From Kocuria rhizophila DC2201 (GTDB lineage Bacteria; Actinomycetota; Actinomycetes; Actinomycetales; Micrococcaceae): 64,000 nt of DNA. A program made the translations under genes and the position numbers. Each line of letters opens with the position of its first letter. Position 1 is the stretch's first letter. Under the pieces are notes generated by a model. It made no database searches. It was not told the DNA's origin and worked only from the letters and a program-made list of their open reading frames with translations. Shown in pieces: positions 1 through 64,000 of this stretch. Location: the NCBI RefSeq assembly GCF_000010285.1, contig NC_010617.1, positions 2,356,001 through 2,420,000 of the forward strand, in the 5' to 3' direction.

Positions 1-172
1 CGCCGCGGTCACGAGCGACAAGCCCAGCGCCAGCCGGTGGGCCCTGATCGGCGGCACGGTGGGCGGCATCCTGGGCATCGCCGGAGCCCAGGCCCTCACG
101 CGCCGACGCTCCGCACCCCGCCACCACGACGCACAGAGCGCCGCAGGTCAGACCGGCTCGTTCTCGTCATGA
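1..172 (+). CDS. C-terminal tail of a Wzz/YveK-like polysaccharide chain-length regulator (partial)
   Basis: The frame starting at base 2 is open from the window edge to a TGA at 170-172. It encodes about 56 residues: a short polar stretch (SDKPSASRW), a glycine-rich transmembrane helix (ALIGGTVGGILGIAGA) and a basic/polar cytoplasmic tail. A proline/serine-rich approach followed by a final membrane helix and an Arg-rich tail is the usual end of Wzz-type polysaccharide co-polymerases. The stop overlaps the ATG of the next gene (ATGA at 169-172), so the two are translationally coupled, and that next gene is a Wzy-like polymerase, which supports the call. The N-terminal part is outside the window, so any kinase domain cannot be judged. 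Confidence 0.55.
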   Translation, partial: AAVTSDKPSASRWALIGGTVGGILGIAGAQALTRRRSAPRHHDAQSAAGQTGSFSS

Positions 173-1431
173 AGTGGCGCGATGCCATCTCCATGGACCG
201 GGTCCCGGTCCTGACCCTGATCGTCTTCCTGCTGATCAGCTGGGCCTCCACGGTCTACTTCCTGGACCACTCCGTGGTGACCGTGCCGAGCCCCTTCACG
301 CCGGTGTGGGCGGCGTACAACCACGCCGACGCCGTGCGCCTGATCTCCTGGGCCGTCCTGGGGCTCGTGCTCGCGCTCGTGTTCCCGTTCCCGGGGCGCA
401 CCCCGTCCTGGCCCACGCTGCTGAGCACCATCGGGCGGCAGGTGCGTCCCCTCACGTGGCTCTGGGTCCTGATCACGTTCGGGACCATGGCCGCGCTGCT
501 GCTCGCCAAAGGCCGCTACATCCTGGAGGCGCCCCAATACCTGATCTTCATGGCGCCGCCGGCGATCGTGTCCGCCTCGAGCGTCGCCCAGCCCATGGCC
601 GTCCTCGCGGCGGGCTTCCTCTCGGTGCGGCACCCGCTGCTGGGCCGGATCGCCATGGTGTCCTGGCTCGTCCTGCTCTTCGCGTGCGCCACCCGTGTCT
701 TCGCAGGCGTGGTGGTGCTCTACGTGGTGGGCAGGTTCCTGGCCGGGGGCAGGGTGTCCTGGCTCGGGTGGCTCGGCACCGCCGCCATCACGGTGGTGCT
801 GCTGCCCATCCCGCTGTACTGCCGCGACCTCACGGAGCACGGCCTGATCCCGTACGCGCACGCCATGGCCAAGGTGCTCCCGGAACCCTCGTTCTTCAGC
901 GAGTCCCTGCTTACGACCACCAACAGTTTCGGCTTCAGCGTGCCGCTGCTCGTGTTCACGAGCCACGAGTACGGCATCACGGCGCAGGACATGCTCATCT
1001 CCCTGAACCCGGGGCCGGGGCGGCTGGTGGGCTGGGACGACATCCTGTTCTCGATGCGTGTCCACGAGTTCATCCCGTACTCGGCCCTGGGCGAGTGGGC
1101 GAGCTTCGGCGGATTCAGCCTCATGCTGTTCACGCTCGCGTGGGGACTGGTGGTGCGCGGCTGCCTGCGCAGCGTGGGGACGAACCCGCACCCCACCATG
1201 GTGCTGTTCCTGTCCGCACTGCTCGGGATGGCCATGCTCACCGTGGTCATGATCACCCAGTACAACACCCGGGCGGTGAGCCGGATCGTCTCCATGATGA
1301 TCCTGGCCACGGTGCTCGAACGGGCGCTGCGCCCGCTCACCGCCGCGTTCCTGCGGCGCAGGGCCCTGCGGTCCCGGGCGCCGCGCGGCCCCGCTCTGAG
1401 AGGACCCCTCGCCGGTGCGGGCCGGGCATGA
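169..1431 (+). CDS. Wzy-like polysaccharide polymerase, multi-pass membrane protein
   Basis: The product is about 420 residues with roughly ten hydrophobic helices, a larger polar loop near residues 220-305 and a basic tail rich in Arg and Ala. Hydrophobicity pattern, size and position among a Wzz-like tail, an acetyltransferase and a glycosyltransferase fit a Wzy-type polymerase of repeat units at the outer face of the membrane. I see no decisive motif, as is usual for this family. The ATG at 169 is preferred over an upstream in-frame ATG at 37, because 37-168 is the coding end of the preceding gene in another frame and the ATGA overlap couples the two. A flippase or other EPS membrane protein is the alternative. 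Confidence 0.6.
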   Translation: MKWRDAISMDRVPVLTLIVFLLISWASTVYFLDHSVVTVPSPFTPVWAAYNHADAVRLISWAVLGLVLALVFPFPGRTPSWPTLLSTIGRQVRPLTWLWVLITFGTMAALLLAKGRYILEAPQYLIFMAPPAIVSASSVAQPMAVLAAGFLSVRHPLLGRIAMVSWLVLLFACATRVFAGVVVLYVVGRFLAGGRVSWLGWLGTAAITVVLLPIPLYCRDLTEHGLIPYAHAMAKVLPEPSFFSESLLTTTNSFGFSVPLLVFTSHEYGITAQDMLISLNPGPGRLVGWDDILFSMRVHEFIPYSALGEWASFGGFSLMLFTLAWGLVVRGCLRSVGTNPHPTMVLFLSALLGMAMLTVVMITQYNTRAVSRIVSMMILATVLERALRPLTAAFLRRRALRSRAPRGPALRGPLAGAGRA

Positions 1432-3130
1432 CGGGACACCGGTGACCCCGGCCCGCACCACCCGCCGCGGGTTCATCGCGCTCGCCGCCGTGACCGCGGT
1501 GGGGGTCACGGCGTCGTGCGCACCGGGCGGGGCTCCGGCGCCGCGGGATCCCGCCCCCAGCGCACTGGAGCGGCGCCAGGTGTGGGCGCACATGGTGCCC
1601 CAGGGACTGCCCCTGGCCGCGGACCCGGACGTCCACTACGGCAGCGAGCGGCCGCTCTCCCTCGCCCCGGCGGGCACGGGGTACGAGCGCCTCGTCGCCG
1701 ACCAGCTCACGCAGGCCCGGGCCGCGGGGCTCACCGGGATGCAGATCCTGCTGCTGGACGGGGTCAACTCCGGCACGGACTTCGTGGCGGACTGGATGTC
1801 GGCCGCCGATCCGTCGTGGCGGAACTCGTCGTCCGCGGGCTTCTCGGTGGCCCCGTGCCTGCAGGTCTCGTCCCTGCGCCGCGCCACCTCCATGGTGGAG
1901 CAGTACGCGGCGGCCGCGGCCGAACACCCCTCCGCGGCCCGTTCGGGGGACGCCCTGGTCGTCTGGGTCTACAACGCCCGGTCCCTCTCCCCCGGTGACT
2001 GGAACACGCTGCGCGGCACGCTCCACGACCGGGGCACCGACGTGTTCCTGGTCGCGGAGCTGAAGACCCAGGCGAGCCAGCACGGCGACACCCTGGACAC
2101 CTCGCTCGTGGACCCGTACGCCGGGTCCTTCGACGCGCTGTGGCTGTTCGAGGACAAGGAGACCGAGGTCCTCCACGACGTCGTCTCCTGGGCCGCCGCC
2201 CACGATCTTCCCTTCGCCGGGGGCTCGCTGCCCGGCTACGACCGGCAGACCGCTCACGGCGGCTACGTGGACGCGCGGGGCACCGAGCTCTGGCGCCGCC
2301 ACCTGGAGAGCCAGCTGGCAGCCCACCCCGCGTGGCTGACCGCCGTCACCTGGAACGACGCCGTGGAGCACACGTCGGTCCAGCCCACCACCGACTGGGG
2401 CCGCACGCGCGCGGACCTGCTGGCGCACCACTCCGCGGTCTTCCGGGGCGCGGCCCAGGCGGACTCCGAGGCCCGCGCGTACGCGAGCTCCCCGCAGTAC
2501 CTGCTCGCCGGCCGGGAGCTGCTGGTGGAGGGTCTCGTGATCAACCACGGCCACACGGCCGTGAGGGTGCGCACGAGGGTCACCTCCGCCGCCGGCCGGA
2601 CCCTCGCCGAGGCCGTCTCGGAGCCGGTGGCCGCGGGCGGCGTCACGGCCGCCGTGGTCGAACGGACCCTGGACCTGCGCGGAGGTGAGCACGTCGTGGC
2701 CGTGGTGGACCTTCTCGACGAGAAGGGGGCGAGAACCGCCGGCGTCCGCGGCGCCCCGGTGGTCGTCTACGACGAGGCGGACCCCGCCGTGCCGTCACCG
2801 GACCGCCGCCGCTACTACTCCCTCGGCAGCCACGAGACCACGGACTTCTCCGGGGTGGCGAGACTCGAGCGCGGCGAGGGCCCGGGGCCCTCCGGAATGC
2901 ACGTCACGACCACGCGGGCCGTGCGGTCCGTGGAGCTGCTCCACAACACCTGGCCCGCCGGTCTCGCGCTCGACGCCACCGGCGTGGGCTACGAGGACCC
3001 GCCCGGGAGCATCGTGGGCGGCCAGGAGGTGAGCACCGTCCCGGGCGGGTTCACGATCGCCAGGGTGGTCACCCACGAGGGGCGGATCGCCTACTCGGCA
3101 CCCGTCCACCACGGGGCCTCCGGCGGGTAG
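1415..3130 (+). CDS. Tat-exported, GH71-like (alpha-1,3-glucanase family) putative lipoprotein
   Basis: The product is about 571 residues. The N-terminus has a twin-arginine signal (RRGFIALAAVTAVGV) ending in a cysteine (TASC) that could be lipidated, so an extracytoplasmic location is likely. The first two thirds resemble glycoside hydrolase family 71: an opening VWAHM strand, a G-MQILLLDGVN segment, SLPGYDR, and a late VTWNDAVEH block corresponding to the family's WND region near the active site. The last third looks like beta-rich domains. GTG 1415 overlaps the polymerase gene by 17 nt and has AGAGGA about 10 nt upstream; GTG 1442 is an alternative that would start just before the RR motif. 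Family knowledge suggests cleavage of alpha-glucan; a role in trimming the EPS made by this locus is inferred. Confidence 0.6.
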   Translation: MRAGHDGTPVTPARTTRRGFIALAAVTAVGVTASCAPGGAPAPRDPAPSALERRQVWAHMVPQGLPLAADPDVHYGSERPLSLAPAGTGYERLVADQLTQARAAGLTGMQILLLDGVNSGTDFVADWMSAADPSWRNSSSAGFSVAPCLQVSSLRRATSMVEQYAAAAAEHPSAARSGDALVVWVYNARSLSPGDWNTLRGTLHDRGTDVFLVAELKTQASQHGDTLDTSLVDPYAGSFDALWLFEDKETEVLHDVVSWAAAHDLPFAGGSLPGYDRQTAHGGYVDARGTELWRRHLESQLAAHPAWLTAVTWNDAVEHTSVQPTTDWGRTRADLLAHHSAVFRGAAQADSEARAYASSPQYLLAGRELLVEGLVINHGHTAVRVRTRVTSAAGRTLAEAVSEPVAAGGVTAAVVERTLDLRGGEHVVAVVDLLDEKGARTAGVRGAPVVVYDEADPAVPSPDRRRYYSLGSHETTDFSGVARLERGEGPGPSGMHVTTTRAVRSVELLHNTWPAGLALDATGVGYEDPPGSIVGGQEVSTVPGGFTIARVVTHEGRIAYSAPVHHGASGG

Positions 3131-3217
3131 GCCGTCCCGGGCCCGCCACCGGTGGGCTGGCCGGACCGCCCCGGCAACCGCCATGCACGACCGACCGATC
3201 AACACAGGGGAGAGAAC

Positions 3218-3754
3218 ATGACACACCAGCGACGCCGCCTGGCCACCTTCACGGGCCGTGGCTACGACAAGGGCCGCAGCACCCTGCAGTGCGCGGCGTG
3301 GGCGCTCGTCGCGGAGCCGCTGCAGCGCTCCGTGCTGTGCCCCCCACGGGTGCGCACGCGCATCCTGCGCGCGTTCGGCGCGCAAATCGGGGAGGGTACC
3401 CTGATCCGCCACGACGTACGGATCCACTGGCCCTGGAAACTGAGCGTGGGCGAGAACTCGTGGATCGGCGTCGGCGCCTGGCTGCTGAACCTGGAGCCCG
3501 TCACGATCGGCTCGGACGTGTGCATCTCGCAGGGTGCCATGCTGTGCACTGGCAGCCACCGCGCGGACGACCCCGCGTTCGAGTTCGACAACGCGCCCGT
3601 CACCGTGGCCGACGGCGCGTGGATCGCCCTGCGCGCCACGGTCCTGCGCGGCGTGACCGTGGGCGAGGGCGCCGTGGTGGGTGCCACCGCCCTGGTCACC
3701 CGTGACGTCCCGGCCGGCGAGCGCGTGCTGGCCCCCGTGGCCGCGAGGGCGTGA
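3218..3754 (+). CDS. WcaF-like acyltransferase (left-handed beta-helix hexapeptide repeat)
   Basis: The product is 178 residues, typical for WcaF/colanic-acid-type O-acetyltransferases. Hexapeptide repeats run from about residue 60 to the end (IGEGTLIRHDV, VTIGSDVCIS, GVTVGEGAVVGATALVT), and the GAMLCTGSH segment carries the likely catalytic His. It should transfer an acetyl group from acetyl-CoA to a sugar of the EPS repeat unit in the cytoplasm. ATG 3218 is chosen because AGGGGAGA lies just upstream, while the longer in-frame extension to 3152 reads through non-coding-like sequence. The stop overlaps the next start (GTGA at 3751-3754). The sugar substrate cannot be read from sequence. Confidence 0.85.
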   Translation: MTHQRRRLATFTGRGYDKGRSTLQCAAWALVAEPLQRSVLCPPRVRTRILRAFGAQIGEGTLIRHDVRIHWPWKLSVGENSWIGVGAWLLNLEPVTIGSDVCISQGAMLCTGSHRADDPAFEFDNAPVTVADGAWIALRATVLRGVTVGEGAVVGATALVTRDVPAGERVLAPVAARA

Positions 3755-4875
3755 GCGGCATGCGGATCCTGCAGATTGTGGCCCTCGTCTCGGGCACCAA
3801 CGCGTACGGCGGGCCCACCACGGTGGCCTTCAACCAGTGCCGCGCGCTGGCCGACGCCGGTCACGACGTCGTGCTCGCCGCCACCGGTTCCGAGCTGGGT
3901 ACCCCGCTGCCCACGGAGCGCGACGGCGTGCGCACGGCGCTGTTCCCACCGCACTACGTGCTGCCGGGCGCGGGATTCGCGGGGCTGACGTCCCCCGCGA
4001 TGCTCTCGTGGGTGCGCCGGGTGGCCCCGAGCGCGGACGTGGTGCACGTGCACATGGCCCGTGACCTGCTGACCCTGCCCTCCGCGCGGCTCGCGCAGCG
4101 CGCAGGGACCCGGACGGTGCTGCAGACCCACGGGATGATCGACCCGTCGGAGAACCCGCTGGCAGGCCCGCTCGACGCCGTGCTGACCCGCCGCGTGCTG
4201 CGGGACGCCCACCGGATCTTCCACCTCACACCGGGGGAACGCCAGGAGGTGGCGCAGGTGGCCGGCGGTCCTGTGAACCTCGTGGAGCTGCACAACGGCA
4301 TGCCCGTGAGCACCCAGCCCCGCGCGGTGCGCGAGGATGAGACGTGCCGGGTGCTGTTCCTCGCCCGGCTGCAGGAGCGCAAGCGCCCGCTCGCGTTCGT
4401 GGCCGCCGCCCGGGCGCTCGCGGACCGCTTCCCGCACACCACGTTCACCCTGGTGGGCCCGGACGAGGGCCAGGGGGACGCGGTGCGCCGCGCCATCGAG
4501 GACGCCGCCCTGGGGGACCGCCTCACGTGGGCCGGGCCGGTGGACTCGGCCGGTGCCGCGCGGTGGATGCGGGACTCGGACCTCTACGTGCTGCCCTCGG
4601 TGGACGAGCCGTACCCCATGTCCGTGCTGGAGGCCATGTCCTCGGGGCTGCCCGTGGTGATCACGGACACGTGCGGTCTGGCGGACACGGTGCGCCGCAC
4701 GGGCTCCGGGGTGATCGTGGACGACTCGCAGCAGGACCTCGAGCGCGCCCTGTCCGAGCTGCTCTCCGATCCCGACCTGCGCCGACGCACGGGCCGCACG
4801 GCCCGGGAGACCATTGCGCGCGAGTACGGAATGGGCGCCGTGGTGGAGCGGCTGCTGTCCGCGTACGGCGACTGA
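3751..4875 (+). CDS. GT4-family glycosyltransferase for exopolysaccharide synthesis
   Basis: The product is 374 residues, a standard two-Rossmann-domain (GT-B) length. The N-terminal domain has the donor-side glycine loop (YGGPTTVAFNQCRAL); the C-terminal domain has the family 4 signature, with LFLARLQERKRP followed by the E-x7-E-type block near residues 285-300 (SVDEPYPMSVLEAMSSGLPVV). It should add a sugar from a nucleotide donor to a lipid-linked oligosaccharide. GTG 3751 gives a 4-nt overlap with the acetyltransferase; ATG 3760 is nearly as good. It is the last large gene of the polysaccharide group on this strand. Confidence 0.88.
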   Translation: MSGMRILQIVALVSGTNAYGGPTTVAFNQCRALADAGHDVVLAATGSELGTPLPTERDGVRTALFPPHYVLPGAGFAGLTSPAMLSWVRRVAPSADVVHVHMARDLLTLPSARLAQRAGTRTVLQTHGMIDPSENPLAGPLDAVLTRRVLRDAHRIFHLTPGERQEVAQVAGGPVNLVELHNGMPVSTQPRAVREDETCRVLFLARLQERKRPLAFVAAARALADRFPHTTFTLVGPDEGQGDAVRRAIEDAALGDRLTWAGPVDSAGAARWMRDSDLYVLPSVDEPYPMSVLEAMSSGLPVVITDTCGLADTVRRTGSGVIVDDSQQDLERALSELLSDPDLRRRTGRTARETIAREYGMGAVVERLLSAYGD

Positions 4876-5115
4876 GCGCACCATTCCCGACCCACCGGTC
4901 GGAAAACGTCCCCCGAGCGGGGACAGGGGGCTGGGCGATCGGCCAGGAAAGGCCTGGTCGACAGTCCAGCGCAGGTCTGGCCGTTCGGCGGTGTCGCAGG
5001 GCGGCGGTGGCTCCGTAGCGTAGTAACCACCGGGTCGGAACGGATGCCGCACGGCCTCCGCTCGCGGGGTGACCCGGTGACTGTCACTGGACGACCAACA
5101 AGAAGGACACGCACC

Positions 5116-5205
5116 ATGGACATCTTCACCTCCGTCATCCAGAACCTCGGCACCATCGCCGGCATCGTGCTCGACTTTCTGAAGGCCTTCGGGGTGGCCG
5201 GCTGA
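5116..5205 (+). CDS. 29-residue amphipathic peptide, unknown function
   Basis: This short ORF stands alone between the glycosyltransferase and serA. An AAGGA ribosome site lies 8 nt before the ATG, better than most starts in the window. The peptide begins MDIFTSVIQNLG and ends FLKAFGVAG. Ile, Leu, Val and Phe recur every three to four positions, and Asp, Thr, Gln, Asn and Lys fill the opposite face, giving an amphipathic helix with net charge near -1 and no signal peptide. Size and pattern recall phenol-soluble modulins and other small membrane-active peptides, but I recognise no family. Upstream lie a possible TAGCGT -10 (5016-5021) and a perfect dyad GTGACTGTCAC (5077-5087). Expression is not proven. 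Confidence 0.55.
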   Translation: MDIFTSVIQNLGTIAGIVLDFLKAFGVAG

Positions 5206-5309
5206 TCGAGCCCGTCCCACCCGGGCGGGACGTCGCGCCCCGCCCGATGCTCGTGGCCCCGCACTGTCGCAGGAGGACCCACGCCGGGGGGGGCCCGGAA
5301 CCCTGGCCT

Positions 5310-5321
5310 TAGGATGGACGG
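5310..5321 (+). promoter_or_regulatory. Probable leaderless promoter of serA
   Basis: TAGGAT at 5310-5315 fits the actinobacterial -10 (TANNNT) and ends only six bases before the GTG start of serA. Transcription would begin at or next to the start codon, and no Shine-Dalgarno sequence is present. No clear -35 is visible. Confidence 0.5.
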
Positions 5322-6518
5322 GTGAAGGCCTTACTGCTCGAGAACATCCATTCGGACGCCGTCGACGCCCTGCGCAGCCGGGGATTCGAGGTCGAGACCC
5401 GCAAGGGCGCGCTGGACCCCGGGGAGCTGGTCGAGGCGCTGGACGGTGTGGAGCTGCTGGGGATCCGCTCCAAGACCCGGGTCACGCGCGAGGTCCTGGA
5501 GGCCCACCCCGAGCTGCTGGCCGTGGGCGCGTTCTGCATCGGCACCAACCAGATCGACCTCACGGCGGCCACCGACACCGCCACGGCCGTGTTCAACGCC
5601 CCGTTCTCCAACACCCGCTCCGTGGTGGAGCTGACCCTCGGGGAGATCATCGCCCTGGCCCGCCACCTCACGGACAAGAACACCGCCATGCACCAGGGCG
5701 TGTGGCTCAAGTCCGCCGAGGGCTCCCACGAGGTCCGCGGCCGCACGCTCGGCATCGTGGGCTACGGCAACATCGGCAAGCAGCTCTCGGTGGTGGCCGA
5801 GGCGTTCGGCATGGACGTCTACTACTACGACATCGTGGACCGCCTGGCCATGGGCAACGCCACCAAGTGCGACTCCCTGGAGCAGCTGCTGACCACGGTG
5901 GAGACGGTCACACTGCACGTCGACGGGCGGGAGTCCAACACCGCCATGTTCGGCCGCGAGCAGTTCCGCCGGATGCGCCCGCGCTCCATCTTCCTCAACC
6001 TCTCCCGCGGGCACGTGGTGGATCTGGAGGCCCTGCACGAGGCCCTCGTGTCCGGGCACCTGGCCGGCGCCGGGCTGGACGTCTACCCCTCGGAGCCCAA
6101 GGCGGCCGGCGAGCCGTTCGTCTCCGAGCTGCAGGGCCTGCCCAACGTGATCCTCACCCCGCACGTGGGCGGTTCCACCGCGGAGGCCCAGGAGAACATC
6201 GGCGGCTTCGTCTCGGGCAAGCTGATCGACTACTGCCGCTACGGCACCACCAGCCTGTCCGTGAACTTCCCCGAGGTGCAGCTGGACCCCACCATCCACG
6301 GCACCCGCCTGCTGCACGTCCACAGCAACGTGCCCGGTGTGCTGGCGCGCGTGAACTCGGTGCTGGGCGAGCACGGGATCAACGTGGACCGCCAGCAGCT
6401 GGTGACCAAGGCCCAGATGGGCTACCTGGTCACGGACTGCGGCAACGGGGTCACCGAGGACGTCGTGGCCGCGGTCAAGGCCCTGCCGGAGACCGTCCGG
6501 GTGGCCACCGTCTCCTGA
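5322..6518 (+). CDS. serA: D-3-phosphoglycerate dehydrogenase
   Basis: The product is 398 residues, close to the E. coli-type SerA. It oxidises 3-phosphoglycerate with NAD+, the first step of serine synthesis in the cytoplasm. Visible features are the substrate-domain start (ALLLENIHSDAVDALRSRG), the NAD-binding loop GIVGYGNIGKQ near residue 146, the conserved NLSRGHVVD segment, the catalytic His in LTPHVGGST, and a C-terminal ACT-like regulatory domain (LLHVHSNVPGVLARVNSVL) that binds serine in homologues. The GTG start at 5322 matches the family N-terminus and appears leaderless. It stands alone and is followed by a strong hairpin. Confidence 0.95.
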   Translation: MKALLLENIHSDAVDALRSRGFEVETRKGALDPGELVEALDGVELLGIRSKTRVTREVLEAHPELLAVGAFCIGTNQIDLTAATDTATAVFNAPFSNTRSVVELTLGEIIALARHLTDKNTAMHQGVWLKSAEGSHEVRGRTLGIVGYGNIGKQLSVVAEAFGMDVYYYDIVDRLAMGNATKCDSLEQLLTTVETVTLHVDGRESNTAMFGREQFRRMRPRSIFLNLSRGHVVDLEALHEALVSGHLAGAGLDVYPSEPKAAGEPFVSELQGLPNVILTPHVGGSTAEAQENIGGFVSGKLIDYCRYGTTSLSVNFPEVQLDPTIHGTRLLHVHSNVPGVLARVNSVLGEHGINVDRQQLVTKAQMGYLVTDCGNGVTEDVVAAVKALPETVRVATVS

Positions 6519-6526
6519 CACCGCGC

Positions 6527-6536
6527 ACGACGCCGC
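6527..6536 (+). repeat. ACGACGCCGC motif copy, 9 nt after the serA stop
   Basis: Exact copy of the 10-bp motif that recurs 31 times in this window. It lies between the serA stop and the terminator hairpin. A degenerate partner (GCGGCGGGGT, 8 of 10) falls in the right arm of that hairpin. Confidence 0.6.
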
Positions 6537-6547
6537 CCGCGCACCGC

Positions 6548-6579
6548 GACCCCGTCGCCCGACCCCGGGCGGCGGGGTC
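6548..6579 (+). terminator. Terminator-like hairpin after serA
   Basis: GACCCCGTCGCCCG pairs with CGGGCGGCGGGGTC across a 4-nt loop, with one G-T wobble in 14 pairs. There is no real U-run, which is common for terminators in this GC range. The rest of the 313-bp gap (6519-6831) holds an ACGACGCCGC copy and the next promoter; I see no gene in it. Confidence 0.65.
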
Positions 6580-6785
6580 CGTTCATGGGGGCGCCGCCCT
6601 GCCTCGCAGGCACCTCCCGGCCCTCTCACCCGGCCGCGGCACCCGCGGGCCCACGGGCGGCGGGCGCGGTCGGCCTCCGGCCGGGCCATTGTTCCGAGTG
6701 CACCGCCGCCCGGGTCGGCGCGTTCACAACCTGTCACGAGGGCCTCGCCCGGCGCGCTCCGCGGGGCCCCTCCCCCGTGCGCCCC

Positions 6786-6791
6786 TACGCT
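6786..6791 (+). promoter_or_regulatory. Possible -10 (TACGCT) for the dicarboxylate transporter
   Basis: TACGCT fits TANNNT and would start transcription about 35 nt before the ATG at 6832. No convincing -35 lies 16-18 nt upstream, so this is a weak call. Confidence 0.35.
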
Positions 6792-6831
6792 GGAGGGGAT
6801 CCCCTTTCCCCACGACGATGTGGAGGCGGCC

Positions 6832-8529
6832 ATGAGCCATCCATCCGTGCCCGGCGCGCACCTGAAGAACCTCGACCCGGACCCGCACCGCGGCGAGGAG
6901 GTGAACTTCCAGTCCCCCGGGGAGCGGGCACCGGCGGAGAAGCGCCACACCCGCACCATCCGGCTGCTCGGGCTGCTGGGCGGGGCGGCCCTCGCCGCGC
7001 TGATCTACGTGCTCATGCCCCAGGAGGTCCCCCACAACGCCAAGCTCACCGCGGCCACTGCCGTGCTGATGGGCGCGTGGTGGATGACCGAGGCCCTGCC
7101 CCTGCCGGCCACGGCGCTGCTGCCCCTGGTGGTGTTCCCCACCCTCGGCGAGGAGATCACCTTCGACAAGGTGGGCGCCTCCTACGGCAACAACATCATC
7201 TTCCTGTTCATGGGCGGGTTCCTGCTGGCCCTGGCCATGCAGCGCTGGAACCTGCACCGCCGGATCGCCCTGCTCACCGTCAAGGTCATGGGCACCAAAC
7301 CCTCCCAGATGGTCGCCGGGTTCATGGTGGCCACGGGCTTCCTGTCCATGTGGGTCTCCAACACCGCCACGGCCGTGATGATGCTGCCGATCGGCGTGTC
7401 CGTGCTGCTGCTGGTCACCAGGATCGGCTCGGGGGACGCCACGGAGGCCTCCCCCGCCGCGGGCGGGGAGGCCAGCGCGACGACGGACGGCACCGCGAGG
7501 ACGGACGGCACCATCGGCCCCGGCGGCGTCGACGGCCCGGCCGGTGAGGTGGACCTGCAGGACGAGCAGGTCAAGGAGGACGTGGTCAAGTCCAACTTCG
7601 GCACCTCGCTGATGCTGGGGATCGCGTACGCGGCGTCGATCGGCTCGCTCGGCACGATCATCGGCACCCCGCCCAACACGCTCATGGCGGGCTACCTCTC
7701 GGACGCGCACGGGATCACCATCGGCTTCGGGCAGTGGATGCTCGTGGGCGTCCCGCTGGCCGTGGTGCTGCTGGCCCTGTGCTGGCTGCTGCTCACCCGG
7801 GTCCTGTTCAAGCCGGAGATCAGCGAGATCCCCGGCGGCCGTGAGCTGATCGCGGAGGAGCTGCACAAGCTCGGCCCCATGTCCTCCGGCGAGAAGCGTG
7901 TGCTCACGTTGTTCGTGCTCGCGGCCCTCGCGTGGATCCTGGTGCCGGTGCTGTTCGACAAGCCGATGATCTCGGACGCCGGGATCGCCATGGTCGTGGG
8001 CCTGCTGCTGTTCCTGTGCCCGGCCGGTGCCGCCCCCGGCGTGCGACTGCTGGACTGGGAGTCCGCGGTCAAGCTGCCGTGGGGCGTGCTGCTGCTCTTC
8101 GGCGGCGGCCTGGCGCTGTCCGCGCAGTTCTCGGGCTCGGGGCTCACCGAGTGGATCGGGGAGAAGGCCCAGGGCCTGGGCGGGCTGCCCGTGGTGCTGC
8201 TGGTGCTGCTCATGGCCGGCGGGATCCTGCTGCTCACGGAGCTCACGTCCAACACGGCCACCGCGGCCACGTTCCTGCCGGTGGCTGGCGGCGTGGCCAT
8301 GGGCATCGGCGTGGACCCCATGCTGCTGGCCATCCCGGTGGCACTGGCCGCCACGTGCGCGTTCATGCTCCCGGTGGCCACCCCGCCCAACGCCATCGCG
8401 TTCGGCTCCGGGTACGTGGCGGTCAGTCAGATGATCCGCGGCGGTGCGTGGCTCAACCTCATCGCGCTGGTGCTGATCACCATCACCACCATGACGCTCG
8501 GCGTGTGGGTCTTCGGCCTCGCCTTCTGA
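6832..8529 (+). CDS. DASS/SLC13-family sodium:dicarboxylate symporter
   Basis: The product is 565 residues with about 11-12 membrane helices. Both hallmark SNT sodium/carboxylate motifs of the DASS fold are present: SNTATAVMMLPIG near residue 180 and TSNTATAATFLPVAGG near 475, each preceded by a re-entrant Gly-rich hairpin; GTIIGTPPN and PVATPPNAIAFGSGYV are also typical. It should import C4-dicarboxylates or citrate with Na+. The central cytoplasmic loop (about residues 200-250) has an acidic, Thr/Gly-rich insert unlike VcINDY. ATG 6832 is chosen over GTG 6820 because TGGAGG sits six bases before it. The exact substrate is not readable. Confidence 0.9.
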   Translation: MSHPSVPGAHLKNLDPDPHRGEEVNFQSPGERAPAEKRHTRTIRLLGLLGGAALAALIYVLMPQEVPHNAKLTAATAVLMGAWWMTEALPLPATALLPLVVFPTLGEEITFDKVGASYGNNIIFLFMGGFLLALAMQRWNLHRRIALLTVKVMGTKPSQMVAGFMVATGFLSMWVSNTATAVMMLPIGVSVLLLVTRIGSGDATEASPAAGGEASATTDGTARTDGTIGPGGVDGPAGEVDLQDEQVKEDVVKSNFGTSLMLGIAYAASIGSLGTIIGTPPNTLMAGYLSDAHGITIGFGQWMLVGVPLAVVLLALCWLLLTRVLFKPEISEIPGGRELIAEELHKLGPMSSGEKRVLTLFVLAALAWILVPVLFDKPMISDAGIAMVVGLLLFLCPAGAAPGVRLLDWESAVKLPWGVLLLFGGGLALSAQFSGSGLTEWIGEKAQGLGGLPVVLLVLLMAGGILLLTELTSNTATAATFLPVAGGVAMGIGVDPMLLAIPVALAATCAFMLPVATPPNAIAFGSGYVAVSQMIRGGAWLNLIALVLITITTMTLGVWVFGLAF

Positions 8530-8547
8530 GCCCGTCCCGCCGGGCCC

Positions 8548-8587
8548 ACGACGCCGCCGCGCATCTGCGGGTGCCCGGCGGCGTCGT
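8548..8587 (+). terminator. Terminator stem built from an inverted pair of ACGACGCCGC motifs
   Basis: ACGACGCCGC at 8548-8557 and its exact complement GCGGCGTCGT at 8578-8587 form a hairpin starting 19 nt after the transporter stop. The downstream dps gene ends convergently at 8797, so it may serve both strands. The remaining gap up to 8796 is GC-rich and holds no gene I can support. Confidence 0.7.
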
Positions 8588-8796
8588 CGTGCGGGGCGCG
8601 GGGGCGTGCCGGGGCCGGGGCGCGCACGGAGACCAGCCGGCCCGTGCGCGCGGGGGCAGGGGGTGCAGGGAGAGAGGCCCCGCGAGGCAGTGCGGGGCGT
8701 GCAGCCCGTTCCGCGGGCGTGCACGCACGCGAAGGCCCCGGGGTCGCGCGGGGCGACTCCCGGGGCCGTGGCGGGTCCTGGGCGGACCTGGGGGAC

Positions 8797-9414
8797 CTAC
8801 TTCTTCTTGGAGGCCTTGCCCGAGGCGCGGGAGCTCTTGGCGGCGCCCTTGCCACCGGCCACGGACTTCGCCGCGGCCTTCTCGGTGCGGGCGCCCGCGT
8901 GCTCGAGCACGCCCGAGCCGGACTCGATGTGCGAGCGCATGAACCACTGGAACAGCTCGAGGCCGCGGACCTGGCTGATCAGCATGTCCTCGGTGATGGG
9001 GTCCACGTCGCTAACGCGGGCGAGCGCCTCGCGGTGGTCGGTGATCACGCCGTCGTACACGAGGTCCAGGGCCGCGAGGTGCTCCACGCCCGGGGCGCGG
9101 TTGACGTCGTAGTCGTCCCACGTGCGCTCGGCCACGATGGCCCCGGGGAGCCCGTTGGGGGACACGCCCATGGTGGCCATGCGCTCGGCGAGCTCGTCCA
9201 CGTAGCCGCGGACCTCGTCGATCTGCGGGTCCAGCATCTCGTGCACCGCGATGAAGTTGGGGCCCACCACGTTCCAGTGGGCGTGCTTGAGGGTCAGCTG
9301 CAGGTCGTTGAGCGCGTGCAGGCGCTGCTGCAGGATCTCGGCCACGGCGTGGCCCTGCTCGGTGGAGAGACCGGGGACGGTGAACGCGGCGGTCCGCGTG
9401 GACTTCTTGGCCAT
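8797..9414 (-). CDS. dps: Dps-family ferritin-like DNA-protection protein
   Basis: The product is 205 residues. The four-helix Dps core spans about residues 10-165 and holds the inter-subunit ferroxidase ligands: the His of KHAHWNV and the Asp and Glu in HEMLDPQIDEV. It oxidises Fe(II) with peroxide and stores iron in a 12-mer shell. A Lys/Ala/Ser-rich tail of about 35 residues ending in KASKKK should bind DNA, as in Dps proteins with C-terminal tails. AGGAGG lies seven bases before the ATG. The upstream region (9465-9495) is unusually A/T-rich with a possible TTGTTA -35, suiting a stress-regulated promoter, but I cannot identify a Fur/OxyR site. Confidence 0.95.
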   Translation of the reverse strand: MAKKSTRTAAFTVPGLSTEQGHAVAEILQQRLHALNDLQLTLKHAHWNVVGPNFIAVHEMLDPQIDEVRGYVDELAERMATMGVSPNGLPGAIVAERTWDDYDVNRAPGVEHLAALDLVYDGVITDHREALARVSDVDPITEDMLISQVRGLELFQWFMRSHIESGSGVLEHAGARTEKAAAKSVAGGKGAAKSSRASGKASKKK

Positions 9415-9561
9415 GACAACCTCCTGGTGGGTCGTGCACCGGCGCGGGATCGCACCGGGCCCGACTTATGTGATGAATTCAGAATAACAAGCCGACGGCG
9501 AGCGCACCAGGATGCGCACGACGTCCCGCCCCTCCCCGGGATTGGTGATCCAGCTCACGAG

Positions 9562-9567
9562 CCCTAG
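9562..9567 (+). promoter_or_regulatory. Possible -10 (TAGGGT) for the fadH-like gene
   Basis: TAGGGT fits TANNNT and predicts a leader of about 30 nt containing the TGGAG ribosome site before ATG 9602. No good -35 is seen. Confidence 0.4.
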
Positions 9568-9601
9568 GGTGGGGAGAAATACCTGAGACCTGGAGTATCG
9601 G

Positions 9602-11740
9602 ATGAGCGCCTACCCCCATCTTCTATCCCCGCTGCGCGCGGGCTCCCTGACCCTTCCGCACCGCGTGATCATGGGTTCCATGCACACGGGCCTCGAGGAG
9701 ACCCCGGGCGGTGAGCACGAGCTCGCACGCTTCTACGTGGAGCGCGTGCGCGGCGGCGCGGGGCTGATCGTCACGGGCGGTGTGTCCCCCAACGAGGAGG
9801 GCGCCGCACGCGAGGGCGGGGCCCACCTGAGCGCCGAGGAGCAGCTGCCCCCGCACCGCACCGTCACGGACGCCGTGCACGCGGAGGGCGGGCTGATCGC
9901 CCTGCAGCTGATGCACAGCGGCCGGTACGCGATGCACGCGGACGCCGTGGCGCCCTCGCCCGTGCGCGCCCCGATCAACAGGGTGACCCCGCGCGAGCTG
10001 AGCACCGAGGACGTCGAGCGCACGGTCGAGGACTTCGCGCACGCCGCACTCCTCGCGCAGCGGGCCGGCTACGACGGCGTGGAGATCATGGGCTCGGAGG
10101 GGTACCTGATCAACGAGTTCCTGGTGGAGCACACCAACCGGCGCACGGACCGCTGGGGTGGCTCCCCCGAGGCCCGCCGGCGCTTCGCGGTGGAGGTCGT
10201 GCGCCGGGTGCGCGAGGCCACCGGACCGGAGTTCCTCATCATGTACCGGCTCTCCGCCCTGGACCTGGTCCAGGACGCCCAGGAGTTCGACCAGGTGCTG
10301 GCCCTGGGGCGGGAGGTCGAGGCGGCGGGCGCGTCGGTGATCAACACCGGCATCGGGTGGCACGAGGCCAGGATCCCCACGATCGCCACGAGCGTCCCGC
10401 CCGCGGGCTTCACGTGGGTCAGCCGTGCCCTGCGCGAGCACCTGAGCGTGCCCGTGGCGGCCGTGAACCGCATGAACACCCCCGAGATCGGCGAGGCAGT
10501 GATCGAGCGCGGGGACGCGGACCTCGTGTGCCTCGCCCGCCCGTTCCTCGCGGACCCGCAGTTCGTGGCCAAGGCCCGCGCCGAGCGCCCGGACGAGATC
10601 AACACGTGCATCGCGTGCAACCAGGCGTGCCTGGACCACACGTTCTCCGGCAAGCGGATGTCCTGCCTGGTCAACCCGCGGGCCATGCGCGAGGACGAGC
10701 TGGTCCTGGGCCCCACCCGCACCGCCGAGCGGATCGCCGTGGTGGGCGCCGGCCCCGCGGGCCTGGCCTTCGCGGAGGCGGCCGCCCAGCGGGGGCACCG
10801 CGTGACTGTCTTCGAGGAGCACACCGAGATCGGCGGCCAGTTCCAGCTCGCCCGGCTCATCCCGGGCAAGGAGGACTACGCCCATACCATCCGCTACTTC
10901 CGCACGCGCCTCGCGGAGCTCGGGGTCACTGTGCACACGGGCCGCACCGCCACGGCCGCGGACCTCGACTTCGCGGACCGGGTGGTGCTCGCCACCGGCG
11001 TGAGCCCGCGCGTCCCCGGGATCCCCGGTGAGGACGGTCCCTCGGTGCTCGGCTACAAGGAGGTGCTCGCGGGAGCGCCCGTGGGCGAGCGCGTGGCGAT
11101 CATCGGCGGCGGCGGCATCGGATTCGACGTCGCCCACTTCCTCACGCACGACCCCCACGCGGACTTCTACCGGGAGTGGGGCGTGGACCGCACGCTCGAG
11201 GCGCGGGGCGGGCTGCTGCGCCCCGAACCCGCGGCCCCGCTGCGCCGGGTCACCGTGCTGCAGCGCACCCCGGGCAAGCCGGGCGCGCGGCTGGGCACCA
11301 CCACGGGGTGGATCCACCGCGCCGAGCTGCGCATGGCGGACGTCGAGTTCGTCACGGGCGTGCAGTACCAGCGCATCGACGAGCAGGGCGTGCACGTGCT
11401 CGTCCCGGCGCCCGAGCCCGCCGAACCGCAGGGGGCGGCGGCCTCCCGTGCGTCCGGGGGCACGACGCCGCCGCGTTCCGGTGGCGCGCCCGCCGCCCGC
11501 CACGAGGCCCCCGGCGGGGCGCAGGCCACCGTGGTGGCCGAGGCGCCCGGCCTCGTGGAGCTGCTCGTTCCCGCGGACACCGTGGTGCTGTGCGCGGGGC
11601 AGGAGTCCCGCGCAGAGCTCGCGTCCGAGCTCACCGGGGACCGCCCGGTGCACGTGGTGGGAGGCGCGCACGTGGCCTCGGAGCTCGATGCCAAGCGGGC
11701 CATCAAGGAGGCCGTGGAGCTCGCCGCGTCCCTGCCCTGA
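9602..11740 (+). CDS. fadH: 2,4-dienoyl-CoA reductase-like FMN/FAD/4Fe-4S oxidoreductase (FadH/old yellow enzyme family)
   Basis: The product is 712 residues, about 40 longer than E. coli FadH. The N-terminal TIM barrel binds FMN (GSMHTGLEE, LQLMHSGRYA, GVEIMGSEGYLINEF). A cluster region CIACNQACLDHTF...SCLVNP supplies Cys ligands for a 4Fe-4S centre. The C-terminal half has FAD (VVGAGPAGLAFAEAA) and NADPH (AIIGGGGIGFDVAHF) Rossmann motifs. It should reduce 2,4-dienoyl-CoA made during unsaturated fatty acid oxidation, though the family also covers other enone reductases. Residues about 601-643 are a Pro/Ala/Gly-rich insert absent from typical members; it contains an ACGACGCCGC copy (11462). 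Ribosome site TGGAG precedes ATG 9602. Confidence 0.85.
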   Translation: MSAYPHLLSPLRAGSLTLPHRVIMGSMHTGLEETPGGEHELARFYVERVRGGAGLIVTGGVSPNEEGAAREGGAHLSAEEQLPPHRTVTDAVHAEGGLIALQLMHSGRYAMHADAVAPSPVRAPINRVTPRELSTEDVERTVEDFAHAALLAQRAGYDGVEIMGSEGYLINEFLVEHTNRRTDRWGGSPEARRRFAVEVVRRVREATGPEFLIMYRLSALDLVQDAQEFDQVLALGREVEAAGASVINTGIGWHEARIPTIATSVPPAGFTWVSRALREHLSVPVAAVNRMNTPEIGEAVIERGDADLVCLARPFLADPQFVAKARAERPDEINTCIACNQACLDHTFSGKRMSCLVNPRAMREDELVLGPTRTAERIAVVGAGPAGLAFAEAAAQRGHRVTVFEEHTEIGGQFQLARLIPGKEDYAHTIRYFRTRLAELGVTVHTGRTATAADLDFADRVVLATGVSPRVPGIPGEDGPSVLGYKEVLAGAPVGERVAIIGGGGIGFDVAHFLTHDPHADFYREWGVDRTLEARGGLLRPEPAAPLRRVTVLQRTPGKPGARLGTTTGWIHRAELRMADVEFVTGVQYQRIDEQGVHVLVPAPEPAEPQGAAASRASGGTTPPRSGGAPAARHEAPGGAQATVVAEAPGLVELLVPADTVVLCAGQESRAELASELTGDRPVHVVGGAHVASELDAKRAIKEAVELAASLP

Positions 11741-11752
11741 GGCCCAGCGCGC

Positions 11753-11762
11753 GCGGCGTCGT
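11753..11762 (-). repeat. ACGACGCCGC motif copy, 13 nt after the fadH stop
   Basis: Exact minus-strand copy (GCGGCGTCGT on plus) of the recurrent motif. It lies in the loop of a small AGCGCG/CGCGCT hairpin just past the stop at 11740, probably part of a terminator. Confidence 0.55.
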
Positions 11763-11798
11763 CGTCCGCGCTGTCACCGCCCACCCAGCCGAGCCGGT

Positions 11799-11804
11799 TA
11801 GTAT
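11799..11804 (+). promoter_or_regulatory. Probable -10 (TAGTAT) of the fhaA-pknB operon
   Basis: TAGTAT lies in a short A/T-rich patch 90 nt upstream of fhaA and fits TANNNT well. A -35 is not clear. It would drive the seven-gene operon that follows without a further gap larger than 5 nt inside it, except the 178 nt before fhaA. Confidence 0.5.
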
Positions 11805-11894
11805 TCAGGGAACTGTCCACGACCGCGTGCCGCACCGCTCCCCCAGCGGCAGCACGCAGCACACCGCCGCTGGCTGACCGAGGAAGGAGGCGGG

Positions 11895-12716
11895 ATGGGT
11901 TTCTGGACCGGGCTCGAGAACGGGATCGAGAAGGCCGTCCGCACCGCTTTCACCGCAGGTTCCCGCAAGCGCGTGGAGGCCGTGGAGATCGCCAGTGCGC
12001 TGCGCCGCGAGCTGGACCAGGAGTCCTTCACCGTCTCCGGCGGGCGCACCATGGCCCCGAACGTGTTCACGGTGGAGTTCTCCGACGACGACTTCCCGCG
12101 TGCCCAGGAGTGGGGCGTGCAGCTGGCCGAGGAGCTGTGCGATGTGGTCATCCGCCACGCCCGTTCCCAGGCCTACACGCTGCAGGGCGCGGTGCGCGTG
12201 AGCTTCGTGCGCCAGTCCGAGCTGGAGGCCGGGGAGTTCCGCATCCTGTCCTCGTTCGAGCGCACGAGCACCCCGCAGGCCCCCGTGGACGCCGGGACCT
12301 CCGCGCGTGCGCCGCAGCCCCCGGCTCCCGCCCCGCACGCCCGGACCAGCCAGCCCCGGCAGCCCCTCCCCGGCGAGCACGACCGGCCGGGCACCGCGGC
12401 CCCCTCGGACGGCGTGCCCCGCGTGCCCGTGATCGAGGTGGGCACCGAGCGGTTCTCCCTCAACGCGGACAGCGTGAGCGTGGGCCGCTCCGCGGAGGCG
12501 GACATCACCGTGGAGGACACCGGGGTCTCCCGCAAGCACCTGGAGATCCGCCGCCAGGGCCCCACCTTCCTGGCCGTGGACCTCGGCTCCACGAACGGTT
12601 CGTACGTGGACGGCCAGCGGATCCAGGGGCGGGCGCAGCTCGTGGACGGCTCCGTGATCACCATGGGACGCACCAGGCTGGTCTTCCGCCTGCTCGTCCC
12701 GAAGGAGAGGCGCTGA
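11895..12716 (+). CDS. fhaA: FhaA, DUF3662 and FHA-domain protein
   Basis: The product is 273 residues. The N-terminal 125 residues are the DUF3662 domain (MGFWTGLENGIEKAV ... RTMAPNVFTVEFSDDDF), a Pro-rich linker follows, and a C-terminal FHA domain (about 185-262) has the GR-S-H-SxN core: VGRSAEADI, SRKHLEI, DLGSTNGSYVDG. FHA domains bind phosphothreonine on partners of the Ser/Thr kinases. In mycobacteria FhaA binds phosphorylated MviN and tempers peptidoglycan synthesis. AGGAAGGAGG before the ATG is a very strong ribosome site. It leads the conserved actinobacterial block ending in pknB. Confidence 0.95.
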   Translation: MGFWTGLENGIEKAVRTAFTAGSRKRVEAVEIASALRRELDQESFTVSGGRTMAPNVFTVEFSDDDFPRAQEWGVQLAEELCDVVIRHARSQAYTLQGAVRVSFVRQSELEAGEFRILSSFERTSTPQAPVDAGTSARAPQPPAPAPHARTSQPRQPLPGEHDRPGTAAPSDGVPRVPVIEVGTERFSLNADSVSVGRSAEADITVEDTGVSRKHLEIRRQGPTFLAVDLGSTNGSYVDGQRIQGRAQLVDGSVITMGRTRLVFRLLVPKERR

Positions 12717-12717
12717 C

Positions 12718-13233
12718 GTGTCCGAACTGACCGTGACCCTGCTGCGCTTCGGCTTCCTGGCGCTGCTGTGGATCTTCATCGCCGCCGTGGTCTTCTCCCA
12801 GGCGCGTGACCTCACCGTGAGCGGCAGGGCCCGCTCCGCCTCGCGCGGCCGCACGCGCACCGCGGTGGTCCCCGAGGAGCCCGAGGCACGCCGTGCCGAA
12901 CCCGCACGGCAGCCCGCACCGACCACGGGCGGCTCGCGCCACCGGCCCCAGCAGCTCGTGGTCCTGGAGGGCCCGCTCGCGGGCAGCAGCTACCAGCTGG
13001 GCTCGGCCCCGGTGATGCTCGGGCGCTCCCCCGAGGCCACGGTCCCGCTCGAGGACGACTACGCCTCCGGCCGCCACGCCCGGCTGTTCCCGCAGGGCTC
13101 CCGCTGGTTCCTGGAGGACCTCGGCTCGACCAACGGCACGTTCGTGCAGGGCCAGAAGCTCTCCCGCGCCACCGCCGTGGACCCGGGCGTGCAGTTCCGG
13201 GTGGGCCGCACCGTGATGGAACTGAGGCCGTAG
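12718..13233 (+). CDS. fhaB: FhaB (FipA-like), membrane-anchored FHA-domain protein
   Basis: The product is 171 residues. One N-terminal helix (TLLRFGFLALLWIFIAAVVF) anchors it, an Arg/Ala/Pro linker follows, and an FHA domain (about 95-168) shows LGRSPEATV, SGRHARL and DLGSTNGTFVQG. In mycobacteria the orthologue reads kinase phosphorylation and links to FtsZ and FtsQ during division. GTG 12718 follows the fhaA stop by one base, inside the operon. A longer start is not available. Confidence 0.95.
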   Translation: MSELTVTLLRFGFLALLWIFIAAVVFSQARDLTVSGRARSASRGRTRTAVVPEEPEARRAEPARQPAPTTGGSRHRPQQLVVLEGPLAGSSYQLGSAPVMLGRSPEATVPLEDDYASGRHARLFPQGSRWFLEDLGSTNGTFVQGQKLSRATAVDPGVQFRVGRTVMELRP

Positions 13234-13236
13234 CCC

Positions 13237-14820
13237 ATGCCCATCGCCTTCCGCTACGCCGCGCGCTCCGACGTGGGCCGCGTGCGCTCCAAGAACGACG
13301 ACTCCGCCTACGCCGGGCGCTACCTCGCGGTGGTGGCCGACGGCATGGGCGGGCACGTGGGCGGTGACGTGGCCTCCGCGTCCGCGGTGATCGACCTGAC
13401 CCACCTGGACCACGCGGGCCACCGGGGCGAGGCCGAGACCGTGCTCGCGGACGAGATCCAGAACGCGAACCAGAACCTCGCGAAGCTCGTGCAGTCCAAC
13501 CCCCGCCTGGGCGGGATGGGCACCACCGTGACCGCCCTGTTGATCGACGGGGACGAGATCTCCGTGGCCCACATCGGGGACTCCCGCGCCTACCGGCTCT
13601 CCGAGACGGAGGGCTTCCAGCAGGTCACCACGGACCACACCTTCGTGCAGCGCCTGATCGACGAGGGCCGGCTGCAGCCCGAGGAGGCGGAGACCCACCC
13701 CCACAAGAACGTGCTGATGCGCGTGCTCGGGGACGTGGACGCCTCCCCCGAGCTGGAGGTCCGCGTCGTCCGCCCGGCCGTGGGCGAGCGCTGGCTGCTG
13801 TGCTCGGACGGGCTCAACGCCGTGGTCAACGCCCGGACCATCGAGAACGTGATGCGCTCCACCGGGGACCTCAACCAGATCGTGAACTCCCTCGTGGAGC
13901 TCACCCTGGACCGGGGCGCCCCGGACAACGTGACCGTGGTGGTCGTGCAGGTGGACGAGATCCCCCCGGGGGACGAGGCGCACCCCATGACCGGCGAGGG
14001 CCACGGCGCCATCCCGGACGAGTCCCGCACCTCGGACGAGCGGCTGCGCGTGGAGACCGTCGAGGAGCACTGGGACGGCCCCATGGACTCCCCCGTGGCC
14101 GGGGGCGGCGTCGACTACCGTGAACCCGGCCGCCAGGAGCCGCCGGCACCGCCGGAACCCGCGCAGTCCTCGGCCTCCGTGCTGCGCCAGGACCTGGCCG
14201 AGCGCCCCCACCTGCTCGTGGGCGCGGCCGCCAACGCCACCCAGACCGGGCGGATCCCCACCGTCTCGGACTCGGCCATGGCCCGCCGCGCCACCATGCT
14301 CTCCACGTCCACCCTGGACGAGACCACCGATCCCGCCGAGGTCCGCAGCCTGCTGCGGCGCAAGGGCGAGGATCCCGCACCGGCGTCCACGCGGCGTCGT
14401 GCGGTGTGGGTGGCGGGCGCCGTGGTGCTCGCCGTGGCCCTCATGCTGGGCGGCTGGGGAGCCCGCGCCTGGACCTCCTCCCAGTACTACGTGGGCGAGG
14501 ACCAGGGCAGGGTGGCCGTGTACCAGGGCGTCTCCCAGAGCCTCGGGCCCATCTCGCTGAGCGATCTGGACTCCACCACGGACGTGCGCGTGGACTCCCT
14601 GTCCCAGTACGCCCAGGAGCGCGTGCGCGCCACGATTCCGGCGGGCAGCCGGGACGAGGCCGAGAAGATCGTGTCCGAGCTGAAGACCTCCAGCGGGCCC
14701 GGCCCGCACCCCACCGGTCGCGTGACCGTCACGACCCCCACCCCGGACCCCTCGTCCAGCGCGAGCGGCTCAGGCTCCCCGAGCCCCTCCGCGTCCGCCT
14801 CGGGAGGTGGTGACTCGTGA
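13237..14820 (+). CDS. pstP: PstP, membrane-bound PP2C-type Ser/Thr phosphatase
   Basis: The product is 527 residues. The PP2C catalytic domain (about 1-240) shows the metal-binding blocks RSKNDDSAY, VVADGMGGHVGGD, HIGDSRAYRL, LLCSDGLNAVV and GAPDNVTVVVV. A disordered acidic linker precedes a membrane helix near residues 390-412 (AVWVAGAVVLAVALMLGGWG), then an extracellular domain and a Ser/Pro-rich tail. It removes phosphates placed by PknA and PknB. It starts 3 nt after fhaB and overlaps the next gene by 4 nt. An ACGACGCCGC copy (14391) lies in the juxtamembrane linker. Confidence 0.95.
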   Translation: MPIAFRYAARSDVGRVRSKNDDSAYAGRYLAVVADGMGGHVGGDVASASAVIDLTHLDHAGHRGEAETVLADEIQNANQNLAKLVQSNPRLGGMGTTVTALLIDGDEISVAHIGDSRAYRLSETEGFQQVTTDHTFVQRLIDEGRLQPEEAETHPHKNVLMRVLGDVDASPELEVRVVRPAVGERWLLCSDGLNAVVNARTIENVMRSTGDLNQIVNSLVELTLDRGAPDNVTVVVVQVDEIPPGDEAHPMTGEGHGAIPDESRTSDERLRVETVEEHWDGPMDSPVAGGGVDYREPGRQEPPAPPEPAQSSASVLRQDLAERPHLLVGAAANATQTGRIPTVSDSAMARRATMLSTSTLDETTDPAEVRSLLRRKGEDPAPASTRRRAVWVAGAVVLAVALMLGGWGARAWTSSQYYVGEDQGRVAVYQGVSQSLGPISLSDLDSTTDVRVDSLSQYAQERVRATIPAGSRDEAEKIVSELKTSSGPGPHPTGRVTVTTPTPDPSSSASGSGSPSPSASASGGGDS

Positions 14821-16595
14821 GCAGGCCCGCCGCGAACCCCGCCGCCGCACCCGGTCACGAGCGCACCGTGCGCCCCCGGCCGCGCCGGGTCACCGAGCTC
14901 CTGCTGCTGCTGCTCGCCCTGTGCATCGGGGTGGGCGCGAACATCCTGGTGGACCCCGAGCAGCTGGACAAGGATCCCGGGCACATCATCGTGAGCGGCT
15001 CCGTGCTCGGCGTGGGCGCCCTGCTGGTGCACGTGGTGCTGTGGATCCGCGCGCGCTACGCGGACCCCTACCTGCTGCCCCTGGCGGTGGCCCTCAACGG
15101 GCTGGGCCTGGCGATGATCCACCGCATCGACCTCTCCACCGGCCAGACCGCCGCCAACACCCAGGTGGTGTGGACCGCCGTGGCCATGGCCGTGTGCTGC
15201 GTGGTGCTGTGGTTCCTCAAGGACCACCGGCGGCTGCGCAACGTCACCTACACCATGCTGCTGCTCTCCGCGGTGCTGCTGGTGCTGCCCATGGTCCCGG
15301 GCCTCGGTGTGGAGATCAACGGCGCGCGGCTGTGGATCTCGATCGCCGGGCGCACCTTCCAGCCCGGTGAGATCGCCAAGATCACGCTGGCCGTGTTCTT
15401 CGCGGGCTACCTCTCCACCAACCGGGACCTCATCCTGCTGGCCGGGCGCAAGATCGGCCCCGTGCGGCTGCCCCGCTTCAAGGACGTCGCGCCCATGCTT
15501 GCCGCGTGGGTCATCGCGATCGGCGTGCTGGTGCTGCAGAAGGACATGGGCACCGCCATCATGTTCTTCGGCCTGTTCCTGGCCATGATCTACCTGGCCA
15601 CCGGTCGCCTCGGCTGGATCGTGCTGGGCGTGGTGCTGATGCTCGTGGGCGGCTTCGCGGCCAGCCGCGTGTTCTCCCACGTGAGCCTGCGCCTGGACGC
15701 GTGGCTCGACGCGTTCGACCCCGAGGTCTACAACCGCTCCCCCGGCGGCTCCGCGCAGATCGTGCAGGGGCTCTTCGGCCTCGCCTCGGGCGGGCTGTTC
15801 GGCCAGGGCCTGGGCCAGGGCCGCCCGGACCTGGTCTCCTACTCCAACTCGGACATGATCATCACGGCCTTCGGTGAGGAGCTCGGGCTCATCGGGCTCG
15901 GCGCGATCCTGGTGATGTTCCTGCTCTTCGCCACGCGCGGGCTGCGCGCGGCCCTGGGCACCCGGGACGCGTTCGGCAAGCTGCTCGCGGCCGGGCTGTC
16001 CGCGCTCATGGTGCTGCAGCTGTTCATCGTGGTGGGCGGCGTGACCCGCCTGCTGCCGCTGACCGGTCTGACCACGCCGTTCATGTCCGCCGGCGGCTCG
16101 TCCCTGCTGTCCAACTGGATCATCGTGGCCATCCTGCTGGCCATCTCCCACAGCGCCCGCCGCCCGGTGGCCACCGGCCCCGCCACGGACGAGGACCTCG
16201 CCTCCTTCGAACGACGCCGCCGCGCCCGCGAGGAGCAGCGCGCCCAGGACCGCACCCCGGACCGGGACAACGGCCCCGCCGTGGCGGACGCCGACGCTCC
16301 CACGGAGCTCACGCCAGCCACCTCTCTGACCTCCTCCGGCGTGCCCGAGCACGCCTCCCCGCTGGAGTCCTCGGACACTGGCTCGGCCACCGAGGTGATG
16401 TCCCGCATCACCCACCGCTCCGGCGCGCCGGGTGCGGGGGAACGCTCCGGTGAGCGTTCCGCGGGCCGGTCCGGCGCGCAGGACGGCGCGCGTGGAGCGG
16501 GCACCGGGGCGGCGTCGTCGTCCGGGGACGAGTCCCGTGGGAGCAGCACGAAGCCGGCCGAGGGCGCGGCCGAGCAGGAAGGGGGGACCCCGTGA
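14817..16595 (+). CDS. rodA: RodA/FtsW-type SEDS peptidoglycan polymerase
   Basis: The product is 592 residues. The SEDS core has about ten membrane helices over residues 20-455, with family blocks GARLWI-S-AGRTFQPGEIAKI, VLQKDMGTAIM (the catalytic Asp region), RSPGGSAQIVQGLFGLASGGLFG and PLTGLTTPFMSAGGSSLLSNW. It polymerises lipid II together with the class B PBP encoded next. Name and context follow the mycobacterial rodA-pbpA pair. A charged, Ala/Ser-rich cytoplasmic tail of about 135 residues (after 455) is longer than usual and carries two ACGACGCCGC copies (16211, 16509). GTG 14817 overlaps the pstP stop. Confidence 0.93.
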   Translation: MSRPAANPAAAPGHERTVRPRPRRVTELLLLLLALCIGVGANILVDPEQLDKDPGHIIVSGSVLGVGALLVHVVLWIRARYADPYLLPLAVALNGLGLAMIHRIDLSTGQTAANTQVVWTAVAMAVCCVVLWFLKDHRRLRNVTYTMLLLSAVLLVLPMVPGLGVEINGARLWISIAGRTFQPGEIAKITLAVFFAGYLSTNRDLILLAGRKIGPVRLPRFKDVAPMLAAWVIAIGVLVLQKDMGTAIMFFGLFLAMIYLATGRLGWIVLGVVLMLVGGFAASRVFSHVSLRLDAWLDAFDPEVYNRSPGGSAQIVQGLFGLASGGLFGQGLGQGRPDLVSYSNSDMIITAFGEELGLIGLGAILVMFLLFATRGLRAALGTRDAFGKLLAAGLSALMVLQLFIVVGGVTRLLPLTGLTTPFMSAGGSSLLSNWIIVAILLAISHSARRPVATGPATDEDLASFERRRRAREEQRAQDRTPDRDNGPAVADADAPTELTPATSLTSSGVPEHASPLESSDTGSATEVMSRITHRSGAPGAGERSGERSAGRSGAQDGARGAGTGAASSSGDESRGSSTKPAEGAAEQEGGTP

Positions 16596-18034
16596 ACAAG
16601 GCGATCCGCAGGATGTGGCTGATGGTCGCGGCCATCGTCATGGTGCTGCTGCTGACCCTGACCTACGTGCAGTTCTTCGCGGCGAACGCCCTGCAGGCCA
16701 ACCCGTGGAACAACCGCACGCTGTACGAGCAGTTCGGCCAGGACCGCGGCTCGATCCTGGTGGACGGCAAGGAGATCGCCAAGTCCGTTCCCGCGGACGA
16801 CGACTTCGAGCACCAGCGCGTGTACGCGGACTCCCCGCTGTACTCCAACCTCACGGGCTACTTCTCCCTGGTCTACGGCGCCACCGGACTCGAGTCCACC
16901 CTGGGCGACGAGCTCTCGGGGGCCTCGGACGACCAGTTCTACGACCGCGTGATGTCCCTGTTCTCCGGGGACCAGCCCAAGGGCGCCTCCGTGGAGCTCA
17001 CGCTGGACTCCACGCTGCAGAAGGTGGCCTACGACGCCCTGGAGGGCCACAACGGCTCGATCGTGGCCGTGGACCCCAAGACCGGCGAGATCAAGGCCAT
17101 GGTCTCCCGCAAGAGCTACGACGCCAACGCCATGTCCTCCCACAACACTGACAAGGTGGTGGCCGCCGCGGACCAGCTCAACGCGGACCCGGACAAGCCG
17201 CTCGTGAACCGAGCGATCGGCGGGGACCTCTACTCCCCGGGCTCCACGTTCAAGCTCATCGACACCGTGGCGGCCCTGGAGTCCGGCAAGTACACCACGG
17301 ACTCCACCCTGCAGAACCCCGGTGAGCTGCCCCTGCCGGACACCACCGTGACCCTGCCCAACTACCGGCAGGGCGGCTGCTCCGCACGCACGCAGGTGAA
17401 CCTGCAGTTCGCCCTGGAGCAGTCCTGCAACACGCCGTTCGCGCAGCTGGCCATGGACCTCGGCCAGGACAAGATCCGTCAGACCGCGGAGAACTTCGGC
17501 TACGGCCAGAAGCTGAGCATTCCGCTGGACGTGACCCCCTCCGTGTTCCCCCAGGACATGAACCAGGCGCAGCTCGCACTGTCCTCCATCGGGCAGTACG
17601 ACGTCCGCACCACTCCCCTGCAGGTGGCCATGACGTCCGCGGCGATCGCCAACGACGGCGTGATGATGAAGCCCAGCCTGGTCAAGAACGTGCGCTCCTC
17701 GGACCTGTCCGTGATCGACCAGTTCAAGGCCGAGCAGCTGCGCCGCTCCACGGACGCGGACACCGCCCACACCGTCACCGACCTCATGACCTCCGTGGTG
17801 GACAACGGCATCGCCCACGGTGCCGCCGTCCCGGGTGTCAAGGTGGCCGGCAAGACCGGCACGGCGGAGATCGGCAAGGACGGATTGAACGATTCGTGGT
17901 TCACTGGATTCGCGCCCGCCGATGACCCCCAATTGGCGGTGGCCGTGGTGATCGAGGACGTGGACGTCACCACAGGGTCCACCCTGACCAGCCCCAGCGC
18001 ACGGCAACTCTTCGAGGCGGTGTTGAACAAGTGA
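16592..18034 (+). CDS. pbpA: PbpA, class B penicillin-binding protein (transpeptidase)
   Basis: The product is 480 residues. One N-terminal membrane helix ([20 protein letters not shown]) is followed by a dimerisation module and the transpeptidase domain. The three active-site motifs are visible: SPGSTFK (SxxK, acyl-enzyme Ser), SCN (SxN) in EQSCNTPF, and KTG in AGKTGTAEI. It cross-links peptidoglycan outside the membrane in partnership with the SEDS protein encoded upstream, and in mycobacteria it is a PknB target. GTG 16592 overlaps the upstream stop and its own stop overlaps pknA by 4 nt. Confidence 0.95.
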
Positions 18035-19767
18035 GACCATCGTCGAACACCATTCTGGGCGGTCGCTACGCGCTCACGGAACGAATTGCCATCGGTGGCA
18101 TGGGCGAGGTGTGGAAGGCCAAGGACCAGGTCCTGGGCCGCATCGTGGCCGTGAAGATCCTCAAGGACGAGTACAACGGCGATCCCACGTTCCTGCAGCG
18201 CTTCCGTGCCGAGGCGCGGCACACCGCCCTGCTCAACCACCCCGGGGTGGCCAACGTCTTCGACTACGGCGAGGACGAGGGCTCCGCGTTCCTGGTCATG
18301 GAGCTGGTCCCGGGTGAGCCGCTGTCCAACATCATCGACCGGCAGAAGACGCGGGACGCGGACACCGTGCTCAACTACATCGGCCAGACCGCCCGCGCGC
18401 TGGCCGCCGCGCACGCGCAGGGCCTGGTGCACCGGGACGTGAAGCCCGGGAACCTGATCATCACCCCGGACAACCGGGTCAAGGTCACGGACTTTGGCAT
18501 CGCGCGCCTCGCGGACCAGGTGCCGCTCACGGCCACCGGGCAGGTGATGGGCACCGCCCAGTACCTGGCTCCCGAGCAGGCCACCGGGCAGACCGCCACG
18601 GGCTCCTCAGACATCTACTCCCTCGGCATCATCGGCTACGAGCTGCTCGCGGGGCGCCGGCCGTTCACCGGGGAGTCGCAGATCGCGATCGCCCTGGCGC
18701 AGGTCAACGACAACCCCCCGCCCCTGCCGGACTCCGTGCCGGAGCCGGTGCGTGCGCTGATCATGTCCATGCTCGCGAAGGACCCGGAGGACCGTCCGGA
18801 GAACGCGGGCAAGCTCGCCAACGCCGTGGACGCGCTGCGCCGCGGGGACCTCAAGTCCGCGGTGGCCATGGTGCCCGGGATGGCCCCGTGGCTCTCGGAG
18901 GCCAGCACGCAGGACGAGCAGCCCACCGAGGCGATGGCGCCGGTGTCCGGGCCGAGCACGCGTGCCATGCCCGGCACCGCCGTGTCCTCGACCGTGGGCA
19001 CGGGCTCCGCGGCGGCCGCTGCGCGCCCCGACCCCGAGTACAGCGCCCACCCCTCCACCGCGCAGTTCGACGCCGTGGACCAGTCCCGGCGGACCGGCGG
19101 CTCCGCGGCGTCGGGCACGTCCAAGCGCTCCGTGTGGGCGTGGCTGCTGCCGCTGCTCGCGCTGCTGGTGGTCGCGGCCGTGGCGGGCGTGTGGTTCCTC
19201 ACCACGCGGGACACCGAGGACTCCCCCGCGCCGGGAACCGTGACCTCCTCGACCGTGAGCCCCACCAGGGCGAGCACCGTGACCCTTCCCCGGGACATCG
19301 TGGGCAAGGACGCGGACCAGGTCTCCAACGAGATCGTGGCCCTGGGCGTGAACGTGGACAAGCGTCTGCAGCGCGACACCGGGCGCACCGCGAACACGGT
19401 GGTCTCCTCGGACCCCGCCGGCGGCACGGAGGTGGAGGTCGGCTCCACCGTGGTCATGTACGTCGCGTGGGAGCCCGCCGCCCAGCCCAGCAAGGGCACG
19501 GGCACGGACGGCGGCAGTGCGCCGTCGTCCACCCCGCAGCGCAGCGAGGCGCCCGAGCAGCCGGGCCCCTCGATCCCCGGCAACTCGGTGCCCCCGGCCG
19601 CCCCCAACGGTGACGGCGCCACGCAGGGCGCGGCACCCGGCAACGAGCCCTCGGCCGGCACCGGGGACCAGGGCGCGCAGGCCGGCGGCACCACCGAGGG
19701 CTCCACCGCCCCGCAGGACTCCGGCGCCGTGGCGGCGCCGTCCCCCGCCACCGGTTCGGACGGGTAG
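18031..19767 (+). CDS. pknA: PknA-type transmembrane Ser/Thr kinase with one PASTA domain
   Basis: The product is 578 residues. The kinase domain (about 10-275) has the glycine loop [18 protein letters not shown] lysine, HRDVKPGN catalytic loop, DFGIARL and the APEQ motif. A linker leads to a membrane helix near 370-392 ([20 protein letters not shown]). Outside lies one PASTA repeat (about 410-478: [13 protein letters not shown] ... VGSTVVMYV), then a Pro/Gly/Ser-rich tail of about 90 residues. Mycobacterial PknA lacks PASTA, so one extracellular sensor here is notable. It phosphorylates wall and division proteins. GTG 18031 overlaps pbpA. Confidence 0.93.
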
Positions 19768-19772
19768 GGGCC

Positions 19773-21713
19773 ATGGGGTCGCCTCAGCTCCCGGAGCTGG
19801 TCAACGAGCGCTACGAGGTCGGTGAGGTCATCGGCCGCGGTGGCATGGCCACGGTGCACGTGGGTCAGGACGTGCGGCTGGGGCGCCGGGTGGCCATCAA
19901 GATCCTGCGCCCCGAGCTCGCGGCGGACGAGTCCTTCCACGAGCGCTTCCAGCGCGAGGCCCACGCGGTCGCGTCCCTGAACCACCACTCGATCGTGGCC
20001 ATCTACGACACCGGTGAGATCCGGCCTCAGGGCCCGGACGGTGTGCTGCGGCCCTACATCGTCATGGAGTACGTCCCGGGGCAGACGCTGCGGGAGCTCA
20101 TCCACGGACCGGGCGTCACGCCCCACGAAGCCGTGGAGTACATGCTCGGCATCCTGGACGCGCTGTCCTTCAGCCACCGCGCGGGGATCGTGCACCGGGA
20201 CATCAAGCCCGCGAACGTCAAGGTCACCCCGGACGGCGGCGTCAAGGTCATGGACTTCGGCATCGCGCGCGCCGTGGAGGACACCCAGGCCGCGCTCACG
20301 CAGTCCCAGGCCGTGCTCGGCACCGCGCAGTACCTGTCCCCCGAGCAGGCCCGCGGGGCCGCGGTGGACCCCCGCTCGGACCTCTACTCGGCGGCGTGCG
20401 TGCTGTTCGAGATGCTCACGGGGCGCGCGCCGTTCGTGGGCGAGTCCTCCGTGGCGATCGCCGCGCAGCACGTGCGGGACGCGCCGCCCGCGCCGTCGGC
20501 CCTGAACCCGCAGCTGCCGCCCGCCGTGGACCGCTTCATGGAGCGGGCGCTGGCCAAGAACCCGCAGGACCGCTTCGCGGACGCCGGGCAGATGCGCCGC
20601 GCCCTGCGCGAGCTCGAGGCGCAGCTGTCCTCGGACCTGGGTGCCACCCAGCCGATCGGCACCGCCACCGCGGTGGACTCCCACACCAAGACCCTGCCCG
20701 CCGTGGGCACGGGCGCCCCTGCCGCGGCCGTCACCGCCGCCGGACGCAGCGAGGACACGGAGACCACCGAGACCTCCCCGGTCCAGCCCGGCCCCTTCGA
20801 GCCGGACGACGACGACGCCGCCGCCCCCGAGCCCGCCACCGCAGCCCCCTCGCGGGGTCGCCGCGGCTGGGTGATCGCACTGGCGCTGGTACTGCTGCTC
20901 TCGCTGCTGGGTGTGGGCACGGTGCTGGGAGTGCAGTGGTGGCAGGGCTCGCAGGTGGAGCAGGTGGCGCGCGTGAGCATCCCCCAGGTGGTGGGCATGG
21001 ACAGCACCACCGCGGAGAACACGCTGCGGGACGCCGGGCTGAATCCCACCTTCACCAAGGAGCACAGCGACAGCGTGCCCGACAAGCACGTGATCCGCAT
21101 GGATCCCGCCGCCGGCACCGAGGTGGACCGCAACGCCACGGTGTCCGTGGTGGTCTCCGAGGGCCCGGCCACGGTCACGGTCCCCGAGGACATCGTGGGC
21201 CAGTCCCTCGAGTACGCGCGGGAGTCCATCCAGCACGCGGGACTCACGGTGGGCCCGGTCAGCACGGTCAACAGCGCCACGGTGCCCGCCAACGCGGTGA
21301 TCTCCGCGGACCCGGCACCCGGGAGCTCGGTGGCCAGGGCCAGCGCGGTGAAGCTTCAGGTGTCCACGGGCAAGGTCACGGTCCCGGATGTCGTGGGCCG
21401 CAGCCGCGCGGACGCGGAGCGGGCCCTGCGGGCGGACGACGTCCGGCTCAACGCCGCCGTGGAGATCCGCGAGACGGAGGACGCCGAGACCGGCACGGTG
21501 TTGGAGCAGTCCGCCCCCGCGGGGTCCTCGGTGAGCCAGGGCTCCACGATCACCATCACGGTGGCCAGGAAGACGGCGCCTTCCCCCACTCCCACGCCGT
21601 CACGGACCCCGGAGGAGACCACGGAGCCGAGCGCTCCGGCGGAGACGGCCACCGCCACGCCGGAGCCCCGGCCCACGGCAGGCGCCTCGAAGACGCGCGG
21701 GGACCACGGCTGA
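19773..21713 (+). CDS. pknB: PknB-type transmembrane Ser/Thr kinase with three PASTA domains
   Basis: The product is 646 residues. Kinase motifs are clear: VIGRGGMATVHVG, VAIKIL, HRDIKPANV, DFGIARAVED, SPEQARG. A membrane helix lies near 367-389. The outside part has three PASTA repeats (about 401-466, 468-533, 534-600) and a Thr/Pro-rich tail; M. tuberculosis PknB has four. PASTA domains sense muropeptides or lipid II and regulate the kinase. ATG 19773 follows pknA by 5 nt. An ACGACGCCGC copy (20812) encodes part of an acidic linker just before the membrane helix. It is the last gene of the operon. Confidence 0.95.
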   Translation: MGSPQLPELVNERYEVGEVIGRGGMATVHVGQDVRLGRRVAIKILRPELAADESFHERFQREAHAVASLNHHSIVAIYDTGEIRPQGPDGVLRPYIVMEYVPGQTLRELIHGPGVTPHEAVEYMLGILDALSFSHRAGIVHRDIKPANVKVTPDGGVKVMDFGIARAVEDTQAALTQSQAVLGTAQYLSPEQARGAAVDPRSDLYSAACVLFEMLTGRAPFVGESSVAIAAQHVRDAPPAPSALNPQLPPAVDRFMERALAKNPQDRFADAGQMRRALRELEAQLSSDLGATQPIGTATAVDSHTKTLPAVGTGAPAAAVTAAGRSEDTETTETSPVQPGPFEPDDDDAAAPEPATAAPSRGRRGWVIALALVLLLSLLGVGTVLGVQWWQGSQVEQVARVSIPQVVGMDSTTAENTLRDAGLNPTFTKEHSDSVPDKHVIRMDPAAGTEVDRNATVSVVVSEGPATVTVPEDIVGQSLEYARESIQHAGLTVGPVSTVNSATVPANAVISADPAPGSSVARASAVKLQVSTGKVTVPDVVGRSRADAERALRADDVRLNAAVEIRETEDAETGTVLEQSAPAGSSVSQGSTITITVARKTAPSPTPTPSRTPEETTEPSAPAETATATPEPRPTAGASKTRGDHG

Positions 21714-21795
21714 GCCGTTCAGGGTGTTGCGTCGCACCTCCTGGGGAGGTGAGCCGTGACTGGCTGGGCGTGCGCCCCGTGAGCCCGGGCCCCGG

Positions 21796-21826
21796 CCCCC
21801 GCACCCGCCGATGACCGGGCGGGGGG
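21796..21826. terminator. Possible bidirectional terminator between pknB and pabA/trpG
   Basis: CCCCCGCACCCG can pair with CGGGCGGGGGG, with one bulged A, between two convergent genes. A smaller CACCTCC/GGAGGTG hairpin lies at 21735-21751. Neither has a U-run. Confidence 0.45.
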
Positions 21827-21828
21827 TC

Positions 21829-22470
21829 TCAGGCAGTCATGAGCGGGGACAGCCCCGCGGCGGCAGCGGCCGCGCCGTGCTGGCCGACCTCTTCGAGCCA
21901 GTTGCCGAGCATGAGGTAGCCGCCCTCGGTGAGCACGGACTCGGGGTGGAACTGCACGCCGTGCAGCGGCGCGGTGCGGTGCCGCAGCCCCATGACCACC
22001 TCGCCGTCGTCCGTGGTGGCGGTGACCTCCAGGCAGTCCGGGACGGTGTCCGCGGCCACCGCGAGCGAGTGGTAGCGGGTGGCGGTGAACGGCGAGGGCA
22101 CGGAGGCGAACACGCTCTCCCCCTGGTGCACCAGCCGGGAGGTCTTGCCGTGCATGAGCTGCTGGGCGTGGCCCACGCGGGCGCCGTAGACCTCGCCCAG
22201 GGCCTGGTGGCCCAGGCACACCCCGAGCAGCGGGGTGCGGGTGCGCTCCGCCCAGCGGATCAGGTCCGAGCACACGCCCGCGTCCGCGGGGGCTCCGGGC
22301 CCCGGTGAGAGCAGCACGCCCTGGTGCTCGCCCGCGAGGGCCGTGGCGGCGGGGACGTCGAGGTCGTCGTTGCGGACCACGGTGGTCTGGGCGCCCAGCT
22401 GCTGGAGGTAGCCCACCAGCGTGTAGACAAAGCTGTCGTAGTTGTCCACGACGAGGATCTTCACAGACAC
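21829..22470 (-). CDS. pabA: Aminodeoxychorismate or anthranilate synthase glutaminase subunit
   Basis: The product is 213 residues, a class I glutamine amidotransferase. It starts with ILVVDNYDSFVYTLVGYL, has the oxyanion strand LLSPGPGAP, the nucleophile Cys in GVCLGHQALGE near residue 84, and the His-Glu pair in GVQFHPESVLTEGG near 170. It supplies ammonia from glutamine to chorismate, for folate (PabA) or tryptophan (TrpG). The two cannot be told apart by sequence alone and the partner subunit is not in the window; in many Actinobacteria this gene sits beside the pknAB block. GTG or ATG start at 22470 gives the normal N-terminus. Confidence 0.9.
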   Translation of the reverse strand: MSVKILVVDNYDSFVYTLVGYLQQLGAQTTVVRNDDLDVPAATALAGEHQGVLLSPGPGAPADAGVCSDLIRWAERTRTPLLGVCLGHQALGEVYGARVGHAQQLMHGKTSRLVHQGESVFASVPSPFTATRYHSLAVAADTVPDCLEVTATTDDGEVVMGLRHRTAPLHGVQFHPESVLTEGGYLMLGNWLEEVGQHGAAAAAAGLSPLMTA

Positions 22471-22512
22471 TCAAGAACTCCTGCGGGTTCACCGGTTGAA
22501 AGAACTCGCGCA

Positions 22513-22540
22513 AGTCTACGCCCGCGCGGACGGATAGACT
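22513..22540. promoter_or_regulatory. Divergent promoter pair forming a dyad (AGTCTA...TAGACT)
   Basis: TAGACT on the plus strand (22535-22540) fits the -10 for crgA, and TAGACT on the minus strand (22513-22518 read in reverse) fits the -10 for pabA. The two are exact inverted copies with 16 bases between them, so the site is a 28-bp dyad and a protein bound there would affect both genes. Confidence 0.5.
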
Positions 22541-22658
22541 GAACGCCGATGTCACGCCGGGGCAGGGCCCCGGAACACACCGGCGGGGCCCGCGCAGCGC
22601 GCGGCTCCGCCCGCACGGCGCCGGGCCGTTCCCGGCCCCCCAGGAGGAATGATCAGCA

Positions 22659-23354
22659 GTGTCGCAGCCCAAGAAGCGCTTCGGTCGATCCCGCAACGCC
22701 CCGGACGAAACACAGCAGTTCACCCTCACGGAGCGTGACCGTGAGCTCGCGGCGCTGGCCGCCGAGATCCTGCCCCGCAACAGTGCCGCTGCCTCGTTCG
22801 AGCGCACGGCCACGCGCAACGCCGGCTCCACCTCCGTGGCCGCGCGGGACGCGGTGACGGACACGGCCCCCGCCGAGGACACCACGGAGCTCGACGACGC
22901 CCCGGAGACCGACGGGGCACCGGACGCGCAGTCCGCCTCCCGGAAGAAGCGCGGCCGGGCGGCGCGTGCGGCGGGCACGGCGTCGTCGTCGTCCGCTGCG
23001 GAGCACGACGCCGCCGCACCGGCTCCCGCGGGCGAGGCCACCTCTCCCGCAGACGCGCCGGAGGAGACCCCCGCGCAGACGAAGGCCCGCATCAAGGCAC
23101 GCCGGGACGCCGAGCGCCGGGAGGCCAAGGCCGCGAAGGCCGAGGCCCGTGCCCGCCGCGCGGACGACTACCAGCCCACGCCGCTGTGGTTCAAGGTGAT
23201 CATGATCGGGCTGATGATCCTGGGTCTGCTGTGGATCATCACCTACTACCTGTTCCAGGGCGTGGTCCCCATCCCGGGGATCGGCGTGTGGAACCTCGTG
23301 ATCGGGCTGGGCTTCATGCTCTCCGGGCTCATCATGACCACGCAGTGGCGATGA
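22659..23354 (+). CDS. crgA: CrgA-like septation protein with long N-terminal extension
   Basis: The product is 231 residues; CrgA is usually about 85-95. The conserved part is at the C-terminus: TPLWFKVIMIGLM, a membrane helix near 176-197, a short external loop with PGIGVWNLVIGLG, and a second helix ending in TTQWR. CrgA sits in the membrane at the division site and interacts with FtsZ, FtsI and related proteins. The first 170 residues are an acidic/Ala-rich then Lys/Arg-rich (RIKARRDAERREAKAAKAEA) cytoplasmic extension with coiled-coil character. GTG 22659 has AGGAGGA 12 nt upstream. An ACGACGCCGC copy (23005) lies in the extension. Confidence 0.88.
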   Translation: MSQPKKRFGRSRNAPDETQQFTLTERDRELAALAAEILPRNSAAASFERTATRNAGSTSVAARDAVTDTAPAEDTTELDDAPETDGAPDAQSASRKKRGRAARAAGTASSSSAAEHDAAAPAPAGEATSPADAPEETPAQTKARIKARRDAERREAKAAKAEARARRADDYQPTPLWFKVIMIGLMILGLLWIITYYLFQGVVPIPGIGVWNLVIGLGFMLSGLIMTTQWR

Positions 23355-23677
23355 ACCGGGCACCCGGCCCGCACGAGAGCCCGGCCCAGGACCCGCAGGA
23401 ACCGGGACGGCACGCGGGGCAGCACCCGGCACCCTCGTCCTTCCCGGGCTCGGAGCCAGGGCGGACCCCGGACGGCGCCGCGGCTCCCGCGGGCGCGCAG
23501 GGCGAGCGCCCCGGCCCCCTTGCGGAGGACGCCGCCCAGCCTGCGGACAGCGAGCGGAGCGGCCGCGAGAGGCACCACATCAACCCCGCGCGCATGGAGG
23601 TGCGGGTGCGCCGCATCGCCCTGCTGGGGCTCGTGCTGGTCCCGCTGATCTACTTCATCGTGCAGTCCTTGCACTAG
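23351..23677 (+). CDS. Small single-pass membrane protein of unknown function
   Basis: The product is 108 residues and not a family I recognise. The first 75 residues are Pro/Ala/Gly/Glu-rich and probably disordered; then a basic stretch (RMEVRVRRI) leads into one helix (ALLGLVLVPLIYFIVQSL) at the very C-terminus, typical of a tail-anchored protein with a cytoplasmic N-domain. ATG 23351 overlaps the crgA stop by 4 nt, so it is translated with crgA and may act in division. An upstream in-frame ATG at 23186 lies inside crgA and is rejected. Confidence 0.7.
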   Translation: MNRAPGPHESPAQDPQEPGRHAGQHPAPSSFPGSEPGRTPDGAAAPAGAQGERPGPLAEDAAQPADSERSGRERHHINPARMEVRVRRIALLGLVLVPLIYFIVQSLH

Positions 23678-23703
23678 CCGCGCCCCTGCCCCACGGAACG
23701 CAA

Positions 23704-23735
23704 GTGCCCCGCCGGTCGGACAACCGGTGGGGCAC
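23704..23735. terminator. Bidirectional terminator between the crgA operon and yceI
   Basis: GTGCCCCGCCGGT pairs with ACCGGTGGGGCAC (13 pairs, one wobble) across a 6-nt loop, followed by TGTTC. It lies 26 nt after the plus-strand stop and 54 nt before the end of the convergent yceI gene. Confidence 0.85.
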
Positions 23736-23788
23736 TGTTCACGTGGGGAGCGAGTCGCTCGGGCGCGAGATGCTCAGGTGCGAGTCGT

Positions 23789-24343
23789 TCAGTTGGCGGA
23801 CTCCGGAGCGGTGAACTCCACGTCCAGGTCGATGCGCACCTTGTCGGAGACCACGACCCCGCCGGCCTCGAGGGCGGCGTTCCAGGTCACGTTGAACTCC
23901 TTGCGGGAGATCGAGGTGGAGGCGGTGAAGCCCGCGCGCGTGGTGCCGAAGGCGTCCACGGCCACGCCGTTGAACTCGGCGTCCAGCTTCACGGGCTTGG
24001 TCACGCCACGCAGGGTGAGCTCGCCGGTCACGGTGCCCTCACCGTCGTTGAGCTCCAGGCCGGTGATCTTGTAGGTCATCTGCGGGTGGTTCTCCACGTC
24101 GAAGAACTCGGCCGAGCGCACGTGGTTGTCGCGGGTCTCGTTCTTGGTGTCCACGGAGTTCATCCCCACGACCACCTGGCCGTTGGACTGCGAAGCGTCC
24201 TCGGCCACGTTGAGTTCACCGGAGACGTCGCTGAACACACCGCGCACCTTGGAGATACCGGCGTGGCGGACGGAGAATGCGACCTCCGTGTGGGCGGGGT
24301 CCAGGGTCCAGGTTCCGGGGGTCATACCTTCGAGCGTGGTCAT
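23789..24343 (-). CDS. YceI-family lipocalin-like protein
   Basis: The product is 184 residues without a signal peptide. The fold starts with PGTWTLDPAHTEVAFSVRHAGISKVRG, the YceI hallmark, and continues through GELTLRGVTKPVKLDAEFNG and FTASTSISRKEFNV. Members bind polyisoprenoid or quinone-like lipids in a beta-barrel pocket; the physiological role here is unknown. AAGGAGA lies five bases before the ATG. It has its own strong promoter with an overlapping dyad (separate entries), so it is probably repressed and induced as a single gene. Confidence 0.9.
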   Translation of the reverse strand: MTTLEGMTPGTWTLDPAHTEVAFSVRHAGISKVRGVFSDVSGELNVAEDASQSNGQVVVGMNSVDTKNETRDNHVRSAEFFDVENHPQMTYKITGLELNDGEGTVTGELTLRGVTKPVKLDAEFNGVAVDAFGTTRAGFTASTSISRKEFNVTWNAALEAGGVVVSDKVRIDLDVEFTAPESAN

Positions 24344-24385
24344 TCGTTTCTCCTTGGCATCGGGCGGGCCGTCGTCGGGCGGCCC

Positions 24386-24409
24386 AATTGGTTGCTTCGG
24401 AAACTAATT
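24386..24409 (-). promoter_or_regulatory. Candidate operator (24-bp dyad) over the yceI promoter
   Basis: The site reads AATT-x-GTT-x-C, four central bases, then G-x-AAC-x-AATT, so eight of twelve base pairs are symmetric. It overlaps the -10 and predicted transcription start of yceI. Shape and spacing resemble MarR-type operators. The regulator is not encoded beside it. Confidence 0.45.
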
Positions 24410-24434
24410 TACGACCCGCTGTTTGATGCGTCAA
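24406..24434 (-). promoter_or_regulatory. Sigma-70-type promoter of yceI
   Basis: On the minus strand TTGACG (24434-24429) is followed after exactly 17 bases by TAAATT (24411-24406). This is one of the best matches to consensus in the window. Transcription would start near 24399, about 55 nt before the ATG. Confidence 0.8.
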
Positions 24435-24495
24435 CCTATTCTGAAGAAAACTTTGGGTGAACAGCGTCACACACGGTACCGCGAAGGGCCGCCCG

Positions 24496-25155
24496 TCAGA
24501 GGTGCAGGTCCAGCACCGAGCTGTCGCTGAGGCCGTGGAACTGCCGCTGGTGGTACACGAGCGGGCTGCCCGAGCCCTCTTCACCCAGGACCTCCACGAC
24601 GGCGGCATTGAACACGAGCGCCGACCCGGCCTTGATCCGCGCGAGCGGGATGGCCCGCAGCACGCGGCGCACCCCGAGCAAGCGGGGCTCGCCTGTGGGC
24701 AGCGTGGTCCACTCCATGTCGTCCCCGAAACGGGGTGCACCCGAAATGGCGAAGGAACGTGCGAGTTCCACGTTGTCGGAATCCAGGAAATGCACCACGA
24801 AGGAATCGGCCGTTGCCACGACGGCCGCCGAACCGCGCTTGGCCTGCAGCGAGAAGCCGAGGATCGGGGGGTCGGCGGAGATGGAGGAGACGGAGGACGC
24901 CGTGAGGCCCACGGGGCCTTCCGGCCCGGCGACCGTGATGATCGCGATGCCCGCGGGATGCTGACCGAACGCGGACTTGAACCCTTCCGTCAGGCGCGGA
25001 TCGCTGTGCAGCGCCTCCGTGGGGGCCACGAGGTCCACGGCTTGTGCGGCGACCCGTTCTGCCTCACCCCCGGATGCCGGGACACCGTCCAACCCCTGAG
25101 CGGAGTCGGGGGTCTCGGGATCTGCTGAGGTGTTCTGGCTGACGCGGTCCGGCAT
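24496..25155 (-). CDS. Flavin reductase-like FMN-binding split-barrel protein
   Basis: The product is 219 residues. After a polar N-terminal region of about 60 residues the flavin-reductase domain runs from FKSAFGQHPAGIAIITVAG through GLTASSVSSISADPPILGFSL, VHFLDSDNVELARSFA and ALVFNAAVVEVL to YHQRQFHGL near the end. Members reduce FMN/FAD with NAD(P)H or supply reduced flavin to a monooxygenase. ATG 25155 is preferred to 25170 because AGAGGA sits 7 nt before it. A second member of the same fold is encoded just upstream, on the same strand, and an LLM-type monooxygenase lies 2 kb away; a partnership is possible but not shown. Confidence 0.85.
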   Translation of the reverse strand: MPDRVSQNTSADPETPDSAQGLDGVPASGGEAERVAAQAVDLVAPTEALHSDPRLTEGFKSAFGQHPAGIAIITVAGPEGPVGLTASSVSSISADPPILGFSLQAKRGSAAVVATADSFVVHFLDSDNVELARSFAISGAPRFGDDMEWTTLPTGEPRLLGVRRVLRAIPLARIKAGSALVFNAAVVEVLGEEGSGSPLVYHQRQFHGLSDSSVLDLHL

Positions 25156-25376
25156 GGTGGGTCCTCTCACACGGCTGTGTTCCCGGATTGGCGGTCCGGC
25201 TGCCGTTATCCGGACAGGCTAAATCCTGCCAGGCATCCCATGTCCAACACATGGTTTCGTAGTCCACATTCTGGGCCACACGGCGCAATGAGACGTCACA
25301 TTGGGGGACACCACCGCTGCGCCCCGTGCGACGAGCGATCCCCCACTTCTCACCGTACGCCCACCCGCGGCCGGGA

Positions 25377-25904
25377 TCACCCGATGCTCTTGTACTCCCT
25401 CGCGAAATGGATCAGGGGACGGTCCGCGGCACCCGCGTCCACCCCTCGGCCCATGGCCGTGACACGCCCCACGACCACCAGGTGGGTTGCCGCGGTGTGG
25501 GTGGACACGGAGTCCAGCTCGAACCAGCTCAGGCACCCGTCGATCACAGGTGTCCCCGTGCGCTCGGTGCGGTGGAACGGGACGGTGTCCAGCAGTCCGT
25601 CCACGGGGTTGCCCGGACTCGCGAGCCAATTCGCCACGGACCGCTGATCCGCGTTCAGCAGGGACAGGGTCCAGGACCCGGAGCTCTCCACGGCCTCGCA
25701 CATTCGCCCCATGTCGTACAGGCACACGAGCATGGTGGGCGGATCGTAGGAGACGTCCGCGAACGCCGTGACGGTGATCGCGTGGTCCTTGCCCCGGTAG
25801 CGCGAGCACACCACGCCCACCCCCACCGCGTGATCGGCGGCCAGGGTGCGGTAGCGCTCCACCTGCACGTCCGTGGGGCGGGGATCCAGGGTCTTGTTCT
25901 GCAT
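25377..25904 (-). CDS. Second flavin reductase-like protein
   Basis: The product is 175 residues with the same split-barrel family pattern: VGVGVVCSRYRGKDHAITVTAFADVSYDPPTMLVCL, SGSWTLSLLNADQRSVANWLAS, and a C-terminal LVVVGRVTAMG and PLIHFAREYKSIG. The closing HFxREYxxIG is typical of small-molecule flavin reductases. It is not closely similar to its neighbour at 24496, so recent duplication is unlikely. It is separated from that gene by 220 bp, in which I see no other gene. I find no strong ribosome site at the ATG, so the start is moderately certain. Confidence 0.8.
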   Translation of the reverse strand: MQNKTLDPRPTDVQVERYRTLAADHAVGVGVVCSRYRGKDHAITVTAFADVSYDPPTMLVCLYDMGRMCEAVESSGSWTLSLLNADQRSVANWLASPGNPVDGLLDTVPFHRTERTGTPVIDGCLSWFELDSVSTHTAATHLVVVGRVTAMGRGVDAGAADRPLIHFAREYKSIG

Positions 25905-26045
25905 GACCCCAGTGTGTCATCGCGCCCGTCGCGGCCCCGGGTCCGAGCGGGGCACCGGTTCTCGTGGCCGAGCCGCGCGCAGACCCTCGCGTTCGAGCGG
26001 GGCGCCCGACCCCGTGTGCCGGCAGACGGGGTCGCTCTCAGCACG

Positions 26046-26756
26046 TCAGTGTGCTCGCCGGTGTCCACCCGTCATGCGTAGCGTGATGTTCAACCGCCCG
26101 CCGTTCTTCAACCCCAGGTGCAGGCCACCCGTGCCGGGGAACACTTTGGGCACGCCGTGGAACGCGTACCGGGAGGGTCCGCCGAACACGAACAGGTCCC
26201 CCGAGCGCAGTTCCACGTCCCGGTACGGAGCCGTGCGGGTCTCGGTGTTGCCGAAACGGAACGTGCACGTGTCCCCCAGGGACAGGGACACGATGGGCGC
26301 CGCCGAGAACTCGTCCTTGTCCTGGTGCATCCCCATGTGCGCGGCGCCGTCGTAGTAGTTGACCAGCGCGGAGTCGGGGACGAAACCGCGGACGACGTCC
26401 TCGACTTCGGGGACGCCCACATCTCCCGCGTCCACCATTCCGTACGCGTCCGCCACGGCCCGCGCACCCAGGTCCACGAGCCAGTCCGGCAGGGCCGCGA
26501 CCTCCGCTCCCCCGGTGGCCCCGTAGCGGTAGGGGGTCCGATTCACGCCGAGCATGACCGACTGCACGGACATCCGACCGCCGCCCGGCATCACCTGGTG
26601 ACGCATGGGGGCCGAGCGCACCCAGTCACGGCACGCGGCCACGAGATCGTGCTGCCGGGCGACGGGGAGCCAATCGGGAACGTGCACGGCCCCGGGCGCG
26701 AGCACGATGGGCTCGCGGGGGACGGTGAACAGCTCGGTGACCTCGTACTCGGCCAT
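26046..26756 (-). CDS. alkB: AlkB-family 2-oxoglutarate/Fe(II) dioxygenase (DNA alkylation repair)
   Basis: The product is 236 residues. The double-stranded beta-helix carries iron ligands HQD in GMHQDKDE and the distal His in YAFHGVPKVF, and the 2-oxoglutarate-binding Arg in LNITLRMTGG. NYYDGAAHMG and SLGDTCTFRFG are further AlkB blocks. It removes alkyl groups from N1-methyladenine or N3-methylcytosine by oxidation. A longer frame reaches 27035 but its extra 93 residues look like non-coding DNA. ATG 26756 gives the family N-terminus and has a -10-like TAGGCT only seven bases upstream, indicating a leaderless mRNA. Confidence 0.92.
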   Translation of the reverse strand: MAEYEVTELFTVPREPIVLAPGAVHVPDWLPVARQHDLVAACRDWVRSAPMRHQVMPGGGRMSVQSVMLGVNRTPYRYGATGGAEVAALPDWLVDLGARAVADAYGMVDAGDVGVPEVEDVVRGFVPDSALVNYYDGAAHMGMHQDKDEFSAAPIVSLSLGDTCTFRFGNTETRTAPYRDVELRSGDLFVFGGPSRYAFHGVPKVFPGTGGLHLGLKNGGRLNITLRMTGGHRRAH

Positions 26757-26763
26757 GCCCGTG

Positions 26764-26769
26764 AGCCTA
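26764..26769 (-). promoter_or_regulatory. Probable -10 (TAGGCT) for a leaderless alkB transcript
   Basis: On the minus strand TAGGCT ends seven bases before ATG 26756, with no Shine-Dalgarno sequence between. The same layout is seen at serA. The 281-bp gap up to 27037 has no other gene. Confidence 0.55.
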
Positions 26770-27037
26770 TGACCGACCCCCGACACCCACAAGGCGCGCC
26801 GCCGGGCGCCGGCTGGGGCGATCCGAGCAGGGCGCCCCGAGAACTGAACCGGCAAGTCCGGGTCCGGTGGTGGCCCCGAGTCTGCCGGTAGACGCTCCCT
26901 CATCCCGCTCCCCCGCTCATCCCCTCCCACCCCGAGCAACCCGTTCAGCACACCCGGGAGAGCAGCGGCCCGCGGAATATCGGGCCCCGTGAGCCCGTTA
27001 TTCCCACAGAAAGTTTTCTCTGGAAAGGGTTTCATTC

Positions 27038-28015
27038 ATGGCACTGCCCCTATCGGTCATCGACTTCGCCACCGTGCGCGAGAACCAATCGGTGGGTGAG
27101 AGTTTCGCGGATTCCGTGACCCTTGCCCGGCACGCGGAGCGGTTGGGATACACGCGGGTCTGGTACGCGGAGCACCACAACATGCCCACGATCGCGTCCT
27201 CCGCACCGGCCGTGTTGATCGCCCACGTGGCCGCGCACACGGAACGCATCCGGCTGGGTTCGGGCGGTGTCATGCTGCCCAACCACTCCCCACTCACGAT
27301 CGCGGAACAGTTCGGCACCCTCGCGGAGCTGCATCCCGGCCGGATCGACCTGGGGCTCGGCCGCGCTCCCGGGACGGATCCGCGCACGCTGCGCGCGCTG
27401 CGTCGTTCCCCCGAATCCGCCGAGAGCTTCCCCCAGGACGTCAAGGAACTGCGGGGCTACCTGAGCGGCAACTCACTCATCCCGGGTGTGCAGGCGATGC
27501 CGGGTGCGGGGACCGACGTGCCGCTGACCATCCTGGGCTCGTCCTTGTTCGGGGCCCAGCTGGCCGCGGCCTACGGGCTGCCCTATGCGTTCGCATCGCA
27601 CTTCGCCCCGGACGCCCTTGTGGACGCCGTGGCCGCGTACCGGTCCCAGTTCCAGCCGTCCGAACAGCTCGCGGAGCCGTACGTGATCGCCGCGGTGAAC
27701 GTGATCATTTCCGAGGACGCGCAGGACGCCGCCCGTCAGCTGGAAGCGACCCAGCGCTCCCGGGTCAAGGCCATGGTGGGCCGCGGCCGGGAGTTCACGG
27801 ACGAGGAGATGGACATGGTCATGGCCTCCCCCGCTGCCGCCCAGATCCTGCACATGATCAGCTACACCGGCGCGGGCACCCCGGACACCGTGGTGGACTA
27901 CCTGCACCGGTTCGCAGAACACGCTGATGCGGACGAGCTGATGATCTCCCCCACGGCGACCCGCCAGCCGGACGTCCTCACAGCCATGGAGTTGCTCGCC
28001 GACAACTGGAACTGA
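27038..28015 (+). CDS. LLM-class (luciferase-like) flavin-dependent monooxygenase
   Basis: The product is 325 residues, a TIM-barrel bacterial-luciferase relative of the YtmO/'MsnO8' type. Markers are [32 protein letters not shown] (the conserved AEHH), [39 protein letters not shown] and [14 protein letters not shown]. Such enzymes use reduced FMN from a separate reductase to oxidise small molecules. The flavin reductases at 24.5-25.9 kb are possible partners. ATG 27038 is preceded by a purine-rich GGAAAGGG about 10 nt upstream. Substrate unknown. Confidence 0.9.
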
Positions 28016-28044
28016 GCGCCGGGCATCCCCGAGTGCATCCATGC

Positions 28045-28086
28045 CCCGATAAAGCACCCGGATCGCGATTCCGATGCTTTATCGGG
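28045..28086. terminator. Bidirectional terminator with A/T-containing stem
   Basis: CCCGATAAAGCA pairs perfectly with TGCTTTATCGGG (12 pairs), with an extra CGGA/TCCG pairing inside the loop. It sits between the convergent monooxygenase (stop 28015) and hydrolase (end 28141) genes. The A/T-rich middle of the stem is unlike the other terminators here. Confidence 0.8.
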
Positions 28087-28140
28087 ACTCAGATGTTCGC
28101 CCGCCATTCCGCCCGTGAGCGGCACCCGCGAGCCGCCCGG

Positions 28141-28956
28141 TCAGACGAGGCGGGAGAGGAAGGCGCCCAGAGCGGCGTCGTACTCCGCGGGGTTCTCCAT
28201 GTTGGGTGTGTGCCCGCTCGCAGGGACCACCGCGAGCTCACCGTGGCGCAGCAGCTCGCGCATGGCCTGGCCCGCGCCGTTGTCGAACGCGTCCGAGTCC
28301 CCCACGATCACGAGCGCGGGCTTCTCCCACGCGCGCAGCGTCTCGGTGAAGTCGTTGCGTTCGGCGCGCCCGCGCATGGCCGCGGTGGAGCCCTCGAGCG
28401 GGGCGGTCCGGATCATCTCGCGCACGCACTCGGCGACCTCCGGCAGCCGCTCCACGTTCTCCTCCGCGATCATCTTGGACAGCACGTTCTGCGCGTAGGT
28501 CCCCATGCCGTCCCGCATGATCCCGTCCGCCGCCACATGACGACGACGCCGCCCCGCCGCGTCCTCGGACGTGGGCACCGTGTCGTTGATGATCAGCGCG
28601 CCCACCCGTTCGGGGTACGACGCGGCGATCTGCATGGCCACCTGCCCGGACATCGAGAAGCCCAACAGGATCACGGTCTCCAGGACGAGCTCGTCCAGCA
28701 GCGCGACGATGTCCGCGGCGAACTCCTCGGTGTACACGATCCCCTCGGTGACCTGGGACTCGCCGAACCCGCGCAGGTCCGGGGCGATCACGCGCCAAGC
28801 CTGCTCCGTGAGAGTCGCGACCTGCCCGTCCCACATGGAGCGGTCGTACGCGTGGCCGTGCAGCAGCACCACGGGCTCGCCCCGGCCCTCGTCCGTGTAG
28901 GCCAGCTCGGTGTCGTTGACGTGGGCGGTGTGCGTGATGAATGCCGATCGGCTCAT
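28141..28956 (-). CDS. Alpha/beta-fold hydrolase
   Basis: The product is 271 residues. Family marks are the HG oxyanion segment VVLLHGHAYDRSMWDGQ, DLRGFGES, the nucleophile elbow LLGFSMSGQVAM (Ser near residue 100), the acid Asp in VIVGDSDAFDNG and the final His in ASGHTPNMENP. This is the pattern of carboxylesterases, haloperoxidase-like and MhpC-like hydrolases; substrate unknown. The frame is open much further upstream but that part overlaps the ABC permease gene in another frame; ATG 28956 gives the family-like N-terminus. No ribosome site is obvious. An ACGACGCCGC copy lies close to its stop (28172) and another at 28543. Confidence 0.88.
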   Translation of the reverse strand: MSRSAFITHTAHVNDTELAYTDEGRGEPVVLLHGHAYDRSMWDGQVATLTEQAWRVIAPDLRGFGESQVTEGIVYTEEFAADIVALLDELVLETVILLGFSMSGQVAMQIAASYPERVGALIINDTVPTSEDAAGRRRRHVAADGIMRDGMGTYAQNVLSKMIAEENVERLPEVAECVREMIRTAPLEGSTAAMRGRAERNDFTETLRAWEKPALVIVGDSDAFDNGAGQAMRELLRHGELAVVPASGHTPNMENPAEYDAALGAFLSRLV

Positions 28957-29046
28957 GGGGCCATGATGCCAGGTGGGGTGGGCCCCGGAGCGGGTGATGT
29001 CAGGGATGCAGTCCACGCACCGCCCGCACGACACAGCCCACACACG

Positions 29047-29087
29047 ACGACGCCGCCCACCCCGGGGAAGGGAGCGAGCGGCGTCGT
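29047..29087 (-). terminator. Terminator made of an inverted ACGACGCCGC pair, end of the GntR-ABC operon
   Basis: ACGACGCCGC (29047-29056) and GCGGCGTCGT (29078-29087) are exact inverted copies forming a 10-bp stem across 21 bases. The stem begins 10 nt past the stop of the permease gene (29097). Confidence 0.8.
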
Positions 29088-29096
29088 ACCGGGAGC

Positions 29097-29810
29097 TCAG
29101 ATCTCCGCGTACCGCACCACCGCGCGGCTCGCGATACCGGCGATCAGCGTGACGACCACGAGGCCGAGCGGGATGTCCCACCGTCCGAGCTCGCTCGCGA
29201 GGTCCAACCAGAAGTCCGGCCAGGCCACGATCGCGGCGAGCAGACCCAGTGCCACGAGTACCACGGCCACGATCGAGATCACGGTCCAGGTCACCCCGGC
29301 CGCGCGGTAGAACCCGCCGAAACTCATGCCCGCGAAGAGGCTCATGGGACTCAGCAGGAACAGTGTCACGGCCACGATCAGGGGGCTGCCGTCGCCCAAG
29401 GCGTGAATGGTGAGGAAACTGATCCCCAGCCCGAACCCGGTCGCGGCCTCGACGGCCAGGATCACGAGACCCACGGCTGCAACCACAAGGGACGTGATCA
29501 TGAACCCCATGGCCGTGCCCGCCCAGAAGTTCCGGCGGGTGCTGCCGAACGCGAGTGCGCCGGCGAAACACCGGTTGACGGTCAGCGCGCCGTGGGAGAT
29601 CAAGAAGCCCGGGAGGGCCCAGAACACAGCCAGGTTGGCTCGGAATCCGTCCTGAACCGGCTGCGGTAGGGGCAGACCGGTGCGGATGCCGATGATCAGC
29701 CCGATCACGACCGTGAGGATCGCGACCAGGACCAGGATGGCCGGGGCCACCACGAAGGAGTTGAGTCGGTTGGTCAGGTACAGCGCGAGGTTCCGGCGGG
29801 CGTACTGCAT
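29097..29810 (-). CDS. ABC transporter membrane subunit
   Basis: The product is 237 residues with six predicted helices, including VVAPAILVLVAILTVVIGLIIGI near residues 20-42, MGFMITSLVVAAVGLVILAV near 100 and a closing LGLVVVTLIAGIASRAVV. It has no signature beyond hydrophobicity. The start overlaps the ATPase stop by one base (TAATG), and a YtrA-type GntR regulator heads the operon, the classic gene order of small antibiotic- or envelope-stress-inducible ABC-2-type transporters. Substrate and direction of transport are unknown. The operon ends at the inverted-motif terminator just downstream. Confidence 0.75.
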   Translation of the reverse strand: MQYARRNLALYLTNRLNSFVVAPAILVLVAILTVVIGLIIGIRTGLPLPQPVQDGFRANLAVFWALPGFLISHGALTVNRCFAGALAFGSTRRNFWAGTAMGFMITSLVVAAVGLVILAVEAATGFGLGISFLTIHALGDGSPLIVAVTLFLLSPMSLFAGMSFGGFYRAAGVTWTVISIVAVVLVALGLLAAIVAWPDFWLDLASELGRWDIPLGLVVVTLIAGIASRAVVRYAEI

Positions 29811-30757
29811 TACACACTCATTTCTGCGTCGTCGGCGCCGCGCATGCCCCGCGCGGCCACGAGTTCCTGCAAGGTGACGGGTTCCACCGAGACATTGGCG
29901 GCGTCCGCGCGGCGCCGGTCCTCGGCGGTCGCGGTACCGTCCACGGTGACGGAGAGGATGTTGCCGAGTCGGTGCTCGCGCAAGACCCTGCGAGCGCCCA
30001 CGACGTCACGGACCACGGGTTCGAGTCCGCGCAGCACGAACGCGCTGTCCCGGGCGTCGTCGATGTCCGCGTCCACCGTGACCCGGCCGTCCTCGATCAT
30101 GACCACGTCCTCGAGCAGGTCGGACACCTCGTCGATCAGGTGCGTGGAGAGGATCACGGTGCGCGGGTGTTCGGCCAGGGCGCGGGCGAACTCCTCGTAG
30201 AACAGGGCACGGTGCCCGGGGTCGAGCCCCAGGTACGGCTCGTCCATGAAGGTGTACGGCGCCCGGGCGGCCAGCGAGATGACGATCGCCAGCGCGCTGC
30301 GCTGCCCGCGGGAGAGCTTGGTGGTGCGCGTGCTCATCGGCAGCTTGAACCGGGACGCCAGGCGCTCGGCCAGCTCGGTGTCCCACGCGGGGTAGAACGT
30401 GGGCAGGATGCGCAGCAGAGAGGCCGGTGTGTCGTCGTCGTGGAACTTCTGGTCCTCGTGGATGAAGCACGTGCGTTCGAGCAACCGCGCATTCTCCCGC
30501 GGATCCTCACCGTCGATCAGCACCTCACCAGAGCTGCGGAACGTGTGATTGAGGATCACGGACATCAGCGTGGTCTTGCCCACGCCGTTGGCCCCGAGCA
30601 GCCCGTGCACCCGGTCGGGCGCGAAATCCACGGCGATGTCCCGCAGTACGTGCTTCTTACCGAAGGACTTGTTCAGGTTCCTGATCCGGATCCCCTACCC
30701 GCTCGCCTGCCCCGGCGCGCTCTCGCGGTGATCCGTGTGTCGTACGGGAGAACTCAT
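29810..30757 (-). CDS. ABC transporter ATP-binding subunit, interrupted by an in-frame TAG at codon 21
   Basis: The natural start is ATG 30757, which overlaps the GntR stop by 4 nt (ATGA). Translation gives MSSPVRHTDHRESAPGQASG and then TAG at 30697-30695. The same frame continues with IRIRNLNKSFGKKHVLRDI and the full ATPase: Walker A GANGVGKTT, signature LSRGQRS, Walker B FMDEPYLGLD and the switch His in STHLIDE. The first conventional start after the TAG is GTG 30631, which would drop the first beta strands of the domain. So the gene is either inactivated, read through, reinitiated from a rare codon, or carries a sequencing error. The reading of each base here was checked by hand. It is about 315 codons, normal for YtrB-like proteins. 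Confidence 0.75.
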
Positions 30758-31116
30758 GGCGAGTCCTTGCTGATGAGTGCGACCATGTCGTCGAGTGTGA
30801 GTCCGAGCCTCCGGGCCTCGGCCACGGCAGGTCGGATGAAGTCTTCGTGGAACGCCTCCCGGCGCTGCGCTCGCAGGATGTCCGGGCCATCCGCGGCCAC
30901 GAACGTCCCGATCCCACGACGCCGCTCCAAGACTCCCTGATCCACCAAGCGTCCCAGCGCTTTCCCCGCCGTCGCGGGGTTGATGCGGTAGAACGCGGCG
31001 AGTTCGTTGGTGGATGGCACGGCGGAATCCACCGGGTAGTTGCCCTGGAGGATGTCGTCCGCGATCTGATCGGCCAGGACCATGAAGATCGGGCGACCGT
31101 CTTGTCTGGGTGTCAT
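30754..31116 (-). CDS. GntR-family repressor, YtrA subfamily
   Basis: The product is 120 residues: a winged helix (PIFMVLADQIADDILQG, VPSTNELAAFYRINPATAGKALGRLVDQGVLERRRGIGTFV) plus a short two-helix tail, the size of YtrA-type regulators that lack a large effector domain. It should bind a dyad upstream of its own gene and control the ABC operon it heads; such a dyad is present at 31136-31159. The stop overlaps the ATPase start. The inducer is unknown, and cell-wall-active compounds are typical in the family. Confidence 0.88.
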   Translation of the reverse strand: MTPRQDGRPIFMVLADQIADDILQGNYPVDSAVPSTNELAAFYRINPATAGKALGRLVDQGVLERRRGIGTFVAADGPDILRAQRREAFHEDFIRPAVAEARRLGLTLDDMVALISKDSP

Positions 31117-31135
31117 GGAGAACTTCCAGCTCCTT

Positions 31136-31159
31136 GGTTCATTACTTTACTAAGGAACC
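31136..31159 (-). promoter_or_regulatory. Candidate GntR operator upstream of its own gene
   Basis: A dyad of GGTTC-x-TTA, six bases, then TAA-x-GAACC lies 20-43 nt upstream of the regulator's ATG (8 symmetric pairs of 9 in the arms). Its centre contains -10-like sequences on the minus strand (TAAAGT), so a bound repressor would block initiation. YtrA-type regulators use this architecture. Confidence 0.6.
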
Positions 31160-31211
31160 ACATAACCGGCGAGGCGGTCAAGGGTTCACGGATCGGAACA
31201 GGACGAGAACG

Positions 31212-31251
31212 ACGACGCCGCCCGCCCCCGCGAGGGGACGAGCGGCGTCGA
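31212..31251 (-). terminator. Terminator of the carotenoid operon, near-inverted ACGACGCCGC pair
   Basis: ACGACGCCGC (31212-31221) pairs with GCGGCGTCGA (31242-31251), nine of ten bases matching. It lies 15 nt after the crtEb stop (31266) and just before the GntR operon promoter. Confidence 0.75.
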
Positions 31252-31265
31252 GCGACCGGCCGGGG

Positions 31266-32141
31266 TCACACCGGGCGCATCGCGGCCCACCAGATGAGCA
31301 GCATGGTCACCAGGAAACCGGTGAGGTAGTTCAACCACAGGAAGGTCTTCCATCCCGCGTTGGCCCGCCCGGAATCGGTGTCCGTGACACCGCTGAAGCG
31401 CAGCACGTTGAGCAGGTACGGCACCGCGAGCAGTGCGGCGAGCTGGCCCGGCCACTCGGTGAACACCATGAGCCCGCCCGCCAGGGCGTAGAGCAGCGCG
31501 GCCACCCACACGGTGGGCCGGGCACCAAGCACCGTGGCCACGGACGCGAGTCCGCCCTCCCGGTCCGGGACCACGTCCTGGACCGCGCCGAACATCTGGG
31601 AGGCCATGCCCCACAGGAAGAACCCGATCAGCAGCGCCCACAGTCCCGGTGTGAACGTGGCGCCCGCCAGCGTCAGGCCGTAGACCGCGGGCGAGACGAA
31701 GTGGGTGGCACTCGTCATCGCGTCCACGAACGGGCGTTCCTTGAACCGCAGCCCGGCCCACGAGTACGCCACCACGGCGAACAGCGAGACCGCGAGCACC
31801 GCGATGGACACCCAGTTGCCCGTGACCACCGCGTAGCCCCCGAGCACCAGGACGAAGGGCGCGGGGACCAGGCACGAGGCCAGCAGCACGGGCCGCTGCG
31901 CCGCACGGTCCACCACGGCCCCCTCCACGCCGCCCTTGCGGGGGTTGCGCAGGTCCGACTCGTAGTCGAAGACGTCGTTGATCCCGTACATCGCCAGGTT
32001 GTAGGGCACCAGGAAGAACACGGTGCCGAGCACCACGAGCCACCACGGCAGCCCGCCGGTGAGCAGCACCGCGGCGGTGAACGGGTAGGCCGTGTTGACC
32101 CAGCTCAGGGGCCGCGAGGCCCAGAACAGCCTAGTGAGCAC
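31266..32141 (-). CDS. crtEb: Lycopene elongase, UbiA-type prenyltransferase (C50 carotenoid synthesis)
   Basis: The product is about 291 residues with eight or so membrane helices. The two Asp-rich Mg-prenyl-PP motifs of the UbiA family are present as NDVFDYESD and the second as DVVPDREGG. In Corynebacterium CrtEb adds two dimethylallyl units to lycopene to give a C50 acyclic carotenoid; the neighbouring heterodimeric cyclase genes support the same role here. GTG 32141 is preferred because AGGAGG is nine bases upstream; GTG 32147 and 32162 are alternatives. It overlaps crtYf by 11 nt and is the last crt gene. Confidence 0.9.
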   Translation of the reverse strand: MLTRLFWASRPLSWVNTAYPFTAAVLLTGGLPWWLVVLGTVFFLVPYNLAMYGINDVFDYESDLRNPRKGGVEGAVVDRAAQRPVLLASCLVPAPFVLVLGGYAVVTGNWVSIAVLAVSLFAVVAYSWAGLRFKERPFVDAMTSATHFVSPAVYGLTLAGATFTPGLWALLIGFFLWGMASQMFGAVQDVVPDREGGLASVATVLGARPTVWVAALLYALAGGLMVFTEWPGQLAALLAVPYLLNVLRFSGVTDTDSGRANAGWKTFLWLNYLTGFLVTMLLIWWAAMRPV

Positions 32142-32484
32142 GTCCACTTCCCTCCTCGGCACCGGGGAACGACGCCGCCCCCGCCCGTTCCCGGCCCAGC
32201 AGCAGCCACAGCGCGGGCAGCAGCAGCACCCCGGCCACGGGGTAGGCGAAGTCCTCGAGCGGGGCCAGTCCGATCCGCACCCCGGAGATGTTGTGCTCCG
32301 TGTAGGTCATGATCCCGGAGGCGATCATAACGTTGTCGAAGACCGCCGTGAGGACCACGAGCAGCACCGTGGCCCCCGCGAGCGAGCCCCAGAACAGGCG
32401 CCCCGGGCGGCGCAGCAGCACCGCCACGGCGAGGACCACCACGGCGATCCCCAGGAAGATCGCGTTCACACCCCAGTACGTCAC
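32131..32484 (-). CDS. crtYf: C50 carotenoid cyclase, small subunit (CrtYf/CrtYh type)
   Basis: The product is 117 residues with three membrane helices and the lycopene-cyclase-domain motif FDNVMI followed by LAPLEDFAYP, where conserved acidic residues are needed for cyclisation. Together with the preceding subunit it forms the heterodimer that closes both ends of the C50 chain. Whether rings are epsilon (decaprenoxanthin), gamma (sarcinaxanthin) or beta cannot be judged from sequence. GTG 32484 overlaps the crtYe stop by 4 nt. An ACGACGCCGC copy (32169) lies in its disordered tail. Confidence 0.9.
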   Translation of the reverse strand: MTYWGVNAIFLGIAVVVLAVAVLLRRPGRLFWGSLAGATVLLVVLTAVFDNVMIASGIMTYTEHNISGVRIGLAPLEDFAYPVAGVLLLPALWLLLGRERAGAASFPGAEEGSGRAH

Positions 32485-33050
32485 GAGACGTCCCCCCTCT
32501 CCGGCCCTCGGGCTGCCCCGGCTGCCGGCTCGCCAGTGTCCACGGCTCCAGTGCGAGAGCCCTCTCGCTGCGGCGAGCTCCGCCCCGGGCCACCGGCGGG
32601 GACCGGATCACCGGGGGTGGCCGGCGTGCCGGGGGCTGCCGGATCACCGGCGGCGGTCGGAGCGGCGGATGCCTCCGAGCCCCGGGGCGTCGTCGGGCCC
32701 CCGTGCCCCGTGGGACCGCTGGAGTGCCCCGCCGCGCGGGACCGCAGCCAGCGCCACAGCACGGGTGCGCCCTGCACGTAGACGAGGGTCTGGTAGCCCA
32801 GGAACGCGAGGAAGAAGACCTCCTCCAGGGGCAGCTCGGGTGCCACGAACACGCCGAGCGTGAGCGAGTTCTCACCGTGCCAGAACAGTCCGTTGGCGAT
32901 CCCCACCAGGTCCCACGCGAGAAAGAACGCCACCCCCGCCATCAGCACCAGCAGCGCGCGCCACGGACGCCCGGACCAGAAGCACAGGGCCCAGCGGCGG
33001 TCGATCAGCGCGAAGCAGCCCAGGAGCACGAGCAGCAGCACCAGGTACAT
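32481..33050 (-). CDS. crtYe: C50 carotenoid cyclase, large subunit (CrtYe/CrtYg type)
   Basis: The product is 189 residues. The first 105 are the cyclase domain with three helices and the motifs AWDLVGIANGLFWHGENS and LPLEEVFFLAFLGYQTLV. The last 80 are a Pro/Gly/Ser-rich tail absent from the corynebacterial protein. ATG 33050 overlaps the last base of the crtI stop (TGATG). A much longer open frame upstream overlaps crtI and is rejected. Partner and pathway as for crtYf. Confidence 0.9.
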   Translation of the reverse strand: MYLVLLLVLLGCFALIDRRWALCFWSGRPWRALLVLMAGVAFFLAWDLVGIANGLFWHGENSLTLGVFVAPELPLEEVFFLAFLGYQTLVYVQGAPVLWRWLRSRAAGHSSGPTGHGGPTTPRGSEASAAPTAAGDPAAPGTPATPGDPVPAGGPGRSSPQREGSRTGAVDTGEPAAGAARGPERGDVS

Positions 33051-34915
33051 CAGCGGCCCCCGCGTTCGCGGACGGCGTCCCGCACCACCTCGGAGGAGAT
33101 CAGGCACATGGGCACACCGATCCCCGGTCGCACCGAGGACCCCGCGTAGTAGAGGCCCTCGATCCCCGGGTCCGTGACGCCGGGGCGGAACAGCGCGGAC
33201 TGCCGCAGCGTGTGGCCCGGGCCCAGCATGGAGCCGCGCCACGCGTTGAACTGCGCCTCGAAGTCCCCGGGACCGTAGGTGCGGCGCACCACGATCCGCT
33301 CCGCGAGGTCCGGGATCTCCGCCCAGCGCGCCAGCTGCGCGATGGCGGCGTCCGCCACCCGCTCCACCTGCGGGGAGCCCGGCTCGTCCGTGTCCGGGGT
33401 GCGCACCCCGCCCCGGCCCCACTCCGGCACGGCGGGCGAGGGCACCAGGATGAACAGGTTCTCGTCCCCCTCCGGGGCGGTGCCCGGGTCGGTGGCCGAT
33501 GTCATGGACACGTAGATCGAGGTCTGCTCCGCGAGCGGGGTGCCGTCCGCGATGCGCCCGAAGTTGTCGTCCCAATCCGCGGTGAACAGCAGGTTGTGGT
33601 GCACGAGCTGCGGCAGCTTCCCCCGCACGCCCAGGCACACGAGCACCCCGGACGGGCCCGGGTCACGGTGTGTCCAGCGGGACTCCGGTGCGCGGAAGTC
33701 GTCCGGCAGCAGCCGGGTCTGCAGGTGGTGCAGGTCCGCGGCGCCGATCACCACGTCCGCGGTAACCGTGCGCTCCTCGCCGTCCCCCGGCTGCCCGGCG
33801 GGTGCATCTGTTCCGGCGCCCCGCGCCTCGGCGGATGCGTCGGTTCGGGTGCCCCGCCCCTCAGCAACAACGCCCGGTCCCTCGACGACGCCGCCCGGCC
33901 CGTCCGCGTCCCTCACGGCACCTCGTGCGCCGGGGGCGCCCGCCGCGCCGTCCTGCCCGGCCCGTACCCCCTCCTCCGGGGCGGCCGCGCGCCAGGTCAC
34001 GCCCGTGACGGAGCCGGCCGAGCGGCGTCGTGCGCGGGCGGCCCCCACGCGGGAGCGCAACGAGGCTGGGGCGGGGGCGACCTCGATGCCGGTGACCTCC
34101 GCGCCCGTGACGATCTCCACGCCGGCCGCGCGCACGAGCCGCTCCATGGCGTCCACGAGCGCCGCGAACCCGCCCACGGGGTACTGCACCCCGTCCGTGA
34201 GGTCAAGGTGGCTCATCAGGTGGTACATCGCGGGCGCGGTGTCCGGGGAGGCGCCCAGGAAGACCGCGGGGTAGCCCAGGATCTGGCGCTGCCGGGGATC
34301 CCGGAACCGTGCGGCCACGTAGCGCTGCATGGACGTGCTCAGCAGCCCGCCCAACCGCGGAAGGTTGCGCAGCACTTCGGCGCGCGCCAGATCCGTGGGG
34401 CGGGAGAAGTTCGTGTAGAGGAAGTGCTTCTTGGCCAGGTCGTAGACCTCGGCGCCGGAACCCAGGTATGCGCGCAGCGCCTCTGAGGACCCGGGATCCA
34501 GCCGCTCGAAGAGCTCCTCCGCGTGCCCGGCGCGCACGTCCGTGGGCGGCTCGTCCAGGTGCTGCTCGAAGAACGTGCGGTAGCCGGGGTCCAGGCGGCG
34601 CAGGTCCAGCTGCTCGTCCGCGCTCGAGCCCATGAGGGTGAACCACCGGTCGATGACCTCGGGCATGAGGTACCAGCTGGGTCCGGTGTCGAACGTGAAC
34701 CCCTCGGCGGACCACCGCCCGGAGCGCCCGCCGAGCGTGTCCCGCTGCTCCAGCAGGGTGACCCGGTGTCCGTCCCGCGCGAGCAGCCCGGCCGTGGCGA
34801 GGCCCGCGAAGCCCCCACCGACCACCACCGTGCGCGGGGCGCCCCCGTCCGGGCTGCCCCGGTGCGCGTTCTCCGGGCGGGTCGGGTGCCGGGTCGTCCG
34901 GTTGCCGTCCGTCAT
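33050..34915 (-). CDS. crtI: Phytoene desaturase with a long lineage-specific insert
   Basis: The product is 621 residues; CrtI is usually about 500-550. The FAD-binding start VVVGGGFAGLATAGLLARDG and GGRSGRW, GFTFDTGPSWYLMP and the C-terminal GLYYAGSSVRPGIGVPMCLISSEVV are textbook CrtI. It converts phytoene to lycopene at the membrane. Residues about 312-382 form a Gly/Ala/Glu-rich insert with imperfect internal repeats (GTRTDASAEARGAGTDAPA), located between two conserved strands; it contains one ACGACGCCGC copy (33885) and another lies just before it (34022). Start overlaps the crtB stop (ATGA). Confidence 0.93.
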   Translation of the reverse strand: MTDGNRTTRHPTRPENAHRGSPDGGAPRTVVVGGGFAGLATAGLLARDGHRVTLLEQRDTLGGRSGRWSAEGFTFDTGPSWYLMPEVIDRWFTLMGSSADEQLDLRRLDPGYRTFFEQHLDEPPTDVRAGHAEELFERLDPGSSEALRAYLGSGAEVYDLAKKHFLYTNFSRPTDLARAEVLRNLPRLGGLLSTSMQRYVAARFRDPRQRQILGYPAVFLGASPDTAPAMYHLMSHLDLTDGVQYPVGGFAALVDAMERLVRAAGVEIVTGAEVTGIEVAPAPASLRSRVGAARARRRSAGSVTGVTWRAAAPEEGVRAGQDGAAGAPGARGAVRDADGPGGVVEGPGVVAEGRGTRTDASAEARGAGTDAPAGQPGDGEERTVTADVVIGAADLHHLQTRLLPDDFRAPESRWTHRDPGPSGVLVCLGVRGKLPQLVHHNLLFTADWDDNFGRIADGTPLAEQTSIYVSMTSATDPGTAPEGDENLFILVPSPAVPEWGRGGVRTPDTDEPGSPQVERVADAAIAQLARWAEIPDLAERIVVRRTYGPGDFEAQFNAWRGSMLGPGHTLRQSALFRPGVTDPGIEGLYYAGSSVRPGIGVPMCLISSEVVRDAVRERGGR

Positions 34916-35811
34916 GCCGTGACCTCCGTGTCCGCGATGGCGCGCGCCGCGATCTGCAGCTTCACCGCGGTGGGCACGCTGACCCGCCGGGTGCTCAGCT
35001 CGCGCGCGGGCACGCGTTCGATGCGCCGGGCCAGTTCGGTGAACAGCCCGTGGGCCATGGACACCGCCCGGCGGGCGCGGCGGTCCAGGGCGAGGATGCC
35101 GGGCACGGCGGCGTCGAGGTCCGCGTCGAGGTCCGCGAGCAGGGCGGCCTTCCGGTCCTCGGTGAGGTGGGCGGGATCAGCTCCCGGGAGGTAGGTGCGC
35201 CCCAGCTGGTCGTGGTCCGCGCCGAGGTCCCGCAGGAAGTTGACCTTCTGGAACGCGGCTCCCAGGCGGCGGGCCGTGGAGCGCAGCATCTCCCGCTGCT
35301 CGGGGGTCTGCGCGCGGGTTCCGGGCATGTCCGTGAACACCTCCAGGCACATCAGACCCACCACCTCCGCGGAGCCGTAGATGTAGTCCTCCAGCGAGGC
35401 GCCGTCGTGCTCCGCAACCTCCAGGTCCGCCCGCATGGACGCGAAGAACGGCTCCGTGAGCTCCCGCCCGAACCCGTGGCGGCGGGCGACGTCCGCGAAG
35501 CCGTGCACCACCAGGTCCGTGGAGAACCCGGTCTCGAGCGCCCGGTCCACGGCGGCCTCGTACCCGTCCAGCGCCCGGCGCACCGCGCGGTCGTCCAGTC
35601 CGGCGGCGCGGGCGGTGCCGTCCACGATCTCGTCCGCAACCCGCACGAGCGCGTAGATCCCGGCGATGTCCCGGCGCACCGGCCCGGGCAGGGTGCGGCA
35701 CGCGAGCGAGAAGGACGTGGAGTACTCGCCGATCACCACCCCGGAGGACGCCAGCGCCGTCCCGGTGTACAGGCGCAGCGGGGTGTGTGCGCGCTCGGCC
35801 GGAAGCTTCAT
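34912..35811 (-). CDS. crtB: Phytoene synthase
   Basis: The product is 299 residues. Squalene/phytoene synthase motifs are clear: YSTSFSLACRTLP, the first Asp-rich VRVADEIVDG near residue 60, the YIYGSAEVVGLMCLEVF block and the second QKVNFLRDLGADHDQLGRTYLP. It condenses two geranylgeranyl-PP to phytoene. ATG 35811 has GAGGA five bases upstream; the open frame reaching 36438 overlaps crtE and is rejected. It lies 11 nt after the crtE stop and overlaps crtI. Confidence 0.94.
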   Translation of the reverse strand: MKLPAERAHTPLRLYTGTALASSGVVIGEYSTSFSLACRTLPGPVRRDIAGIYALVRVADEIVDGTARAAGLDDRAVRRALDGYEAAVDRALETGFSTDLVVHGFADVARRHGFGRELTEPFFASMRADLEVAEHDGASLEDYIYGSAEVVGLMCLEVFTDMPGTRAQTPEQREMLRSTARRLGAAFQKVNFLRDLGADHDQLGRTYLPGADPAHLTEDRKAALLADLDADLDAAVPGILALDRRARRAVSMAHGLFTELARRIERVPARELSTRRVSVPTAVKLQIAARAIADTEVTA

Positions 35812-35822
35812 GGGGGTCCTCA

Positions 35823-36971
35823 CTACGAGTCTCGGTTCAGGACGTGGTGGCACAGCGCGTCGAGCTGCTCGCGCTGCGGGCCGGGCAGGGGCAGTCCGTC
35901 GAGCAGCTCGCGGGCCCGGTCCACGAGGTCCGTGGCCAGGTCCACAGCGGCCTCCCGCGCACCGGCCGCCGCGAGCGCCTCCCGGGCGCGCTCCACCGTG
36001 GTGGCACCCGCCGCGAGGTCCTCGAGCACGCGGCGGGCGTGCGGGGCCTGCATCCCGTGGGCGGTCAGCACCGTGGCCTTGCCCGACCGGAGGTCCGCGT
36101 CCACGGACTTGCCCGTAAGCGCCGGGTCCCCGAAGGTGCCCAGGACGTCGTCGACCACCTGGTAGCCCACACCCAGCAGTGCGCCCGCGTGCGCGAGCTG
36201 CTCCGACTCCTCCGCGGACGCCCCCGCGAGCAGGGACCCCGCCCGCAGCGGCGCCTCGAAGGAGTACGTGGCCGTCTTGAGCCGCTCCATGTCCAGGATG
36301 TCCTGCACACCGGGGTGCTCCGCGCCGAAGCGGTGCAGGGACAGCAACAGGTCGTCCAGCTCGCCGGCCGCCGAGGCGGTGACCGCCTCGAACACCACGT
36401 CGGCCACCGCGCGCGAGGTGGCGGGGTCCCCGGTGCACGTGCTCGCGAGGCGCAGCGCGCCCGCGAGCAGCAGGTCCCCGGCGAGGATCGCGGCGGACTC
36501 TCCCGCGTGCTCGGCCTCGTGGGCCGGCGCGCCCGCGGCGGCGGCGTCCCGGCGGAATAGCTCGCCCACGGTCGGGCGGCCGCGCCGGCGCCAGTCACGG
36601 TCCACGACGTCGTCGTGGACGAGCAGCGCGGCATGGAGCATCTCGAACGACGCCGCCAGCCGCACGCACTGCGCGTCCGGCACCGAGGGCACGGCCCCAC
36701 CGGCCGGTGCGGTGAAGGAGCGCCACGCAATCAGCGTCAGGCGGGGCCGGATGAGCTTGCCTCCCGCCAGCTGCTGGGCCGTGCGCTCCCACAGCACCGG
36801 GAAGCCCGGGCTCCGGGGAACACGGTGCGTCGGGGCGGCGAAGAACTCCTCCAGCTCCCGCGTGACCGCGGCGCGGAAGGCGCTCCACTCGGCGTCCTCG
36901 CGGGGCAGCGTGGAGCGGCTCCCGCCCTGCTCCTCGGCGCACGCGGAGGCGTTCGGCACGGCCCGGCTCAT
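35823..36971 (-). CDS. crtE: Geranylgeranyl diphosphate synthase
   Basis: The product is 382 residues. Trans-prenyltransferase marks are GGKLIRPRL, the first Asp-rich motif in LVHDDVVDRDWRRRGRP, and the second DDVLGTFGDPALTGK. Bulky Phe near the first motif (ASFEMLHAALLVHDD) limits chain length, in keeping with a C20 product. It supplies GGPP to crtB and possibly prenyl precursors more generally. ATG 36971 has GGGGAG six bases upstream and overlaps the marR stop by 4 nt. An ACGACGCCGC copy (36647) lies inside. Confidence 0.93.
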   Translation of the reverse strand: MSRAVPNASACAEEQGGSRSTLPREDAEWSAFRAAVTRELEEFFAAPTHRVPRSPGFPVLWERTAQQLAGGKLIRPRLTLIAWRSFTAPAGGAVPSVPDAQCVRLAASFEMLHAALLVHDDVVDRDWRRRGRPTVGELFRRDAAAAGAPAHEAEHAGESAAILAGDLLLAGALRLASTCTGDPATSRAVADVVFEAVTASAAGELDDLLLSLHRFGAEHPGVQDILDMERLKTATYSFEAPLRAGSLLAGASAEESEQLAHAGALLGVGYQVVDDVLGTFGDPALTGKSVDADLRSGKATVLTAHGMQAPHARRVLEDLAAGATTVERAREALAAAGAREAAVDLATDLVDRARELLDGLPLPGPQREQLDALCHHVLNRDS

Positions 36972-37597
36972 GAGGGCTCCCCGGGGGAGGCATCGGCGCG
37001 ACCGGGACCCGTGGCGGGCGCACCGGCGCCTCTGCCCGGATCGGTGCCGCGCCCGGCCTCGGCGGATCCGTGGGCGTCGGAAGTGTCGGAGGCGTCCAGG
37101 GCGGGGCGCTCGCACAGGTCCGTGAGGTGGGTTTCCATGCGCGCGGCCGTGCCCGTGAGGAATTGCAGGACGGCCTGCCTGCCCCGCTCGTCCAGGGCCG
37201 CGAGCTCGGCCTCCACCATCTCGACCATGGGCATCACGTGCCGGGTGACCTCCGCCCTGGAGTGGTCCACGGCGCGCACGGTCATCCGGCGGCCGTCCGC
37301 GCGGTGGGGTTCACGCACCACGTGGCCCGCGCGGACCAGCCGGTCCACCATGGCGGTGGCAGAGGCCGTGGTGATGTGCAGGGCCCGCGCCAGGTCCGTG
37401 GGTCCCATGGGGTGGCGCATGAGCAGGGCCATGGCGGAGTAGTCGGTGTCCTTGAGACCCATGATCCGCCGCAGCTGGTACCCGATCTCGTGGTTCAGCG
37501 TGACCACCCGCCGCAGGGCGCGCGAGTGCGGTCCGGCAACCACGTGGGAGGAGGGCGCCCCGGACTCCGCGGCGCGCTCGTGCTCGGTGCCGTCCAC
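36968..37597 (-). CDS. MarR-family regulator at the head of the carotenoid operon (CrtR-like)
   Basis: The product is 209 residues. The winged-helix core spans about 30-145: YSAMALLMRHPMGPTDLARALHITTASATAMVDRLVRAGHVVREPHRADGRRMTVRA, followed by the dimer helices and a 45-residue Gly/Ala/Asp tail. It is the first gene of the crt operon, so it probably controls its own operon. Corynebacterium CrtR, also MarR-type, is relieved by GGPP; the analogy is inferred. In Corynebacterium the gene is divergent, here it is co-directional. GTG 37597 has GAGGTGG upstream. A dyad at 37663-37681 is the likely binding site. Confidence 0.85.
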   Translation of the reverse strand: MDGTEHERAAESGAPSSHVVAGPHSRALRRVVTLNHEIGYQLRRIMGLKDTDYSAMALLMRHPMGPTDLARALHITTASATAMVDRLVRAGHVVREPHRADGRRMTVRAVDHSRAEVTRHVMPMVEMVEAELAALDERGRQAVLQFLTGTAARMETHLTDLCERPALDASDTSDAHGSAEAGRGTDPGRGAGAPATGPGRADASPGEPS

Positions 37598-37662
37598 TGC
37601 CCACCTCGCCTCACGCGTCCTGAGTTCTCCGGAAATCGACTCCCGAGTGCCCGCCTGCCGGG

Positions 37663-37681
37663 TACTTAGATCGTCTAGTTA
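37663..37681 (-). promoter_or_regulatory. Candidate MarR operator and promoter region of the crt operon
   Basis: The 19-bp dyad TA-xx-TAGA-xxx-TCTA-xx-TA lies 66 nt upstream of the regulator's GTG, directly followed (37681-37691) by a second palindrome AGCATCATGCT. A possible minus-strand promoter, TTGGAC then CATGAT after 18 bases, runs into the site. A/T-rich palindromes of this length are typical MarR operators. Confidence 0.55.
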
Positions 37682-37753
37682 GCATCATGCTGTACGTGCG
37701 CGTGGCGTGTCCAACCTCACGGGCCGTGTCGGGCGCGGGAGCGCTCGCACCGT

Positions 37754-38623
37754 TCAGGCGAGCTGGCGCAGCGCCCGCATGACCGACCCGCCGTACCCGC
37801 CGCCGAAACGCAGGGCGTGGACGAGCAGCGGCGGCAGCTGGTACCACGGCACCCGCTGCTGCCAGCCGTCGGCAAGGGGGTGGGCGTCGTCGTAGGCGGC
37901 AAAGCAGTCCCGTCCGAAACCGCCGAAGAGCTGCATCATGGCGAGGTCGTACTCGCGGTGGCCGTAGAACGAGGACGGGTCGATGAGCCAGTTGGCCCCC
38001 GCGGAGTCCACCACCCGGTTGCCCGCCCAGAGGTCCCCGTGCAGCAGGCTCGGGGGCTCGGGCGGCCCGGCGAGCTCGGCGGCGCGCGGTGCGAGCTCCG
38101 CGAGCACCCCGGTGGCGGCCGGGTCCAGGTTGCCCGCGTCCACCGCCGCGCGCAGCAGGGGCTCGATGCGCCGCTCCAGCAGGAAGTCCGCCCAGTCGTC
38201 GGTGGGGGTGAGGTCCGCCGTCATGGACCCGATGCGCTCGGGCAGCTGCGGGGAAAGCCACCCCACGTGCGGGGCCCGGGCACGGTGGATGCCCGCCAGG
38301 CCCACCCCCAGGCTCCGTTCGGTGGCGCGGGTGCGCTCTCCTTGGACCTCGTCGATCCACTCCAGCACGAGGGCATCCTCGCTGACGTGCCGCACCGCGG
38401 GGATCCGCACCTCGTCCGGGGCCACGGCGCGCAGGGCCTCGAGCGCGGCGGCCTCGACCGGCAGCACGCCCTCGGGGGCGTAGCTCATGGTCTTGGCGAA
38501 CAGGGGCCCGTCCGGGGTGTCCAAGCGGAACGCGTTGGCGCTGTCCCCTCCGCTCAGGGGATGCGCGGCGCTCACGCGCAGCTCGGTCACGAGATCCGGG
38601 GGAAGCTCATCCAGGTGTGCCAT
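37754..38623 (-). CDS. Fructosamine kinase-family protein (FN3K/ketosamine-3-kinase-like)
   Basis: The product is 289 residues with an APH-like kinase fold: LSGGDSANAFRLDTPDGPLFAKTM (nucleotide-binding Lys), LVLEWIDE, catalytic LLHGDLWAGN (Asp of HGD) and the metal-binding WLIDPSSFYGHREYDLAMMQLFGGF, which is the FN3K signature. Members phosphorylate glycated amines or protein lysines so that the sugar is released. It is transcribed toward the crt operon but separated by the 156-bp promoter region. No ribosome site is clear before ATG 38623, so the transcript may be nearly leaderless. Confidence 0.9.
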   Translation of the reverse strand: MAHLDELPPDLVTELRVSAAHPLSGGDSANAFRLDTPDGPLFAKTMSYAPEGVLPVEAAALEALRAVAPDEVRIPAVRHVSEDALVLEWIDEVQGERTRATERSLGVGLAGIHRARAPHVGWLSPQLPERIGSMTADLTPTDDWADFLLERRIEPLLRAAVDAGNLDPAATGVLAELAPRAAELAGPPEPPSLLHGDLWAGNRVVDSAGANWLIDPSSFYGHREYDLAMMQLFGGFGRDCFAAYDDAHPLADGWQQRVPWYQLPPLLVHALRFGGGYGGSVMRALRQLA

Positions 38624-38668
38624 GGCTCATGTGTAGCACCGCCCTCCGACGGGCTGGGGCGCGCGGGC

Positions 38669-39694
38669 TCAGCGCACGTTCGCCTCGAACAGGTGCCGCC
38701 CGGAGGTCTGCGCATTGCACTGCACGTCCGGTGCCCCGGAGCTCTTCTCCCCCGCGCTGGACCAGAAGCAGTGGTACCGGTCCGTCTCCTTGCCGCGGGC
38801 ACCGGCGGGGCGCCCGGCGCTCTCCACCTCCTGGAGGATCGCGGTCGCCTCGGCGCAGTCCACACCCTCGAGCCCGCTGTACTCGTAGGACCCACCCCGG
38901 CACGCGCCGGTGCCCCCGGTGGGGGCCGCCGTCGCGGCGGGTGTGGCGCCCACGGGCCGCATGGTGAAGGAGGACAGCACGGGGAGGATCTCCTCGCGGA
39001 ACCGGGGACTCTTCGAGAACGCGTCCGCCTCCGCCGCCATGTCCACCGAGGTGTTGATCCCGCCCTGCTGGGTGCCCTGGAAGGACACCATCGTGCCGTC
39101 CCCGCGGGAGATGTGACCGAACAGCCGGTCCGCCCCGGTGTTCGACGTGATGCCGTAGGCCACCAGCATGTTGGCCCCCGCGGACTGCCCGGGGTAGGGC
39201 CCCACGGCGATGCGCACGGGGTCACCGTGGGAGTCCAGCGCGCCGGGCAGGGTGCCGTGGGACGTGGTGCTCGTGGGTGTCACGGGGCTCGCGATCTGCC
39301 CGTCCGGCCGGATGGCCAGCATGAGTACGGTGGCGCCCTCGGCGTCCTTGAGGAGCCACGCCCTGGTCTCGGGCGTCGAGGCGTCCGGTGCGCCCACCGT
39401 CCATCCCTGCGGGTAGCGGAACCCGATGCTCCCGTCCGGCGTGGTGAAGCTCTGGGTCAGCTCGGCGGCCTGCGCCGCCTCCGGCGAGGGGCTGGGCCGC
39501 ACACTCGTGGCGGACGGCGACGCCGCGGCGTCGCCCGAGCGACCCGGCGTCGCCCCGCTCGTGACCCCGGCCCCCGACGGCGCGGCGGACGAGGCCCCAG
39601 AAGAACCGTCCCCTCCCGACGGCGCCCCGCACGCCCCCAGGGCGAGCACGAGGGTGGCCACGGACAGGCAGCGCAGGGCGCGGGAGGTCGTCAT
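38669..39694 (-). CDS. Putative lipoprotein of unknown function
   Basis: The product is 341 residues. The signal peptide LSVATLVLALGAC ends in a lipobox Cys, so it should be anchored outside the membrane. A Ser/Gly/Ala/Thr linker of about 55 residues follows, then a PsbP/LpqN-like beta-rich domain starting with FTTPDGSIGFRYPQGWTV and including FSKSPRFREEILPVLSSF. A separate C-terminal segment has four Cys (GACRGGSYEYSGLEGVDC ... HCFW ... VQCNA) that could form two disulfides. ATG 39694 gives the signal peptide directly. I cannot assign a function. Confidence 0.7.
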   Translation of the reverse strand: MTTSRALRCLSVATLVLALGACGAPSGGDGSSGASSAAPSGAGVTSGATPGRSGDAAASPSATSVRPSPSPEAAQAAELTQSFTTPDGSIGFRYPQGWTVGAPDASTPETRAWLLKDAEGATVLMLAIRPDGQIASPVTPTSTTSHGTLPGALDSHGDPVRIAVGPYPGQSAGANMLVAYGITSNTGADRLFGHISRGDGTMVSFQGTQQGGINTSVDMAAEADAFSKSPRFREEILPVLSSFTMRPVGATPAATAAPTGGTGACRGGSYEYSGLEGVDCAEATAILQEVESAGRPAGARGKETDRYHCFWSSAGEKSSGAPDVQCNAQTSGRHLFEANVR

Positions 39695-39822
39695 GGTGAC
39701 GAGTCTCACAGCTGGATCGCCTCCGGCCAAGTGCATTCGAAGACATGAAAACGTGTTGCGCGCCCAACCCCGCCCCCAGAACGGCCCACACCGGCCCCAC
39801 GTGCGACGACACCCCGGGTTGC

Positions 39823-39828
39823 TAGGAT
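39823..39828 (+). promoter_or_regulatory. Possible -10 (TAGGAT) for the small membrane protein
   Basis: TAGGAT in the context TTGCTAGGAT fits the consensus and would give a leader of about 98 nt before ATG 39933. No -35 is obvious. I see nothing else in the 238-bp divergent gap. Confidence 0.4.
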
Positions 39829-39932
39829 GAGCGCACTGCCGGCCCGCGCATTCTCGTTCTCGTTCATGTCCTCCGGAGTCACCCCGAGTCGTCGCGGCAC
39901 ACCGTCCGCACCGTCTGCACCGCAAGGGATCC

Positions 39933-40262
39933 ATGACACCGCTGCTGCGTCACCACCGACTGGAGAACGGCCTCTACCAGCTTTCCGCCGTGCTCGGCGT
40001 GTTCACCGCGTGCGTCTACACCGCGTCCTTCCTGTTCACGGACTGGTCCGTGCACGCGCCCTATGCCCCGTTCTTCCTGGCCGTCACCACCGGTTCGTTC
40101 ACGCTGTGCGCGGTGACCGTGTCCCTCGTGCGGCTCTTCCACGAGGACCAGTGCCCGGGCCCGGAGGACTCCTCCGACCTGTTGGACACCGAGCGGATCG
40201 TACTCGGCTTCACGCGGGACCCGCACCACACCGGCAGCACCCGCGGCGCCCTCCCGCGCTGA
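39933..40262 (+). CDS. Small two-helix membrane protein of unknown function
   Basis: The product is 109 residues with two helices, LSAVLGVFTACVYTASFLFT near residues 17-37 and FFLAVTTGSFTLCAVTVSLV near 47-66, and a polar C-terminal tail containing DEDQCPGPEDSSDLLDTERIV-like acidic residues. I recognise no family. CAAGGGA lies four bases before the ATG. It is a single-gene unit followed by the methionine promoter, with an ACGACGCCGC copy 17 nt past its stop. Confidence 0.65.
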   Translation: MTPLLRHHRLENGLYQLSAVLGVFTACVYTASFLFTDWSVHAPYAPFFLAVTTGSFTLCAVTVSLVRLFHEDQCPGPEDSSDLLDTERIVLGFTRDPHHTGSTRGALPR

Positions 40263-40278
40263 TCCCCCGCCCCGACCC

Positions 40279-40288
40279 ACGACGCCGC
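40279..40288 (+). repeat. ACGACGCCGC motif copy, 17 nt after a stop codon
   Basis: Exact copy of the recurrent motif between the stop at 40262 and the metF promoter at 40300. It has no inverted partner. Confidence 0.55.
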
Positions 40289-40299
40289 ACGGCCTCCTT

Positions 40300-40327
40300 T
40301 TGACACTCTCCCCGCCCGTGCTACTGT
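40300..40327 (+). promoter_or_regulatory. Sigma-70-type promoter of the methionine genes
   Basis: TTGACA (40300-40305) and TACTGT (40322-40327) are separated by 16 bases. Transcription would start near 40334, just ahead of the SAM-IV riboswitch. Confidence 0.85.
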
Positions 40328-40337
40328 CGCAGCCAAC

Positions 40338-40452
40338 AAAGGATCATGAGTCCCGGTGCAAAGCTCTGGCTAACCGGGCGGCAACCCTCCTGCTGTAGTG
40401 GGGTGCCCCAGATGACGATCCGGCCGTCACGCAACCGCGTGGCTGGCAAGTA
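40338..40452 (+). ncRNA. SAM-IV riboswitch
   Basis: The element has the SAM-I/IV-clan core as found in Actinobacteria: P1 GGATC (40341) with GATCC (40417), the ATGAG turn, P2 CCCGGT with ACCGGG, the joining sequence GGCAACC followed by CTCC, and GTGGGGTGCCCC leading into GATGACGATC. The extra 3' segment to about 40450 fits the SAM-IV pseudoknot rather than SAM-I. It should bind S-adenosylmethionine and turn off metF and probably the whole met cluster. The exact 3' boundary is approximate. Confidence 0.9.
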
Positions 40453-40468
40453 CGGCGCACGGAAATCG

Positions 40469-40497
40469 ACCTCCGGCGTCCTACCGCCGGAGGTTTT
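40469..40497 (+). terminator. Riboswitch expression platform: terminator hairpin that also hides the metF ribosome site
   Basis: ACCTCCGGCG pairs perfectly with CGCCGGAGGT (10 pairs, loop TCCTAC), followed by TTTT. The right arm contains GGAGG (40489-40493), the only good Shine-Dalgarno sequence, nine bases before ATG 40503. The same fold can therefore stop transcription and block translation. Confidence 0.85.
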
Positions 40498-40502
40498 CTC
40501 AT

Positions 40503-41498
40503 ATGTCCGCACCCCTGACCGCCGTCCACCAGGACCTCACCGCGGCGGGCGCCGCGCCCTCGGGCACGTCCTGGCTGGTGCGCCGGCCCCGCCGTTCCAC
40601 GCTCGTCTCGTTCGAGGTGTTCCCCCCGCGCCCCACCACGGACCCGGACACCGTGTGGCGCAGCATCGACGCCATGGCCCAGGCCGGACCAGACTTCTTC
40701 TCGGTCACGCACGGACACTCGGGCGGGCGCGGTGTCTCCCGCGAGGCCCTGCGGCACCTGCGCCGGACCACCCGCACGCCCGTGATGGCGCACTTCACGT
40801 GCGGCGGCACGGACCGCGCCGGACTGGAGCGCTCCGTGGAGCATCTGCTGGACGACGGCGTGCGGGACCTCCTCGCACTGCGCGGGGACCCGCCCCTGGG
40901 TGCGGGTGAGTGGGTGACCCCTCCCGGGGGGATCGGCCGGGCCTCGGAGCTGGTGCGGCTCATCCGCGACGTCGAGCGGCGTCGTTTCGGGGACGGCTTC
41001 CGCCCCGGCACCCGGCCGCTGTCCGTGTCGGTGGCGTGCTACCCCTCCCCCGCGCGCGGCCGCGACTTCGAGGCGGACCTGGCCTCCCTGTGGGAGAAGC
41101 AGGAGGCCGGCGCTGACTACGCGATCACGCAGGTGCTGTACGAGCCCGAGGACTACGCCGCGTTCCTCGAGCGGGCACGCTCCGAGGGGATCCACATTCC
41201 CGTGGTGGCCGGCCTGATGCCGCTGACCAACCCGAAACGGTTGCAGCGGATGACGGAGATCACCGGTGTGCCCGTGCCCGAGCGGCTCACCCGGTTCCTC
41301 ACCGCGGGTTCCCCGGACGAGCTGCGGCACCGGGGCACCGCCGCCACGCTGACCCTGATCGACGACCTCCTGGACCTCGGCTGCGCCGGCTTCCACCTGT
41401 ACACCTTCAACCGCCCGGACGCGGCGCTGACCATCCTGGAGCACCTGCGCGTGCGGGACGCCGCCCGCGAGTACCGGGGCCGCAGCCCCGCGGCCTGA
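40503..41498 (+). CDS. metF: Methylenetetrahydrofolate reductase
   Basis: The product is 331 residues. It reduces 5,10-methylene-THF to 5-methyl-THF with an FAD cofactor, supplying the methyl group for MetE. Blocks seen are TLVSFEVFPPRP (the family's FEFFPP), FFSVTHGHSGG (active-site SVT), VMAHFTCGGTDR, LLALRGDPP, SVACYPSPARGRDFEADLASLWEKQEAGADYAITQ and PVVAGLMPLTNPKRL. It is the first gene behind the SAM-IV riboswitch. An ACGACGCCGC copy (40976) lies inside the gene. Confidence 0.95.
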   Translation: MSAPLTAVHQDLTAAGAAPSGTSWLVRRPRRSTLVSFEVFPPRPTTDPDTVWRSIDAMAQAGPDFFSVTHGHSGGRGVSREALRHLRRTTRTPVMAHFTCGGTDRAGLERSVEHLLDDGVRDLLALRGDPPLGAGEWVTPPGGIGRASELVRLIRDVERRRFGDGFRPGTRPLSVSVACYPSPARGRDFEADLASLWEKQEAGADYAITQVLYEPEDYAAFLERARSEGIHIPVVAGLMPLTNPKRLQRMTEITGVPVPERLTRFLTAGSPDELRHRGTAATLTLIDDLLDLGCAGFHLYTFNRPDAALTILEHLRVRDAAREYRGRSPAA

Positions 41499-41660
41499 CC
41501 CGGGCAGCGTCGGGCGCCCCGCCTACATCGGAGACGCCCCGGCAGGCCCGGTGCCCGGCACGGCATCGTCACCAACCCACCCGTCCCGCCGCGGACCCAC
41601 CCGCGGCGCGGCTGCCCCACACCCTTTTCCACCCCGGACCGACCCTCGCAAGGAGAGATC

Positions 41661-44099
41661 ATGACCGTCACGAACCCCGCCACCCTGCCCGCCGCCACGA
41701 TCCTGGGCTATCCGCGCATCGGCCCGGACCGCGAGCTCAAGCGTGCGCTCGAAGCCCACTGGAAGGATCCCGCCCGGCACCCCGCGAGCACCGTGGTGGA
41801 CACGCTCGGCGCCCTGCGCGAACGCACCACCCTGCGGCTGCGGGAGCTCGGGCTCGGCGCCGAGCACGCCATCCCGTCCGAGGGCTTCGCCGTGGACCAC
41901 GTGCTGGACACGGCCCTGGCCCTCGGCGCGGTCCCGGCCCGCTTCACTGCGGACGGCTACTCCCCCGCCGCCCCGGACACCCCCGAGGGCATCGGCCTGC
42001 TCACCGCGCTGTCCCGGGGCACGGACCGGCTGGAGCCGCTGGAGATGACCAAGTGGTTCGACACCAACTACCACTACTACGTCCCGGAGATCGGCCCGGA
42101 CACCCCCCTCAGCGCGCACCCGGAGAGCCTCGTGGCCCGCTACCTGGACACCCTCCGGCGCACCGGGGTGCGGACCCGCCCCGTGCTCGTGGGTCCGGTG
42201 ACCCTGCTGCTGCTCTCCCGCCCGGAGACCACCGACGACGCCCCCGTGGATCCGCTGGGCCGCCTGGAGGACGTGGTGGGTCTCTACGTGCGGATCCTCT
42301 CGGAGCTCGCCGCGGCCGGTGTGCAGTGGGTGCAGCTGGACGAGCCCGCTCTCGCCGCGGACGGTTGGGCGGTGGAGCGCACCGAGATCGTGGCCGCCGT
42401 GGAGTCCGCCTACCGCCGGCTCACGTTCCCGGCGGACCGCCCCGCCGCACTCGTGACCGTGGGCTACGGGGATGCCGGTGGGGACGCCCTGCTGGCCCTG
42501 GCCCGTACGGATGCGGAGGCCCTGGCCGTGGACCTGGACCGCGGGGACGTCCCCGGTGCCGAGGCGCTGCGGGCGTGGGGCGAGCGCCCGGTCGTGGCCG
42601 GCGTCGTGGGCGGTCGCACCGTGTGGCGCACGGACCTGGCGGGCGCCACGGACACCCTGGACCGGTTGCGCGCCGCGGCCCGCGGCCCCGTGGCGGTGGG
42701 CACGGCCACGCCGCTGCTGCACGTCCCGCACGACGTCACCCAGGAGACCGGGCTGGACCCGGACGTGCGCAGCTGGGTGGCGTTCGCTGACCAGAAGGTC
42801 ACCGAGGTGGTCGAGCTCGCGCGCGGCGTCGAGCACGGCTGGGAGGCGATCACGCAGACCTTGGAGACGGACGCCCGGATCCGCGCGGCCCGCGCCGCCC
42901 ACCCGGCCACGCACCGGCCCGAGGTCCGCGAGCGCACCGCCGCGGTGCGCGGCGAGGACCGCGTGCGGGCTTCCGCCGTCGAGCGCCGGGCGGCGCAGCA
43001 CGAGCGGCTGCGGCTGCCGCTGCTGCCCACCACCACCATCGGCTCGTTCCCGCAGACCACCGAGATCCGTGCGACCCGCGCTGCCCACCGCGCCGGGCGC
43101 CTGGACGACGCCGCCTACACGGAGGCGATCCGGCGGGAGATCGCCCGCACGGTGCGCGCGCAGGAGGAGCTGGGCCTGGACGTGCTGGTGCACGGCGAGC
43201 CGGAGCGCAACGACATGGTGCAGTACTTCGCGGAGGCCCTGGACGGCTTCGCGACCACGCGTCACGGCTGGGTGCAGTCCTACGGCTCGCGGTGCACGCG
43301 CCCGTCCATCCTGTTCGGGGACGTCTCCCGGCCCGCGCCCATCACCGTGGACTGGACCGGGTACGCGGCGTCGCTCACGGACCGTCCTGTGAAGGGCATG
43401 CTCACGGGTCCGGTGACGATCCTCGCGTGGTCCTTCGTGCGGGACGACGCCCCCGCGGCGGAGGTCGCGGACCAGGTGGCGCTGGCTCTGCGGGACGAGA
43501 TCACGGACCTCGAGGCCGCCGGGACCGCCGTGGTCCAGGTGGACGAGCCAGCGCTGCGGGAGCTGCTGCCGCTGCGCGAGGCGGACCGCCCGGCGTACCT
43601 GGAGTGGTCCGTGGGGTCGTTCCGGCTGGCCACCGGAGCCGCCGCCACGGACACGCAGATCCACACGCACCTGTGCTACTCGGAGTTTGAGACGGTGCTG
43701 GACGCGATCGAGGGCCTGGACGCGGACGTCACCACCCTGGAGGCCTCCCGCTCCGGCTCGGGCATCGTGGACGGGCTCGCCGCCGCGGACTTCCCGCGGG
43801 ACGTGGGTCCCGGCGTGTGGGACATCCACTCCCCGCGCGTGCCCACGTTCGAGGAGGTCGCCGGGCGCGTGCGCCACGCTGCGCACGCCATCGGTGCCGA
43901 CCGCGTGTGGGTCAACCCGGACTGCGGTCTGAAGACCCGCGCCTGGCCCGAGACGCGGGCCGCCCTGGACCGTCTGGTGGCCGCCGCGGTCACGGTGCGC
44001 GGCGAGCTCGCCCGCGCGGACCGGGACGGCCAGGGCAACGACGCCGCCCGGGCCGTCCCGCCCGGCACCGCCCCCGCGGGGGCCGCGGCCACGCGCTGA
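41661..44099 (+). CDS. metE: Cobalamin-independent methionine synthase
   Basis: The product is 812 residues, slightly longer than E. coli MetE because of an Ala/Pro-rich C-terminus. It transfers the methyl of 5-methyl-THF-polyglutamate to homocysteine. The N-terminal barrel has GYPRIGPDRELKRALE and MTKWFDTNYHYYVPE; the C-terminal barrel has TTTIGSFPQT, VLVHGEPERNDMVQYF and zinc ligands in IHTHLCYSEF and VNPDCGLKTR. AAGGAGAG precedes the ATG. The 162-bp spacer after metF has no gene and a short GCCGCG/CGCGGC hairpin. ACGACGCCGC copies lie at 43105 and 44038. Confidence 0.97.
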   Translation: MTVTNPATLPAATILGYPRIGPDRELKRALEAHWKDPARHPASTVVDTLGALRERTTLRLRELGLGAEHAIPSEGFAVDHVLDTALALGAVPARFTADGYSPAAPDTPEGIGLLTALSRGTDRLEPLEMTKWFDTNYHYYVPEIGPDTPLSAHPESLVARYLDTLRRTGVRTRPVLVGPVTLLLLSRPETTDDAPVDPLGRLEDVVGLYVRILSELAAAGVQWVQLDEPALAADGWAVERTEIVAAVESAYRRLTFPADRPAALVTVGYGDAGGDALLALARTDAEALAVDLDRGDVPGAEALRAWGERPVVAGVVGGRTVWRTDLAGATDTLDRLRAAARGPVAVGTATPLLHVPHDVTQETGLDPDVRSWVAFADQKVTEVVELARGVEHGWEAITQTLETDARIRAARAAHPATHRPEVRERTAAVRGEDRVRASAVERRAAQHERLRLPLLPTTTIGSFPQTTEIRATRAAHRAGRLDDAAYTEAIRREIARTVRAQEELGLDVLVHGEPERNDMVQYFAEALDGFATTRHGWVQSYGSRCTRPSILFGDVSRPAPITVDWTGYAASLTDRPVKGMLTGPVTILAWSFVRDDAPAAEVADQVALALRDEITDLEAAGTAVVQVDEPALRELLPLREADRPAYLEWSVGSFRLATGAAATDTQIHTHLCYSEFETVLDAIEGLDADVTTLEASRSGSGIVDGLAAADFPRDVGPGVWDIHSPRVPTFEEVAGRVRHAAHAIGADRVWVNPDCGLKTRAWPETRAALDRLVAAAVTVRGELARADRDGQGNDAARAVPPGTAPAGAAATR

Positions 44100-44127
44100 G
44101 GCGCACGGCCCACCACCGGAGCACCAC

Positions 44128-44158
44128 CCGCGCGGCTCCCGCACCGGGAGCCGCGCGG
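44128..44158 (+). repeat. Perfect 13-bp inverted repeat between metE and metY
   Basis: CCGCGCGGCTCCC and GGGAGCCGCGCGG are separated by five bases, 28 nt after the metE stop and 21 nt before metY. There is no U-run. It could terminate, attenuate or protect message ends within the cluster. Confidence 0.75.
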
Positions 44159-44179
44159 CACCGAAGAACGGAGAATGTC

Positions 44180-45499
44180 ATGAGCGCCACCACGGCTGCC
44201 CCACCACTGGGGACGCCCATCGTCCAGCCCATCCACCACAGCGCGGCCTACGCGTTCGACACCCTCGCGGACGCCCGCGCCGTGTTCGCGCAGCGGGCCG
44301 GTGGGTACACGTACGCGCGGACGGGCAACCCGAACGTCGCGGCCCTGGAGGCCGAGATCGCCCGGCGCGAGGGCGGAGCGGGTGCCGTGGCGGCGTCGTC
44401 GGGCCAGGCGGCCGTGGCGCTGGCCCTGCTCACGCTCACGGGACCGGCGCGGGACGCCCACGCCGTGGTGTCCTCACGGCTCTACGGCGGGTCCGTGGAC
44501 CTGCTCACGGACACCCTCGCGGACACCGGGCTCGAGGTGAGCTTCGCGGATCCCCGCGATCCGCGCGAGTGGGAGGACGCCGTGCGGGAGGGCACGCGCG
44601 TGTTCTTCCTGGAGTCCATCGCCAACCCGCTCACCGAGCTGCCCGAGCTGGAGGCGATCGCGCAGATCGCCCACCGTCACGGGGCGGCCGTGGTGGTGGA
44701 CAACACCGTGGCCACCCCGCACCTGTACACCCCCGGGGAGCACGGGGCGGACTTCGTGGTGCACTCGGCCACCAAGTACCTGGCCGGGCACGGCGGACCG
44801 CTGGGCGGGCTGCTCGTGGCCACCGGGAGCTTCGACCCCACCAATGATCCCGCTCGGTGGCCGTGGCTGACCGAACCGCGCCACCGCTGGGGCGGACGCT
44901 CCGCCGTGGAGACCTACGGCGCCGAGCGCGCGGTGCTTGGGGTGGCGCGGTGCAAGTACCTCAACGACCTCGGCCCGTGCCTGGGTGCCACCATCGCGCA
45001 CGAGATCCTGCAGGGCATGGCCACCCTGGGAGTGCGGGTGGAGCGGCAGTCGGCCACGGCCGAGAGCCTGGCTGCAACGCTCGCGGCCCATCCCGCCGTG
45101 GAACGGGTGCACCACCCGGCCTCCGCCACGGGCCGCCAGCGCGAGCTGCTGAGGCACGGCGGGTACCGGGGCGCCGGAGGGGTGTTCTCCGTGGACCTCG
45201 CGGGCACCCCCGCACAGGTCGAGGACGTGGTGGACTCCCTGCGGCTGATCCGTCTGGCCGCCAACATCGGCGACGTCCGGACGCTCGTGGCCCACCCCGC
45301 GAGCATGACCCACTGCCGACTCACCCCCGAGCAGTTCCGGGCCAGCGGCATCACGGAACGAACCCTGCGTTTCACCGTGGGGCTCGAGGACGAGGCGGAG
45401 CTCACCGCGGACCTGTTCCGGGCGCTCTCGGTGATTGCGGAGCCCGCCCCGGGGTGGGACACCGCGGCTGGGCGGGGGACCGCGGTAGCGGCCCCCTGA
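44180..45499 (+). CDS. metY: O-acetylhomoserine sulfhydrylase (MetY type)
   Basis: The product is 439 residues, a fold-type I PLP enzyme of the Cys/Met metabolism family. PLP lysine lies in VVHSATKYLAGHG, phosphate contacts in YTYARTGNPNVAALE and ASSGQAAVALAL, and VVDNTVATPHLYTP is the Asp segment. Length above 420 and the GLGxGG-type insert region around TDPTNDPARWPWLT-like residues favour MetY over MetB. It makes homocysteine from O-acetylhomoserine and sulfide. ATG 44180 has GGAGA upstream; the longer frame from 43817 overlaps metE and is rejected. ACGACGCCGC copy at 44390. Confidence 0.88.
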   Translation: MSATTAAPPLGTPIVQPIHHSAAYAFDTLADARAVFAQRAGGYTYARTGNPNVAALEAEIARREGGAGAVAASSGQAAVALALLTLTGPARDAHAVVSSRLYGGSVDLLTDTLADTGLEVSFADPRDPREWEDAVREGTRVFFLESIANPLTELPELEAIAQIAHRHGAAVVVDNTVATPHLYTPGEHGADFVVHSATKYLAGHGGPLGGLLVATGSFDPTNDPARWPWLTEPRHRWGGRSAVETYGAERAVLGVARCKYLNDLGPCLGATIAHEILQGMATLGVRVERQSATAESLAATLAAHPAVERVHHPASATGRQRELLRHGGYRGAGGVFSVDLAGTPAQVEDVVDSLRLIRLAANIGDVRTLVAHPASMTHCRLTPEQFRASGITERTLRFTVGLEDEAELTADLFRALSVIAEPAPGWDTAAGRGTAVAAP

Positions 45500-45502
45500 G
45501 CC

Positions 45503-45556
45503 GCGAGTCGGTTCGCGCGGGCGACGGACTGTCCTCGAACGCGCGAACCGACTCGC
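45503..45556 (+). repeat. Perfect 17-bp inverted repeat between metY and metB
   Basis: GCGAGTCGGTTCGCGCG (45503-45519) and its complement (45540-45556) flank a 20-base loop, starting 4 nt after the metY stop. A TTTTT run follows 14 bases later (about 45570). It is a strong stem-loop, possibly a terminator or attenuator separating metB from metY. Confidence 0.75.
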
Positions 45557-45624
45557 CCGCGATGACCATTTTTCACCCCGGCGGCCACCGAGGCCCCCGG
45601 ACCACACCTACCAGGAGACCCACG

Positions 45625-46869
45625 ATGACACGCTCCACCGACACCCTGCGCGGCCTCGCCACACGGGCGATCCACGACGGCCAGCACCCCGATCCGACCA
45701 CGGGCGCCGTGGTCCCGCCGATCTACCAGACCTCCACGTTCGTGCAGGACGGCGTGAACCAGTTCCGCGAGGGCGGCCACGAGTACAGCCGCGGATCCAA
45801 CCCCACGCGCAACGGCTTCGAGGAGCAGCTGGCCTCGCTCGAGCACGGGACACGCGCGTTCGCGTTCTCCTCCGGCATGGCCGCGGAGGACGCCCTCCTG
45901 CGCGCAGTCCTGCAGCCGGGTGACCACGTGGTGCTCGCCGCGGACGTCTACGGCGGCACGTTCCGCCTGGTCGACCGGGTGCTCTCGGGCTGGGGGATCT
46001 CGCACAGCATCGTGCCCTCGGCCTCCGCGGACGACGCCGCCCGCACCGTCCGCCCCGGCAGCACCGCCGTGCTGTGGCTGGAAACCCCGTCCAACCCGCT
46101 GCTGCGGGTGGCGGACATCGCTGCGTGGGCGCGAGTGGCCGACGACGCCGGCGCGCTGCTCGTGGTGGACAACACCTTCGCGACCCCCGCCCTCCAGAAC
46201 CCGCTCGCGCTGGGTGCCCACGCCGTGGCCCACTCCACCACCAAGTACATCGGCGGCCACTCGGACGTGCTCGGCGGAGCCGTGGTGGTGGGGGACGCGC
46301 ACTGGCGCGGCGAGACTCTCGCGGAACGGCTCGCGTTCCAGCAGTTCGCGTGCGGAGCCGTGGCCGGGCCCTTCGACGCGTTCCTGGCCGCCCGCGGACT
46401 CAAGACGTTGCCGCTGCGCATGGAGCGCCACTGTTCCAACGCTCTGGAGGTCGCGCACTTCCTGCGGTCCCGAGATGACGTGGTGGAGGTCCACTACCCC
46501 GGCCTGGAGGATCACCCGCAGCACGACCTCGCGGCGCAGACCCTGCACGGCGGCTTCGGGGGCATCATCTCCTTCCGGCCCGCCGGCGGGGTCCGAGCAG
46601 CGCACGAGTTCGTGGCCGCCTCAGAGCTCTACAACCTGTCCGTGAGCCTGGGCGGGGTGGAGTCCCTGGCGTGCGTGCCGCACAGCATGACGCACGCCTC
46701 GCGGGTCGGCACCGCGTACGAGGTCCCCGAGGACCTGGTGCGGTTGTCCGTGGGGTTGGAGAGCATCGACGATCACCTGGCGGATCTGGACCGGGCTCTC
46801 GGGGCCGCATCGCGGGTGGGGCGGGGGGATGTGCCCTCTGCCGGCGGTGCCCGCCAGCAGGCGGCATAG
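45625..46869 (+). CDS. metB: Cystathionine gamma-synthase/lyase family enzyme (MetB type)
   Basis: The product is 414 residues of the same PLP superfamily. Marks are LATRAIHDGQHPDPTTGAVVPPIYQTSTFVQ, YSRGSNPTRNGFEEQLASLE, AFSSGMAAEDALL, VVDNTFATPALQNPL and the PLP Lys in VAHSTTKYIGGHSDVLGGAV. It joins O-succinyl- or O-acetylhomoserine with cysteine (synthase), or cleaves cystathionine (lyase, MetC/CTH); sequence inspection does not separate the two. Context with metF, metE and metY favours synthase. AGGAG is seven bases before the ATG. ACGACGCCGC copy at 46031. Confidence 0.87.
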   Translation: MTRSTDTLRGLATRAIHDGQHPDPTTGAVVPPIYQTSTFVQDGVNQFREGGHEYSRGSNPTRNGFEEQLASLEHGTRAFAFSSGMAAEDALLRAVLQPGDHVVLAADVYGGTFRLVDRVLSGWGISHSIVPSASADDAARTVRPGSTAVLWLETPSNPLLRVADIAAWARVADDAGALLVVDNTFATPALQNPLALGAHAVAHSTTKYIGGHSDVLGGAVVVGDAHWRGETLAERLAFQQFACGAVAGPFDAFLAARGLKTLPLRMERHCSNALEVAHFLRSRDDVVEVHYPGLEDHPQHDLAAQTLHGGFGGIISFRPAGGVRAAHEFVAASELYNLSVSLGGVESLACVPHSMTHASRVGTAYEVPEDLVRLSVGLESIDDHLADLDRALGAASRVGRGDVPSAGGARQQAA

Positions 46870-46888
46870 ACCGCGTGTTAAATGCGGG

Positions 46889-46918
46889 GAGGCCCCACAC
46901 CGTACGGTGTGGGGCCTC
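46889..46918. terminator. Bidirectional terminator between metB and the rRNA operon
   Basis: GAGGCCCCACACCG pairs perfectly with CGGTGTGGGGCCTC around a GTAC centre... the loop is only two bases (TA) if fully paired, so the tip opens in practice. It is 20 nt after metB and 19 nt beyond the 5S 3' end on the other strand, serving both converging units. Confidence 0.85.
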
Positions 46919-46936
46919 AACCCTGTTCACAATAAT

Positions 46937-47052
46937 TCCGGCGGTGACTTACTCTCCCACACCCTACCGAGTGCAGTACCATCAGCGCTGTGGGTCTTAG
47001 CTACCGGGTTCGGGATGGGACCGGGCGTTTCCCCCACGCTATAACCACCGGA
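46937..47052 (-). rRNA. rrf: 5S ribosomal RNA
   Basis: About 116 nt on the minus strand. It starts TCCGGTGGTTATAGCG and ends GTCACCGCCGGA, so the two ends pair as helix I; the interior has CCCATCCCGAACCCGG, which is diagnostic for 5S. It is the last gene of the operon. The 170-bp spacer to 23S has no tRNA. Confidence 0.93.
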
Positions 47053-47222
47053 AACCTGCACCACCCCACAACCCGGGGGCGGAAACCTGGTTCCCGTGCC
47101 TACCACGGGTCAAACCTGTATTCCTCTGTCAACCACACACCCACACCCCGTCCGGGGTGGGGGTTGTTGGTGGTCAACCACATAGTGAACGCGAACACCA
47201 CTCTCTTGATGACAGATCGTGT

Positions 47223-52249
<5,027 letters not shown>

Positions 52250-52405
52250 AAAATTCAACAGAAACCACCCACCACACCTCAGCGCGGCCGGCAGGATCCC
52301 AGCTGACACCCAACACCCCCAGGAAACGGGAAAACACCTGAAAAGGCATCGGGCCATCAACCAAAAAATAAAACTTTTGGTATCAACAAACTAGACACAC
52401 TATTG

Positions 52406-52420
52406 AGTTGACAAACAACA
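52406..52420 (-). promoter_or_regulatory. boxA-like antitermination element in the rRNA leader
   Basis: On the minus strand TGTTGTTTGTCAACT, identical over 15 bases to the copy in the 16S-23S spacer. Actinobacterial rRNA leaders carry TGTTGTTTGAGAACT-like boxA/processing elements at this place, so one base differs from the form I know (GAG to GTC region). Confidence 0.6.
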
Positions 52421-52513
52421 CACCACATCTAAACCCTGATCCAGGGCTTTGGATTGGAAGTTTGCGTTGCCGCGATTCGGAAGCTTCGTGGCTGTCCTGT
52501 TGGCAACTCGACT

Positions 52514-52542
52514 AGCCTATCCGTTCCTCATCCGGTCCGCAA
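52514..52542 (-). promoter_or_regulatory. rRNA promoter
   Basis: On the minus strand TTGCGG (52542-52537) is followed after exactly 17 bases by TAGGCT (52519-52514). This places the start about 260 nt upstream of mature 16S. A second promoter closer to 16S may overlap the boxA-like element but is not clear. Confidence 0.65.
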
Positions 52543-52689
52543 CTCTGCGTTCTCACGCGGTTGGTTCCTGTGGAGGAAGGGGGCTGGTCGACCGTCCAGG
52601 TCAGCTCTTCGCTGTCCGTCCTTGCGGCGACTCGGAATACATTACACACGGCCGCTGACCTGCGCAAAACGGGGGCCCCAGCCTGCCGG

Positions 52690-54405
52690 TCAGTCCCGCA
52701 GCAGGTTCTTGCGCACCTTGCCCGTGGCCGTGCGGGGCAGCTCATCGGTGAAGGTGACGCTGTCCGGCACCTTGAACCCGCTCAGCTGGGACCGGACGTG
52801 CTCCCGGAGCTGCTCCTCGGTCACGGTGGAGCCGCCTGCCCGCACCACGTGGGCCACCGGCCGTTCACCCCACTTCTCGTGCGGCACACCCACCACGGCC
52901 ACGTCCAGGACGTCCGGGTGCGAGTAGAGCGCCTGCTCCACCTCGATGGAGGAGATGTTCTCGCCCCCGGAGATGATCACGTCCTTGGCGCGGTCCGTGA
53001 GCTGGATGTACCCGTTCGGGTGCATGACGCCCAGGTCCCCGGTGTGGAACCACCCGCCGTCGAAGGCCTTCCGGGTGGCGGTGACGTCCCGGTAGTAGCC
53101 GATCATCACGTTGTTCCCGCGCAGCACGACCTCCCCGAGGCTCTCGCCGTCCGCGGGGACGTCCTGCATCTCGGGATCCACCACCCGTGCGGACTCCGCC
53201 TGGATCATCGCGACGCCCTGTCGGGACATCTGCCGCGCCCGCTCCGAGGCCGGCAGCTCCGCCCACTGCTCCTGGGGTTCGCAGATGGTGATGGGGCCGA
53301 ACACCTCGGTGAGGCCGTAGACGTGCACGATGTCGAAACCCGCCTGCTCCAGCCGTTCGATGATGCTCGGCGCCGGCGGAGCTCCCGCCGTGGTGATGCG
53401 GATGCGACGGTCGAGCGGGTGGGCCTCCTGGGCGTCCACGATGGTGGAGCACACCGCCGGGGCCCCGCACAGGTGGGTGATGGCGTGCTCGTCGAACGCG
53501 CTCCACACGTCCTGCGCCCGCACGGCGCGCAGGCACACGTGCGTCCCGCCCGCCGCCGTCACGGCCCAGGTGGTGCACCACCCGTTGCAGTGGAACATGG
53601 GCAGGGTCCACAGGTAGCGGGTGTCCCCGGTGAACCCGTTGTGGAACACCTCTCCCAGACTGTTGAGGTAGGCGCCGCGGTGCGAGTAGAGCACCCCCTT
53701 GGGCCGACCGGTGGTCCCGGACGTGTAGTTCAGGGTGATGGGAGCGTTCTCGTCCACCACGCCACGGCGCACGACGCCGCCATCGGTCTTCTCCGCGCTG
53801 CCTGCGTGGCGTACCGGGGCGTCCAGGAACTCCTCGAACGTGGGGACTCCGGCGCCCGCGCCGTCACGGACGGCCGGCAGCCCGGCCTGCTCGTCGGGGA
53901 CCTGCACGAGGCGGACCCCGGTGCGGTCGCCCATCGCCTCCGCGACCGTGTCCAGCACCGAGACGTCCGCGAGCACCACCCGGGCTCCGCAGTGCTCAAG
54001 GATGTACTGCAGCTCCCGGGCGCTGAGCCGTGGATTGAGGGGGACCAGCACGGCCCCCGCCGCGGGCACGGCGTAGTGCGCCATCAGAGCCGCCGGCACG
54101 TTGGGGGCCACCACTGCGACGGTGGGCCACTCCCGTTCCAGGAACTCGGCCCCCTGGAAGTCCTCCTCCGCGGCGCGCCGGCCCGCACCGTTCGAACGGT
54201 CGCCCTCGCCGGTTGCGCCGGAGGACTCCGCAGGAGCGTCCGCCAGTAGAGGACGCAGCGCCGCGGCGAAGCGCTGGACGTCCCGGTCGAACTGCCGGTA
54301 GCTCCATTCCTGGGAACCGTGGACCACGGCGCGGCGGTCGGGGAAGACCTCCGCGCTGCGCTCCAGGAAGCGCAGGGGGGTCAGCGGCTCGGTGTTCGCG
54401 AACAT
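52690..54405 (-). CDS. AMP-forming fatty acyl-CoA synthetase
   Basis: The product is 571 residues of the ANL superfamily. Motifs: P-loop YTSGTTGRPKGVLYSH, GAPPAPS and YGLTEVFGP adenine-binding regions, GWFHTGDLG hinge Asp and the catalytic Lys in TATGKVRKNLL near the C-terminus. It activates fatty or carboxylic acids to CoA thioesters in two steps via an acyl-adenylate. Residues about 55-90 are a Glu/Gly/Ala-rich insert. It is the last gene of an operon with an acyl-CoA dehydrogenase and a FadB-type protein, pointing to beta-oxidation. ACGACGCCGC copy at 53771. Confidence 0.92.
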   Translation of the reverse strand: MFANTEPLTPLRFLERSAEVFPDRRAVVHGSQEWSYRQFDRDVQRFAAALRPLLADAPAESSGATGEGDRSNGAGRRAAEEDFQGAEFLEREWPTVAVVAPNVPAALMAHYAVPAAGAVLVPLNPRLSARELQYILEHCGARVVLADVSVLDTVAEAMGDRTGVRLVQVPDEQAGLPAVRDGAGAGVPTFEEFLDAPVRHAGSAEKTDGGVVRRGVVDENAPITLNYTSGTTGRPKGVLYSHRGAYLNSLGEVFHNGFTGDTRYLWTLPMFHCNGWCTTWAVTAAGGTHVCLRAVRAQDVWSAFDEHAITHLCGAPAVCSTIVDAQEAHPLDRRIRITTAGAPPAPSIIERLEQAGFDIVHVYGLTEVFGPITICEPQEQWAELPASERARQMSRQGVAMIQAESARVVDPEMQDVPADGESLGEVVLRGNNVMIGYYRDVTATRKAFDGGWFHTGDLGVMHPNGYIQLTDRAKDVIISGGENISSIEVEQALYSHPDVLDVAVVGVPHEKWGERPVAHVVRAGGSTVTEEQLREHVRSQLSGFKVPDSVTFTDELPRTATGKVRKNLLRD

Positions 54406-54448
54406 GGTGCTCCTGGATCGGTGGCGGGCCGGGTGCGCCCCGCGAGAC

Positions 54449-55708
54449 TCACTTGTACGCGGAGATCCCCGTGATGGACTTGCCGATGATGAGGGCCTGG
54501 ACGGTCTCCGTGCCCTCGTACGTGTGGATGGCCTCGATGTCCGCGAAGTGCCGTGCCACCCGGTTCTCCATGAGGATCCCGTTGCCGCCCAGCAGGTCGC
54601 GGGCGTTCATGGCCACCTGGCGGGCCGTGCGGGTGGCGGTGTACTTGGCGAGGGACGCCTGTGGCCCGCTCAGTGTGCCCGCCTCCTCCTTGCGTGCCAT
54701 GGCCATCACCAGCGTCTGGATCTGGGTGAGCTCACTGAGCATGCGGGTGAGCCGCTCCTGCACGATCTGCGACGCCGCCAGCGGGCGCCCGAACTGGTGG
54801 CGCTGCATGGCATAGTGCACCGCGGTCTCGTAGCACGCCTGGGCGTGACCCACCGCGGCCCACGCCACCCCGATGCGGGTGGCGAACAGCACGGCCGAGG
54901 TGTCGCGGAAGTTCTTGGCGTGGGGCAGCACGTTCTCGGTGGGCACGAACACGTTCTCGAGCGTGATCTCCGCCTGGTGGATGGCGCGCAGTGCGAGCTT
55001 GGCCTTCATGGTGGTGCCCGTGTAGCCCTCGGACTCCTGGGGGACCACGAAGCCGTGGACCGCGCCGTCCTCGTCGCTGCGGGCCCACACCACGGTGATC
55101 CCGCCCATGGAGCCGTTGCCGATCCACTTCTTGGCGCCGTTGAGGATGTAGCCGCCCTCCACCGGCGTGGCCCGGCTCTCGAGCCCGATGGAGTCCGAGC
55201 CGTGCGCCGGCTCGGTCAGCGCGAACGCGCCGAGCAGCTTGCCCGTGGCCATGTCCGGCAGCCACCGCTGCTTCTGCTCCTCGCTGCCGCACAGGGCGAT
55301 GGACCGCATGGCCAGCCCACCCTGCACACCGGACACGGTGGAGATGGAGCCGTCCCCGCGGGAGAGCTCCATGGCCACCAGGCCCGCAGCCATCTTGGAC
55401 ATGGGGGGCATCCCGGGGACCTCCACTCCATCGCGCAACAGGTCCATCTCGCCCATGCGCCGCACGAGGTCCAGGTTGTACTCGCCACGGTCCCAGTACT
55501 CCGCGATAACGGGCAGGACTTCCTCCTGCACGAATGTGCGGGCCCGCAGCTGGTGGGCGCGGTCCTCTTCCGAGACACCCTCGTAGATCCCGGCCTCGTC
55601 CGTGGCCAGGGGCTCGTTGAGGTCGTAGTGCGGCTCGAGCGTGCCCGTGGGGAAGTCCTCGGGGTGCTCGATGGTGATGCCGGTGGTCTCCGTGCTGTCC
55701 TTGCTCAT
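54449..55708 (-). CDS. Acyl-CoA dehydrogenase (glutaryl-CoA dehydrogenase-like subgroup)
   Basis: The product is 419 residues. ACAD signatures are LGAFALTEPAHGSDSIGLESRA, the FAD-binding WIGNGSMGGITVVWAR, and the catalytic Glu in IHTYEGTETVQALIIGKSITG near residue 400. The YEGT placement and the RHQFGRPLAASQIVQ block resemble the GCDH/ACX4 group, which includes straight-chain and glutaryl-CoA enzymes. It introduces the first double bond in beta-oxidation. ATG 55708 has GAGGAG upstream; the far longer open frame overlaps the next gene upstream and is rejected. Spacing to the fadB-like gene is 29 nt. Confidence 0.92.
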   Translation of the reverse strand: MSKDSTETTGITIEHPEDFPTGTLEPHYDLNEPLATDEAGIYEGVSEEDRAHQLRARTFVQEEVLPVIAEYWDRGEYNLDLVRRMGEMDLLRDGVEVPGMPPMSKMAAGLVAMELSRGDGSISTVSGVQGGLAMRSIALCGSEEQKQRWLPDMATGKLLGAFALTEPAHGSDSIGLESRATPVEGGYILNGAKKWIGNGSMGGITVVWARSDEDGAVHGFVVPQESEGYTGTTMKAKLALRAIHQAEITLENVFVPTENVLPHAKNFRDTSAVLFATRIGVAWAAVGHAQACYETAVHYAMQRHQFGRPLAASQIVQERLTRMLSELTQIQTLVMAMARKEEAGTLSGPQASLAKYTATRTARQVAMNARDLLGGNGILMENRVARHFADIEAIHTYEGTETVQALIIGKSITGISAYK

Positions 55709-55737
55709 GATGACTCCTCGATCCTTGCTGGAAGCTG

Positions 55738-57837
55738 CTACTGCTGGGCGGCGTCGAACCGGGCACCGCGGACGCGCTCGGCCGCGCCGCAGCGGTCCAG
55801 GTACGGGGTGATGCCGCCGAGGTGGAAGGGGTAGTTGGCGCCGAGGATCATGCAGAGGTCGATGTCCCGGGCCGAGGCCACCACGCCCTCGTCCAGCATG
55901 TAGCCGATCTCCTCCGCGAGCGCGTCCTGCACGCGAGTGAGCAGCTGGCCGCCGGCGCCGTCGCCGGACTGCGCCGTGACGCCGTTCTCGCGCCGCGTGC
56001 GCTCCAGGGCTTCGTTGGCGCCCTCGGACAGGTAGGTCTCGGAGGACTCCCCGCGGGCCGGCAGGGTGTTCTTGAGACCGGCGTCCGCCACGGCGTCCAG
56101 CCACGGGGAGAGCGTGAAGCGCTGCGGGTAGGCGTCGTTCATGGTGTGGGTGATGTGCACCAGCACGGCGGGGCCCACGAAGTCCAGCAGCTGCAGGGGG
56201 GTCATGGGAAGCCCCATGGCGTCCAGGGCGTGGTCCACGGTCTCGGGGTCTCCCCCGGCGTCCATGGCGCGGCCGATCGAGTCGAACATGCGCGTGAGCA
56301 CGCGGTTGACCACGAAGCTCGGGGCGTCCTCCACGCGCACGGCGATGCGACGCAGCTTGGCCGCGAGGTCGAACGCGGTGGCCAGGGTGGAGTCGTCGGT
56401 CTTCTCGCCCGCCACGATCTCCAGCAGGGGGGTGACCTCCACGGGGTTGAACACGTGGAAGCCCACGAGTCGCTCCGGGTGCTGCAGGTCCCGGCCCATG
56501 GCGGTGATGGAGAGGGAGGAGGTGTTGGTCGCGAGAATCGCGTCCTCCTTGATGACCGGCTCCCACTGGGCGAAGACCTGGCGCTTGACGTCCAGCTCCT
56601 CGAACACGGCCTCGATCACGAAGTCCGCGTCCGCGAGGTCCTCCGGACTCCGGGCGCCCGTGATGAGCGAGCCGAGCTGCTCGGCCTGCTCCGGGGTCAT
56701 CCGGCCCTTCTCCGCCTGAGCCGCGAAGCGGTCCCGGGTGCGCTGCACACCGGCGGCCAGGCGCTCGTCGTCGAGGTCGGTCATGACCACCGGGATGCGC
56801 GCGCCCTGGGCGATGAGGGACGCCAGCTGGCCCGCCATGAGGCCCGCGCCGATCACGGCGGCCTTCTTGATCTCGCGGACGGGGGCGTCCGGGACGTTGG
56901 CGGCCTGCTTGCTGCGCGCGCTCACGAGCTCGAACGCGTACAGGGACGCGCGGGCGGCGTCGGACTGCACGATCTGCGTGAACGCCTCCACGGCGGCCTC
57001 GCCGTTGACCACGCGGGACTCGGTGCGCGCGCGGCCCACGAGCTCGATGGCAGCCACCGGGCCGGGGGCGGCACCGTGCCAGGCGCTCTCGGCCTTCGCG
57101 GCGGCCTTCTCCACGGCGGCGGTCCAGGTCTGCTCGTCGTCGGTGGTGCGGCGGGGTTCGTGCTTGCCCTCGAGGGTCTCCACGACCCAGGTCTGCCACG
57201 AGGTCTCCCACTCGTCCGTGCCGGGGGCACCGTTCAGCACGGCGTCCACGAGACCGATCTGAGCGGCCTTGGCGGGGTTGAGGTTCTTACCGCGCATCGA
57301 GTCCGTGACGATGATGCTGAGCGCGGCCTCCGCGCCCACGAGGTGCGGCAGCAGGTAGACGCCGCCCCAGCCGGGGAAGAACCCGAGGTGGCACTCGGGC
57401 AGGCCCATGGGTGCCTTGCCCGAGGTGGAGAGGCGGTAGTCCGTGTGCAGCGCGAGCTCCAGGCCGCCGCCCAGGGCCACGCCCGTGATGAGCGAGAACG
57501 TGGGGACGTCCATCTCCGCGAGCACCCCGAAGGCGTCGTGGCCCGAGCCCACGTACTCGTCCGAGGTGCCGCTGAGCTGGGCCGCGCGGATCTCCTTGAG
57601 GTTGGCTCCGGCGCCGAAGGACTTGGTGTTGCCGGTGACCACCACGGCCTCCACCTGGGAGGTGTCGATCGCGGACAGCTCGCGCTGCAGATCCCGCATG
57701 GCCTCCGAACCCCAGATCACCAGCCCGTTGGGTGCCGTGGAGTCCAGGGACACCAACGCGATGGGCTTCTCCCGGCCCGGCAGCACCGGGTGGGTCACGG
57801 TGATGGTCACGGTGGACGGGAAGGACTGATCGCTCAC
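55738..57837 (-). CDS. fadB: FadB/FadJ-type enoyl-CoA hydratase/3-hydroxyacyl-CoA dehydrogenase
   Basis: The product is 699 residues. The N-terminal crotonase domain (about 1-200) has TGNTKSFGAGANLKEI, ITGVALGGGLELALH and LPECHLGFFPGWGG with the two catalytic Glu positions. The NAD domain starts at AAVIGAGLMAGQLASLIAQ near 325, with ATNTSSLSI and VGFHVFNPVEVTPLLEIV; a C-terminal helical domain has APSFVVNRVLTRM. It hydrates enoyl-CoA and oxidises the L-3-hydroxy product. No thiolase (fadA) is beside it. GTG 57837 has AGGAG six bases upstream. It is the first gene of the operon. Confidence 0.93.
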   Translation of the reverse strand: MSDQSFPSTVTITVTHPVLPGREKPIALVSLDSTAPNGLVIWGSEAMRDLQRELSAIDTSQVEAVVVTGNTKSFGAGANLKEIRAAQLSGTSDEYVGSGHDAFGVLAEMDVPTFSLITGVALGGGLELALHTDYRLSTSGKAPMGLPECHLGFFPGWGGVYLLPHLVGAEAALSIIVTDSMRGKNLNPAKAAQIGLVDAVLNGAPGTDEWETSWQTWVVETLEGKHEPRRTTDDEQTWTAAVEKAAAKAESAWHGAAPGPVAAIELVGRARTESRVVNGEAAVEAFTQIVQSDAARASLYAFELVSARSKQAANVPDAPVREIKKAAVIGAGLMAGQLASLIAQGARIPVVMTDLDDERLAAGVQRTRDRFAAQAEKGRMTPEQAEQLGSLITGARSPEDLADADFVIEAVFEELDVKRQVFAQWEPVIKEDAILATNTSSLSITAMGRDLQHPERLVGFHVFNPVEVTPLLEIVAGEKTDDSTLATAFDLAAKLRRIAVRVEDAPSFVVNRVLTRMFDSIGRAMDAGGDPETVDHALDAMGLPMTPLQLLDFVGPAVLVHITHTMNDAYPQRFTLSPWLDAVADAGLKNTLPARGESSETYLSEGANEALERTRRENGVTAQSGDGAGGQLLTRVQDALAEEIGYMLDEGVVASARDIDLCMILGANYPFHLGGITPYLDRCGAAERVRGARFDAAQQ

Positions 57838-57890
57838 ACTTGCTCCTGAGTCTGGGTGAGGGGTGGCCTGGGCCACAGGATTCGTCTCGA

Positions 57891-57920
57891 AGTCTGCCCT
57901 GAGACGCAGTCTCAGGTCAA
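57891..57920 (-). promoter_or_regulatory. Promoter of the beta-oxidation operon
   Basis: On the minus strand TTGACC (57920-57915) and a weak -10 CAGACT (57896-57891) are 18 bases apart. The spacer is filled by the palindromic operator. Transcription would start near 57884, about 47 nt before the GTG. Confidence 0.6.
57898..57916 (-). promoter_or_regulatory. TetR-type operator in the fadB promoter
   Basis: CCTGAGACTGCGTCTCAGG on the minus strand is a perfect palindrome of 8 + 3 + 8 bases, lying between -35 and -10. A related site (GAGAC-xxx-GTC) occurs in the promoter of the adjacent tetR gene, so the TetR protein probably controls both. Confidence 0.75.
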
Positions 57921-58007
57921 GACATCCCGCCGCGGTCCGACCATCCCGGCCCCACCTCCCCGGGCGCGCCCGACAACGGGCCCCGCAGCGTGGCGGAGGG
58001 GCGCGCG

Positions 58008-59294
58008 TCAGCCGCGCAGCGCCTCGTAGACGGAGCGTGCCGTGCGCTCGGCGACGTCCGCGGGGTTCCCGCCACGGGGCACGAGCACCACGATCGGGGC
58101 ATCGCCGCCCACCCACACCGTGTCGGTCCGGTTCCCGCCCACGACGCCGCCGCGCGGGTTCGCGAGCGCAGGCTCGCCGTGCTCCCCCGGTCCCGCCGCA
58201 GACCCGTCCGGGTCCGCGCCGACGTCACGCCCGCGTGCGGTGTCCACCCCGCCCCCGACCGGCGCACCGGCCGAGGACCCGGGCGGGTCAGCCTCCGGGG
58301 TCGCGGCATCGTCCTCGGCCGGGGCGTACAGCGCGGACGGCGTCCCCCTCAACAGCTGCGGGCCCGATGGGGCAGCTTCCTGAGTCGCCGCGTCGTCGTC
58401 GGCGGAAACGTCAGGAGAGGACGGGGTCCCGCCCGAGGACGACGGGCCCGACGGGGCAGCCCCCGGGGGCGCTGCGGCGTCACCGGCCGAGGCGTCCGAC
58501 GAGGACGAGGTTCCTGCCGGGGCCGTGGCCCCGGCAGGGGACCAGGATCCGGGTGCGCCGGCACCCGACGACGCGGCGTCGTTCGCGGTCGGGCGACCCG
58601 CCGGGGACGGGGAGCCGTGAGCGTACGGGGGCGCCGCGGCGTCGTCGAGCTCGAGGGAGACCTGTGCGGACGAGAACGAGAGGTCCACCGGCGAGCCGGA
58701 CGGGGCAGTCTCCTGGTGGATCACGCCGAACAGCGCACACAGCCACACGACCCGCCTGCTCAGCGCAGCCGCGAGCTGCTCCCCCTGCCCCGGCCTCGGA
58801 CCGCGCAGCCACGTGCGCAGGAACGCGTTGTGCACCGCCACGGTGGCCGCGGGCAGCGCCACTGCCGTGACGCGGCGGTCCGGGGAGTCGGGCAGGGCGG
58901 CACGCAGGAAGGCATGGAAGACCCGCTCGTAGCGCGAGGACATGGCGATCTCACGGTCCCGCAGGGACTCGACGCGCTGCAGGAGGTCGTGCCGGGCGAA
59001 CGCGCGCTGCGCGTGGTCCAGGTTGTGGCGGAACACGAGCTGCGCGCCCTCCACCAGGCCGTCCTGCGGGGACAGTCCCGGGCGCTGCAGCAGGGCCTCC
59101 AGCCGCTCCAGGGTGGCCGCGTGGTCCGCGAAGACGACGTCCTCCTTGCTGCCGTACTTGCGGAAGAACGTGGCCCGGCTGATGCCTGCGGCCTGGGCGA
59201 GCTGCTCCACGGTGGTCTCCATGTACCCGTGGTCCGCGAGCATGCGGATGGAGCGCGTGACCACGTCCTCGGTGACGGCGCTGGCCTCACTCAT
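58008..59294 (-). CDS. TetR-family regulator of fatty acid oxidation with a long repetitive C-terminal linker
   Basis: The product is 428 residues, twice the normal TetR length. The DNA-binding part is standard (TVEQLAQAAGISRATFFRKYGSKEDV, about 25-60) and the ligand-type helical domain runs to about 205. Residues about 210-385 are Ala/Pro/Ser/Gly/Asp-rich and include three tandem degenerate repeats of about 28 residues (265-348; compare DAAAPPGAAPSGPSSSGGTP, DAATQEAAPSGPQLLRGTP). The last 45 residues look folded again (TDTVWVGGDAPIVVLVPRGG). Three ACGACGCCGC copies (58141, 58573, 58636) lie in the added part. The matched operator in the fadB promoter suggests control of beta-oxidation. Confidence 0.85.
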   Translation of the reverse strand: MSEASAVTEDVVTRSIRMLADHGYMETTVEQLAQAAGISRATFFRKYGSKEDVVFADHAATLERLEALLQRPGLSPQDGLVEGAQLVFRHNLDHAQRAFARHDLLQRVESLRDREIAMSSRYERVFHAFLRAALPDSPDRRVTAVALPAATVAVHNAFLRTWLRGPRPGQGEQLAAALSRRVVWLCALFGVIHQETAPSGSPVDLSFSSAQVSLELDDAAAPPYAHGSPSPAGRPTANDAASSGAGAPGSWSPAGATAPAGTSSSSDASAGDAAAPPGAAPSGPSSSGGTPSSPDVSADDDAATQEAAPSGPQLLRGTPSALYAPAEDDAATPEADPPGSSAGAPVGGGVDTARGRDVGADPDGSAAGPGEHGEPALANPRGGVVGGNRTDTVWVGGDAPIVVLVPRGGNPADVAERTARSVYEALRG

Positions 59295-59333
59295 CTGGGT
59301 CTCCTCACACGACGACGGGCGGCTGTGGGATCG

Positions 59334-59360
59334 AGGGTAGCCGCATTGAGACGGAGTCGC
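59334..59360 (-). promoter_or_regulatory. tetR promoter with matching operator half-sites
   Basis: A -10 TACCCT (59339-59334, minus strand) lies about 40 nt before the tetR ATG. Eight bases upstream is GCGAC-TCC-GTCTC (59360-59348), one mismatch from the palindromic core GAGAC-xxx-GTCTC found in the fadB promoter. This implies autoregulation. Confidence 0.6.
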
Positions 59361-59439
59361 ACGGGAACCGGTCTGCAGGCCCTGCGGCGAGCGCGTCGGA
59401 CACGCCGGTGCGCAACGCTCGACCCGGGGTGACGTGGGC

Positions 59440-59445
59440 TACACT
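59440..59445 (+). promoter_or_regulatory. Probable -10 (TACACT) of the opp operon
   Basis: TACACT is a strong actinobacterial -10. It predicts a leader of about 110 nt that begins with a small GGGG/CCCC hairpin (about 59459-59471). No known riboswitch is recognised in the leader. Confidence 0.55.
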
Positions 59446-59564
59446 CAGCGGTGTTCTTGGGGCACAACCCCAGCAACCGATCACCGGATGTCGTCATATC
59501 CATTTCGAATTCCCGGACGCTGGCCTCATAAGCCCTCGTTCCACTTCGCTTTTGAGGAGGCGAG

Positions 59565-61202
59565 ATGCGTTACTCCCGCATTTCCAAGACTCTCGGTGTC
59601 GCCGCAGTGGCGGCCATCTCCCTGACCGCCTGCAGCGGCGGCGGCGACTCCAACGGCTCCGCCGACGGCAGCGCCATCATCACTGCGGACTCCGTGGAGC
59701 CCCAGAACCCGCTGGTGCCCACCAACACCACCGAGACCGGTGGCGGCCTGGTGATCCAGCAGATCTTCAACGGCCTGGTGAGCTACGACTCCGAGGGCAA
59801 GACCCAGAACGACCTCGCGGAGTCCATCGAGTCCCAGGACAAGCAGACCTGGACCATCAAGATCAAGCCGGACATGAAGTTCACCAACGGCGAGGCGATC
59901 ACCGCCCAGAGCTTCGTGGACTCCTGGAACTACGGCGCCGCGGCCAAGAACGCCCAGGGCACCGCGACCTTCTTCGAGCCCATCGAGGGCTATGAGAAGG
60001 TCTCCGCCGAGGGCAGCACCGAGGACAAGATGTCCGGGCTGAAGGCCGTTGACGACCACACCTTCACCGTCAAGCTGGTCTCCCCGCAGTCGGACTTCGA
60101 GCAGCGCCTGGGCTACACCGCGTTCGCCCCGATGCCCTCTTCCGCATTCAAGGACATGAAGGCTTTCGGCGAGAACCCCGTGGGCTACGGCCCCTACAAG
60201 ATGGCCAAGGACGGCGCCTGGCAGCACAACTCCAGCATCGACCTGGTCAAGAACGACGACTACAAGGGCCCGGAGGCCGCCAAGAACGGCGGCATCACCT
60301 TCAAGCTGTACCAGAACCCGGACACCGCCTACCAGGACCTGATCTCCAACAACCTGGACGTCCTGCAGCAGGTCCCCACCGGCGCACTGGGCAACTACAA
60401 GTCGGACCTCGGCGACCGCTACTCCGACAAGCCCTACGCCGGCATCCAGACCCTCGCCGTGCCCGAGTACCAGGACAACTGGAAGGGCGAGGCCGGCAAG
60501 CTGCGCCGCCAGGCCCTGTCCATGGCCATCGACCGCCAGGAGATCACCAAGGTGATCTTCAACGAGACGCGCTCCCCCGCCACGGACTTCACCGCCCCCA
60601 CCATCGAGGGCTACGACGAGAGCATCCCCAACTCCGAGAACACCAAGTTCGACAAGGAGAAGGCCAAGGAGCTGTGGGCCAAGGCCGAGAAGATGCAGCC
60701 CTACAACAAGTCCCAGAAGCTCACCATCGCGTACAACGCCGACGCCGGTGGGCACAAGAAGTGGGTGGACGCCGTTGCCAACCAGGTCAAGAACAACCTG
60801 GGCATCGAGGTGGAGGGCAAGTCCTACTCCACCTTCAAGGAGCTGCGCACCGACGCCAAGGCCGGCAAGCTGACCGGAGCCACCCGCTCCGGCTGGCAGG
60901 CCGACTACCCCTCGATGTACAACTTCATGGGCCCCATCTTCTCCAAGGGCGCCTCTTCCAACGACTCCCGGTACGACAACCCGGAGTTCGAGGCGAAGCT
61001 GAACGAGGGTCTCGAGGCCAAGAGCTCCGAGGACGGGGTGAAGAAGTTCCAGGAGGCGGACTCCATGCTGCTGAAGGACCTCCCCTCCATCCCGCTCTGG
61101 TACAACCAGGCGAACACCGCGTGGTCCGAGAACGTGTCCGGCGTGGGCACCGGCTGGGACGGCGTTCCCGAGTACTACAAGGTCGAGAAGACCAAGAACT
61201 GA
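59565..61202 (+). CDS. oppA: Oligopeptide ABC transporter substrate-binding lipoprotein
   Basis: The product is 545 residues of the SBP family 5. The signal peptide (SKTLGVAAVAAISLTAC) ends in a lipobox Cys, so the mature protein is membrane-anchored outside. Typical blocks: QIFNGLVSYDSEGKTQNDLAESIES, WTIKIKPDMKFTNGEAITAQSFVDSWNY, NPVGYGPYKM and RQALSMAIDRQEI. It captures peptides for OppBCDF. Its codon use is clearly biased to optimal codons, as expected for an abundant protein. GAGGAGG precedes ATG 59565. A 23-bp hairpin separates it from oppB, probably keeping its mRNA level above that of the permease genes. Confidence 0.93.
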   Translation: MRYSRISKTLGVAAVAAISLTACSGGGDSNGSADGSAIITADSVEPQNPLVPTNTTETGGGLVIQQIFNGLVSYDSEGKTQNDLAESIESQDKQTWTIKIKPDMKFTNGEAITAQSFVDSWNYGAAAKNAQGTATFFEPIEGYEKVSAEGSTEDKMSGLKAVDDHTFTVKLVSPQSDFEQRLGYTAFAPMPSSAFKDMKAFGENPVGYGPYKMAKDGAWQHNSSIDLVKNDDYKGPEAAKNGGITFKLYQNPDTAYQDLISNNLDVLQQVPTGALGNYKSDLGDRYSDKPYAGIQTLAVPEYQDNWKGEAGKLRRQALSMAIDRQEITKVIFNETRSPATDFTAPTIEGYDESIPNSENTKFDKEKAKELWAKAEKMQPYNKSQKLTIAYNADAGGHKKWVDAVANQVKNNLGIEVEGKSYSTFKELRTDAKAGKLTGATRSGWQADYPSMYNFMGPIFSKGASSNDSRYDNPEFEAKLNEGLEAKSSEDGVKKFQEADSMLLKDLPSIPLWYNQANTAWSENVSGVGTGWDGVPEYYKVEKTKN

Positions 61203-61219
61203 TCTTCTGACCCCGATGC

Positions 61220-61272
61220 ACACGTGGTGACAGGGAGGCGCGTGAAGTCCGCGCCTCCCTGTCACCACGTGT
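61220..61272 (+). repeat. Perfect 23-bp stem-loop between oppA and oppB
   Basis: ACACGTGGTGAC-AGGGAGGCGCG (61220-61242) and its exact complement (61250-61272) enclose a 7-base loop. It starts 18 nt after the oppA stop and ends 18 nt before oppB; no U-run follows. It is the longest perfect stem I found in the window, suited to 3'-end protection of the oppA message or partial termination. Confidence 0.85.
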
Positions 61273-61290
61273 CATAGAGAGGAGCCCCTC

Positions 61291-62217
61291 TTGGCCTGGT
61301 ATCTGGTCAAAAGACTGCTGCAGCTGATCCCCGTCTTCTTCGGCGCCACGCTGCTGGTCTACTTCCTGGTCTTCATGACCCCCGGTGATCCGCTCGACGC
61401 GCTGTGCGGGGACAAGGGCTGCACGCCCGGTGTCGCCGCCGCGCTGACCGCGCAGTACCACCTCAACGACCCGTTCTTCGTGCAGTACTTCAGCTACATC
61501 GGAGGTCTGCTCACCGGCGACCTCGGCGTGAACTTCTCCGGACGCGAGATCAGCGACGTGCTCGCCGGCGCGTTCCCCGCGACCGTCCGGCTCGCGATCA
61601 TCGCCCTGGTGTTCGAGGCGATCTTCGGCATCACCTTCGGCCTGTACGCCGGGCTGAAGAAGGGCGGCTGGTTCGACTCCACCGTGCTAGTGGTCTCCCT
61701 GATCGTCATCGCCGTGCCGATCTTCGTGCTCGGCTTCGTGATGCAGTACTTCGTGGGCGTGAAGTGGGGGCTGGCCAAGCCGACCGTCTCCGGCGCCGCG
61801 GACTGGAGCGACCTGATCCTGCCCGGCATCGTGCTGGGCCTGGTCTCCTTCGCCCAGGTGCTGCGCCTGACCCGCACGGCCGTGGCCGAGAACGCCAGCG
61901 CGGACTACGTGCGCACCGCCACCGCCAAGGGCCTGACCCGCGGCCGCGTGATCCGGGTGCACATCCTGCGCAACTCGATGATCCCCGTGGCCACCTTCCT
62001 GGGCATGGACCTGGGTGCACTGATGGGCGGCGCGATCGTCACCGAGGGCATCTTCAACGTCCCCGGCATCGGCAACCAGCTCTACAAGGCACTCACGCTC
62101 GGGGACGCACCCATGGTGGTCTCCGTGGTGTCCGTGATGGTGATCATCTTCTGCGTGGCCAATCTGCTGGTTGACCTCCTCTACGCCTGGCTCGATCCGA
62201 GGATCCGTTATGCCTGA
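61291..62217 (+). CDS. oppB: Oligopeptide ABC transporter permease OppB
   Basis: The product is 308 residues with six helices. It starts AWYLVKRLLQLIPVFFGATLLVYFLVFMTPGDP, the OppB/DppB hallmark, and has the EAA loop ENASADYVRTATAKGLTRGRVIRVHILRNSMIPV that contacts the ATPases. The start is TTG at 61291, with GAGGAG seven bases upstream; no better start matches the family N-terminus. It overlaps oppC by 8 nt. Confidence 0.95.
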   Translation: MAWYLVKRLLQLIPVFFGATLLVYFLVFMTPGDPLDALCGDKGCTPGVAAALTAQYHLNDPFFVQYFSYIGGLLTGDLGVNFSGREISDVLAGAFPATVRLAIIALVFEAIFGITFGLYAGLKKGGWFDSTVLVVSLIVIAVPIFVLGFVMQYFVGVKWGLAKPTVSGAADWSDLILPGIVLGLVSFAQVLRLTRTAVAENASADYVRTATAKGLTRGRVIRVHILRNSMIPVATFLGMDLGALMGGAIVTEGIFNVPGIGNQLYKALTLGDAPMVVSVVSVMVIIFCVANLLVDLLYAWLDPRIRYA

Positions 62218-63310
62218 GAACAACTTCGAGAACAACGACGCCGCGGGCCGGGACCTGAACCCCGAGGCCCGCTCCCACGAGGCCGCCGTGCGCGAGGTCC
62301 GGGAGACCGCCGACACCCCGGCCGGCTCCCACCAGAAGGACCTCGGCGGGGTGAGCACCGGGATCATGATGGAGCACTTCGTCGCGGACGTGGCCCAGAC
62401 CCCGGTCTCGGCCACCGACTCCCGCTCCGCCGAGGGCGCTCCCGTGAGCCTGTGGCGCGACGCGTGGCGGCAGCTGCGCAAGAAGCCCACGTTCATCATC
62501 GCGGCCCTGCTGATCGTGCTGGTGATCGTGGTGGCCCTCTTCCCGCAGCTGTTCTGGACCCAGGACCCCTCCGCGGCGTCCTCGCAGTGCCTGCTGGAGA
62601 ACTCCAACGGCAAGGCCTCCGCGGGCCACCCCATGGGCTTCACCGCCCAGGGCTGCGACGTGTACTCCCGCGTGATCGCCGGGACCCGGGCCTCGCTCAT
62701 GGTGGGTCTGTTCACCACCATCGGTGTGGTGGTCATCGGCGGGATCATCGGTGCGCTGGCCGGCTACTTCGGCGGCTGGATCGACGGCGTTCTCGCGCGC
62801 CTGGGCGACATCTTCTTCGCGCTGCCCCTGATCCTGGGTGCCCTGGTGGTCATGCAGCTGCCGTTCTTCAAGGCCAACCGCGGGGTGTGGACCCTGGTGG
62901 TGGTGCTGGTGCTGTTCGGCTGGCCGCAGATCGCGCGCATCATGCGCGGCGCGGTGGTGGAGGTGCGCAACGCGGACTACGTGGTCAGTGCCCGCTCGCT
63001 GGGCGTGTCTTCCTTCGGGATCCTGATGCGCCACATCATCCCCAACGCGATGGCGCCGGTGATCGTGATCGCCACGATCTCGCTGGGCACGTTCATCGTG
63101 GCCGAGTCCACTCTGTCCTACCTCGGCATCGGCCTGCCGCCCAGCATGATGAGCTGGGGCAACGACATCTCGGACGCGAAGGACGCCTTCCGCTCGAACC
63201 CGATGCCCGTATTTTGGCCCGGCCTGGCGCTGTCGCTGACCGTCCTGAGCTTCATCATGCTCGGTGACGCGCTGCGCGACGCGCTGGACCCGAAGGCCCG
63301 GAAGAAGTGA
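62210..63310 (+). CDS. oppC: Oligopeptide ABC transporter permease OppC
   Basis: The product is 366 residues. A polar N-terminal tail of about 80 residues precedes SLWRDAWRQLRKKPTFIIAALLI, the usual OppC start, then six helices and the EAA loop VEVRNADYVVSARSLGVSSFGILMRHIIPNAMAPV. The tail is longer than in E. coli and begins with an ACGACGCCGC copy (62235). ATG 62210 has GAGGA upstream and fits the overlap; a longer frame to 62171 is rejected. Confidence 0.94.
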   Translation: MPENNFENNDAAGRDLNPEARSHEAAVREVRETADTPAGSHQKDLGGVSTGIMMEHFVADVAQTPVSATDSRSAEGAPVSLWRDAWRQLRKKPTFIIAALLIVLVIVVALFPQLFWTQDPSAASSQCLLENSNGKASAGHPMGFTAQGCDVYSRVIAGTRASLMVGLFTTIGVVVIGGIIGALAGYFGGWIDGVLARLGDIFFALPLILGALVVMQLPFFKANRGVWTLVVVLVLFGWPQIARIMRGAVVEVRNADYVVSARSLGVSSFGILMRHIIPNAMAPVIVIATISLGTFIVAESTLSYLGIGLPPSMMSWGNDISDAKDAFRSNPMPVFWPGLALSLTVLSFIMLGDALRDALDPKARKK

Positions 63311-64000
63311 TGAGCATGTCCCAGGAGAACAACCGCCCCCTGCTGGAAGTGCGTGATCTCGGGATCGCGTTCACCACGGCCACGGGTGAGGTGCAGGCCG
63401 TGGAGGACTCGAACTTCACCGTGATGCCCGGTGAGACCGTGGCGATCGTGGGCGAGTCCGGTTCGGGCAAGTCCACCTCCGCGCTGGCGGCGATCGGGCT
63501 GCTGCCCGCGAACGGCCGCGTGAACGCGGGCAAGATCATCTTCGACGGCGAGGACATCACCCACGCCAGCGAGAAGCGCAAGGTCAAGCTGCGCGGCAGC
63601 CAGATCGGCATGGTCCCCCAGGACCCCATGTCCAACCTGAACCCCGTGTGGAAGGTGGGCTTCCAGGTCCGGGAGACCCTCAAGGCCAACGGGCTGCCCG
63701 CGAAGGATGAGGACGTCGCCCGCGTGCTGAGCCAGGCCGGCCTGCCGGACGCGGAGAAGCGTGCGAAGCAATACCCGCACGAGTTCTCCGGCGGCATGCG
63801 CCAGCGTGCGCTGATCTCGATCGGTCTGTCCTGCCAGCCGCGGCTGCTGATCGCGGACGAGCCCACCTCGGCCCTGGACGTCACGGTCCAGCGCACCATC
63901 CTGGACCACCTCCAGACGATGACCGACAAGCTCGGCACCGCGGTGCTGCTGATCACCCACGACCTCGGCCTCGCCGCGGAGCGCGCCCAGAAGGTGGTGG
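63310..64000 (+). CDS. oppD: Oligopeptide ABC transporter ATP-binding protein OppD (partial)
   Basis: The frame starts at ATG 63310, overlapping the oppC stop by one base (TGATG), and stays open to the window edge (230 codons). Walker A is GESGSGKST, the Q-loop is GMVPQDPMSNLNPVWKVG, the signature is FSGGMRQRALIS, Walker B is LLIADEPTSALDVT and the switch His is in LITHDLGLAAE. It powers peptide import with OppF, which would lie beyond the edge. MSMSQ offers a second ATG six bases on. The C-terminal iron-sulfur-containing OppD extension is not in view. Confidence 0.95.
   Translation, partial: MSMSQENNRPLLEVRDLGIAFTTATGEVQAVEDSNFTVMPGETVAIVGESGSGKSTSALAAIGLLPANGRVNAGKIIFDGEDITHASEKRKVKLRGSQIGMVPQDPMSNLNPVWKVGFQVRETLKANGLPAKDEDVARVLSQAGLPDAEKRAKQYPHEFSGGMRQRALISIGLSCQPRLLIADEPTSALDVTVQRTILDHLQTMTDKLGTAVLLITHDLGLAAERAQKVV

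Follow-up and report, generated by a model that had tools for sequence, protein, structure and literature searches.

The genome of Kocuria rhizophila DC2201, a common laboratory reference strain derived from ATCC 9341 (PMC12500396), carries 1124 copies of a 10-bp motif, ACGACGCCGC (557 forward and 567 reverse in 2,697,540 bp), which has the genomic anatomy of the Neisseria DUS and the Haemophilus USS and is abundant in one Kocuria clade. Judging from its distribution, we consider it reasonably probable, if well short of assured, that the motif is an uptake signal for natural transformation in this clade. A preliminary description of this DNA had offered an uptake, an architecture or a terminator-linked role; of the three, the putative uptake signal fits best, since the motif lacks the strand bias of KOPS-kind architecture and termination alone misses the excess of coding copies. 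No earlier report of the motif was found in the literature searched.

Abundance and placement of the motif

The window (the whole 64-kb stretch of DNA analysed here) contains 31 exact copies, whereas 100 dinucleotide shuffles gave a mean of 1.07 and a maximum of 4, in agreement with the roughly one copy previously estimated from base composition. Every coordinate and strand given for these copies in the preliminary description proved exact.

6527..6536 (+): intergenic, 8 nt past stop; 8/10 inverted partner at 42 nt
8548..8557 (+): intergenic, 18 nt past stop; perfect inverted pair, left arm
8578..8587 (-): intergenic; perfect inverted pair, right arm
11462..11471 (+): coding, TTPP
11753..11762 (-): intergenic, 12 nt past stop
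14391..14400 (-): coding, strand opposite the gene
16211..16220 (+): coding, RRR with CGA
16509..16518 (-): coding, opposite strand, AASS
20812..20821 (+): coding, DDAA
23005..23014 (+): coding, HDAA
28172..28181 (-): coding, YDAA; intact in 4/4 aligned relatives
28543..28552 (+): coding, opposite strand; intact in 4/4 aligned relatives
29047..29056 (+): intergenic; perfect inverted pair, left arm
29078..29087 (-): intergenic, 9 nt past stop; perfect inverted pair, right arm
30916..30925 (+): intergenic by our gene calls; overlapping ORF present
31212..31221 (+): intergenic; 9/10 inverted partner at 30 nt
32169..32178 (+): coding, opposite strand
33885..33894 (+): coding, opposite strand, GGV
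34022..34031 (-): coding, RRR
36647..36656 (+): coding, opposite strand; intact in 5/7 aligned relatives
40279..40288 (+): intergenic, 16 nt past stop
40976..40985 (-): coding, opposite strand
43105..43114 (+): coding, DDAA
44038..44047 (+): coding, NDAA
44390..44399 (-): coding, opposite strand, AASS
46031..46040 (+): coding, DDAA
53771..53780 (+): coding, opposite strand, GGV
58141..58150 (+): coding, opposite strand, GGV
58573..58582 (-): coding, NDAA
58636..58645 (-): coding, DDAA
62235..62244 (+): coding, NDAA

The main counts for this genome come from 464 kb of its 2.70 Mb, the 64-kb window included; two tad stretches of 20 kb each and the small loci L042 and L089 were read in addition, and genes were called with our own codon-model script rather than a standard annotator. 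The 464 kb hold 206 copies (109 coding, 96 intergenic and 1 on an edge), the highest count among 2520 permutations of the same letters (median, 4), and the reversed pattern occurs only 43 times genome-wide versus the 1124 of the motif. Equally composed 10-mers and codon-shuffled controls (see below) are far exceeded, the opposite of the outcome that had been set as refuting the earlier proposal.

Copies are dense throughout the sampled chromosome (4 to 17 per 20 kb across 20 stretches), and their spacing is random-like (dispersion index, 1.1). As a gauge of depletion from recently acquired DNA, five bins below 64% GC average 0.4 copies per 5 kb compared with 2.1 to 2.3 at 68 to 74% GC, a difference that includes rRNA and is confounded with GC content. 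Such density, together with clade specificity, would suit a motif that organizes the chromosome within the cell or acts in recombination (as Chi, KOPS or nucleoid-protein sites do) and is recognized by a protein specific to the clade. The FtsK-orienting KOPS and the RecBCD Chi sites are likewise short, very frequent chromosomal words, but KOPS and most Chi sites are replichore-biased. The strand bias relative to replication that had been suggested as a check is absent here (leading:lagging, 97:109; p = 0.44 if the terminus is placed midway), and a replichore-biased chromosome mark was rejected on this ground; the 20:11 strand split of the window is nonsignificant (p = 0.15). A strand-neutral nucleoid protein is still compatible with these data, but the post-stop clusters and hairpin-oriented pairs described below would not be expected of it, and we regard a chromosome-organizing or recombination role as unlikely.

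Between genes, 82 copies were counted where 0.62 were expected. These intergenic counts (81 to 82) are confined to gaps separating called genes and measuring at least 15 or 20 bp and at most 1500 bp, and 14 to 15 intergenic copies are omitted from them because of the length limits. Within 60 nt after stop codons lie 43 copies (3.3 per kb), while 22 lie beyond (1.0 per kb); convergent gaps hold 2.39 copies per kb and divergent gaps 1.13. The post-stop enrichment first noticed in the window persists across the 464 kb. Its details in the window needed adjustment: instead of eight intergenic copies there are nine by our gene calls, one of which (30916) overlaps an uncalled ORF, and instead of six post-stop sites at 9 to 19 nt, five of the nine intergenic copies lie 8 to 18 nt past a stop. 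All three inverted pairs described for the window were recovered, two of them perfect (8548/8578 and 29047/29078) and one matching at 9/10 positions (31212), and among 26 neighbor pairs less than 100 bp apart in the wider sample, 15 are in hairpin orientation and 2 in the reverse one.

A role in ending transcription might also produce this arrangement, if the motif and its inverse were favored as arms of terminator stems. Beyond post-stop enrichment and hairpin pairs, an inner inverted partner matching at least 8/10 positions accompanies 21/45 post-stop copies, predicted folding of the 60 nt surrounding each of 93 intergenic copies is more stable than that of 300 random intergenic stretches (-28.4 versus -23.0 kcal/mol), and in genome G259 an extended form, GACGCCGCTC, has 8 intergenic and 0 coding copies. 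However, 24/45 post-stop copies lack such a partner, and the 109 coding copies, on both strands, exceed the 37 expected; termination as the primary role is, in our judgment, quite improbable. Terminator features do not exclude an uptake signal, because inverted DUS pairs in Neisseriaceae behave likewise (PMC3630211).

Distribution in Kocuria and other genera

All 12 genomes of one Kocuria clade contain 499 to 1124 copies, whereas 15 other Kocuria genomes contain 44 to 237, so that counts above 237 are found in 12/12 genomes inside the clade and 0/15 outside it. The clade has closely related motif-poor sister genomes, which serve for comparison. Motif-poor Kocuria still rise above the reversed control (G288, 237 versus 34; G120, 112 versus 65); the excess is covered by codon usage in four sampled genomes, a sample to which G288 does not belong. 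Site conservation is modestly above the control (29/74 intact versus 19.0 expected).

Clade restriction and the turnover of sites between relatives would fit any drive, and a mutational, gene-conversion or selfish process, or recognition by some enzyme, could in principle spread the 10-mer with no role in uptake. We know of no enzyme that spreads a 10-mer in this way. Moreover, the flanks are unlike those of mobile elements: around 174 intergenic ACGACG cores of this genome, positions outside the 10 bp carry at most 0.19 bits each, with no REP- or MITE-type conserved sequence beyond the short core. Spread by such a drive alone seems very improbable to us.

As for the putative uptake signal, a dialect-like motif with the same core and the same post-stop position is present in a genome of another genus (G027, 59% GC). 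It has A at position -3 in 73% of 49 intergenic cores and an A/T-richer upstream flank, which recalls the USS, and it would appear to be a dialect and not a separate motif. None of four tested motif variants is raised in G187 or G045. In G166, intergenic ACGACGCCGC is absent (0 copies), and a weak variant is possible because ACGACGACGC and ACGACGGCGC occur 4 times each versus 0.1 and 0.2 expected. Small intergenic counts in two genomes chosen as codon-usage controls, G504 (3 in 6.5 kb versus 0.19) and G321 (2 in 7.5 kb versus 0.37), likewise leave room for a weak signal in other members of the order. The 10-mer CGAGGTGGCA of G233 was considered as an alternative dialect and rejected, as it occurs in clustered intergenic arrays.

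Coding copies and codon usage

In the window, 22/31 copies are coding and read as DDAA/NDAA/HDAA/YDAA, RRR, TTPP, AAS or GGV. Across 464 kb, the 109 coding copies compare with 37.2 after synonymous shuffling (SD, 4.5; largest of 200 shuffles, 51), which, for the copies in excess of the shuffles, bears out the earlier claim, made from the DDAA, TTPP and RRR readings, that the motif is not a codon effect. Five of the six frame/strand classes lie above every synonymous shuffle, and the sixth has 3 copies versus 0.67. The DDAA frame accounts for 59/109 copies (31.8 in shuffles), and 69 copies lie on the same strand as the gene and 40 on the opposite one. If the uptake reading is true, the motif would have shaped coding positions across the proteome in the hundreds, as extrapolated from the 109 copies in 464 kb.

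Per 10,000 residues, [DNHY]DAA is found 5.35 times in this genome, 4.43 times in seven pooled motif-rich relatives (sampled only in window-homologous regions and therefore not independent of the window or of each other), and 3.29 in G259, with 0 and 0.45 in motif-poor Kocuria G120 and G251. The figure is 3.08 in G027, and 2.52 and 3.32 in G036 and G166, both of which have no motif excess; the enrichment of DDAA-type peptides, though suggestive, is mixed evidence.

It is scarcely credible that base composition and the codons preferred at high GC (DDAA as GAC GAC GCC GCN) explain the 10-mer: the DDAA frame is prominent even in shuffles and other GC-rich members of the order also carry many copies of ACGACGMCGC (G321, 1310 in 3.8 Mb; G504, 1262 in 4.7 Mb), but equally GC-rich motif-poor Kocuria have expected coding numbers (G120, 1 versus 1.2; G251, 2 versus 1.0) and 0 intergenic copies, and synonymous shuffles, motif-poor sisters and permutation rank led us to reject codon bias as the whole explanation.

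Known uptake signals and competence genes

Uptake is sequence independent in almost every competent species except Neisseria and Haemophilus, according to a 2025 account (PMC12040237). The Kocuria motif shares with the signals of these two groups a copy number far above composition, equal orientations with no replichore skew, an excess at permissive and post-stop sites and in inverted hairpins, a coding excess beyond codon usage with one frame and orientation favored, conservation within a clade and a dialect-like version in a relative. The Neisseria DUS is 10 to 12 bp long, has up to thousands of copies at permissive and intergenic sites, forms terminator-linked inverted pairs and has dialects that track phylogeny (PMC3630211). 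In all these respects the Kocuria motif is similar; it differs in sequence and phylum. In the USS of Haemophilus and other Pasteurellaceae, one orientation is commoner in the reading frame (PMC2346458). The Kocuria motif resembles it in copy number and in the favored in-frame orientation (69 versus 40), but differs in sequence and in lacking the Pasteurellaceae gene-end bias (deciles, 7 to 15 of 109 coding copies).

The DC2201 genome encodes ComEA, ComEC and two Tad/Flp pilus loci, observations of gene presence and not of function. Micrococcus luteus likewise has comEA and comEC homologues and a Flp/Tad pilus, and requires its Flp pili for transformation; no comG cluster is reported in it (PMC6370729). 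Term searches of M. luteus papers revealed no uptake sequence. The PilT-type type IVa pilus of the Neisseria ComP/T4aP DUS system was not found in Kocuria: a PilT search (TIGR01420, E 1e-20), which scored 6/17 first-look candidates in this genome, matched 2/295 genomes of the family, neither of them among the 24 Kocuria in the draw. One report lists pilB and pilT in K. rhizophila strain 301 and calls the competence set of the species incomplete or highly divergent (PMC13388538); the listed genes possibly encode Tad-type ATPases.

We infer that Kocuria is probably transformable and would take up motif-bearing DNA preferentially through a receptor. A candidate receptor, for which ComEA or, above all, some Tad/Flp minor pilin comes into question, would sit at the cell surface as part of the competence machinery and bind motif-bearing double-stranded DNA, which the pilus and ComEA/ComEC would import. 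Recombination with the chromosome would then spread and maintain motif copies, and the motif would therefore accumulate where sequence is free to change. The chances appear evenly balanced that this uptake signal arose in a Gram-positive phylum separately from the DUS and the USS, that its reader is ComEA or a Tad/Flp-type pilus where Neisseria uses a minor pilin of type IVa, and that at least two genera of the family have dialects of it. Such an additional system in Actinobacteria, independent of the known ones, would make it possible to ask why uptake signals evolve, which proteins can recognize them and whether a Tad pilus is able to select DNA by sequence.

No pilus or competence gene was found to track motif richness: ComEC, TadE and another two pilins of the Tad type are all present in both rich and poor Kocuria. 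ComEC and TadE each occur in 24/25 Kocuria genomes, motif-poor ones included, and for this reason the machinery fails to separate the two groups. These other two pilins share at least 70% identity with those of DC2201 in motif-rich genomes of the clade, whereas beyond the clade identity does not exceed 62%, a pattern that also follows phylogeny.

Abundance beyond composition and codon usage

The 10-bp motif is a real, strong, and clade-specific repeat. All 31 exact copies reported in the preliminary description were recovered at their positions when the window was recounted, compared with a mean of 1.07 in dinucleotide-preserving shuffles. The Kocuria rhizophila DC2201 genome (G000), a single contig of 2,697,540 bp in which the window spans positions 2356001 to 2420000, contains 557 forward and 567 reverse copies, versus 20 forward and 23 reverse copies of the reversed pattern (the motif read backwards). 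In a 464-kb sample consisting of the window and 20 evenly spaced 20-kb stretches, 206 copies were found versus 15.7 expected under an order-4 Markov model, the largest excess of any 10-mer. The motif also ranked first among 2520 permutations of its letters, both in the whole sample (206; median, 4) and in its intergenic DNA (81; median, 0). Its single-base neighbors reach at most 69 copies each in the sample; the most common, ACGACGACGC, is raised too.

In 362 G000 genes called with our own script, 109 coding copies were found versus 37.2 in 200 synonymous shuffles (largest shuffle, 51), and five of the six frame and strand classes lay above every shuffle. The DDAA frame gave 59 copies versus 31.8, the RRR class with a CGA codon 7 versus 0.02, and the reverse-strand classes 19 versus 1.6, 11 versus 3.0, and 10 versus 0.09. 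The TTP frame showed no excess over all shuffles (3 versus 0.67, with shuffles reaching 4).

Genomic layout and candidate function

Motif density in G000 is 1.59 per kb in intergenic DNA versus 0.29 in genes, and it falls from convergent (2.39 per kb) through codirectional (1.55) to divergent gaps (1.13). Summed over distance bins, 43 copies lie within 60 nt after stop codons (3.3 per kb) and 22 further away (1.0 per kb). Neighboring copies less than 100 bp apart are in hairpin orientation in 15 of 26 pairs and in reverse orientation in 2; for the 159 pairs spaced more widely, the corresponding counts are 40 and 52. An inner inverted partner matching at least 8 of 10 bases accompanies 21 of 45 post-stop copies.

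According to PMC3630211, the Neisseria DNA uptake sequence (DUS) occupies permissive and intergenic sites, forms inverted pairs at terminators, and has dialects that follow phylogeny; PMC2346458 describes one favored orientation of uptake sequences in reading frames. The motif has this same anatomy, and its layout resembles DUS in each feature with a clear test outcome. As to depletion from foreign DNA, five bins under 64% GC average 0.4 copies per 5 kb versus 2.1 to 2.3 at 68 to 74% GC, a comparison that includes rRNA and is confounded by GC. We regard an uptake signal as the best explanation, and favor it with moderate confidence. Chromosome organization, terminator use, or another drive behind the motif share most of the remaining probability. 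With dnaA at position 1 and the terminus assumed to be half-way, no replichore bias was detected (97 leading versus 109 lagging; p = 0.44), and 20-kb stretches hold 4 to 17 copies (dispersion index, 1.1). Literature searches on the motif itself and on uptake sequences in Kocuria and Actinobacteria, made in a collection that takes in few subscription journals, turned up no earlier report.

When G000 sites were aligned to seven motif-rich relatives, all ten bases were intact in 29 of 74 site-genome pairs; 10-mers of equal composition, matched for frame class, predict 19.0. This is a modest excess for sites picked in G000 and scored in alignable sequence alone. Several lost sites carry one or two base changes. 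This fits a motif that is kept at the population level while single sites appear and vanish.

Several other features of the sampled DNA were observed. The palindrome CGACGCCGCGGCGTCG within window positions 39510 to 39540 consists of two overlapping motif cores, tail to tail; it has three exact copies in the 464 kb, and 25 to 27 bp of this segment match other places in several relatives. The motif copy at 40279 is closely followed by a SAM-IV riboswitch (40342 to 40458), and the rRNA operon (46936 to 52249) is devoid of the motif. A low-GC island (55 to 63% GC) occupies G000 275 to 285 kb (L003:5001-15000).

Distribution in Kocuria and other genera

Among 27 Kocuria genomes (24, with 3 added later), 12 are motif rich (499 to 1124 copies) and 15 motif poor (44 to 237). 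The rich genomes form one clade in the GyrB tree (support 99/99), two of the 12 having been counted after the tree was drawn. Matches of 100% over the GyrB region place K. rhizophila TA68, K. tytonicola, K. marina SO9-6, K. salsicia, and K. atrinae within this clade and K. dechangensis, K. polaris, and K. palustris beyond it. The G000 GyrB region is 94.5% similar to that of TA68, and DC2201, an ATCC 9341 derivative, is assigned to a K. pseudorhizophila clade in a 2025 paper (PMC12500396). The G000 pattern is repeated in seven pooled rich relatives, sampled solely in regions homologous to the window (coding, 53 versus 14.7 expected; intergenic, 19 versus 0.23), and in rich relative G259 (14 versus 3.1 and 9 versus 0.07). 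Four sampled poor genomes have no intergenic copies, and their coding counts were 1 versus 1.2 (G120), 2 versus 1.0 (G251), 4 versus 3.3 (G036), and 1 versus 0.2 (G134). Genome-wide, poor Kocuria still exceed the reversed pattern, with the largest gap in G288 (237 versus 34), a genome outside these four.

In 271 family genomes of other genera, the highest counts are 602 (G253), 420 (G027), and 391 (G135). For the degenerate form ACGACGMCGC, G000 leads 376 genomes of the order with 1549, the next highest counts being 1310 in G321 (3.8 Mb) and 1262 in G504 (4.7 Mb). G027 (59% GC) has 24 coding copies of the motif versus 4.6 and 11 intergenic versus 0.12, as well as 28 of AGTACGACG versus about 1.6. 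As in G000, [CA]CGC follows the 49 intergenic ACGACG cores of G027. Unlike in G000, 73% of these cores have A at −3, against a background of 23%, and the upstream sequence is A/T-richer. Core sites of both forms reach 3.62 per kb within 30 nt after stops and 0.24 per kb beyond 150 nt, and close opposite-orientation pairs comprise four hairpin and no reverse arrangements. The G027 version is dialect-like. The excess in G253 is weaker (coding, 22 versus 4.9; intergenic, 4 versus 0.06), and no motif of this kind was found in G187 and G045. G166 has no intergenic ACGACGCCGC, with four intergenic copies each of ACGACGACGC and ACGACGGCGC versus 0.1 and 0.2 expected. In G233 (L033 to L037), clustered, mostly intergenic arrays surround CGAGGTGGCANTTTTGTGCG (for example, L037:13599-13923, L036:14459-14678, and L035:8077-8196); CGAGGTGGCA has 21 copies in 100 kb, 13 intergenic and 1 coding within called gaps and genes.

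Uptake machinery

G000 encodes ComEA (SLBB and HHH_3 domains) and ComEC (Competence and metallo-beta-lactamase domains). It also has two Tad/Flp pilus (tad) loci with T2SSE ATPases; TadE, Tad, and DUF4244 pilin-like proteins are found in one or the other of these loci. The likeness to DUS is one of genomic layout and may not extend to the Neisseria T4aP/ComP system. According to PMC6370729, Micrococcus luteus has comEA and comEC homologues without a comG cluster and needs Flp pili for transformation; PMC13388538 describes the competence system of K. rhizophila 301 as incomplete or highly divergent. In our reading, the pilB/pilT listed for this strain may be Tad-type ATPases. PilT (TIGR01420, E 1e-20; six of 17 candidates scored in G000) matched 2 of 295 family genomes, neither of them a Kocuria. 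These PilT-family matches lie in G115:C56 and G228:C1 (L050 to L053), one above the curated cut-off.

Because motif-poor Kocuria also carry ComEC and Tad genes, these leave the rich/poor difference unexplained; a changed receptor specificity would account for it. In poor genome G120 (C1), ComEC family matches at 129181 and 163086 lie 34 kb apart, the first being weak and 30 residues long, which would fit either a split gene or a chance match at the first position. At G000 1000 to 1007 kb (L054:1-7000), mobile-looking genes (an AAA_25 ATPase by domain match, the others judged by eye) adjoin the first tad locus, and the first motif copy of the L054 stretch is at 13302.
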